From: Jiangella anatolica
GTDB taxonomy: Bacteria > Actinomycetota > Actinomycetes > Jiangellales > Jiangellaceae
Assembly (NCBI RefSeq): GCF_003236295.1
Contig: NZ_POTW01000073.1
Location: forward strand, 1 to 35,073
Direction: 5' to 3'
DNA: 35,073 nt
The position numbers were made by a program, and so were the translations under genes. The notes below the pieces were generated by a model, which saw only the letters and a list, made by a program, of their open reading frames with translations, was not told the origin of the DNA and did no database searches. Position 1 is the first letter of the stretch. Each line of letters opens with the position of its first letter. Shown in pieces: positions 1 through 35,073 of the stretch.

Positions 1-331
1 GGCGGCGGGCGGGCCGGGTCCGCCGGCCGGGAGCGGCCTGCTGGGTGCGCCGGCCGGCAGCGGCGGCGCGCCCGGGACGCCGGGGACGCCGGTCGGGAAC
101 GCTCTGGTCGGCGACGCCGAGGCGGAGCTGTGGGCCGCCGTCGCCCGGCTGCCGCCGAAGCAGCGTCAGGCCGTCGCCTATCACCACGTGGCCGGGCTGA
201 CCTACGCCGAGATCGCCGAGATCATCGGCGGCACCGCCGAGGCGGCGCGACGAGCCGCCGCCGACGGCATCAAGAACCTGCGCAAGACCTATCCGGAGGA
301 GGAGCGGCATGACGGACCGCCTTCGCGTTGA
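1..331 (+). CDS. RNA polymerase sigma-70 family factor, C-terminal part (5' end outside window)
   Basis: This is the 3' end of a sigma factor read in the frame that begins at base 2 and stops with TGA at 329-331. After a Gly/Pro/Ala-rich linker (about bases 1-110) comes a clear region-4 helix-turn-helix: the motif LPPKQRQAVAYHHVAGLTY followed by AEIAEIIGG and a basic helix ending IKNLRKTYPEE. Region 4 recognises the -35 element, so the protein directs RNA polymerase to a set of promoters, as ECF-type factors do. Its end overlaps the start of the downstream methyltransferase gene by 23 bp. Sigma factor plus Ogt pairs are a common actinobacterial alkylation-repair arrangement, so this factor may control the repair gene; that role is inferred. 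The upstream sigma-2 region is not visible. Confidence 0.85.
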   Translation, partial: AAGGPGPPAGSGLLGAPAGSGGAPGTPGTPVGNALVGDAEAELWAAVARLPPKQRQAVAYHHVAGLTYAEIAEIIGGTAEAARRAAADGIKNLRKTYPEEERHDGPPSR

Positions 332-923
332 CACGATCGTCAGCGGGCTCTCGGTGACGCTCGGCCCGGACGTGCTGGCCGGGCTGCACACGCGGCTGGA
401 GCACGAGGCCGCCGAGGCCGGCCTGCTCGACGTCGCCTACACGACCGTCGGCTCGCCGGTCGGTGAGCTGCTGCTGGCCGCCACCCCGCGCGGCCTGGTC
501 CGCGTCGCGTACGCGAGCGAGGGCCACGAGCGGGTGCTCGACACGCTGGCGCACCGGGTCAGCCCGCGCATCCTGCGCTCCCCGCGGCGGCTGGAACGGG
601 CCGCCCGCGAGCTCGACGAGTACTTCGCCGGCCGGCGGCGGACGTTCGACCTCGACCTGGACCTGTCGCTGTCGCACGGGTTCCGGCAGCTCGTGCAGCG
701 GCACCTGCCCGAGATCGGCTACGGGCAGACCCGCAGCTACCGCGAGGTGGCCGAGCTGGTCGGCAACGCGAAGGCGGTCCGCGCCGTCGGCACCGCGTGC
801 GCGACCAACCCGCTCCCGGTCGTCGTGCCGTGCCACCGCGTGCTGCGCGCCGACGGCACGGTCGGCGGCTACATCGGCGGCGCCGAGGCCAAGGCGACCC
901 TGCTGGAACTGGAGGCCGCCTGA
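309..923 (+). CDS. ogt: Methylated-DNA--protein-cysteine methyltransferase (Ogt/MGMT type)
   Basis: This 204-residue protein is a suicide repair enzyme that moves the alkyl group from O6-alkylguanine (or O4-alkylthymine) in DNA onto its own cysteine. The family signature PCHRV is present with the acceptor Cys at residue 175. It is preceded by the DNA-recognition helix region GYGQTRSYREVAELVGN and followed by GGYIGGAEAKATLLELE. The N-terminal part (to about residue 90) is the variable ribonuclease-H-like domain. An extra stretch of about 35 residues before DVAYTTVGSPVGELLL is longer than in minimal Ogt proteins. The ATG at 309 follows the AGGAGGAG-type sequence at 296-303 and lies inside the end of the sigma-factor gene, so the two are probably translated together. 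The assignment is firm; the naming (ogt versus another MGMT paralogue) is less so. Confidence 0.93.
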   Translation: MTDRLRVDTIVSGLSVTLGPDVLAGLHTRLEHEAAEAGLLDVAYTTVGSPVGELLLAATPRGLVRVAYASEGHERVLDTLAHRVSPRILRSPRRLERAARELDEYFAGRRRTFDLDLDLSLSHGFRQLVQRHLPEIGYGQTRSYREVAELVGNAKAVRAVGTACATNPLPVVVPCHRVLRADGTVGGYIGGAEAKATLLELEAA

Positions 924-965
924 CGTCCGCGAACCCTGGCAAGCCGCGTCAGCACGGGCGACTGA

Positions 966-1170
966 GCCGCCGCCCTCACCACCGCCCTCACCGCGGACCT
1001 CGACGAGCACGGCGGCGCGTTGCTGCCGCGGCCGCTGCTCGCGGACGCGACGGTGCCGTATCCGTATCCGTATCCGGAACCGATCGAGCGGCTGAAGCGG
1101 GCGCTGCACCCGCGGCCGCGACCGCCCGGCGCGATCCGCCCGCGGCCGGCCGCGCCCCGACGTGACGTGG
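966..1170 (+). pseudogene. Degenerate remnant of a 2OG-Fe(II) oxygenase gene
   Basis: The frame starting at 966 reads LTADLDEHGGALLPRPLLAD and, shortly after, PEPIERLKRALHPRP. In intact actinobacterial 2OG-Fe(II) oxygenases located beside sigma/Ogt pairs, an LDxHG-ALLPGLL segment is followed about 50 residues later by a YPLPEPIxxLRxALYPRL segment. Here the two are almost joined, so a central piece is missing, and no HxD iron-binding region follows before the reading loses similarity. A TGA in the same frame lies just upstream at 963-965 and no convincing start codon or ribosome site is present. The junction holds three copies of CCGTAT (1056-1073), encoding PYPYPYP. I infer a gene that once belonged to the alkylation-repair cassette and has decayed. 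The family match is from memory of the motif, not a search. Confidence 0.5.
1056..1073 (+). repeat. (CCGTAT)x3 hexanucleotide repeat
   Basis: Three perfect tandem copies of CCGTAT lie inside the oxygenase remnant, at the point where a central part of the coding sequence appears deleted. Slippage in this unit would not shift frame. Confidence 0.8.
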
Positions 1171-1214
1171 AGCGGGCCGTGCGCGGGTCCGCCGGACGCG
1201 CGAGCCCAACGCGG

Positions 1215-2303
1215 TCAGGTGCGGTACTGGGCGGTGAGCGGGCAGCGGAACGGGTCGATCGTGGCGTGTTCGACGGTGTTGAGGTAGCGAACGATCACGC
1301 GGTAGGCAGAGACGAAGCTGGTCTGGGTGTAGCGGACGTCGTGCTTGGCGCAGTGCTCGCGGACGAGGGCCTGCGCCTTGCGCAGGTTGGGGCGGGGCAT
1401 GTTGGGGAACAAGTGGTGCTCGATCTGGTAGTTGAGCCCGCCCATGGCGAAGGTGGTGAGACGTCCGCCGCGGATGTTGCGCGACATCAGCACCTGCCGG
1501 CGCAGGAAGTCGATCTTCATGTCGGGCGGGACGATGGGCATGCCGAGGTGGTTGGGCGCGAAGGCGCCGCTGAGCAGCAGGCCGAACAGGGCCATCTGGA
1601 CACCGAAGAACGCCGCCGCCTTGCCCGGCGGCAGGACCAGCAGGAGCACGGTGAGGTAGCCGCCGAACCGGGCGGCGATGAACGTGATCTCCCACCAGCG
1701 GTGTTTGAGCTGCTCCCGGTGCAGCAGCCGCTGGACACTGGCGACGTGCAGGGCGAGGCCCATGAACATGGCGAGTGGGAAGAAGTAGCCCTGCTTGCGG
1801 GTGAGGCGGGCGGCCAGGCCGCGCCGCTTCGCGGCGATCGCGGGCGTGAAGGCGAAGGCGCTGGGTCCGATGTCGGGGTCCGCGCCCTCCTTGTTCGGGT
1901 TGGCGTGGTGGCGGCTGTGCTTGGTCATCCACCAGCCGTGGCTGAGCCCGACGAACGCCCCCGCCAGGACCCGGGAGGTCCAGTCGTTCCAGCGATGGGA
2001 GGTGAAGATCTGCCGGTGAGCGCTGTCGTGGCCCAGGAAGGTGAGCTGTGTGAGCACGACCCCCAGTCCGCCGGCGAGGATGAGCTGGAACCAGCTGTCG
2101 CCGAGGAAGGCGAAGAGCACCCAGATGCCGGAGAGGACCGCGATCGTGATGACGATCTTGGACCAGTAGTAGCCGTAACGGCGGCGGAGCAGACCGGCGG
2201 CCTGAACCTGCTGCGACAGCTCGGTGTAGGTGCTCACGTACCGCACCCGGCGCGGCACGGTCTCAGTACGTGTCATGGTGGAGCCCGGCGATGTCGTGTT
2301 CAT
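1215..2303 (-). CDS. Membrane fatty-acid (acyl-CoA/acyl-lipid) desaturase
   Basis: This 362-residue integral membrane di-iron desaturase introduces a double bond into a fatty acyl chain using O2 and electrons from a ferredoxin/oxidoreductase partner. All three histidine boxes are present: HDSAH (residues 92-96), HSRHH (129-133) and QIEHH (293-297). The last box, with Gln in place of the first His, is typical of the front-end/DesA3-like group. Hydrophobic segments lie at about 50-88, 112-125, 173-190 and 215-245. I chose the ATG at 2301-2303 because it overlaps the stop of the upstream DUF5994 gene as ATGA, implying translational coupling. A second ATG nine codons on (2274-2276) is an alternative. 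Regiospecificity cannot be told from sequence. No other lipid gene lies next to it. Confidence 0.92.
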   Translation of the reverse strand: MNTTSPGSTMTRTETVPRRVRYVSTYTELSQQVQAAGLLRRRYGYYWSKIVITIAVLSGIWVLFAFLGDSWFQLILAGGLGVVLTQLTFLGHDSAHRQIFTSHRWNDWTSRVLAGAFVGLSHGWWMTKHSRHHANPNKEGADPDIGPSAFAFTPAIAAKRRGLAARLTRKQGYFFPLAMFMGLALHVASVQRLLHREQLKHRWWEITFIAARFGGYLTVLLLVLPPGKAAAFFGVQMALFGLLLSGAFAPNHLGMPIVPPDMKIDFLRRQVLMSRNIRGGRLTTFAMGGLNYQIEHHLFPNMPRPNLRKAQALVREHCAKHDVRYTQTSFVSAYRVIVRYLNTVEHATIDPFRCPLTAQYRT

Positions 2304-2860
2304 GTGAGTGTCCCGGTGTTCAGGAGCGCCCGGCGGCGGGAGCCGCCCTCGGACTCCCAGGTGGACTCGGCCAGGTCGGGACGTGCGATGACCGGCGCCG
2401 AGCGGGGTGCGGGGGGCTGCAGGCTCGCCTCTGCGGCGGTCAGAATCGTGCTGGCCCTGCGGTGATGGTGGTGACCGTCCTGGATCCAGTCGAAGACCCG
2501 TGCCGCGAGCCGTGGGTCGCTTGTCGCCGCGATGACGAGGAGGTCCTGCCGGTCCTGGATGTCCAGACCGGTGATGCTGACCAGGTGGGGGTCGATGGTG
2601 CGGAACCAGCCCAGCCGGACGATCCCGCCGGCCACGGGGAGACTGCTGGGCTGGCCGTCCCATGAGTCCCGGTGGTACGCGACCCGGGCCACCTCGAGGC
2701 CGCGCCTCGACAGCGCGGCCAGCAGCGCGGGCAACTCGGCGGCCAGGTCGCGGGATCGCGGCCACCACGCGCCGTCGACGGCTCTGACGTCACCGCGAAT
2801 GATGGGGCTGAACACCGCTCTGACGGCGGAATCAACTGACTCTGTTTCGGGCAGTCGCAT
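2300..2860 (-). CDS. DUF5994 family protein of unknown function
   Basis: A 186-residue soluble protein. Its core, with VDGAWWPRSRDLAAELPALL at about residues 28-47, then VARVAYHRDSWDG and VRLGWFRTIDPHLVSITGL, matches the pattern of DUF5994 proteins common in actinobacteria. The last 60 residues, including a short HHHHRR run, are less conserved and Pro/Arg-rich. No transmembrane segment, signal peptide or catalytic motif is visible, and I do not know its function. Its TGA overlaps the desaturase ATG by 4 bp, so the two are almost certainly co-translated. Similar small proteins often act in stress settings in this phylum, but that is only context. The start at 2860 is an ATG that precedes the conserved core sensibly. 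Confidence 0.8.
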   Translation of the reverse strand: MRLPETESVDSAVRAVFSPIIRGDVRAVDGAWWPRSRDLAAELPALLAALSRRGLEVARVAYHRDSWDGQPSSLPVAGGIVRLGWFRTIDPHLVSITGLDIQDRQDLLVIAATSDPRLAARVFDWIQDGHHHHRRASTILTAAEASLQPPAPRSAPVIARPDLAESTWESEGGSRRRALLNTGTLT

Positions 2861-2993
2861 GACCGCGCCCGTCTCCGGCCTCTACAGCCGACGTACCTCG
2901 TACTGGCGCGGCAGGAGCCACGTCACGTCTCCATGTCCAACGCCGTCACCCGTGAGTCTACCCGGTCCCAAGGCATCGGCCGGGATCGTCGCC

Positions 2994-4193
2994 TCAGGAC
3001 CGCGGCCCGCCTGGCGCGACGACACGCGGTTCTTCCGCCGATGGCGCGGCGACCAGCTCTTCGAGCTGACGGACGAGAATCGCGGGCGGGATCGGCTGCG
3101 GCTTGGCGAAGACGCTCAGCAGCTCGTCCACCGACTGCCTGACGGTGAACATCGTGCCGGCGTTCCGGCGAGCGGCGAGCGAGACCGGCCCGGCCGCCAC
3201 GGCCGTCCGGATCCCCCAGGCGAGCGCCTCGGCGTCGTCCGGCTTGACCAGGATGACACCCCCGCAGTCGGTCTCGGGCAGACCGCCGTCGTCGGAGGCG
3301 ACGACGCGGCACCCGGCGTGCTGGGCCTCGATCGAGACGATGCCGAAGGTCTCGTGCCAGTACTGGCTGTTGGAGGGCATCACGACGATGTCGTGCTCGG
3401 TCATCAGCGCCGCCATCGTCGCCGGTGTCCTGCGGGTGGGGACGACCCGGATCCGGGGGTGCGCGTCGAGCAGTCGCTCGATGAGCTTGCCCTGCGGCTT
3501 GTCGGCGCCGGCGGTCGTCGCCATGAAGTCGAGGTCGAGGTCCTGGTCGATGATGTCGATGTGCAGGGTCGACAGCAGGGTGTAGATGCCCTTCTCGGGG
3601 CTCAGTCGGCCGGCGAACAACACCCTGGTCCGCCCGCTGGAGTTCGCCGGACGGTGCTGCGCGGCGAAGCAGGGCTCGGCGAACGGATACACGACGTTGA
3701 TGGTCTGCACGTCGACGTCCAGGAACCGTGACCACAGCTGGGCCGCGTAGTGGCTGGTGGCGATCAGGGCGCGATCCCTGGTCCCGTCGATGGCGAACGC
3801 CTTCTCCCGCTCGCGGATCGGCGGCGGGTTGTGCAGGATCAGGAACGCCGGTGACCTGGTCGCCACGGTGTGCGGTTCGTTGACGAAGACGACGGTGCCG
3901 TCGAGCCGGCCGACCTCGGCCAGCGTGGGCAACGACAGGAACGGGATGCCGGTGAACTCGGCGCGGCCGTCGGCGGCGCCCAGGCCGACGGTGACCACCT
4001 GTGCTGGTACGCCGCGCCGGTTCAGCTCGCGGACCTGGCCGACGGTGTAGTTCTCGGAGCCGCCGGTGCCGGCGGGCAGCGGATTGCCCGGAGACCAGAT
4101 GAAGGAGATCAACGTGTACCACCCAAGGGGTCGGTCCGTGCCGGGCTGTAAGGGGACGCGGCCGGCGACGACCGCAGCTGCGAGCCCGGACAC
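2994..4193 (-). CDS. Glycosyltransferase, GT-B fold, GT4-like
   Basis: This protein of about 399 residues would transfer a sugar from a nucleotide-activated donor to an unknown acceptor. The N-terminal domain opens with WYTLISFIWSPGNPLPAGTGGSENYT, whose glycine-rich GTGGSE turn fits acceptor-domain glycine loops of GT4 enzymes. The C-terminal Rossmann domain has VLFAGRLSPEKGIYTLL (about residue 190 on) and HETFGIVSIEAQHAGCRVVA, the retaining GT4 E-x7-E donor-site motif, followed by DDGGLPE. No membrane segment is seen. The GTG at 4191-4193 gives the full frame but lacks a clear ribosome site, and similarity only begins at about residue 24, so the true start may lie downstream. The gene stands alone, with no cluster that would name the product. 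Confidence 0.85.
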   Translation of the reverse strand: MSGLAAAVVAGRVPLQPGTDRPLGWYTLISFIWSPGNPLPAGTGGSENYTVGQVRELNRRGVPAQVVTVGLGAADGRAEFTGIPFLSLPTLAEVGRLDGTVVFVNEPHTVATRSPAFLILHNPPPIREREKAFAIDGTRDRALIATSHYAAQLWSRFLDVDVQTINVVYPFAEPCFAAQHRPANSSGRTRVLFAGRLSPEKGIYTLLSTLHIDIIDQDLDLDFMATTAGADKPQGKLIERLLDAHPRIRVVPTRRTPATMAALMTEHDIVVMPSNSQYWHETFGIVSIEAQHAGCRVVASDDGGLPETDCGGVILVKPDDAEALAWGIRTAVAAGPVSLAARRNAGTMFTVRQSVDELLSVFAKPQPIPPAILVRQLEELVAAPSAEEPRVVAPGGPRS

Positions 4194-4459
4194 GACGACG
4201 GGTCGAGGCGGTGGACCCGTGCGAAGCCGACCGCGCGTGTGGGGACATCTACGTCAACGCTGAAACACCCGACGACCGGGCAGCGGCGCATCCCGCAACG
4301 TTCGATAAAACAACGATCACAGCCGATCTCGACACTAGCACGCGGCCACCCGTCGAGCGGCAGGTCCATCCTGCTCGAAGCCCGGTTCGCCGGAGCGATC
4401 CCGGCCGTCGACAGGCGAGTTTTACCTGGCTGTCACCTACGAACGCCGGCCATCCGCCA
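4194..4459. other. Non-coding gap between divergent glycosyltransferase and glnT operon
   Basis: I see no supported gene here. Minus-strand reading shows a TTGACG-like hexamer near 4254 that could serve the glycosyltransferase, but no TANNNT box lies at the right distance. Short frames through the gap have no recognisable motif. Confidence 0.5.
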
Positions 4460-4505
4460 GTCTACTGACATGAAACGTCGTCTACTGTAGTTACGGATGG
4501 GAGTG
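4460..4505 (+). promoter_or_regulatory. Putative promoter/operator and RBS of the glnT-glx operon
   Basis: Two copies of GTCTACTG begin at 4460 and 4480, exactly 20 bp (two helical turns) apart. The second sits in the palindrome CTACTGTAG (4482-4490). A CTGACA hexamer (4465-4470) lies 17 bp before TAGTTA (4488-4493), a weak -35/-10 pair. A GGGAG ribosome site (4499-4503) is six bases from the ATG at 4510. The repeat is a candidate binding site for the XRE-cupin regulator encoded at the end of this operon; that link is inferred. Confidence 0.4.
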
Positions 4506-4509
4506 TCGG

Positions 4510-5862
4510 ATGACTGACGTGGCCGAGCGCAAGGCGGGCGCGGCCGTACGCCCGGCGCCGTCGCTGGCGGAGCGGGCCGAGGCCGACCGGATCGAGTTCC
4601 TGCTGGCGACGTTCGTGGACATGAACGGCAAGCCGTGCGCGAAGCTGGTGCCGGTCGAGGCGGTCGCCGAGCTGGAGTCGGGTGCGCTGGGGTTCGCCGG
4701 GTTCGCGGCCGGGCCGATCGGGCAGCGGGCGCATGACCCGGACCTGCTGGTCGCCCCGGACCCCGGTTCCTACACGCCCCTGACGTTCCTGCGCCCGGGC
4801 CTGGCGATGGTGCACTGCGATCCGTACGTGGCCGGCGAGCCGTGGCCGTACGCGCCGCGGGTCGTCCTGAAGCAGGCCGTGGCCCGGCTGGCCGCCGCCG
4901 GCTACGAGGCGAAGGTCGGCGCCGAGGTCGAGTACTTCCTCGTCCACCGATCGCCGGACGGGTCGCTGCGCACGGCCGACGACCGCGACACGGCGGCCCG
5001 GCCCTGCTACGACGCCCGTGGCGTGACGCGCATGTACGACCATCTGACGGCGACGTCGCGGGCGATGAACCAGCTGGGGTGGGGCAACTACGCCAACGAC
5101 CACGAGGACGCCGCGGGACAGTTCGAGCAGAACTTCACCTACGCCGACGCGCTGACGACGGCCGACCGCGTCATCACGCTGCGCTACCTGGTGCACATGC
5201 TGGCCGAGCGGGCGGACATGACGGCCACCTTCATGGCCAAGCCGTTCGCCGACCGCACCGGCAACGGGCTGCACCTGCACCTGTCGCTCTGGCGCGGCGA
5301 CGAGCCGCTGTTCCCCGCGGCCGCCGACGAGCGCGGCCTGGGCCTGTCGCCGCTGGCGTACGGGTTCGTCGGCGGCGTCCTCGAGCACGCGCCGGCGCTG
5401 ACGGCGTTCCTGGCGCCGACGGTGAACTCCTACAAGCGCCGTGGCGCGACGTCGAGCGCGTCGGGTGCGACGTGGTCGCCGCGGGTGGCCGGCTACGGCG
5501 GCAACGACCGCACCCACTTCGTTCGGGTCCCCGACGGCGACCGGGTCGAGCTGCGCGGCGGCGACGGGTCGGCGAACCCGTACCTGGCCATCGCCGCGGC
5601 CCTGGTCGCGGGGCTCGACGGGGTGCAGCGCGGCGCCGACCCGGGCGCGCCGTCGGGACCCGGCGTGGTGTCCGGCGACGCCGTCGCCCTGCCGCCGACG
5701 CTGCTGCACGCCGTCGAGGCGCTGCGCGCCGACCCGCTGTTGTACGCGGCGTTCGGCGCCGACGTCGGCCGCTACTACGCCGACGTCAAGGAGACCGAGT
5801 TCCTCGAGTGGCATCAGACGGTCACCCCCTGGGAGATCGACCAGTACCTCACCGCCCACTGA
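4510..5862 (+). CDS. glnT: Type III glutamine synthetase / gamma-glutamylmethylamide synthetase-like (GlnT/GmaS)
   Basis: A 450-residue ATP-dependent amide ligase of the glutamine synthetase fold. It would join ammonia or a primary amine such as methylamine to the gamma-carboxyl of glutamate. Visible signatures include AEVEYFL (about residue 138, metal-binding glutamate), NDHEDAAGQFEQNF (about 197-210), the ATP/metal loop GNGLHLHLSLW (about 251), VNSYKRR (about 310) and the C-terminal RVELRGGDGSANPYLA. In bacteria this type sits next to three small glutamate-synthase-like genes, as here, and that set is the gmaS-mgsABC half of the N-methylglutamate pathway for methylamine. The ATG has a good ribosome site. 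Acting on ammonia or on another amine (polyamine, ethanolamine) cannot be excluded from sequence. Confidence 0.85.
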   Translation: MTDVAERKAGAAVRPAPSLAERAEADRIEFLLATFVDMNGKPCAKLVPVEAVAELESGALGFAGFAAGPIGQRAHDPDLLVAPDPGSYTPLTFLRPGLAMVHCDPYVAGEPWPYAPRVVLKQAVARLAAAGYEAKVGAEVEYFLVHRSPDGSLRTADDRDTAARPCYDARGVTRMYDHLTATSRAMNQLGWGNYANDHEDAAGQFEQNFTYADALTTADRVITLRYLVHMLAERADMTATFMAKPFADRTGNGLHLHLSLWRGDEPLFPAAADERGLGLSPLAYGFVGGVLEHAPALTAFLAPTVNSYKRRGATSSASGATWSPRVAGYGGNDRTHFVRVPDGDRVELRGGDGSANPYLAIAAALVAGLDGVQRGADPGAPSGPGVVSGDAVALPPTLLHAVEALRADPLLYAAFGADVGRYYADVKETEFLEWHQTVTPWEIDQYLTAH

Positions 5863-5884
5863 CGGGCACGGAAGGAGCGAGCGG

Positions 5885-6775
5885 ATGTGTGGGATCGCCG
5901 CGCTACAGGTGCGTGACCCGGCACTGCGGCCCCGGCTCGGCGCACTGCTGGCGGGGATGACCTGCCGGCTGGTCGACCGCGGCCCGGACGCGGCCGGGGT
6001 GGCCGTCTACGACGAGCCCGGCCTGCTGCCCGCGGGCTGGAGCAATGTGAGCGTCCTGGACCCGGGCCGGCCGGACTGGCCGGACGCGGTCGCCGCGGCG
6101 CTCGGCGCGGAGGTCGACGTCCGCCACGTCGGCCCGACGGCGGTGGTCCGGTCCCGGACGACGACGGCGGCGCTGGCCGGCGCCGTCCGCACCGCCGTGC
6201 CGGAGGCGACCCGGATCGGCCGCGGCCGGCACGCCGTCACCCTCAAGGGCGTCGGCCTCGCGGCGGACCTCACCGAGGCATTCGGCCTCGACGCGCTGGG
6301 CGGCACCCAGGGCATCGCGCACACCCGGATGGCGACGGAGTCCGCGGTGGTCGCGTCCGGGTCGCACCCGTTCTCCGTCGACGACGACCTCTGCCTGGTG
6401 CACAACGGCTCGTTCTCCAACCACGCCACCGTGCGGCGGACGCTGCGCCGGCACGGCGTGGAGTTCGACAGCGACAACGACTCCGAGGTGGCGGCCCGGT
6501 TCATCGGCCACCGGATGGCCGCCGGCGACACCCTGACCGAGGCGCTGGAACGGGTCGTCGGCGTCTTCGACGGCTTCTACACGCTCGTGGTGACGACGGC
6601 GGGCACGCTGGCCGTGCTGCGCGACCCGATCGCCTGCAAGCCGGCCGTCGTCGCCGAGACCGCCGCCTGGGTGGCGGTCGCGTCGGAGTACCGGGCGCTC
6701 GCCGAGCTGCCCGGCGTCGAGACCGCGCGCATCTTCGAGCCCGAGCCCGGGAGGGTCTACACGTGGACGTCGTGA
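5885..6775 (+). CDS. glxB: Class II glutamine amidotransferase subunit (GlxB / MgsA-like)
   Basis: A 296-residue stand-alone glutaminase domain of the Ntn type. The chain begins MCGIAAL, so Cys2 becomes the N-terminal nucleophile after Met removal. RLVDRGPDAAG (about 29-39), TRMATES and LVHNGSFSNH (about 176-185) are the expected substrate-pocket motifs. In N-methylglutamate synthase this subunit (MgsA) attacks the amide of gamma-glutamyl-methylamide and feeds methylamine to the synthase subunits; in other systems it releases ammonia. The ATG at 5885 follows GGAG at 5874-5877, and the gene is 22 bp downstream of glnT. Its end overlaps the next gene by 13 bp. The length agrees with the three-subunit split form rather than with full-length GltB. 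Confidence 0.85.
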   Translation: MCGIAALQVRDPALRPRLGALLAGMTCRLVDRGPDAAGVAVYDEPGLLPAGWSNVSVLDPGRPDWPDAVAAALGAEVDVRHVGPTAVVRSRTTTAALAGAVRTAVPEATRIGRGRHAVTLKGVGLAADLTEAFGLDALGGTQGIAHTRMATESAVVASGSHPFSVDDDLCLVHNGSFSNHATVRRTLRRHGVEFDSDNDSEVAARFIGHRMAAGDTLTEALERVVGVFDGFYTLVVTTAGTLAVLRDPIACKPAVVAETAAWVAVASEYRALAELPGVETARIFEPEPGRVYTWTS

Positions 6776-7458
6776 CCACGACCGCCGTGACCGTCGACCT
6801 CGCCGCTCGGCCGGTCCGCGACCTGAACGCCGCGCTGCACGCGCCGGACCCGGCGCCGCGGTGGCGGGTCGTGAACCCGGCCGGCGCGCACAACGTCGCC
6901 GTCGGGGTCGACGCTCCCGTGGCGGTCCAGATCGACGGGCCGGTCGGCTACTACTGTGCCGGCATGAACCAGCGGGCCGACGTGCTCGTGCGCGGCAACG
7001 CCGGCACCGGGCTGGCCGAGAACATCATGTCCGGGTCGGTCCGGATCACCGGCTCGGCGTCGCAGTCCGTCGCGGCCTCCGGCTGCGGTGGCCTGGTGGT
7101 GGTCGACGGCGACACCGGCGCCCGCTGCGGCATCGCGCTGCGCGGGGCCGACGTCGTGGTCGGCGGTAGCGTCGGGCACATGTCGGCGTTCATGGCGCAG
7201 GCCGGCCGCATCGTCGTCTGCGGCGACGCCGGCCACTCGCTGGGCGACTCGATCTACGAGGCCCGGCTCTACGTCCGCGGCGCCGTCGCCTCGCTGGGCA
7301 CCGACTGCGTCGAGAAGCCGATGCTCGGCGAGCACCTGGCCGAGCTGGCCGGGCTGCTCACCTGGGCCGGCCGCGACGAGGACCCGGCCGCGTTCCGCCG
7401 GTACGGCTCGGCCCGCCGCCTGTACCACTTCGACTCCGCGAACCACACGGCCTACTGA
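6763..7458 (+). CDS. glxC: GltB C-terminal GXGXG-domain protein (GlxC / MgsB-like)
   Basis: This 231-residue protein corresponds to the right-handed beta-helix (GXGXG) domain that ends large glutamate synthases. The repeated glycine pattern is visible through NIMSGSVRITGSASQS, CGGLVVVDGDTGARCG, GADVVVGGSVGHMSAF and RIVVCGDAGHSLGDS (about residues 85-165). In glutamate synthase this domain is structural and helps guide the ammonia channel; here it should bridge the amidotransferase and the FMN subunit. The GTG start at 6763 is preceded by GGGAGG (6750-6755), eight bases upstream, and lies within the end of glxB, so the genes are coupled. No signal peptide or catalytic residue is seen, as expected for this subunit. 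Confidence 0.85.
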   Translation: MDVVTTTAVTVDLAARPVRDLNAALHAPDPAPRWRVVNPAGAHNVAVGVDAPVAVQIDGPVGYYCAGMNQRADVLVRGNAGTGLAENIMSGSVRITGSASQSVAASGCGGLVVVDGDTGARCGIALRGADVVVGGSVGHMSAFMAQAGRIVVCGDAGHSLGDSIYEARLYVRGAVASLGTDCVEKPMLGEHLAELAGLLTWAGRDEDPAAFRRYGSARRLYHFDSANHTAY

Positions 7459-7470
7459 GAAGGGGCGACC

Positions 7471-8772
7471 ATGCAGCTGCGCGAGTCCGCGACGTTCGAC
7501 CGGCACGCGATCGCCGCGATCCAGCGCGCCGCCGACACCGGCGCCTACCGGATCCGCGGCTGGGGCGCCAAGCGGCCCCTGCCGCACTTCGACGACCTGC
7601 TCTTCCTCGGCGCCAGCATGTCCCGGTACCCGCTGGAGGGCTACCGCGAGCGCTGCGGCACGGACGTGGTGCTGGGCGGCCGGCACGGCGCGACGCCGCT
7701 GCGGCTGGAGGTGCCGGTCACCATCGCCGGCATGAGCTTCGGCGCCCTGTCGGCGCCGGCGAAGGAGGCGCTCGGCCGCGGCGCCAGCGCCGTCGGGACC
7801 AGCACCACCACCGGCGACGGCGGCATGACACCCGAGGAGCGCGAGCACTCCACGTCGCTGATCTACCAGTACCTGCCCTCGCGGTACGGCATGAACCCCG
7901 ACGACCTGCGCCGCGCCGACGCCATCGAGGTGGTCCTCGGGCAGGGCGCGAAACCCGGCGGCGGCGGCATGCTGCTCGGGCAGAAGATCAGCGACCGGGT
8001 CGCCGCGATGCGGACGCTGCCGACCGGCATCGACCAGCGGTCTCCGTCGCGGCACCCGGACTGGACCGGCCCGGACGACCTCGCGATCAAGATCGAGGAG
8101 CTGCGCGAGGCCACCGATCGGCGGACGCCGGTCTTCGTCAAGATCGGCGCGTCCCGGCCGTACTACGACACCGCACTCGCGGTGAAGGCCGGCGCCGACG
8201 CCGTCGTGCTCGACGGGATGCAGGGCGGCACCGCGGCGACCCAGGAGGTGTTCATCGAGCACGTCGGCATCCCGACGCTCGCGGCCATCCGGCCAGCCGT
8301 CGACGCCCTCGAGGAGCTCGGCGTGCACCGAGAGGTGCAGCTGGTGGTGTCCGGCGGCGTCCGGACCGGCGCCGACGTCGCGAAGGCCATCGCGCTGGGC
8401 GCCGACGCGGTCTCCGTCGGCACCGCGGCGCTGATCGCGCTGGGCGACAACCATCCCCGGTACGCCGCCGACTACGAGCGGCTGGGCTCGGCCCCCGGCT
8501 ACTACGAGGACTTCCAGGACGGCCGTGACCCGGCCGGCATCACCACGCAGGACCCGGAGCTGACCGGCCGGCTTGACCCGGTCGAGGGTGGCCGCCGCGT
8601 CGCGAACTACCTGCGGGTGCTGACCATGGAGGCACAGACCATCGCCCGGGCCTGTGGCAAATCGCACCTGCACCACCTCGAGCCGGAGGACCTGGTGGCC
8701 CTGACGGTGGAGGCGGCGGCCATGGCGCGGGTCCCGCTGGCCGGGACCGGCTGGATCCCGGGGGCACTGTGA
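7471..8772 (+). CDS. glxD: FMN-binding glutamate synthase-family subunit (GlxD / MgsC-like)
   Basis: A 433-residue TIM-barrel protein of the glutamate synthase central/FMN type. It reductively transfers the liberated amine to 2-oxoglutarate, giving N-methylglutamate (or glutamate). Motifs in order: GMSFGALSAPAKEALGRGAS (about 89-108), TTTGDGGM, the family hallmark GAKPGGGGMLLGQKIS (about 156-171), KIGASRPYYDTALAVKAGAD, then VVSGGVRTGADVAKAIALGA and VSVGTAALIALG for FMN phosphate binding. The late RACGKSHLHHL matches the tail of this subfamily. The ATG is preceded by GAAGGGG and lies 12 bp after glxC. Its TGA overlaps the GTG of the next gene by 4 bp (GTGA), tying the flavin oxidase to the same translation unit. 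Confidence 0.88.
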   Translation: MQLRESATFDRHAIAAIQRAADTGAYRIRGWGAKRPLPHFDDLLFLGASMSRYPLEGYRERCGTDVVLGGRHGATPLRLEVPVTIAGMSFGALSAPAKEALGRGASAVGTSTTTGDGGMTPEEREHSTSLIYQYLPSRYGMNPDDLRRADAIEVVLGQGAKPGGGGMLLGQKISDRVAAMRTLPTGIDQRSPSRHPDWTGPDDLAIKIEELREATDRRTPVFVKIGASRPYYDTALAVKAGADAVVLDGMQGGTAATQEVFIEHVGIPTLAAIRPAVDALEELGVHREVQLVVSGGVRTGADVAKAIALGADAVSVGTAALIALGDNHPRYAADYERLGSAPGYYEDFQDGRDPAGITTQDPELTGRLDPVEGGRRVANYLRVLTMEAQTIARACGKSHLHHLEPEDLVALTVEAAAMARVPLAGTGWIPGAL

Positions 8773-9893
8773 TCCGGGCCCGATGCGCGGTGGTCGGCGC
8801 AGGTCTCGCCGGCGCGTCGGCGGCCTGGCGGCTGGCCGCGAGCGGGGTCGAGACCGCCCTGCTGGAGGCCCGCACCCCCGCCCACGACGGCGGCAGCTCG
8901 CACGGCAGCGCCCGGATCTTCCGGCACGCCTACGCCGACCCCGAGTACGTGGCGCTGACCGTGCGGGCGCTGGCCGGCTGGCGGGAGCTCGCCCGGGCCG
9001 CGGGCACCGAGCTGCTGCGCACCACCGGCGGCCTCGATCTCGGCCCCGGCCGCGACCTGCCCGCGATCGCCGTCGCCCTGGACGGCGCGGGCCTGGAGTA
9101 CGAGCTGCTGCCGGCGTCAGCGGCCGCTGGCCGCTGGCCGCACCTGGCGTTCGCCGCCGACGTCCTGTACCAGCCCGCCGCTGGAGTGGTCGACGCCGAG
9201 TCCGCGGTGACGGCGATGGTCTCGCTGGCGCAGGCCGCGGGCGCGCAGGTGCGCACCAGCTGGCGGCTGGCCGGCGTGGAGCGGCGCGGCGCCGGCTGGC
9301 TGCTCACACCGTCCGGCGAGGGCGAGCCGGTCGAGTGCGAACTACTGGTGCTGTGCGCCGGGGCCTGGCTACCGGAGCTGGCGCGAGCGGCCGAGCTGGC
9401 GCCGGTGCGCGCGGCGCTGCCCGACCTGCGGGTCACCCAGCAGAGCGTCGTCCACTTCCCCTTCCCCGACGGCGTCGACGGCGCCGGCTGGCCGGTCTGG
9501 GTGCACAAGGACGAGCTCAACGTCTACGCGCTGCCCGGCGGCCGCGACGCCGGCCACGGCGGGTTCAAGATCGCCGAACACGACTTCGGCCGGCAGGTCA
9601 CCGCGACCACCCGCGACGGTGTCGTCGAGCCCGCGGCGCGGCAGCGCCTCGTCGACTACGTCCGGCGCTTCCTGCCCGGCGTGCCGCCGGAGCCGTACGC
9701 CACCACGACCTGCCTCTATACCTCCACCCCCGACGACGACTTCATCGTCGACCGGCTCGGCGACGTGATCGTCGTGTCGGCCTGCTCCGGGCACGGGGCC
9801 AAGTTCGCGCCGCTGCTCGGTGAGCTCGTCACCGACCTCGTCGCCGGGCTCGACACGCCGCGGCGGTTCCGGCGGTTAGGCTCGCCGCCGTGA
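8769..9893 (+). CDS. Monomeric sarcosine oxidase/SolA-family FAD amine oxidase, candidate N-methylglutamate oxidase
   Basis: A 374-residue flavoenzyme of the MSOX/MTOX family, which oxidatively demethylates N-methyl amino acids to the amino acid, formaldehyde and H2O2. The Rossmann motif VVGAGLAGASAAWRLA (residues 8-23) and HGSARIFRHAYADPEYV (about 44-60) are typical. The sequence CLYTSTPDDDFIVD places Cys at residue 315, the position of the covalent FAD cysteine in MSOX. Lys267 in GGFKIAEH matches the oxygen-activating lysine. The GTG start overlaps glxD by 4 bp, and its TGA overlaps the next gene by 4 bp. In this operon the obvious substrate is N-methylglutamate made by GlxBCD, where other bacteria use the heterotetrameric MgdABCD. 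Substrate choice is inferred from context. Confidence 0.85.
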   Translation: MIRARCAVVGAGLAGASAAWRLAASGVETALLEARTPAHDGGSSHGSARIFRHAYADPEYVALTVRALAGWRELARAAGTELLRTTGGLDLGPGRDLPAIAVALDGAGLEYELLPASAAAGRWPHLAFAADVLYQPAAGVVDAESAVTAMVSLAQAAGAQVRTSWRLAGVERRGAGWLLTPSGEGEPVECELLVLCAGAWLPELARAAELAPVRAALPDLRVTQQSVVHFPFPDGVDGAGWPVWVHKDELNVYALPGGRDAGHGGFKIAEHDFGRQVTATTRDGVVEPAARQRLVDYVRRFLPGVPPEPYATTTCLYTSTPDDDFIVDRLGDVIVVSACSGHGAKFAPLLGELVTDLVAGLDTPRRFRRLGSPP

Positions 9894-10531
9894 CCACCAC
9901 CTCGCCGGGCGCGGAGGTCCCTGAGCCCGGCACCGGCCGGCTCGAGGAGATCATCGCCGTCCAGGTCCGCCACTACCGGCAGAACGCCGGCCTGACGACG
10001 AGCGAGCTGGCCGCCCGGACCGGCCTGTCCAAGGCCATGATCTCCAAGATCGAGACGGCTCGGACGTCCGCGAGCCTCACCTCGCTGCAACGGCTGGCCG
10101 ACGGACTGGCGATACCCGTCACGTCGCTGTTCCGCGGCGTCGACACCGAGCGCGACGCCGTCTTCACCCGCGCGGGCCAAGGGGCCACGACGGTGCGCAG
10201 CGGAACCCGTCTCGGCCACGAGTACCAACTGCTCGGTGCGCTGCGCCGGGTCCCCGGCGCGCTGGAGCCGACGCTGGTCACCCTGACCCGCAAGTCCGAC
10301 ACGTTCCCGCTGTTCCAGCACCCGGGCAGCGAGTTCCTCCACATGCTCGAGGGCCGCATGGTCTACAGCCACGGCGCCTACGAGTACACGATGGGCCCCG
10401 GAGACTCGCTCCTCATCGACGGCGAGGGCCCACACGGGCCGAAGGAGCTGCTCGAGGTGCCGATCCGATTCCTCGCGATCGCCCAGAGCGCCACCTACAC
10501 CGGCCCGGGTGACGGATTCCACCACAGCTGA
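9890..10531 (+). CDS. XRE-family regulator with C-terminal cupin domain (PuuR-like)
   Basis: A 213-residue transcription factor. An HTH of the Cro/C1 type occupies about residues 18-75, with TTSELAARTGLSKAMISKIE as the recognition unit. A beta-barrel cupin follows at about 120-205, including FQHPGSEFLHMLEGRMVYS and MGPGDSLLIDGEGPHGP. Cupin-bearing XRE proteins sense small amines, amino acids or sugars and usually repress the genes beside them. Position as last gene of the glnT-glx operon, with a GTGA overlap to the flavin oxidase gene, suggests autoregulated control of amine use through the repeat upstream of glnT. The effector (methylamine, N-methylglutamate or another amine) is not known from sequence. 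Confidence 0.88.
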   Translation: MTTTSPGAEVPEPGTGRLEEIIAVQVRHYRQNAGLTTSELAARTGLSKAMISKIETARTSASLTSLQRLADGLAIPVTSLFRGVDTERDAVFTRAGQGATTVRSGTRLGHEYQLLGALRRVPGALEPTLVTLTRKSDTFPLFQHPGSEFLHMLEGRMVYSHGAYEYTMGPGDSLLIDGEGPHGPKELLEVPIRFLAIAQSATYTGPGDGFHHS

Positions 10532-10730
10532 GGCCCTACGGCCTGGCGGTCACCGTCGCCACCCATGCCGCCAGCTCGGCCTGACCGAGGCCGCGCTGCG
10601 CGAGGCCACCCGGCGGGCGGCCGGCTGCAGGCCCAAGGAGTTCATCCTGCGCGCTCGGCTCACCCGGGCCAAGGAACTGCTCGCCGCCACCGACCTCCCG
10701 GTTGCTGCCGTCCCCGCCCGCACCGGATGA
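10509..10730 (+). pseudogene. Remnant of an AraC-family regulator C-terminus
   Basis: The frame ending at TGA 10728-10730 contains LGLTEAALREATRRAAGC, then RPKEFILRARLTRAKELL and ATDLPVAAVPARTG. This matches the first helix-turn-helix of AraC-type proteins and the start of the second, where intact members continue with ..VGF.s.syFsraFr. The frame stops just there, and nothing recognisable as the sensing domain lies upstream, where it runs into the end of the XRE gene. I read it as a truncated relic of about 55 codons (about 10567-10730), probably not expressed. The family link rests on motif resemblance only. Confidence 0.5.
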
Positions 10731-10798
10731 CGAAGCTGCCGGTACCACGCGCGACCGGTCCCTCACCGTGGCTTGGATCGCCCGCGCCCATTGATCGC

Positions 10799-11572
10799 TC
10801 ACGGCGGGGCAACAGCCCCACGCGCGACCTGCCACGCCGTGTCGAGCGTCGTCTCGTGCGCCTGGACGCCGAGCCGTCGCCACATCACCCCTCCGTCGTC
10901 GAGGTCGAGCCGGCCGATGCTCTCGACGTCCGCGCCGACGGGTGCGCCGATGCATAGCACCGAGGCCAGCACGCGATGCTTGCCGATCAGCCCTGACGTC
11001 GGCCATGGGCCGAGCGGGAGGTCCTCGACCAGCACCGGGTGGCCGTCCCGCTCGACTGTGATGCGCTGCCGCAGCGTGCCCGGCCACTCGCCGTCGCGGC
11101 CGAGCACCACCGTCTCCCGCAGTGCGAGGTAGGCACCGTCGGCCAGTTGCGCGACGGTGCTGCGGCCGACGTCGGCGCCGGCAGAGACGACGAACGGCCT
11201 GCCCGCCCAGGTGAGCCGGGCACCGGCGCCGAGTTGGATTCGCACGTCCCAGCTCGCATGCCCACCACGCATGTCGTAGGCGACGGTGCCGCCCGGTTCG
11301 ATCAGGTCCAGCCAGGCTCCCGCGTCGACGGTGACGTCGACCTCGATGCCGTCGCCTGCGACCAGCAGCGCTCCGTCTGGCACGAGTGAGACCCTGGCCA
11401 CCGTGGCGTCGTGGTGGACCAGCACCGGGCGCAGCGCGGCGGCGGCCGGATCGGAGCGGCTCACCGCCGTGCGGACGCGGCACCGCTCGTTGCCGGAGCC
11501 CGGGCTGACCCGGATCCGGGTGCGGGCGACCCGGGCCGCGTTTCTAGTGATTGTGGGCGTGCTCGTGTGCAT
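10799..11572 (-). CDS. ureD: Urease accessory protein UreD
   Basis: A 257-residue beta-rich scaffold (UreD/UreH) that binds apo-urease and, with UreF and UreG, forms the nickel-delivery complex. Recognisable stretches are [20 protein letters not shown] (about 62-81), the conserved [20 protein letters not shown] region (about 103-122) and LREETV-like [14 protein letters not shown] (about 148-161). The ATG at 11570-11572 lies within the last codons of ureG (29-bp overlap), so it is the terminal gene of the operon. A slightly later start cannot be excluded because the first 20 residues are not conserved. Assignment is supported more by operon position than by any single motif. Confidence 0.88.
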
Positions 11573-12263
11573 GCAGGTGCCTGGCCATCGGGCCGGGGTC
11601 GACCGGCATCAGCATCCCGGCCCGGTGGGTGGCCAGCACGCCGCTGATCCAGGCGAGCAGTTCGTCGATGCTGGCCCGGTCGGTGCGGGACAGGCCGATG
11701 ACAGGGCCGCCGCCACGCGCGGCACGGGCGTCGGCGAGCATGCGTGCGACGTCGACACCGACGTACGGCGCGAGGTCGGTCTTGTTGACCACCAGTAGGT
11801 CGGCCCGCTCGATGCCGGGGCCGCCCTTGCGGGCGACGTCCCCTCCACCGGCGACGTCGAGCACGAACACCTGCGCGTCGACGAGCGCGGGCGAGAATGT
11901 CGCGGTCAGATTGTCGCCGCCGGACTCGAGCAGGACGACGTCGAGGTCGCCGTACTCGTCCTCCAACTCCTCCACGACGAGCAGGTTGGCGGTGATGTCG
12001 TCCCGGATCGCGGTGTGCGGACAGGCGCCGGTCTCCACCGCGCGGATCCGGTCCGCGTCGAGCACGCCGGCCGCCCGCAGGAATCGGGCGTCCTCATCGG
12101 TGTAGATGTCGTTGGTGATCACAGCCAGTTCCAGCCGCCCGGCCAGCTCACGGCACAGCAGTGCGATCAGCGAGCTCTTGCCGGTGCCGACCGGACCGCA
12201 GATGCCGAGGCGCAGCGCACGGCCGTGCGGGTGCGGGTTTGGATGGTCCTCGTGTTCAAGCAC
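11544..12263 (-). CDS. ureG: Urease accessory GTPase UreG
   Basis: A 239-residue SIMIBI GTPase that supplies GTP-driven nickel insertion into urease. The P-loop [10 protein letters not shown] is at about residues 23-32, followed by [15 protein letters not shown], the nickel-binding [11 protein letters not shown] (Cys-Pro-His motif, about 78-88), [17 protein letters not shown] and the guanine-specificity motif NKTD (about 160). Both ends are histidine-rich: [11 protein letters not shown] at the start and [12 protein letters not shown] at the end. The second tail is unusual for actinobacterial UreG and may store nickel when no UreE is present; no ureE is seen in this operon. The GTG start overlaps ureF by 8 bp. 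Confidence 0.96.
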
Positions 12264-12933
12264 GGAACAACCTCCTGCTGGTGGCGGCGTGGGCCTGTGC
12301 CCAGGCCTCGATCTGCGGGGACCCGACGGCAGGGATCGACGCGGGCTCGGTCAGCTCGGCGACGGTGGCGGCCAACTGGTCGATGTCGGGCAGCGCGTCG
12401 TGGACCCAGCCGGTGACGACGGCGGGGTCCATCGGGACGAGCTTGAGCGCGGCCGCGCAGACGGTTTGTACGTCGTCGTACCCGACAAGCCGGGCCAGTG
12501 CGGCTGCACCGAGCCCGACGTGCGCGGCGACCGCGCCCAGCACGACGGCCCGGCACGGCCGGATCAACTCCCGGACGGCCTGCAACGCCCCCGCCTCGGG
12601 CCACAGACGGTCGGCCAGCCTCAGCAGCGCCCGCGCCTGCACGCGAGCGGCCTCGCGCAGGGCCGGGCTCGGCGTCCGGGCCGCCCAGGCGGCCGCCACG
12701 TCGGCGAGTTGTGCTGTCCCGCCGCTCCGGAGCAGGACGGCTCGGGCCACCACGGCGGTGCCGGCTTCCACACAGGTGACGCTGGCCAGCCGCGCCGAGA
12801 CGTACCCGGGGAGCTCCGCCGCCGCGAGCCCGTGGGCGAGTGCCGCCTCCGCGGTGCCGGACTGGGTATGCCCGGCCGCCGGGAGCCGGGCGTCTGCGAG
12901 CAGCATCAGCAGCAGCTCGGGATGTGGCGGCAT
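12256..12933 (-). CDS. ureF: Urease accessory protein UreF
   Basis: A 225-residue all-helical protein that links UreD and UreG in the activation complex and gates GTP hydrolysis. The opening [26 protein letters not shown] (from about residue 7) carries the UreF-type D-RLP-GG-HS pattern with Gln-Ser in place of the usual Phe/Tyr-Ser. The middle has [28 protein letters not shown], and the end has ALKLVPMDP, typical of the family's K-x-x-P region. A strong GGAGGG ribosome site precedes the ATG. It lies 13 bp after ureC and overlaps ureG by 8 bp. Confidence 0.93.
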
Positions 12934-12946
12934 GGCACCCTCCGAG

Positions 12947-14653
12947 TCAGAACATCGAGTAGAGCTGCGCCAGCGGTAGCCAGTCGGCGGGTGCTGGTTC
13001 GATCCGCTCGCCGTCGACGTCGATCGCGAACGTCTCAGGGTCGATTTCGATCCGCGGCAGCGCGGAGTTGTTCACCATCTGGGCTTTGCCGACGTCGCGG
13101 GTCGGCGTGACCGCGGCGAGCCGCCGCCGCAGGCCGAGCCGGCCGGCCAGGCCGTCGTCGAGTGCGGCCGGCGCGACGAAGCTGACCGCGTGCGCGCTGC
13201 CGTCGGCGACGAGTGTTGGTCGCATCAGTACCGGCTGGGGCGTCGGGATCGAGGCGTTCGGGTCGCCCAGCGCGCCCCACACCAGCGCGCCGCCCTTGAG
13301 CACCACGTGGGGCCTGATCCCGAAGAACCGCGGGTCCCACAGCACGAGGTCGGCCAGCTTGCCCACCTCGACCGAGCCGACCTCATGTGCGATGCCGTGC
13401 GCGATCGCCGGGTTGATCGTGTACTTGGCGACATACCGCCGGGCCCGGGCGTTGTCCGCGGGGCCGTCATCCAGGTGGGCGTGGTCGCCGAGCCGGTGCT
13501 TCATGACGTGCGCCACCTGCCAGGTCCGGCAGATCACCTCGCCGATCCGGCCCATCGCCTGGGCGTCGGAGGAGGTGATCGACATCGCCCCGAGATCGTG
13601 CAGCACGTCCTCCGCGGCGATCGTGGTCGCCCGGATCCGGGACTCGGCAAAGGCCAGGTCCTCGGGCACGCGGGGGTTGAGGTGATGGCAGACCATCAGC
13701 ATGTCCAGGTGCTCGGCGACGGTGTTCACGGTGTGCGGCAGCGTCGGGTTGGTCGAGCCTGGGATGACGTGCGGCAGTCCGGCGACGGTGAGGATGTCCG
13801 GCGCATGGCCGCCCCCGGCGCCCTCGGCGTGGAACGCGTGGATGCCGCGCCCGGCGATGGCGGCGATCATGGACTCGACGTACCCGGCCTCGTTCAGCGA
13901 GTCCGAGTGCAGCGTCACCTGCAGGCCGAACTCGTCGGCGGCGCGGAGGGCGGCGTCGATCGCGGCCGGGGTGGAGCCCCAGTCCTCGTGCACCTTGTAG
14001 GCCGCGGCCCCGGCCAGTGCCTGCTCGGCCAGGCCGGCGGCGCTCACCGTGTTGCCCTTGCCCATCAGCAGCAGGTTGACGGGCACGTCGTCCAGGGCAC
14101 GGTGAACGGTGGCCAGATGCCACGGCCCGGGAGTGACTGTGGTGGCTTTCGTGCCCTCCGACGGGCCGGTGCCGCCCCCGCCGACCGTCGTCGTACCGGT
14201 GGCCAGCGCCTCGACCAGCTGCGACCGGGAGATCAGATGGGTGTGGACGTCGATTGCGCCCGCGGTGAGGATCCGGCCCTCGCCGGAGATCACGTCGGTG
14301 CCGGGCCCGATGACGAGGTCCGGGTGCACACCGTCGGCGATGTCGGGGTTGCCGGCCCGGCCAAGGGCGACGATCCGGCCGGCGCGGATCCCGACGTCGG
14401 CGCGGACCACCCCCCAGTGGTCGAGCACCACCGCGTTCGTGATCACGGTGTCCAGGGCGCCGTCGCCGTTCGACACCGTCGACTGTGCCATCGACTCGCG
14501 GATCGACTTGCCGCCGCCGAAAACTGCCTCTTCACCGCCGACCGTGAGATCCTGCTCTACCTCCACCCACAGGTCGGTGTCGGCGAGGCGCAGCTGGTCG
14601 CCGGCGGTGGGCCCGTAGAGCCCGGCGTACTCGGCCCGCGGGATCTCAACCAC
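12947..14653 (-). CDS. ureC: Urease alpha subunit UreC
   Basis: The 568-residue catalytic subunit that hydrolyses urea to ammonia and carbamate at a di-nickel centre. All key residues are in place with a +3 shift from the Klebsiella numbering: His137 and His139 in DVHTHL, carbamylated Lys220 in YKVHEDWG, His222, His249 in LHSDS, His275 in [15 protein letters not shown], and the mobile flap Cys322-His323 in MVCHHLNP. The proton-handling [12 protein letters not shown] region is intact. The protein is therefore expected to be active. The GTG start at 14653 overlaps ureB by 8 bp. Nothing suggests truncation. Confidence 0.98.
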
Positions 14654-14981
14654 CGGCGGCCTCCGGCTTGATCCTGATGCCGGGGACCCGCCGCCGGCCG
14701 CGCAGGGCGACGATCGCCACCTCGGCCGACACGCCCGGCTCGAACCGGCGGGACGTGCCGGACGGGATGTCGAGTCGGTACCCCGCCACGGCGGCGCGGT
14801 CGAGCAGGAGCGCCGGGTTCACCTCGGCAAGGTGGATGTGGGAGCCGATCTGGATCGGCCGGTCGCCTGTGTTGGTGACGACCACGGTTCCACGCTCGGC
14901 GGCGCTCCGGTCGGCGTTGAGCACGATGCTGCCTGCGGCGACCCGCATCGCCCCTGGTCCTGATGTGCGTACGGCCATCAT
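14646..14981 (-). CDS. ureB: Urease beta subunit UreB
   Basis: A 111-residue structural subunit that packs on UreC in the (alpha-beta-gamma)3 urease. Signature stretches are [27 protein letters not shown] (about 33-59) and [15 protein letters not shown] (about 69-83), followed by the Gly-rich end. Two adjacent ATG codons (14976-14981) follow GAGAGG, so either may be used. It begins 10 bp after ureA and overlaps ureC by 8 bp, so separate gamma and beta chains are made, as in most bacteria. Confidence 0.96.
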
Positions 14982-14991
14982 GGCGGTCCTC

Positions 14992-15294
14992 TCAGACGAT
15001 CGGGTAGTGGATGGTGACGAGCTTGCGTCCGTCGGGGAACGTGGCCTCGACCTGGACGTCGGTGACCATCTCGGCGACGTCTGGCATGACGTCGTCGCGG
15101 GTGAGCACCTCGCGGCCGCGTTCCATCAGGTCCACCACCGTCGCACCGGCGCGGGCCTCCTCGAGCACCCAGCACGACAGCAGGGCCACCGTCTCGGGGT
15201 AGTTGAGCCGCACACCGCGGGCGCGCCGGTCCCGGGCTACCATGCCCGCGACGGCCAGGAGCAGCTTCTCGGTGTCGGCTGGTGTCAGGTGCAT
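14992..15294 (-). CDS. ureA: Urease gamma subunit UreA
   Basis: A 100-residue structural subunit. [20 protein letters not shown] opens the protein, [25 protein letters not shown] follows and [18 protein letters not shown] is the conserved centre. The ATG at 15292-15294 is chosen because homology starts there and GAAGGG lies seven bases upstream. The same frame extends ten codons further upstream only because it is continuous with a urtE remnant. First gene of the six-gene operon ureABCFGD, all on the minus strand. Confidence 0.96.
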
Positions 15295-15309
15295 CGCGGA
15301 CCCTTCAGA

Positions 15310-15435
15310 TCGTGAGCGCGGCACGTACCGCAGCGCGAACCTGAACTGCTACTCGATCAGCAGCACCGAAAGATCGCCGCGCCGGGTCAGCTCGCCGGTG
15401 ACCCGTTCGATCTCCTCGACGCGCGCGGCGAACCT
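15310..15435 (-). pseudogene. urtE: Remnant of urtE (urea ABC transporter ATPase) with a nonsense codon
   Basis: Reading the minus strand from about 15435 gives RVEEIERVTGELTRRGDLSV then LLIE, a TAG stop (15349-15351), then QFRFALRYV. Intact UrtE proteins end with a region of the form IEEIERVIxxLxxRGDLxVLLVEQyxdFAxxxADRY, after the Walker B. The stop stands where the family has Gln, one C-to-T change from CAG. The remnant lies directly upstream of ureA and in its frame; urtABCDE-ureABC is a known gene order in actinobacteria. Walker A, signature and Walker B motifs are absent from the preceding sequence, so only the 3' end survives. Family identification is by motif memory. Confidence 0.55.
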
Positions 15436-15444
15436 CCCGAACAC

Positions 15445-15749
15445 GGCGAACGACGGTGCCCGTCATCAGGCGGTCCGGTGGTGTCAACACGTCGGTACGA
15501 CCCTCTCGATCATCGGCACGGCCGTCGCTCCACCTTCGCGGTGGCCCGCTGTAGGGAGACCGAGGGACGCGTTGCCGTGTCATCGGGCTCGATCACGTTA
15601 GCGAGGCTAGGTTTCAAGTAGTGACCAAACGGAATCAACTCCACGTAACGCGGCGCAATGATCGGCGCGCAAACCTTCCGGTCCACGAACCCCTTATTTT
15701 GTGGCGGCCGCGAGGTGGGACGCCGCTCTGCGGCGGGGCGGAGGCGTGG
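15445..15749. other. Non-coding gap upstream of the urease operon
   Basis: No supported gene. It may hold further decayed urt sequence, but I recognise none. A hairpin CGCCGC-TCT-GCGGCG at 15721-15735 lies 15 bp after the stop of the minus-strand gene at 15750 and could help end its transcript, although no T-run follows. The stretch 15600-15710 is less GC-rich than its surroundings. Confidence 0.5.
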
Positions 15750-17393
15750 TCACCGGGGTCGATCCGTGCGGTACACGGCGAGCTCACTGATCGCCGAGTA
15801 GTGCTCGGCGCCACCCGGCGTGCCGGTCAGACGGATGCCGTCGGCGTGAACCTCGGCGAAGGTCAAGTCGTAGACCCGCTGGCCGGTTGCTTCGGGACCG
15901 GGGTGGTAGGGCGGGTCGATGGTTGCCTCGGCGTCGAGCCAGCGCCCGGCGACGCGGACCTCGACGCGTGGCGGTTCGGCGAACCAGCCGCCGTTGAAGT
16001 CGTAGGGGCCGGTGACGTATCGCAGGTGGTTCATCGGCTGGCGACGGGCCCAGTGGTAGCCCCAGTGGTCGGTCGTCTTCGGCGTGCCGTTCCAGCTGTC
16101 CTCGCCCACATCTGTGCGCCCGTCGTTGAGGACGTCGAGCCGGCCGGACCGGGCGGCGGTGGCGACGGGGTACGCGCCGTTGTCCGGCGCTGCGAGGTTG
16201 GTGTCCGTCTGCGACAGGTCTCCGGTGTCGCCCGGGTCGGCGGCCGGGTCCAGGCGCAGGCGCCGCAGTGAGAAGCGGTAGGTACGCCCTTCGGCGGTCG
16301 ACGCCCGCCAGAACCAGTTCGACTGAAGCCACAGGTCGCGGCCGTCGATGCTGATGAACTTCGAGGGGATGGTCGTGGCGTAGCCGCCGTGCCGCGGCCC
16401 CGCCGCATCAGGGCCGAGCCACGGATGGGGCCCGAAGTCGCGCGTGAGGGCGTGCCGCCACGGCCCCCACGGCAGCGGTGCTTCGAACAGCTCGAGGGTG
16501 TACTCCGACCAGCTCGAGTAGAGGAACCGGTTCAGCGGTTCGTCGTAGACGACGCCGCCCTGGGCGATCACGGTGCCACCGCTGGGGCCTGCGACGGTCA
16601 GGCCGACGTGGCGGCGGGAGGCGTCGGCGAGCACGGGCACGCGGTCGCCGATGTCGGCGCTCCACACCGGTTCCCCGCGGTCCACGCCGCGGAAGAACGT
16701 CCAGGCCGCACGGTCCTGGACGGCCTGTGGGGCGACGCGGCCCAGGTACAGGTGCTGCGGGTCGGGCACGCAGCCGTCGTACGAGGTGCGCCAGTTGTGG
16801 TCCAGGCCGTAGGCGTAGACGTACGGGGGGCCGAACCGTTCGGCCAGCCGATTGCTGCGTCCGAAGTCGAGGAACATCACGGTCGTGAACATGTGCTCGG
16901 TGAACATCGGCTGTCGTGGTGCGTGCCACGTGCGCCCGTAGTCGTCCGAGCGCACGATCCCGGCCGCCGGCGCCTCGTTGAACGCACTCGCATCGATCCC
17001 GTAGCGCAGGTCCTGCACGGCGAGGTACAGCTCGTCCCGGCCGTCCCCGTTCCCGTCCACGGCGACCATCCCGGTCGGCTTGCTGTTGAAGTGGCCCGGA
17101 TCGGTCCACACCGGTGCGACGTCCCGCCCGGAGGCGAGACGTGCACCGGTGAGTCCCGTTGCCGGGGTGCCGTCGACCCGGTTGACGACGATGTCGGCCC
17201 ACGGCGCCGTGAGGTCGAAGCCGAGGCCGTCACCACAAGCGGTGTACAGGTGACCGTCGTCGGCCCAGGCGCTGGGCCAGAGATCGCCGTCGCTGTCAGT
17301 GCGGACCGACTCCGCGCCGTCCACATACGCGACGGCGAAGAACTCGGGCCGGTCGTCGTCGAGCGCCGGCGGTCTCGGTGTGCCAGTCGTCAC
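15750..17393 (-). CDS. Divergent DUF4185/GH183-like protein with discoidin-like C-terminal domain, no signal peptide
   Basis: A 547-residue protein. The N-terminal half resembles the five-bladed-propeller plan of DUF4185 proteins: GDLWPSAWADDGHLYTACGD (residues 36-55) holds two Asp (37 and 55) 18 apart, the same spacing as the conserved pair in the upstream paralogue. KPTGMVAVDGNGDGRDELYL, VRSDDYGRTW and SEYTLELFEAPLPWGPW are sialidase- or propeller-like strands. The last 95 residues (VEVRVAGRWLDAEA to AISELAVYRTD) look like an F5/8-type carbohydrate-binding domain. The GTG at 17391-17393 overlaps the previous stop as GTGA, and no signal peptide follows, so it should be cytoplasmic. It is last in the glycan operon. 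A D-arabinan-related hydrolase role is inferred; function may differ. Confidence 0.7.
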   Translation of the reverse strand: MTTGTPRPPALDDDRPEFFAVAYVDGAESVRTDSDGDLWPSAWADDGHLYTACGDGLGFDLTAPWADIVVNRVDGTPATGLTGARLASGRDVAPVWTDPGHFNSKPTGMVAVDGNGDGRDELYLAVQDLRYGIDASAFNEAPAAGIVRSDDYGRTWHAPRQPMFTEHMFTTVMFLDFGRSNRLAERFGPPYVYAYGLDHNWRTSYDGCVPDPQHLYLGRVAPQAVQDRAAWTFFRGVDRGEPVWSADIGDRVPVLADASRRHVGLTVAGPSGGTVIAQGGVVYDEPLNRFLYSSWSEYTLELFEAPLPWGPWRHALTRDFGPHPWLGPDAAGPRHGGYATTIPSKFISIDGRDLWLQSNWFWRASTAEGRTYRFSLRRLRLDPAADPGDTGDLSQTDTNLAAPDNGAYPVATAARSGRLDVLNDGRTDVGEDSWNGTPKTTDHWGYHWARRQPMNHLRYVTGPYDFNGGWFAEPPRVEVRVAGRWLDAEATIDPPYHPGPEATGQRVYDLTFAEVHADGIRLTGTPGGAEHYSAISELAVYRTDRPR

Positions 17394-18904
17394 GGCGCCT
17401 CGACGACGGCGTAGTCGTCCACCTGGACCCACATGTCGCCGTTGTCCGTCCAGATCCCGGTGAACACCTCCACCGCGGTGTTGGCTCCGCTGTTGAAAGG
17501 AACCGTGAACCGGGTCCATGGCCCGACCGAGGCGAAGTTCGCCTCAGCGATGGGCGGCCCGCCCACGGAACGGACGCCGACGAAGCCGTTGTCGTTGTTG
17601 GGCGACGTGCGCAGCCAGGCCGTCAGGACGTAGTCGGTGCCGGGGGTCACCGCGACCTCCTGGTGGATGTCGTGCCAGCCGGAGTTGTAGCGCACGAAGC
17701 CGTTGCGGTCGCCACTGAAACCCCAGATGTTCGCGTCGATCCCGCAGTTGCCGGTGCACGACCACGGGGCCGACGCACCGGACCCGGGTTGCCGTTCGAA
17801 GCTCGGATCGGCCACGAGGTTGGGTCGGATCACGTTCGCGTCGGCGTCGAGTGACACCCGCATCAGGTAGACGTTGTATGGGTTCCACTGCGACAGCGCG
17901 AAGTACAGGTCGTCGCCGCTGGACCATGGATGGATGAACCCTCCGTAGGGACCCGGGTGGTCGGCGTCGCTGACGATGACCTGCGGCGAGCTCCACGGGC
18001 CGGTCGGGGTGTCGGCGGAGCGCAGCACGATGTCGGTGCCGCGCATGTAGACCGTGATCCACTTGTCGCGTTCGGCGTCGTAGCGCACAGAGAGTTCCGC
18101 CACTGGACCGTCGAGCACCGCCGTCGCCTGGGTGTCCGCGCCGCTGACCCACGCTGAGCCGTTCCAGTAGGTGTAGGCGCTCTTGGTGAGCACGGATCCT
18201 TCGGGAACGCGGGCCAGGAAGGCGTCGTCGTTGCGGCCGTTCGGGGTGGCGAACAGATAGACGTGGCCGCCGTGGCGGACGAAGGCGCCCATCTGGAACT
18301 TGTTGGTGCCAGTCGGGTTGTCCCAGGTGGGCGCCCCGGCGGTCACCCAGTTCTCGCCGTTGTCGTCGGAGTACGCGATCGCCGCGTAGTTCGTGTCCCA
18401 CTCGCCGGGTGGTCCCCAGTGCCGCACAGACATGTACGCCATGTACTGGCGGGACCCGACCGAGACTCCGGCCGTGGGGATGACGGTCATCTCGACACCG
18501 TCGACCTTGAGGCTGGGGATGAGCTCCTTCGCGTGCCCGGGGGAGTCCGTCGCGGCGCTGTCGAAGGTCATGCCGTTCGACAGGTCGGTGTCGGAGCTAC
18601 GCAGTAGCACGTTGCTGCGCCAGTCGTTGCCGTTGCCTCCGGGCGGCGTCCACGTGTTGCCGAAGGTGTCGCCGAACGCAGCGAGGATCTCGCCGTCACC
18701 GTTGTCCCACATCACGCCCAGGTCGGTCCCGTAGATGCCCCACGCGGTGTGCGTGCTGCTCTGCGAGCCCGGTCCGGTGATCTTGCCGACCATGACGGCC
18801 AGTGTGGGCGCGGTCGTCGCCGTCGCGGGCGTCGCACCGAGCGACGCTGCCATAGTGATGGTTGCGGCCGCCGCGGCCAGCAGCTTCGTCACTCGGCCGC
18901 TCAC
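17390..18904 (-). CDS. Secreted DUF4185 (GH183-type) putative endo-D-arabinanase with C-terminal carbohydrate-binding module
   Basis: A 504-residue exported enzyme. A signal peptide ends near residue 29 (hydrophobic core LLAAAAATITMAASLG, cleavage near ATA). The DUF4185 domain spans about 35-345: GTDLGVMWDNGDGEILAAFG (residues 59-78), followed by DTFG, gives Asp61 and Asp79, the candidate catalytic pair. DWRSNVLLRSSDTDL, SVRHWGPPGEWDTNYAAIAY and SQWNPYNVYLMR are shared with the lipoprotein paralogue at 22239. A CBM4/9-like jelly roll (PNLVADPSFE to QVDDYAVVE, about 355-504) follows. DUF4185 is CAZy family GH183, endo-acting on mycobacterial D-arabinan. The GTG overlaps the stop of the binding-protein gene (GTGA). 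The substrate is inferred from family and neighbours. Confidence 0.82.
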   Translation of the reverse strand: MSGRVTKLLAAAAATITMAASLGATPATATTAPTLAVMVGKITGPGSQSSTHTAWGIYGTDLGVMWDNGDGEILAAFGDTFGNTWTPPGGNGNDWRSNVLLRSSDTDLSNGMTFDSAATDSPGHAKELIPSLKVDGVEMTVIPTAGVSVGSRQYMAYMSVRHWGPPGEWDTNYAAIAYSDDNGENWVTAGAPTWDNPTGTNKFQMGAFVRHGGHVYLFATPNGRNDDAFLARVPEGSVLTKSAYTYWNGSAWVSGADTQATAVLDGPVAELSVRYDAERDKWITVYMRGTDIVLRSADTPTGPWSSPQVIVSDADHPGPYGGFIHPWSSGDDLYFALSQWNPYNVYLMRVSLDADANVIRPNLVADPSFERQPGSGASAPWSCTGNCGIDANIWGFSGDRNGFVRYNSGWHDIHQEVAVTPGTDYVLTAWLRTSPNNDNGFVGVRSVGGPPIAEANFASVGPWTRFTVPFNSGANTAVEVFTGIWTDNGDMWVQVDDYAVVEAP

Positions 18905-20253
18905 GAGCCGGCCCTCGCGGCCAGGTCGAGGTCCGTGATCGCCTTGGTGATCTCGGCGTCGGCCGTGGTCAACGCTTCCTCGATGTCCTGCCCCTGCAAC
19001 GCCTTCTCCATCGCCGTGCCGAAGGCCAGGCTCACCGCCCAGTCGTAGGTCGGCTCGAGCACCTGGTAGGGAACGACCCGCTCGGTCATGACGTCGAGCC
19101 ACGGGTTGACTGACGTGTCCTCCTCCGCGATGGCGGCGGCGACGCTGATCCGCGGTGAGAACTTCGTGAAGTTGGTGTCCTTGAAGTAGTCGAGCACGAC
19201 GTCGACGTCCTCGGCCAGCAACCACGAGATGGCCTGAGCCGCCTCCTCCGGGTGGTCGGACTTGGCGTCCACCCCGAGCGACCAGCCGCCCAGCGTGCCC
19301 GTCGGCTTGGTGAGGTCGCCGTCCAGGGACGGCAACGGCGCCACCCGCAGGTCGTCGATCATGTCCGGGTAGTCCAGAAGGAGCTGGCTGATCGCCCACG
19401 ACCCCGACGCCTGCATGGCCAGCTTGCCCTCACCCAGCGGCGCGGCGTCGCCGTACGGCGAGAGCGCCTGTGGCGCGATCAGTCCGTCCTCGGCCAGCCG
19501 CTGGTAGGTCTCCAGCAACGCCAGGTAGCCGTCGTCGGAGGCCAGGGACGTCGACCAGTCGTCACTGATCGGAAGGTGCCCGGTGGCGTTGACCTGCAGA
19601 CCCCAGGTGGTCCAGGACAGTTCCACGCCGTTCTGCGCGGTCTGGAACGGGACGATGTCGGGGTGCGCCGCCTTCAAGGCGGCAGCAGCGGCGATCAGGT
19701 CGTCCCAGGACTCCGGCGGTGCATCCGGGTCGAGGCCGGCCGCTTCGAATAGATCCGCCCGGTAGAACAGCAGCGAGCTGGGCTCGTACAGCATCGGATA
19801 GGCGTAGCGCTCGCCGTCCTCGGTCACCGCGTCGAGGAACCGCTCCTCGAGGTCCTCCCAGCCATCCGCCGCGATGACGTCGCCGATGGGGGCCAGCTCA
19901 CCGTTGCGTGCCCGGGGGAGCACCTCGGAGTAGTTCAGGGTGTAGAGGTCCGGCGCGGTGCCGGCCGCCTGGGCGGCCTTCATCTTCTGGTCCCACGCGT
20001 CGCCGGGCACGACGGTGAGCCTGATCTGGACGTCGTCGTGCGCGGCGTTGAACGCCTCGACCTTCTCCTTGTACCAGGCGTTGTCCGCGTCGCTGAACTT
20101 GTCCTGCCACATCTCGAGGACGACGGCACCGTCCTCGCCGGCGTCCTCCTCGTCCGCTGACTGCCCTGGGGTGCCGCTGCCGCAGGCCGCGACGAGGAGC
20201 GCGGCGGCCGCCGCCGTCAACGCTCCGGTGACGTGACGTCTGATGGTGCGCAT
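18901..20253 (-). CDS. Carbohydrate ABC transporter substrate-binding lipoprotein (family 1)
   Basis: A 450-residue extracellular sugar-binding protein, anchored by lipid at Cys24 of the lipobox LVAAC after a basic n-region (MRTIRRH). The mature part begins with an acidic linker and then VLEMWQDKFSDADNAWYKEK, typical of family-1 solute receptors. APDLYTLNYSEVLPRARNGE, YAYPMLYEPSSLLFYRADLF and GKLAMQASGSWAISQLLLDYP are standard ligand-cleft segments. A good AAGGAGG site precedes the ATG. It follows its two permeases and is followed by, and coupled to, a GH183 gene, so it should bind oligosaccharides freed by that enzyme, probably D-arabino-oligosaccharides. Placing the receptor after the permeases is the reverse of the usual order. 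Confidence 0.92.
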   Translation of the reverse strand: MRTIRRHVTGALTAAAAALLVAACGSGTPGQSADEEDAGEDGAVVLEMWQDKFSDADNAWYKEKVEAFNAAHDDVQIRLTVVPGDAWDQKMKAAQAAGTAPDLYTLNYSEVLPRARNGELAPIGDVIAADGWEDLEERFLDAVTEDGERYAYPMLYEPSSLLFYRADLFEAAGLDPDAPPESWDDLIAAAAALKAAHPDIVPFQTAQNGVELSWTTWGLQVNATGHLPISDDWSTSLASDDGYLALLETYQRLAEDGLIAPQALSPYGDAAPLGEGKLAMQASGSWAISQLLLDYPDMIDDLRVAPLPSLDGDLTKPTGTLGGWSLGVDAKSDHPEEAAQAISWLLAEDVDVVLDYFKDTNFTKFSPRISVAAAIAEEDTSVNPWLDVMTERVVPYQVLEPTYDWAVSLAFGTAMEKALQGQDIEEALTTADAEITKAITDLDLAARAGS

Positions 20254-20274
20254 GGTCCGTCCTCCTTGAGGGAC

Positions 20275-21189
20275 TCACTTCAAGCCTGAGATCTTGATGC
20301 CGCCGATGATGAAGCGCTGGAAGATCAGGAACAGGACGATCACCGGCAGGGCGGCGAGGGTGGAGCCGGCCATGAGCAGACCGAGCTCGGTGGAGCGTTC
20401 CGACCGGAACGTGGCGAGGTACTGCTGTATCTGGAACAGGTCCGGGCTGGTGATCGTCATGATCGGCCAGACGTAGGAGTTCCAGAAGGCGAGGAACGAC
20501 GTCATGCCCACAACCACGAAGACCGGCTTGGACATCGGCAGGAAGATGTGGCGGTAGATCTGCCACCGGCTGGCCCCGTCGAGCAGCGCCGCCTCCTCCA
20601 GCGCCAATGGGACGTTCAGGTAGTACTGGCGCAGGAAGAACACATGAGCGGCCGACGCGGCCCCCGGCAGCACCAGTACCGCGAGGGTGTCGAGCATCCG
20701 CAGTCGTGTGACGACGATGAACGACGTCAGCAGGATCGCCATGCCCGGGATGAACATCGTCGTGATCACCACGACCCACAGCGTTCGTTTGAAGGAGAAC
20801 TCGAGCCGGGCGAAGGCGTACGCGCCGATCGAGTTGACGGCCAGGCTCAGCGCCGCGAACAGGACGGCGCCGAGGAAGCTGACGCCCAGCGACCGGACGA
20901 AGGCGTCGTCCTGGAGGATCTGGGTGTAGTTCTGCCACTGCCAGACCTCGGGGAAGAACTGGAAGGGCGTGCGGACGACCTCCGTCTTTGTCTTGAATCC
21001 TGAGATGGCCATCCATGCCAGCGGGAACAGCGCGGCGGCGATGATCGTCGCCGCGAAGATCAGACGAAGGACGAAGCCCATCGGGCCGCCCTGCCGGCGT
21101 GAGCGGCGTCGGAGGGACGGCCTGGAGCGATCGGTCGCCGAGGCGGCTCCGGACGCGACCGGAGGTGGTTGTACGGCCGTGGACATCAT
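20275..21189 (-). CDS. Carbohydrate ABC transporter permease (MalG-like)
   Basis: A 304-residue inner-membrane permease. Six hydrophobic segments are visible, the first at about residues 38-60 after an Arg-rich cytoplasmic tail (RRRSRRQGG). The ATPase-docking EAA loop reads EEAALLDGASRWQIYRHIFLP (about 205-225). The start is the first of two adjacent ATGs; at 21189 it overlaps the previous permease stop as ATGA. The stop lies 21 bp before the binding-protein gene. It pairs with the MalF-like subunit at 21186 to form the pore. No ATPase gene exists in the locus, so a shared MsiK-type ATPase encoded elsewhere is expected. Confidence 0.93.
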   Translation of the reverse strand: MMSTAVQPPPVASGAASATDRSRPSLRRRSRRQGGPMGFVLRLIFAATIIAAALFPLAWMAISGFKTKTEVVRTPFQFFPEVWQWQNYTQILQDDAFVRSLGVSFLGAVLFAALSLAVNSIGAYAFARLEFSFKRTLWVVVITTMFIPGMAILLTSFIVVTRLRMLDTLAVLVLPGAASAAHVFFLRQYYLNVPLALEEAALLDGASRWQIYRHIFLPMSKPVFVVVGMTSFLAFWNSYVWPIMTITSPDLFQIQQYLATFRSERSTELGLLMAGSTLAALPVIVLFLIFQRFIIGGIKISGLK

Positions 21190-22136
21190 CCGTCGACCGC
21201 CTTGTCCGAGTTCAGCAGCCGGAAGATGACCGCCGAGATCGACCCGAGAACGATGAAGAGCAGGAACGCGCCGGCGATCGAGGTGCCGACGAAGGTGTCG
21301 GTCCGGAAGTGGTTGAACAGGTACAGGTTGGGCAGCAGAGTGGAGTCGAGAGGCCCGCCGTTGGTCATGATCAGCGGCAGCTCGAACTGCTGGATGGCCG
21401 CGGTGAAGCCGGCGATCAGCAGATACAGGATGATGTTCTTGAGCAGCGGGATCGTGATGTAGAAGGTCCGCTGGAACCAGTTGGCCCCCTCCAGTTCCGC
21501 TGCCTCGTAGTAGCTCTGCGGGATGTCGAGGAGCCCTGCGAGCATGATGAGCGCCGAGATGCCCAGACCGAGCCACACGGCTGGCGCCGCGATCGCCGGC
21601 AACGCGGTGCGCACGTCGGCGATCCAGGCCTGTGGCTCCATCCCGAACAGGCCGACGAACCAGTTGAGCACCCCGCCGCTGTATTGGTAGATCAGCAGGA
21701 AGATCACCGACGTGATGACACCGGAGATGACGGTGGGGATGTAGATCGCGACCTTCAGGGCCGTGCCCAGCCTCGCCCCGACGGCTTTGACCAGGCTGGC
21801 GAACAGGAACGAGATCACCAGGATCGCCGGCACGACCATCAGCGCGAACACAAGGCTGCGGACGATCGACGACCGGAACTGCGGATCCGTGAGCACGTTG
21901 CTGAAGTTCTTCCAGCCGACGAAGCGCGACTCCTGGTAGAAGCTCCAATCGAAGAAGCTCAGGTACGCCGAGTAGACCATCGGCCAGATCACGAAGATGC
22001 CGAGCAGGATCACCAGTGGCGCCAGCATGAGGAACGCGAGCTTGTTGTCCTTGCGGCTCGGCGGGCGTCGTCGCGAATCCCGGCGCTCGGAGCCCACCGC
22101 GGCACCAGGCGGCAGGCTCGCTGTCGGAACGGTCAT
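21186..22136 (-). CDS. Carbohydrate ABC transporter permease (MalF/UgpA-like)
   Basis: A 316-residue permease, the first transporter gene of this operon. After a charged tail (about 1-30), six membrane spans run from AFLMLAPLVILLGIFVIWPM to the C-terminus. The EAA motif is YYEAAELEGANWFQRTFYITIP (about 226-247). The ATG at 22134-22136 shares one base with the stop of a 21-codon leader ORF (TGATG) that carries the strong ribosome site, so its translation is probably coupled to that leader. It works with the MalG-like subunit and the receptor at 18901 to import sugar. Confidence 0.93.
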   Translation of the reverse strand: MTVPTASLPPGAAVGSERRDSRRRPPSRKDNKLAFLMLAPLVILLGIFVIWPMVYSAYLSFFDWSFYQESRFVGWKNFSNVLTDPQFRSSIVRSLVFALMVVPAILVISFLFASLVKAVGARLGTALKVAIYIPTVISGVITSVIFLLIYQYSGGVLNWFVGLFGMEPQAWIADVRTALPAIAAPAVWLGLGISALIMLAGLLDIPQSYYEAAELEGANWFQRTFYITIPLLKNIILYLLIAGFTAAIQQFELPLIMTNGGPLDSTLLPNLYLFNHFRTDTFVGTSIAGAFLLFIVLGSISAVIFRLLNSDKAVDG

Positions 22137-22201
22137 CAGAACCCCGCACCCGCCTCGGCGGCCGGCGCTGCCAGCGATACGCGATCTCCGTTGAAGCGCA
22201 T
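22136..22201 (-). CDS. 21-residue leader ORF coupled to the permease gene
   Basis: ATG at 22199-22201 follows a near-perfect AAGGAGG ribosome site (22208-22214 on the minus strand). The 21-codon frame begins MRFNGDRVSLAAPAA and ends GAGF, with its TGA overlapping the permease ATG as TGATG. The permease itself has no separate ribosome site. The peptide has no known relative; its likely role is to let ribosomes re-initiate at the permease, or to regulate that step. It could also be a chance relic of a duplicated start region. Confidence 0.4.
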   Translation of the reverse strand: MRFNGDRVSLAAPAAEAGAGF

Positions 22202-22227
22202 CCGATCCTCCTTGATCGACGATGGCG
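22196..22227 (-). repeat. Copy 1 of a 32-bp duplicated translation-start region
   Basis: These 32 bp match 32468-32499 at 30 positions in the same orientation. They carry the AAGGAGG ribosome site and the first codons (ATG CGC) of the leader ORF upstream of the permease. The other copy carries those of the second binding-protein gene. Confidence 0.85.
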
Positions 22228-22238
22228 TTGACGCAGGA

Positions 22239-23393
22239 TCAGCCGGCCCGCTCGAGCTCGGCTCGGTAGAGGTAGACGTTGTAGGGACCCCAGAGCGAGA
22301 GGGTGAAGTAGACGGTGCGGCCGCCGTCCTCGACGTAGCGCGGGTTGAGGTACGGCGAGTAGAGGCCCGGGTGCTCCGCGCCGTTGAGCAGCTCGAGCGG
22401 TTCGCCCCACGGCCCCCACGGCGTGAGTCCCTCGCGGACGTAGGCGTTGCCGGCGTCGGAGTACGTCATGATCCATCGATCGAGGTAGTCGTTGAACATC
22501 ACCGACAACTCGCCGATGGTGCCGTCGACGATGGTCGCCGCCTGGTTCATGTCGTCGGACCAGACGGGTCGGCCCTCGGCATCGGTGCCGGTGAAGTAGC
22601 GATACGAGGACGGGTCCTCGACCGTCTCCTGGGCGGCCGGCACCTTCATGAGCTGGACCCCGCCGAAGCGTCCGGCCGGGATGGCCCAGAAGTACACGTG
22701 GTCGACCTCGTCCTCGGCCACGTGCGCCGTGGCCACCTGGATGAAGTTCGAGTCACCCGGCCAGCGCGGCGCGTCGAGTACCTCCCAGGTCTGGCCGTCG
22801 TCGGTCGACTTCGCCAACGCCGAGTAGTTGGCATCCCACTCGCCCGGGGCGCCCCAGTGGTGGACCGACATGAAGTACAGGTACATGGCCCCGTCGACCG
22901 CGAAACCGTAGGTCGGGATCTTGGTGACCTCGCCCGTTCCATCCGGTTCGTGCAGTCCGGGGACGATCTCCGCGGCGAGCCCCACCTCGTCGGTGATCCA
23001 GCCGTCGAACGCGATGCCGTCGCTGGCGTCGTCGTCAGTGCTGAACGCCATGACGTTGGACCGCCAGAACCCGCCCTGGCCGCCGTAGGAGTCAGGATCG
23101 CGCTCCCCGAAGGTGTCGCCGAACGCGAAGTAGGTGCGGTCGCCGACGTTCACCATCGACCCGAGATCAGTGCCGGCCACGGCGACCGCGGCGGTGTCGT
23201 TGACGGCGTCGGGGCCGGTCAGCTGAGCGACCTCGGTCACGTCCCGAACTCCTGTGAGGACGAACGGGCGCTCGGCGGCGTCGTCGGCGACGCTGACCGG
23301 TGCCGTGTCGCGGCCGGCGTCCTCGGAGCAAGCAGCCGCGGCGGCGGCCAGCGTCAGCGCGGCTGCTCCCGCCGTCACCCTCGCCGCCCTCAC
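22239..23393 (-). CDS. DUF4185 (GH183-type) lipoprotein, putative surface endo-D-arabinanase
   Basis: A 384-residue protein with lipoprotein signal (TLAAAAAAC, lipidated Cys22), so it should sit on the outer face of the membrane. The DUF4185 domain fills the rest: GTDLG (Asp76) and FGDTFG (Asp93) supply the paired acids of the family, followed by FWRSNVMAFSTDDDASDGIAF, SVHHWGAPGEWDANYSALAK and LSLWGPYNVYLYRAEL. The same blocks occur in the secreted paralogue at 17390, but the carbohydrate-binding module is missing. GH183 enzymes cleave inside D-arabinan chains. The GTG at 23391-23393 has no ribosome site but overlaps the stop of a 34-codon leader (GTGA). It is the first full gene of the operon behind operator 23519-23532. 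Confidence 0.82.
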   Translation of the reverse strand: MRAARVTAGAAALTLAAAAAACSEDAGRDTAPVSVADDAAERPFVLTGVRDVTEVAQLTGPDAVNDTAAVAVAGTDLGSMVNVGDRTYFAFGDTFGERDPDSYGGQGGFWRSNVMAFSTDDDASDGIAFDGWITDEVGLAAEIVPGLHEPDGTGEVTKIPTYGFAVDGAMYLYFMSVHHWGAPGEWDANYSALAKSTDDGQTWEVLDAPRWPGDSNFIQVATAHVAEDEVDHVYFWAIPAGRFGGVQLMKVPAAQETVEDPSSYRYFTGTDAEGRPVWSDDMNQAATIVDGTIGELSVMFNDYLDRWIMTYSDAGNAYVREGLTPWGPWGEPLELLNGAEHPGLYSPYLNPRYVEDGGRTVYFTLSLWGPYNVYLYRAELERAG

Positions 23394-23494
23394 GACTCGG
23401 CCGGTCCGCGCGGCGGACGTTCGGGCGGCATCGATGTGTTCAGGGAGGTCGAGCGGCTGTCGCCGCGACGCGATCTCTTGCCCGGCATCGCCAT
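23390..23494 (-). CDS. 34-residue leader ORF ahead of the DUF4185 lipoprotein gene
   Basis: An ATG at 23492-23494 follows a strong GGAGG ribosome site. The 34-codon frame begins MAMPGKRSRRGDSRS and ends RPPRGPAES, with its TGA sharing four bases with the GTG of the lipoprotein gene. It lies within the 5' leader after promoter and operator. The lipoprotein gene has no ribosome site of its own, which supports a coupling role. No homologue is known to me. Confidence 0.45.
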   Translation of the reverse strand: MAMPGKRSRRGDSRSTSLNTSMPPERPPRGPAES

Positions 23495-23518
23495 CGAACC
23501 TCCGGGATACGCTTGATG

Positions 23519-23563
23519 AGAAATCGATTTCTGGAGGCTATAGCCGAAGGCGCCCCTCGTCAA
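23519..23563 (-). promoter_or_regulatory. Promoter and LacI-type operator of the GH183/ABC transporter operon
   Basis: On the minus strand, TTGACG (23558-23563) and TAGCCT (23535-23540) form a -35/-10 pair with a 17-bp spacer. Directly after it lies the 14-bp perfect palindrome AGAAATCGATTTCT (23519-23532), where the transcript would start. This is the classic position for LacI-family repression. The 12-bp core recurs at 32529-32540 and, with two changes, at 25829-25840. Confidence 0.75.
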
Positions 23564-23576
23564 GGGTCGTGATCGA

Positions 23577-24584
23577 TCAGTGACCTCGCGTGGACCCGCG
23601 CGCAAGGAGTGTCGGTGTCAGGACGATCTGCTGAGCGGGGCCGGGCCCACGTGCGGCACGGTTGGCCAGCAACTCGCCGGCCAATCGGCCGATCTCCGCG
23701 ACCGGCTGCTGGACGACCGACACCTGCGGAGCGACCATGCGCGTCCAGTGGTCGTCGTCGACGCCGATCAGGCCGACCTCGGCGCCGATGGCGATGCCTT
23801 CGGCCTGTAGGGCCTGGTAGGCGCCTTCGGTCAGCGGTCCGTTCGTCGCGAAGACGGCGTCGGGCAGGTCGCCCCCGCGCAAGATGGCGCGCAGAGCGGC
23901 CTCACCCCCTTCGGCGCGCAGGTTCGCCCGGCGGATCCACTTGCGTGCGATCGGCGCGCCGGCCTCGGACAGCCGTGCCCGGAAGCCCGCGAGCCGGTCC
24001 TCCGTCGTACTGACGTCGGACGGTCCCGTGATGCAGGCGATGCGCCGAAACCCCTGCTCGAGCAGGTGGTCAGCCGCCAGTCGTCCGGCCAGGCGATTGT
24101 CCACCATCACGGAGTCTCCGAGGTGATCGTGGACGCGGCGATCGATCACGACGGCCGGGATGTCGGCGGCGGTGCGCAGGTCGGACTCCACCTCCGAGGC
24201 GACCGCGATGACGAGTCCCGCCAGGTGCTGTGCTGCAGCGAGCCTGAGGTACTCGCTCTCGCGCGCCACCTGCTCGTCGCTGTTGCACAACACGACCGAG
24301 AACCCGCGATCGACGGCGACGCGTTCGATGGCGGCCACCACGCCGGTGAAGAACGGGTTCTGCACGTCAGACACGATGACTGCCCAGACGTCGGACACGC
24401 GTCGCCGGAGTGCCCGGCCGTTGCTGTTCGGGACGTAGCGGGTGTCCGCGGCCGCCTTGCGCACGCGGTCGGCCAGCTCCGGCGCGACGGTGCCGACGCC
24501 ATTGAGAACGCGGGACACCGTGGCCGGCGACACGCCGGCCGCCCGCGCCACATCGCTGATCGTCACCGCGCGTGCCGTGGTCAC
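23577..24584 (-). CDS. LacI-family transcriptional regulator of the glycan locus
   Basis: A 335-residue repressor. The HTH and hinge are textbook: VTISDVARAAGVSPATVSRV (residues 7-26), then LNGVGTV and the minor-groove hinge NSNGRALRRR. The periplasmic-binding-protein-like sensor follows: VWAVIVSDVQNPFFTGVVAA (about 66-85), AIERVAVDRGFSVVLCNSDE, then GLIGVDDDHWTRMVAPQVSVV and a C-terminal dimer face. It sits between GH172 and the GH183/transporter operon, beside three matching palindromes, so it most likely represses all three units until an arabino-oligosaccharide binds. The GTG at 24582-24584 is the family-consistent start. It is divergent from no gene; all neighbours run the same way. Confidence 0.94.
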   Translation of the reverse strand: MTTARAVTISDVARAAGVSPATVSRVLNGVGTVAPELADRVRKAAADTRYVPNSNGRALRRRVSDVWAVIVSDVQNPFFTGVVAAIERVAVDRGFSVVLCNSDEQVARESEYLRLAAAQHLAGLVIAVASEVESDLRTAADIPAVVIDRRVHDHLGDSVMVDNRLAGRLAADHLLEQGFRRIACITGPSDVSTTEDRLAGFRARLSEAGAPIARKWIRRANLRAEGGEAALRAILRGGDLPDAVFATNGPLTEGAYQALQAEGIAIGAEVGLIGVDDDHWTRMVAPQVSVVQQPVAEIGRLAGELLANRAARGPGPAQQIVLTPTLLARGSTRGH

Positions 24585-24626
24585 GTCGCCATCATGTCAC
24601 GCGGCGGGCCCGATCCCAGGAGCGCG

Positions 24627-24638
24627 GTATACGTTTTC
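24627..24638 (-). promoter_or_regulatory. Weak candidate operator upstream of the LacI-family gene
   Basis: The minus strand reads GAAAACGTATAC, sharing its first seven bases with the operator before the GH172 gene (GAAAACGATTGC) but only 8 of 12 with the palindromic core. It lies about 45 bp before the regulator start and could give autoregulation. Confidence 0.25.
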
Positions 24639-24656
24639 CGAGCCGCACGATGGCGC

Positions 24657-25754
<1,098 letters not shown>

Positions 25755-25828
25755 GGTGAGGTCTCCTTCGTCGGGCGGAGCGGTCGACACGGGACTGGTT
25801 CGGCTCCCTGGTCACGCCGCGGTCCTCA

Positions 25829-25881
25829 GCAATCGTTTTCCCAGAATGGGGAGGCTAGCCGCGTGCTCTTCCCGGCGTCAA
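25829..25881 (-). promoter_or_regulatory. Promoter and LacI-type operator of the GH172 gene
   Basis: Minus-strand TTGACG (25876-25881) and TAGCCT (25852-25857) with an 18-bp spacer are followed by GAAAACGATTGC (25829-25840), 10 of 12 matches to the palindromic operator. The -35 and -10 hexamers are identical to those of the GH183 operon promoter. Confidence 0.65.
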
Positions 25882-25884
25882 CAG

Positions 25885-26067
25885 GGTCGAACCGTCGACC
25901 GAGAATCGGTGGTGTCGCTTCCATGCTGTCTGCCACGGCCGCGACTTCACCCCATCGCTGGAGGGCATCAACGGCGCAATCCGCTCCCTCTGAGCGTCGG
26001 TGAGGACTCGCTCGCGAGATATGCCAGCAGCAAACCAGCCGTACACGCCCCGACTCAGAAGACACAC
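25885..26067 (-). mobile_element. IS5-family transposase remnant
   Basis: The minus-strand frame reads LTDAQRERIAPLMPSSDGV, then jumps to RPWQTAWKRHHRFSVDGS. These are two blocks of the N-terminal DUF4096 region of IS5-family transposases, normally separated by about 40 residues that are missing here. No DDE catalytic domain or terminal repeats follow. The relic fills the gap between GH116 and the GH172 promoter; the promoter -35 box lies at its downstream edge. Confidence 0.6.
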
Positions 26068-28575
26068 CTAGGGAAGCGTCACCCGTTCGGAGTGACTGTC
26101 GGCGGACGCGATGACGTCGCCGCCGGGCGCGGTGAGCTCCCAGCGGCGCACGTCCGCCTCGCCGTGCAGGACGTCGAGCGTCACCGTCGCGCCCGTCCGC
26201 GACACCCGGCCCCAGGCCGTGCCCAGGGTGACCGGCCAGCTCGCGCCGTCGTCGGGGACGTGCAGCCGCAGGATGCCGTCGACGGCGTTCCAGCGGGCCC
26301 CGCTCAGCGCGGGCAGGACCGACCAGCCGGCCATGGCGCGGACGTAGTGGTCGCCGCACTCGATCTCGTTGTACGGGTTGCGGCGGCGGCCGTCGTAGCG
26401 TCCCCAGACGCCGCGCAGGATCGTCCAGCCCTCGTCAGTCAGCCCTTCGGCGAGGCAGGCGGCGGCGAGCTGGTACTCCGTGCCGGTCCAGACCTCATCG
26501 CAGTAGCGCGTCGGCACCGCGGGACGTCCGCCGCGCGGCCAGGTGCACATGAGCACGCCGGTGTCGTCGCCGTCCGCGAACACCCGGTACGTGTGCTCGA
26601 AGCCGTCGAACCCGTGCCGCAGGTTGTGCCTGACGATCGAGCGCAGCGCCGTGACGACGTGCTCGCGCGGCAGGACGTGGCCGAGGTCGAGCTCGTGCGC
26701 CCACCACTGGCCGATCAGCTGGTCGGCGAGGCAGCCGGTCTCCCACTGGAACGTCGGGTCGTCGCCGGGCTCGAGCACCTGCTGGTAGTACTCGCCGTTC
26801 CACATCAACTCGTCGTAGGCCTTCGACCCGCGCTCGAACAGGTCGCGGTGCTCGCGCGCGTAGTCGGGCTCGTCGAGCAGCAGCGCCAGCTCCTCCTGCG
26901 CCCGCAGCGCGGCCAGCCAGAGCGAGCCCATGAACGGGTTGACGCCGCTCAGGTCGATGTCGTGGGTGCTGGGCTGGATGCCGCGCAGCACGCCCGACGA
27001 CGACGGGTCCCAACGGCCGCGGACGTGCTCGACGAGCCGGCGCAGCCGCGGCCAGTACCGCCGCAGCCAGTCCAGGTCGCCGGTCGCGCGCACCTCGCGG
27101 TACGTCTTCAGGATCGTCCCGAGCATGCCGTCCAGCGCCGGCTCGTCCGGCCCGCCGATGGTGACGTCCCACAGCTGCGGCAGGTACGTGGGGACGATCA
27201 CCCGGTGAGGGATCGACCCGTCCGGCGCCTGCATGACGTCGAACTCGGTCTCGCGCATCGACCGCTCCAGCCCGGGGAACAGCGCCGCGACGGCCTGCGC
27301 GTACGTCCACACGTGGGTGCAGTTCAGCGGGCACGACCCGCCGGTGTCGCCGGCGTGGCCGAGGGTGGAGGCGCCGTTGACGCCCTCGAAGCCGAAGAAC
27401 CGCCCGTCGGCCGCGCGGAAACACGTCGGGCTGCGCAGGAACGCCGCCTGGGCCGCGAGGTGCTCGACGGCGTCGGCCGGCAGCGCGCTGCCGGTCAGCG
27501 TGTCCGTCCACTCCGACGTCCGCGCGGCCAGCTCGTCCCAGCGCGACTCGACGGTGTGCGCGACCTCGACGGCGTCGGCGTGGGCGAGCGCGTAATGGTT
27601 GCCGAGCCAGAACCGGGTCGGTCCCCATTCCGGCCGCGGCGGGCCGAACTGGTTGAAGTCGACGTACCGGTTCGGGAAGTGCCAGGCGACGAGGACGCGC
27701 ACGCGCGTGCTCGCGCCCGGTTCCAGGTGGAAGGGCGCGGCGACGCCGCCGTTCCAGGTCGCGCCGGGCGGGCTGGCGCCGAGGCCGGCGGCGGCCCGGG
27801 GGCGGCCCAGTCCGCGGCGGCGCAGGAACCCGAGGAACTCCGCCGGCCGCCGCCACTGCGGGAGCACCGCCGCGTCGGGGTCGTCGACGGCCAGCACCAG
27901 CTGACCCGCACCCGGGTGCTCGGGGGAGAGGGTGTGGTTCTCCATCGCGACGCGGGTCCAGCCGCCGCCGCGGACGATGCGGTTGGTGTTGCCGCCGTAA
28001 CCGGCGCCCTCCACGCCGTCGATCGGGGAGACGCCGTCGTACCCGACGGCGTTCTGCAGCGCGGCGCCCACCTGCCCGTGGACGGGGTAGCGGCCGGTGT
28101 TGCGCAGCGTGACGGTCAGCATTGCCACCGGCAGCGACGACGCGGCCTCGTCCATCGGCACCAGCGGGTTGAACGCCTCGAGGGTGACGTCCAGCGGCAC
28201 CGCGTCGTCGGCCAGGGCCACGCGCGCCGACGGGTACGTGGCGCTGAACGTCGCCGACGCGAACCCGTGCTCCGCCGACAGCCCGGCCTGCCAGTCCGGC
28301 ACGGCGTCATCGGTGACCAGCGGCGTCGGCGTGTGCGGCCCCGGAGCCGGCCGCGCCTGCAGGACGCGGATCTCGTCCAGCGGCGGCTCCCACTGCGTCG
28401 CCCGGATCGCGAGGAACGAGCCGGGCAGGTCGCCGCGGTGGTTGCCGACGTTGTGCAGCTGCCACTGGCGCAGCCCGCCGTCGGCGCCGAGCGCCACCGT
28501 GCCGGTGCCGATGCCGCCGAGCGGCATCGCGACGTGCCGGCCGTCGGTATGGGGGATCGAGCGGGGTGCGGACAT
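26068..28575 (-). CDS. GH116 family glycoside hydrolase, putative exo-beta-D-arabinofuranosidase
   Basis: An 835-residue cytoplasmic enzyme of the GBA2/GH116 type. The N-terminal beta-domain begins VAMPLGGIGTGTVALGADGG (about 16-35), the domain start of this family. The (alpha/alpha)6 barrel includes CPLNCTHVWTYAQAVAALFP (about 420), GGPDEPALDGMLG, GSLWLAALRAQEELALLL and WETGCLADQLIGQWWA. Asp693 in YCDEVWTG aligns with the acid/base Asp of family members. I could not place the nucleophile securely. GH116 includes beta-glucosidases and glucosylceramidases, and also an exo-beta-D-arabinofuranosidase that removes terminal beta-arabinose from mycobacterial arabinan; the neighbours favour the latter. 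AAGGA precedes the ATG. No signal peptide. Last gene of the second operon. Confidence 0.88.
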   Translation of the reverse strand: MSAPRSIPHTDGRHVAMPLGGIGTGTVALGADGGLRQWQLHNVGNHRGDLPGSFLAIRATQWEPPLDEIRVLQARPAPGPHTPTPLVTDDAVPDWQAGLSAEHGFASATFSATYPSARVALADDAVPLDVTLEAFNPLVPMDEAASSLPVAMLTVTLRNTGRYPVHGQVGAALQNAVGYDGVSPIDGVEGAGYGGNTNRIVRGGGWTRVAMENHTLSPEHPGAGQLVLAVDDPDAAVLPQWRRPAEFLGFLRRRGLGRPRAAAGLGASPPGATWNGGVAAPFHLEPGASTRVRVLVAWHFPNRYVDFNQFGPPRPEWGPTRFWLGNHYALAHADAVEVAHTVESRWDELAARTSEWTDTLTGSALPADAVEHLAAQAAFLRSPTCFRAADGRFFGFEGVNGASTLGHAGDTGGSCPLNCTHVWTYAQAVAALFPGLERSMRETEFDVMQAPDGSIPHRVIVPTYLPQLWDVTIGGPDEPALDGMLGTILKTYREVRATGDLDWLRRYWPRLRRLVEHVRGRWDPSSSGVLRGIQPSTHDIDLSGVNPFMGSLWLAALRAQEELALLLDEPDYAREHRDLFERGSKAYDELMWNGEYYQQVLEPGDDPTFQWETGCLADQLIGQWWAHELDLGHVLPREHVVTALRSIVRHNLRHGFDGFEHTYRVFADGDDTGVLMCTWPRGGRPAVPTRYCDEVWTGTEYQLAAACLAEGLTDEGWTILRGVWGRYDGRRRNPYNEIECGDHYVRAMAGWSVLPALSGARWNAVDGILRLHVPDDGASWPVTLGTAWGRVSRTGATVTLDVLHGEADVRRWELTAPGGDVIASADSHSERVTLP

Positions 28576-28597
28576 CGCCGTCCTTGGAGTCGTCGGA

Positions 28598-29293
28598 TCA
28601 GGGATCGGTGCGCCGACCGGGCGTGACGCCGAGCCCGCCGAGCGCCGTCCACGCGGCGCTGACCAGCACCACCGCGGCGACGCCCGGGACGACCAGGAGC
28701 AGCACCTGGAGCCGCAGCGCCAGCCAGGCCAGCAGCGCGGCGGCCACCCACCCGCCCAGCACCGGCACCGGCCGGCGGGCCGCGGCGAGGAACGCGACGA
28801 CCCAGACGTTGCGCCACGGCGCCGCGGGCCGGTCGAGGATCAGCGCGACGGCGGCGGGCGCCAGCAGCACGGCGTTGGCGGCGACGACGGACCCGGCCAG
28901 CGCCGGCGCCAGGGCCGCCGCCGACCCCGTCCGCCCGTACACCTCGAAGGCCACCAGCGTCAGCGCGACGGCGACGGTGGCCGTCCACACGACGGCGACG
29001 GCCCGCATCCACCCAGGGGTCCGCAGGTCGCGGGTCCGCACGTCGCCGTCGACCACCAGGCGCTGCGCGACGATCGTCAGGGCGACGAGCGCCGGGGCGC
29101 CCACCAGGCCGGCGACGGCCGTCATGACCAGCAGGTGCCCGCCGCTGAGCCGGCTCGCGGCGACGACGGCGACGAGCACCGGGACCGACGCGGCCAGCAC
29201 CCACGGCGCCCTGGGCCACAGCGCGCGGGCGCCGCGGCGCAGCCAGTCCTCCTCAGCGGCGGCGGCCACGAGTGCGATCGTCCGCATCGTCAC
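28598..29293 (-). CDS. Multi-pass membrane protein, possibly YesL/DUF624-like
   Basis: About 230 residues with roughly six hydrophobic segments: WVLAASVPVLVAVVAASRL, LLVMTAVAGLVGAPALVALT, AVAVVWTATVAVALTLVAFE, ALAGSVVAANAVLLAPAAVA, PVPVLGGWVAAALLAWLAL and LLLVVPGVAAVVLVSAAW. Its size and place just after sugar ABC permeases resemble YesL/DUF624 proteins, whose role is unknown. I saw no diagnostic motif, so the family call is tentative. The GTG at 29291-29293 overlaps the permease stop as GTGA; an ATG two codons later (29285-29287) is the alternative. It is followed after 22 bp by the GH116 gene. Confidence 0.65.
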   Translation of the reverse strand: MTMRTIALVAAAAEEDWLRRGARALWPRAPWVLAASVPVLVAVVAASRLSGGHLLVMTAVAGLVGAPALVALTIVAQRLVVDGDVRTRDLRTPGWMRAVAVVWTATVAVALTLVAFEVYGRTGSAAALAPALAGSVVAANAVLLAPAAVALILDRPAAPWRNVWVVAFLAAARRPVPVLGGWVAAALLAWLALRLQVLLLVVPGVAAVVLVSAAWTALGGLGVTPGRRTDP

Positions 29294-30186
29294 CCCCGCA
29301 GCCCGGCCGTCGCCACCGACGCGACGAAGTTGCGCTGGAAGGCGAGGAACAGGACGAGGACCGGGGCCACGACCATCGCGATGGCGGCGAACACGACGGC
29401 CGCAGGCGCGCCGCCCTGCCCGCTCTGCAGCGTCACCAGCCCCAGCGGCAGCGTCATCTTCTCCGGGCTGGAGATGAAGATCAGCGGCCCGAAGTAGTTG
29501 TTCCACGACGCCTGGAAGCCGAGGATCGCCAGTGCCGACAGCGCCGGGCCGGACAGTGGGACGAGCATCCGGAACAGGATCCACAGGTGCCCGGCGCCGT
29601 CGATGCGGGCCGCCTCGTCCAGCTCGCGCGGGATCGAGTTGAAGTACTGCCGCAGGAAGAAGATCGCGAACACGTTGATCAGCGCGGGCAGCCACAGCGA
29701 CGTCAGCGTGTCGACCAGGTTGAGGTTCCGCATCAGCACGAACACCGGGATGATCGTCAGCTGCGCGGGCACCATCAGCGCGCTCAGCATGACCACGAGC
29801 ATCTTGTCGCGCCCGGTGAACGACAGCCGCGAGAACGCATACGCCGCCAGGACGGCGACCAGCAGCGAGCCGCCGACGCTGATGACGGCGACGATGAGGC
29901 TGTTCAGCGCCATCCGCCCGAACGGCATCAGCTCCAGCACGCGGGAGTAGTTCTCCGTCGAGAACGGCGACGGCAGCCACTTGGGCGGCAGCGTGAACGC
30001 CTCGCCCGGCTCGGTGGCGCTCGCGGCGAACAGCCACACCAGTGGCGCGGCCATCAGCAGGCCGACCACCAGCACCAGGACGTCGAAGGCGATCGCGCCG
30101 GGACGCCGCCGCCGGCGCCTGCGCTCGCGCGGCCGTTCGCGCGGCCGGAGCAGGTCGTTCGCGTCCACGTCGACGCGCAGGCTCAT
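29290..30186 (-). CDS. Carbohydrate ABC transporter permease (MalG-like), second importer
   Basis: A 298-residue permease. A strongly basic cytoplasmic start (RPRERRRRRRRPGA, about 14-28) precedes six membrane spans, the first at about 30-55. The EAA loop is LDEAARIDGAGHLWILFRMLVP (about 192-213). The ATG overlaps the MalF-like stop as ATGA. With the subunit at 30183 and the receptor at 31115 it forms an importer distinct from the one at 18901-22136; sequence identity between the two sets is modest. Confidence 0.93.
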   Translation of the reverse strand: MSLRVDVDANDLLRPRERPRERRRRRRRPGAIAFDVLVLVVGLLMAAPLVWLFAASATEPGEAFTLPPKWLPSPFSTENYSRVLELMPFGRMALNSLIVAVISVGGSLLVAVLAAYAFSRLSFTGRDKMLVVMLSALMVPAQLTIIPVFVLMRNLNLVDTLTSLWLPALINVFAIFFLRQYFNSIPRELDEAARIDGAGHLWILFRMLVPLSGPALSALAILGFQASWNNYFGPLIFISSPEKMTLPLGLVTLQSGQGGAPAAVVFAAIAMVVAPVLVLFLAFQRNFVASVATAGLRG

Positions 30187-31118
30187 CGCTCGTACACCCA
30201 CTTCCGCGCGACCAGGAACTGCAGGCCGGTCACCGCCATGATCACGACGAACACCAGGATCGCGATGGCCGACGCGTAGCCGATCTGGAAGGCCTGGAAC
30301 CCGGTCTGGTACAGGAACATGACGATCGTCATCGTGGCGTCGTCGGGCCCGCCGCCGGTGATGATCTGGATCGGGTCGAAGATCTGGAACGCCCCGATGA
30401 ACGTGATGATGACGGCGAAGAACAGCACCGGCGACATCATCGGGACGGTCACGTGCCAGAAGACCTGCCACCGGTTCGCGCCGTCGGTCCGGGCCGCCTC
30501 GACCAGTTCGGACGGCACCGTCTGCAGGCCGGCCAGCATGATGACGAAGGTGAAGCCGATCGTGTACCAGAAGTCGATCCCGATGATCGCCGGCAGCGAC
30601 CAAGCCGGGTCCACGAACCAGTTCGGCGCGTCGATGCCGATCTTGTCCAGGTAGTACGCCACCAGCCCGAACGTCGGGTCGAGGACGTACTTCCACAGCA
30701 GCGCGACCGCCGCCCACGACAGCAGGTACGGGAAGAACACCGCACTGCGGGTGAAGTACGAGACGAACCGGTTCATCGGCCGGTTCACCGCCAGCGCCAG
30801 CAGCAGCCCGCCGAACACGTGCGTCACCACCGAGGCGAGCGAGAACAGGAACGTGTTCAGCAGCGCCTTCGGCAGCAGCGGGTCGGAGAACAACCGCCGG
30901 AAGTTCTCCAGGCCGACGTACTCGCGCGGCGTCAGCAGGTCCCACGAGTGGACGCTCAGGAAGATCGCGAACGCGAGCGGACCGGCGATGAAGACGAGGA
31001 ACAGCACCAGCGCCGGGCTGAGGAACGCCCAGCCGGCCAGCGCCTCGCGGCGGCGGGCGCGGCGCCGCGGCGGACTGTCCGTGCCGAGGGCGACCGGGGT
31101 GGCGACGCCGGCCGTCAT
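30183..31118 (-). CDS. Carbohydrate ABC transporter permease (MalF-like), second importer
   Basis: A 311-residue permease with an Arg-rich N-terminal tail (PPRRRARRREAL, about 16-27) and six spans starting at WAFLSPALVLFLVFIAGPLA. The EAA motif reads LVEAARTDGANRWQVFWHVTVP (about 210-231), and the family's GGGPDDATMTIVMFLY segment follows. The ATG at 31116-31118 overlaps the binding-protein stop as ATGA. Receptor, then MalF, then MalG is the usual order, unlike the first importer. Confidence 0.93.
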   Translation of the reverse strand: MTAGVATPVALGTDSPPRRRARRREALAGWAFLSPALVLFLVFIAGPLAFAIFLSVHSWDLLTPREYVGLENFRRLFSDPLLPKALLNTFLFSLASVVTHVFGGLLLALAVNRPMNRFVSYFTRSAVFFPYLLSWAAVALLWKYVLDPTFGLVAYYLDKIGIDAPNWFVDPAWSLPAIIGIDFWYTIGFTFVIMLAGLQTVPSELVEAARTDGANRWQVFWHVTVPMMSPVLFFAVIITFIGAFQIFDPIQIITGGGPDDATMTIVMFLYQTGFQAFQIGYASAIAILVFVVIMAVTGLQFLVARKWVYER

Positions 31119-32473
31119 AGCAGTCCGGCCAGTTCCTCGTTCGCCTGTGCCAGGGCCGCCTCGGGCGACTCGTTCCCGCTCAGCGCCTTGTCCCAGGCGT
31201 TGATCATCGCCGTCTGCACCTCGGCGCCGCGGTCCGGCGACGGCACCGGGGTGGCATAGGAGATGGCCTCCGACAGCGCCGTCGTCCCCTCGGGCGCGTT
31301 GTCGGTGAACGCGGGGCTGTTCGCGACGGACAGCCGGGCCGGGACGATGGTGCCGCCGATCGAGGCGTAGTACTCGCTCGCCTCCTTCGACATCATGAAC
31401 TTGATGAACGTCCAGGCGGCGTCCTTCTTCTCCGACGCCTTGGTGATCGGCCACGCGTCCCAGCCGACCGGCGAACCGGGCCCGGTCTTCTGCGGCATCG
31501 GCACGATGGCCATCTTGTCGACCAGCTCCAGCCGGCGCATGTCGATGACGGGCCAGCGGCCGCCCGCGATCGCCGCCAGCGTGCCCTTCGACAGCGCCTC
31601 GCCGGCGTCGAACGCGCCGCCGGGCTCGGGTGCGTACCCGTTGGCGATGAGGTCGCGGCAGAACTGCAGCGACTCGATCGACTGCGGCGTGTCGAACGTC
31701 GGCGTCGCCCAGTCCTCGTCCAGCGGCGAGCCGCCGTTTGTCAGCATCCACGGCATGATCGCGGTGAACGGGTCCGAGCCGATCGGCAGGATGAACACGC
31801 CGGCCGCCTTCAGCTGCTCGGCCGCGACCAGGAAGTCGTCCCACGTCCAGTCCGGCGCGGGCGGCGTGGCGCCGGCCGCCGCCCAGGTCTCGGTGTTGTA
31901 CCAGAAGCAGACGGTGTTGTAGCCGCCCGGGATGTAGTAGGTCTTCCCGTCGTGCGACGCGTACTTCGTGTTCCACTCGACGAGGTTCGGGTCGATGTCG
32001 GCGAAGTAGTCGTCGACGACGTCCTGGTCGCGCTCCATGTACGGCTCGAGCGGTTCCAGCAGGTCCTTCGACGCGAAGATCCGCTGCCCCTCGGTCGCGA
32101 TCTGGATGATGTCCGGCACCTGCCCGCCGGCGATCCGCGTCGCGACCGTGTTGGAGAAGTCGCCCCAGGTGTCCGCGGCGATGCCCTGGGCGCGCAGCTT
32201 GATGTCCGGCTCGACCTTGTTGAACTCGGCGAACAGCTTGTTGAACGCCTCCTGCTGGTTGGCGTCCCCGCGATACACGAACGTCAGGTTGTCGCCGCCA
32301 CCGCCACCGCCACCGCCGCCCCCGCCGCTGGTCGAGCCGGGGCTCTCACACCCGGCGACCGAGCCGAGCACCGGCACCGTCGCAGCCGCGCCCATCAGCT
32401 GCAGCAACCGCCGCCGCGACAGCGCGCCGTTGTCCCTTCCGGTGCTGGTCAGGTCTTCGCAGGTCATGCGCAT
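31115..32473 (-). CDS. Carbohydrate ABC transporter substrate-binding protein, Tat-type lipoprotein
   Basis: A 452-residue receptor. SRRRLLQLMG (from residue 19) is a twin-arginine signal and Cys42 of SVAGC the lipid site. Right after it comes a linker with eleven consecutive glycines. The ligand-binding fold follows: LTFVYRGDANQQEAFNKLFA, FNKVEPDIKLRAQGI, GGQVPDIIQIATEGQRIFAS, YYIPGGYNTVCFWYNTETWA, GTLAAIAGGRWPV and a C-terminal helix bundle. The ATG follows a strong AAGGAGG site within a 32-bp duplicated sequence. It heads an operon of receptor, two permeases, membrane protein and GH116, behind operator 32529-32541, so a sugar or oligosaccharide from the same glycan is the likely ligand. 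Confidence 0.92.
   Translation of the reverse strand: MRMTCEDLTSTGRDNGALSRRRLLQLMGAAATVPVLGSVAGCESPGSTSGGGGGGGGGGGDNLTFVYRGDANQQEAFNKLFAEFNKVEPDIKLRAQGIAADTWGDFSNTVATRIAGGQVPDIIQIATEGQRIFASKDLLEPLEPYMERDQDVVDDYFADIDPNLVEWNTKYASHDGKTYYIPGGYNTVCFWYNTETWAAAGATPPAPDWTWDDFLVAAEQLKAAGVFILPIGSDPFTAIMPWMLTNGGSPLDEDWATPTFDTPQSIESLQFCRDLIANGYAPEPGGAFDAGEALSKGTLAAIAGGRWPVIDMRRLELVDKMAIVPMPQKTGPGSPVGWDAWPITKASEKKDAAWTFIKFMMSKEASEYYASIGGTIVPARLSVANSPAFTDNAPEGTTALSEAISYATPVPSPDRGAEVQTAMINAWDKALSGNESPEAALAQANEELAGLL
32294..32326 (-). repeat. Eleven-glycine codon run (GCCACC-rich microsatellite)
   Basis: Eleven glycine codons in a row within the binding-protein gene, including three tandem GCCACC units (32297-32314). 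It encodes a flexible tether between the lipid anchor and the receptor and could vary in length by in-frame slippage. Confidence 0.85.
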
Positions 32474-32499
32474 CGGATCCTCCTTGATCGACGACGGCG
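32468..32499 (-). repeat. Copy 2 of the 32-bp duplicated translation-start region
   Basis: Matches 22196-22227 at 30 of 32 positions and carries the ribosome site and first two codons of the second binding-protein gene. Confidence 0.85.
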
Positions 32500-32528
32500 A
32501 TGAGGGGTGGCGCCGGATCCGGGTATCG

Positions 32529-32576
32529 GAAATCGATTTCTGCGGAACGATATAACCGCCCGCGACCGGCCGTCAA
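32529..32576 (-). promoter_or_regulatory. Promoter and LacI-type operator of the second importer/GH116 operon
   Basis: Minus-strand TTGACG (32571-32576) and TATATC (32549-32554; 16-bp spacer) precede the palindrome GAAATCGATTTC (32529-32540). Including the preceding A, 13 bases are identical to the operator at 23519-23532. The position relative to the promoter is also the same. Confidence 0.75.
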
Positions 32577-32992
32577 TAGGGGAGTGTGGGCCTGGCGTTC
32601 GCTGCCGAGAGTTCGACGTAAGGAGCTGCCTAGTTGGCCGCCCCTTGCCGCCTATGGTCTTGGCCGCGCGTACCCGCGCCTCGAGTCCGCGCCTCTGTTG
32701 CTGATCTTTGCGCGTGGCTGGGGGCTTGGACCTGACCCGCAGGTCCGCGGCCAAGAGCGGCCAACTATCACGGGGACGGGAGAGAGCGGGCACTTGGACT
32801 GACCATCTGTCCCCTCTCGTCGGCGGGGGTTCAAGGTCTGGGTAGGTGGCCGCTGACTCAGAACCTCTACACGGACCGTGGTGTGGCGTCGGCTGCTACG
32901 GCGAGATCCTCGAACGAGCGAGGTGAATTGTGGTCGTCAAGTAGTCGTTCGAACTTGCGACGATGATCCACATGACCGCTTGACCTGCTGGT
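32577..32992. other. Gene-free stretch between the glycan locus and tRNA-Arg
   Basis: About 415 bp with no supported gene. A hairpin GGACCTG-N5-CAGGTCC occurs at 32728-32746 without a T-run, and GCGGCCAA is repeated beside it (from 32747 and 32757). Short frames have no recognisable motif. A small RNA cannot be excluded. Confidence 0.5.
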
Positions 32993-33065
32993 GCCCGCGG
33001 TAGGATTCGAACCTACGGCCTTCTGCTCCGGAGGCAGACGCTCTATCCCCTGAGCTACGCGGGCT
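32993..33065 (-). tRNA. tRNA-Arg (anticodon CCG)
   Basis: The minus strand folds as a full cloverleaf of 73 nt: acceptor GCCCGCG/CGCGGGC with discriminator A, D arm GCTC...GAGC, anticodon stem TCTGC/GCAGA around loop CTCCGGA (anticodon CCG, codon CGG) and T arm GTAGG-TTCGAAT-CCTAC. No CCA is encoded. CGG is a common arginine codon in this GC-rich genome. Confidence 0.96.
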
Positions 33066-33117
33066 CGGGCCTGAGAAGGCTATCAGCACCGAGGGCCGCC
33101 GGGCGAACCCCGTCGGC

Positions 33118-33885
33118 TCAGGGGAGCGTGAGGATCCGCGGCCCCTCCTCGGTGATCGCGACGGTGTGCTCGACGTGGACGGAGCGGCTGCCGTCGTCGG
33201 TCACCAGGGACCAGCCGTCGTCGGCCATGTGGTAGCGGTCGCGGCCGCCGGCGAGCAGGCTCGGCTCGATCGCGATGACCAGGCCCGGCCGCAGTCGCAG
33301 GCCGCGGCCGGGGCGGCCCTCGTTGGGCACGAACGGCTCCTCGTGCATGGCCCGGCCGATGCCGTGACCACCGAAGTCGTTCTGCATGCCGTAGCCGGCG
33401 CCGCGGCCGACGGCGGACATCGCGTGACCGATGTCACCCATGTGCCCGCCCGGCACGGCCGCGGCGATGCCGGCGGCGAGGGTCCGCTCGGCGGTCTCGA
33501 TCAGCGCCAGGTCCGCGGCCGACGCCGTCCCGACGACGAAGCTGACGGCGCCGTCGGCGTGCCAGCCGTCGACGTGGGCGCCGCAGTCGACGCTGAGGAG
33601 GTCGCCGTCGCGGAGGCGGTACGCCGTCGGCAGGCCGTGCAGCATGACCTCGTTGACCGACGTGCAGATGACGCCCGGGTACGGCGTCGCGCCGAAGCGC
33701 GGGTGGTAGCCCAGGAACGACGACCCGGCGCCGGCGGAGTCGATGACCTTGCGGGCCGCCTCGTCCAGCTCGGCCAGCGAGACGCCGGGTGCGGCCTGCG
33801 CGCGCATCTCCGCGTGGACGGCGGCCACGACGCGGCCCGCCTCGCGCATCGCCGCGATCTCAGCGGCGCTCTTCAGCTCGATCAC
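33118..33885 (-). CDS. map: Methionine aminopeptidase, type I
   Basis: A 255-residue pita-bread metalloprotease that removes the initiator Met from nascent proteins. The five metal ligands are all visible: Asp100 in SVDCGAH, Asp111 in WHADGAVSF, His174 in GGHGIGRAMHEEP, Glu207 in VIAIEPS and Glu239 in HVEHTV. His83 and His181 are also in place. There is no N-terminal SH3-binding extension, so it is the short type Ia. The GTG at 33883-33885 is the only start consistent with the conserved beginning IELKSAAEIAAMREAG. It stands alone beside tRNA-Arg and may be one of two map genes, as many actinobacteria have. Confidence 0.96.
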   Translation of the reverse strand: MIELKSAAEIAAMREAGRVVAAVHAEMRAQAAPGVSLAELDEAARKVIDSAGAGSSFLGYHPRFGATPYPGVICTSVNEVMLHGLPTAYRLRDGDLLSVDCGAHVDGWHADGAVSFVVGTASAADLALIETAERTLAAGIAAAVPGGHMGDIGHAMSAVGRGAGYGMQNDFGGHGIGRAMHEEPFVPNEGRPGRGLRLRPGLVIAIEPSLLAGGRDRYHMADDGWSLVTDDGSRSVHVEHTVAITEEGPRILTLP

Positions 33886-33892
33886 GCCGATA

Positions 33893-33926
33893 ACAATACC
33901 GGTATGACAATACGGACTCCTACGAT
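33893..33926. promoter_or_regulatory. Divergent intergenic repeats and putative leaderless promoter
   Basis: ACAATAC occurs at 33893-33899 and 33907-33913, and ATACCGGTAT (33896-33905) is a perfect palindrome, all in the short gap between map and the divergent membrane-protein gene. TACGAT (33921-33926), six bases before the GTG at 33933, fits a -10 box for a leaderless transcript. Confidence 0.35.
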
Positions 33927-33932
33927 GGCCGC

Positions 33933-34367
33933 GTGACGAAGACGCGGCTGCAGATCCGCTGGGGCTGGATCCTCGCCTGCATCGTGCTCGGATTCGCCGG
34001 GATCGTGACGGGCTTCCTGCTGGTCGCGCCGGAGGGCCGCACGGCCTACGTGGCCAGCGTCCTCGCGGGTGTCGGCACGACGCTGCTGCTGGTCGGCGTC
34101 GTCGTGCTGCTCGAGCGGCGCATCGTGGACACCGCCGCGAAGGCGGTCCGCGAGGCCGTCGACACCGAGTGGGCGACGACCAACGCGCGGATCCAGCGAC
34201 TGACCGGCGAGCTGGAGGAACGGCTGGCCGCCGAGTGGGCGAAGGCCGACCCGGCGGACGTGGACGCGATGCTGCGGCGGACGGACCGGCTCACAGACGA
34301 GGCGATCGAGCAGATCACCGACGAGACGAACGAGTACGTCGAGGACCGTCGCCGCGACGCCCAGTAG
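33933..34367 (+). CDS. Small two-helix membrane protein with coiled-coil tail, function unknown
   Basis: A 144-residue protein. Two hydrophobic segments, GWILACIVLGFAGIVTGFLL (about 11-30) and VLAGVGTTLLLVGVVVLL (about 43-60), are followed by a long charged helix (about 62-142) with heptad-like spacing, including LTGELEERLAAEWAKADPAD and LTDEAIEQITDETNEYVEDR. The likely topology is a membrane hairpin with a cytoplasmic coiled coil. I do not recognise the family. The GTG start has no ribosome site, which agrees with a leaderless message from the -10 box just upstream. It is divergent from map. Confidence 0.65.
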   Translation: MTKTRLQIRWGWILACIVLGFAGIVTGFLLVAPEGRTAYVASVLAGVGTTLLLVGVVVLLERRIVDTAAKAVREAVDTEWATTNARIQRLTGELEERLAAEWAKADPADVDAMLRRTDRLTDEAIEQITDETNEYVEDRRRDAQ

Positions 34368-34408
34368 GTGAAGCTCGACGCCCTCGGACGGGCCGCCGCG
34401 TGCCGCCG

Positions 34409-35073
34409 CTACTGGCCGACGAGGCTCAGCTCGCCGATCGCGGTGAAGTCGCGGCCGCCCGGGTCGGACACCTCGTCGAGGCGGACCCGGACCGTCGTCG
34501 TCTCGACCGGCGCGTCGAGGGTGAAGGTCTGCGGCTCGGCGGTCTCCTCCAGCCGGTAGGAGGCCTCGGTGCCGTCGTCGAAGATCCACGTGACCTCGAG
34601 GACGCGGCGGTTCTGGCCGTAGCGGCGGTCGCCGCTCTCGTCGTCGACCTTGGCGTAGCCGTTGACGATGCCGACCTCGGTGATCGTGCGGGCCGACGGC
34701 AGTGTGAGCACGATCTCCTCGCCCTCCGCGTCGCCCTCGACCCGCCAGGCGGTCGACGGGTCGCCGTCGACGAGGTTGGCGGCGGCGTAGCTGACCTCGT
34801 TGCCGGCGCCGTCGACGCCGTCCGGCGCGGTGCCGGGCACCTCGACCTCCGCCTCGGCGGCCACCTCGGCCGAGCCGGCGGCCGCGGGCTCGTCGCCTGC
34901 CTCGTTGGACGGGTCCTGGTTGATCAGCGCGATCGCGATCATCGTGACGGCGATCAGCGCCGCGATGGCCACGATGACCAGCACGGTCCGCGACACCGGA
35001 TCCCGCTCGCGCGGCGGCGCCGGCGGCTCGGACACCGACGGTGGCGGCGGGACCGGGGCGGACCGTGCTGGTC
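34409..35073 (-). CDS. Membrane-anchored discoidin-like (NADase-type glycan-binding) domain protein, 5' end outside window
   Basis: The visible 221 codons run to the window edge without an upstream stop. A Pro-rich cytoplasmic part (APVPPPPSVSEPPAPPRERD) leads to one membrane span (TVLVIVAIAALIAVTMIAIA), an acidic Ala/Glu linker and a beta-sandwich domain of about 130 residues: AANLVDGDPSTAWRVEGDAE, VLTLPSARTITEVGIVNGYA, VTWIFDDGTEASYRLEE and VRVRLDEVSDPGGRDFTAIG. This is the discoidin/F5-8-like fold of the NADase-type glycan-binding domain. A GTG at 35033-35035 could start a 208-residue protein, but the Pro-rich frame continues upstream. Such proteins often begin with a zinc ribbon, which would lie outside the window. 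The biological role is unknown. Confidence 0.75.
   Translation of the reverse strand, partial: PARSAPVPPPPSVSEPPAPPRERDPVSRTVLVIVAIAALIAVTMIAIALINQDPSNEAGDEPAAAGSAEVAAEAEVEVPGTAPDGVDGAGNEVSYAAANLVDGDPSTAWRVEGDAEGEEIVLTLPSARTITEVGIVNGYAKVDDESGDRRYGQNRRVLEVTWIFDDGTEASYRLEETAEPQTFTLDAPVETTTVRVRLDEVSDPGGRDFTAIGELSLVGQ

What the first reader, a model, noticed from the sequence alone, without database searches (positions are those of the whole stretch)
15750..32580. A putative D-arabinan utilisation locus: GH183 + GH172 + GH116 with two ABC importers and one LacI regulator
Seen: two exported DUF4185 proteins and one divergent relative, one DUF2961 protein, one GH116 protein, two sets of sugar receptor plus permeases, and one LacI-type gene, all on one strand. 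Established: DUF4185 (GH183) contains endo-D-arabinanases, GH172 contains exo-alpha-D-arabinofuranosidases, and a GH116 enzyme acts as exo-beta-D-arabinofuranosidase; together they take apart mycobacterial arabinogalactan and lipoarabinomannan. Inference: this organism feeds on the arabinan of mycolic-acid bacteria. The layout is like a Gram-positive polysaccharide-utilisation locus: surface cleavage, oligosaccharide import, intracellular trimming. No D-arabinose isomerase or kinase is in the window.
Basis: partly seen in the sequence, partly recalled or inferred. Interest (0 to 1): 0.92.

Follow-up and report, generated by a model that had tools for sequence, protein, structure and literature searches.

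The report
D-arabinan utilisation gene cluster in Jiangella
An actinobacterium (Jiangella) carries, under what looks like one shared sugar-sensing switch, a published type of gene set for cutting up, importing and eating D-arabinan, the unusual sugar polymer found in the cell walls of mycobacteria and their relatives.

Summary
Thirteen minus-strand genes (15750-32473) encode two exported GH183 enzymes, a divergent GH183-like protein, GH172, GH116, two ABC importers without an ATPase, a membrane protein and a LacI regulator. The reading is well supported. GH172 and one GH183 are close to crystallised D-arabinan enzymes of Microbacterium arabinogalactanolyticum (63% and 54% identity), with the published key residues kept. 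GH116 keeps the four key residues but belongs to a clade beside that of the characterised enzyme. The host has no EmbC-type arabinosyltransferase, so recycling of its own wall is unlikely. This architecture was published in 2023: a new member of a known kind.

New here: (1) a fucose-isomerase-type gene and an FGGY kinase lie on another contig; (2) one palindrome sits just after a promoter in front of all three operons and of the isomerase; 55 of 64 exact sites in 22 family genomes lie within 6 kb of such genes, against 1 site in all for a scrambled palindrome; (3) in sister species these operons are scattered; (4) the divergent GH183-like protein belongs to a GH172-associated clade, apparently exported in most relatives but without a signal peptide here, with one essential Glu replaced by Gln. 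Activity, binding and growth are untested.

The parts
31115..32473 (-). g13: ABC substrate-binding protein 1 (Tat-type lipoprotein signal by eye)
   Evidence: PF13416 3.3e-33; first gene of the operator-bearing GH116 operon
30183..31118 (-). g12: ABC permease 1a
   Evidence: PF00528
29290..30186 (-). g11: ABC permease 1b
   Evidence: PF00528
28598..29293 (-). g10: probable membrane protein of unknown family, in the same operon in sister genomes
   Evidence: no Pfam or NCBIfam match; orthologue between permease and GH116 in L120, L121, L122 and L137
26068..28575 (-). g9: GH116, no signal peptide, predicted exo-beta-D-arabinofuranosidase
   Evidence: PF12215 + PF04685; best PDB match ExoMA2 8ic6; E396, H421, R458, D539 match E431, H446, R483, D557; separate clade beside ExoMA2
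24657..25790 (-). g8: GH172, no signal peptide, predicted exo-alpha-D-arabinofuranosidase
   Evidence: PF11175 1.1e-92; 63% identical to ExoMA1 8ic8; N270 = ExoMA1 N253; tree
23577..24584 (-). g7: LacI-family regulator
   Evidence: PF00356 + PF13377
22239..23393 (-). g6: GH183 lipoprotein, predicted endo-D-arabinanase
   Evidence: PF13810 5.5e-85; EndoMA1 match 3.7e-52; catalytic D, D, E invariant in A3
21186..22136 (-). g5: ABC permease 2a
   Evidence: PF00528; relatives of 52-67% identity in 9 of 80 GH172 loci
20275..21189 (-). g4: ABC permease 2b
   Evidence: PF00528
18901..20253 (-). g3: ABC substrate-binding lipoprotein 2 (lipobox by eye)
   Evidence: PF01547 8.4e-37
17390..18904 (-). g2: secreted GH183 with C-terminal domain like the D-arabinan-binding domain of EndoMA1, predicted endo-D-arabinanase
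   Evidence: PF13810 8.6e-121; EndoMA1 8hhv E 7.9e-167; 254 of 468 aligned residues identical, 16 of 17 functional residues
15750..17393 (-). g1: divergent GH183-like protein with CBM32-like C-terminal domain, no signal peptide here
32528..32576 (-). promoter-like TTGACG-18-TATCGT and operator-like AGAAATCGATTTCC of the GH116 operon
25828..25881 (-). promoter-like TTGACG-18-TAGCCT and operator variant GGAAAACGATTGCT in front of GH172-LacI
23519..23563 (-). promoter-like TTGACG-17-TAGCCT and operator-like AGAAATCGATTTCT in front of the GH183-ABC2-GH183-g1 operon

Best explanation
It is a Gram-positive-type D-arabinan utilisation locus of a Jiangella species. Inferred mechanism: the secreted GH183 g2 (with its arabinan-binding domain) and the lipoprotein GH183 g6 cut alpha-D-arabinan outside the cell. 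Two ABC importers (g13-g12-g11 and g3-g5-g4), probably served by an ATPase encoded elsewhere, take up the oligosaccharides. Cytosolic GH172 (g8) and GH116 (g9) trim alpha- and beta-linked D-arabinofuranose. The isomerase and kinase on contig C245 then convert D-arabinose to D-ribulose and D-ribulose-5-phosphate. LacI g7, and/or its paralogue on C245, represses all four promoters by binding RGMAATCGATTKCY just after the -10 box until an arabino-sugar inducer appears. The divergent g1 acts on imported oligosaccharides in the cytosol. Shown by computation: gene families, residue conservation, gene order, operator distribution. Inferred: every activity, transport substrate, DNA binding and the inducer.
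For: PDB matches of g2, g6, g8 and g9 to the three crystallised D-arabinan enzymes of one published PUL, with residues conserved and the GH172 tree. Published PUL of the same make-up, with GH183, GH116 and SBP genes induced by D-arabinose and mycobacterial cell wall extract (PMC10509167, Results and Discussion read). FucI-type isomerase plus FGGY kinase on C245, next to ABC, GH172 and GH183 genes in sister genomes G006, G009, G012, G014. Operator: the own genome has 7 sites at <=1 mismatch, 5 of them in these two loci; in 22 family genomes 55 of 64 exact sites lie within 6 kb of such genes, stretches that cover at most 0.72% of 137 Mb; a scrambled palindrome has 1 site in the 22 genomes; promoter box upstream at 12 of 13 sites tried, 0 hits in 1000 shuffles for each of the 13. 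No EmbC-family gene in the genome.
Against: GH116 g9 is not in ExoMA2's own clade; the GH116 of this genome that groups with ExoMA2 sits elsewhere (C111) near a GH32 gene and without the operator. ExoMA1-type GH172 is widespread without GH183 nearby: 15 of 80 loci had a GH183 (44% or more identical to g2 or g6) in the fetched flank, often cut short by contig ends, so GH172 alone proves little. In sister genomes G005, G012 and G014 the GH116 operon is at a different place from the GH172/GH183 genes, so the adjacency in the window rests on one draft assembly. No ATPase gene in the cluster. Of the two other operator-like sites in the genome, the one on C187 precedes a GH10 (xylanase-family) gene and the one on C204 lies between convergent genes. 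The C245 site 50694 has no promoter box. LacI, FucI and FGGY families have many substrates; the kinase reached no NCBIfam cut-off.
Confidence: 0.85

Rival explanations
1. The locus recycles or remodels the organism's own D-arabinan, as proposed for the mycobacterial GH183 enzymes AraH1 and AraH2.
For: GH183 enzymes are conserved in arabinan-making mycobacteria (PMC10115798).
Against: No EmbC-family arabinosyltransferase in the genome, while the same search rings in Corynebacterium glutamicum among the 14 control genomes; importers plus isomerase and kinase point to catabolism.
Confidence: 0.03
2. The target is a D-arabinofuranose glycan not from mycolic-acid bacteria, such as pilin or O-antigen glycans with D-Araf.
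For: GH172 and a subset of GH183 enzymes also cut alpha-1,5-D-Araf oligosaccharides of Pseudomonas aeruginosa PA7 pili (PMC10115798).
Against: g2 keeps all 9 ligand residues listed for the EndoMA1 arabinan-binding domain; two endo enzymes and a GH116 for beta-linked termini suit a branched polymer (inference).
Confidence: 0.1
3. Two unrelated loci lie side by side: a GH116 operon for another beta-glycan, and a D-arabinan operon.
For: The GH116 operon is separate in G005, G012 and G014, and g9 is outside ExoMA2's clade.
Against: The same operator precedes the GH116 operon and the GH183, GH172 and isomerase genes, also where they are unlinked. Isoptericola (L085) and Actinocrispum (L076) carry a g9-type GH116 near GH172 and a Fucose_iso_C gene, L085 also an FGGY kinase.
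Confidence: 0.1

Closest known systems
D-arabinan degradation PUL of Microbacterium arabinogalactanolyticum (MIAR_33170-33320; EndoMA1, EndoMA2, ExoMA1, ExoMA2; PMC10509167)
   Same: exported GH183, GH172 and GH116 without signal sequence, ABC importer, isomerase and kinase; g2 and g8 are close relatives of EndoMA1 and ExoMA1
   Different: two ABC importers; three operons; isomerase and kinase on another contig but behind the same operator; GH116 from a neighbouring clade; a divergent GH183-like protein without signal peptide; the words LacI, regulator and operator do not occur in that paper's main text
Dysgonomonas gadei PUL42 (PMC10115798)
   Same: GH183, GH172, a fucose isomerase, and a putative GH116 (the last noted in PMC10509167)
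   Different: Bacteroidota PUL; its GH172c belongs to the other branch of the tree
aFFase1 of Bifidobacterium dentium (GH172, PMC8605356)
   Same: GH172 family and catalytic Glu residues
   Different: alpha-D-fructofuranosidase with Gly299 where ExoMA1 has Asn253 (PMC10509167) and g8 has Asn270

Membership tests
GH183 (g2) | DUF4185 with D33 nucleophile, D51 acid/base, E243 | tested here: met
   D61, D79, E270
GH183 (g6) | DUF4185 with the same three acidic residues | tested here: met
   columns D61, D79, E270 invariant in the 22-sequence alignment A3 that holds g6
GH183 (g1) | third acidic residue E243 (E243Q nearly abolishes EndoMA1 activity, PMC10509167) | tested here: not met
   Q278, invariant in the 21 sequences of its alignment A2; pairing with g2 E270 in the hhalign alignment
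GH183 (g1) | common fold and descent with GH183 | tested here: met
   hhalign 99.0%, E 3.4e-18; EndoMA1 is the top structural match, Z 30.1, rmsd 2.6 A over 284 residues; the next rows, at about Z 20-21, hold GH43-type folds and the GH183 enzyme AraH2 alike; D37 and D55 invariant and 18 apart, as D33 and D51
GH172 exo-alpha-D-arabinofuranosidase | catalytic Glu pair and Asn253 (Gly299 in aFFase1) | tested here: met
   E240, E262, N270 (the Glu pair identified from the WGEG and GTGTED motifs shared with aFFase1 and DgGH172c); tree on the ExoMA1 side
GH116, ExoMA2 type (subfamily 4) | catalytic E431 and D557, recognition H446 and R483 | tested here: met
   E396, D539, H421, R458, with a 9-residue insert after the Glu region; but the His and Arg columns are the same in all 31 rows, so they discriminate little
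GH116, ExoMA2 type (subfamily 4) | falls in the clade of ExoMA2 | tested here: not met
   own 12-row clade with 100% SH-aLRT, 38% identical to ExoMA2; ExoMA2 is in another clade (quick tree, 24 rows). Whether both lie in the published subfamily 4 was not tested
Gram-positive D-arabinan PUL | exported GH183, GH172 and GH116 without signal, ABC importer in one cluster | tested here: met
Gram-positive D-arabinan PUL | isomerase and kinase in the same cluster | tested here: not met
   none seen among the window's ORFs; candidates on C245
Gram-positive D-arabinan PUL | induction by D-arabinose or mycobacterial cell wall | not testable with these tools
   needs expression data
LacI regulon | LacI regulator with a shared palindromic operator at the promoters | tested here: met
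   by sequence only; binding not testable here

The most novel reading that the evidence does not exclude
The g1 clade is a distinct enzyme group derived from GH183 that has changed its active site (essential Glu to Gln; EndoMA1's stacking Trp138 apparently lost, Tyr293 kept) and its specificity. It works next to GH172 on a D-arabinan substructure, and in some lineages, this one among them, it has moved into the cytosol to process imported oligosaccharides under a LacI regulon that holds the whole scattered pathway together.
Probability: 0.35. Interest if true: 0.6.

Novelty: new member of a known kind. Interest (0 to 1): 0.43.

Why it matters
D-arabinan is a signature polymer of mycobacterial and corynebacterial envelopes, and enzymes that cut it are tools for its analysis. 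The locus extends the known system to Jiangella. It gives a testable operator and regulator for the pathway (none is named in the main text of the Microbacterium paper), places a candidate isomerase and kinase, and points to a divergent GH183-like clade and a second GH116 clade worth assaying.

Tried and rejected
Genomic island at the tRNA-Arg (32989-33064): its 3' end is not repeated elsewhere in the window at up to 3 mismatches, so not supported. A relic operator: the own-genome site C245:50694 lies just beyond the LacI gene, where sister G006 has the promoter of its SBP-permease-permease-GH172-GH183 operon, and I first read it as a scar; but the two sites do not align and it has no promoter box, so this is not claimed. 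A sample of 396 genomes of the phylum found g1 in one, the own genome, but only 3 candidates per genome were scored there, so this is weak evidence of rarity; 14 of 80 GH172 loci held a g1-like gene. ARAGORN's tRNA-Ser at 28674-28766 lies inside g10 and Rfam did not find it at its gathering score: treated as false. The DUF4185-like proteins on C234, C51 and C111 are below the Pfam cut-off and were not taken as GH183. Literature: searches for Jiangella + arabinan (0 papers), D-arabinan + GH183 (4 papers), endo-D-arabinanase (4 papers), D-arabinan/LacI/DUF4185 combinations (46 papers, 15 listed) and two wider ones showed, in the listings, no paper on a regulator of such a locus; subscription journals are mostly not held.

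What I read: PMC10509167 Results and Discussion whole; PMC10115798 parts 1-2 of 3 of Results and the Discussion; PMC8605356 passages only; the others as search listings. Supplementary trees of those papers were not seen, so GH183 sub-clades were not matched to theirs; the sequences of EndoMA2 and of the two uncharacterised Microbacterium GH183 proteins were not at hand. No GH183 tree was built.

Selections: the gene list held GH183 hits above 100 bits, 18 of the 19 GH172 hits (one partial, G017, left out), the 15 isomerases, and the GH116 hits without the C256-like group (about 43% identity). Of the 9 sites not near these genes, those in G017 and G021 were not looked at. One search holds 21 g1-like sequences, L057 (frame broken) left out. 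One search used 28 chosen loci (38 rows), one search dropped 8 near-duplicate or broken rows, tried 13 chosen sites. The promoter rule was set after seeing the sites. Gene calls in other loci come from my own simple GC3 caller, which missed genes in places, LacI genes among them.
Full report
What is there. The window is a whole 35-kb contig (C227) of a 7.0-Mb, 256-contig genome. The genus is Jiangella: genome G009, given as same genus, has a contig of 220,978 bases, the length of a contig of J. endophytica, and G012, also same genus, has contigs of 61,342 and 28,420 bases, the lengths of two contigs of J. muralis.

Enzymes. g2 matches EndoMA1 (PDB 8hhv) at E 7.9e-167: 254 of 468 aligned residues are identical, and 16 of the 17 functional residues that I took from PMC10509167 (three catalytic, five further active-site, nine in the arabinan-binding domain; the exception is L292 to P). 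g6 matches EndoMA1 at 3.7e-52 and has the three acidic residues. g8 matches ExoMA1 (8ic8) at 2.9e-148, with 219 of 349 residues identical and Asn270 at the place of ExoMA1 Asn253, which PMC10509167 holds responsible for arabinose over fructose specificity. In a tree of 38 GH172 rows g8 lies in a 30-row clade with ExoMA1, apart from aFFase1, 4kq7 and DgGH172c (quick method, a long-branch warning was printed). g9 matches ExoMA2 (8ic6) at 2.3e-112; its E396, H421, R458 and D539 correspond to E431, H446, R483 and D557. Against a simple reading, g9 sits in its own 12-row clade (100% SH-aLRT), 38% identical to ExoMA2, which is in another clade; ExoMA2's sister row in that tree is a (cut) GH116 on C111 of the same genome, near a GH32 gene. 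So the beta-D-arabinofuranosidase assignment of g9 rests on residues and on regulation, not on clade.

The divergent member g1. It is borderline for Pfam DUF4185 (39.1 bits, cut-off 39.5) and has no PDB match by sequence. In an alignment of 21 sequences two Asp residues 18 apart are invariant (D37, D55), the spacing of D33 and D51 in EndoMA1, but Gln278 stands, also invariant, where EndoMA1 has Glu243. In the same comparison EndoMA1's Trp138 has no partner while Tyr293 has. The AlphaFold2 model (mean pLDDT 84.9) has EndoMA1 as clear best match (Z 30.1, rmsd 2.6 A, 284 residues); the next rows, at Z 20-21, hold GH43-type folds and the mycobacterial GH183 enzyme AraH2 alike. A CBM32 (2v72) is among the Foldseek matches, in line with a CBM32-like C-terminal domain. 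By eye, 17 of 21 relatives show a signal peptide (Tat in Jiangella G014, Sec in Streptomyces, a lipobox in Actinotalea); G005, G019 and apparently Ruania (L071) have none, like the window, and one is cut off. g1-like genes lie in the fetched flank of 14 of 80 GH172 loci. I therefore do not file g1 under GH183: it is a GH183 relative that may have a different specificity.

Pathway completion. One L-fucose-isomerase-type gene (PF02952, PF07881, PF07882) and an FGGY kinase lie together on C245 with a LacI gene 46% identical to g7. The isomerase was found in 15 of 22 family genomes, 12 of 12 of the genus. In G006, G009, G012 and G014 it sits beside ABC, GH172 and GH183 genes (in G006 the GH172 is of another type, 37% identical to g8). 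Outside the family, a second, remote Fucose_iso_C protein lies near GH172 in Isoptericola, Actinocrispum and Streptomyces, with an FGGY kinase in the first and last (the Streptomyces match is below the Pfam cut-off).

Regulation. A palindrome RGMAATCGATTKCY occurs exactly twice in the 7.0-Mb genome, both in this locus. With up to one mismatch there are 7 places: three in this locus, two on C245 (one of them ends 19 bases before the isomerase start), one on C187 in front of a GH10 gene and one on C204 between convergent genes. In the window there are 3 matches with up to 2 mismatches against 0.26 expected, and none of 100 shuffles had 3. Over 22 family genomes 64 exact sites were found, in 17 genomes; 55 lie within 6 kb of a listed GH183, GH172, GH116 or isomerase gene, 44 of 49 in the 12 Jiangella genomes, while those stretches cover at most 0.72% of the sequence. 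A scrambled palindrome of the same make-up has 1 site in the 22 genomes. Of the five Jiangella sites left over, the one in G013 precedes an ABC transporter and a large protein with a GH172 domain, three in G007 lie by sugar-ABC genes, and one in G007 is unclear. At 12 of 13 sites examined a TTGAC-17/18-TANNNT promoter lies 0-13 bases upstream, and none of 1000 shuffles per site gave one (rule set afterwards). The two LacI proteins have nearly the same recognition helix (VSPATVSRV and VSAATVSRV), so either or both may bind.

Modules. The GH116 operon (SBP-permease-permease-g10-GH116) is found as a unit, apart from GH172 and GH183, in G005, G012 and G014. The order GH172 ... GH183-ABC2-GH183-g1 is found in G005. 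ABC2-type permeases (g5 and g4 relatives at 52% or more) occurred in 9 of 80 GH172 loci, 7 of them with GH183, in Actinomycetota and Paenibacillus. So the window joins modules that also occur apart, held together by the operator. The adjacency itself rests on one draft assembly.

Verdict. The parts I did not find in print (searches, in-paper search) are the operator regulon, the isomerase and kinase in trans, the GH183-like clade without signal peptide and the second GH116 clade.

Noticed in passing
window 4510-10531 (+): Type III glutamine synthetase, GATase, GXGXG-domain and glutamate-synthase-domain genes followed by an N-methyltryptophan/sarcosine-oxidase-like FAD enzyme and a PuuR-like regulator: resembles (from memory) an N-methylglutamate pathway with a monomeric oxidase.
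   Followed up: partly
window about 11544-15294 (-): Urease gene cluster next to the arabinan locus; alpha subunit confirmed, the other subunits and accessory genes by eye only.
   Followed up: no
window 23494-23390 (-): Short 34-codon leader ORF with its own ribosome-binding site between the operator and g6, its TGA overlapping the GTG start of g6.
   Followed up: no
L119 (G000:C111) 10511-19901: A GH116 that groups with ExoMA2, near a GH32 gene and an SBP_bac_5-type (peptide-type) ABC transporter; no operator site on C111 at up to one mismatch.
   Followed up: partly
L136 (G006) 2818-10329 and L134 (G013) 437-7264: In sister species the same operator also lies by a ribose-type ABC transporter (by eye) with a 1247-aa GH116-like protein or a 1059-aa protein with a GH172 domain.
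   Followed up: partly
L034 6489-14367 and other Streptomyces loci: Streptomyces often have ExoMA1-type GH172 with an ABC importer and LacI; L034 also has an FGGY kinase and a weak Fucose_iso_C match. No GH183 of 44% or more was found within the fetched flanks; substrate unclear.
   Followed up: partly
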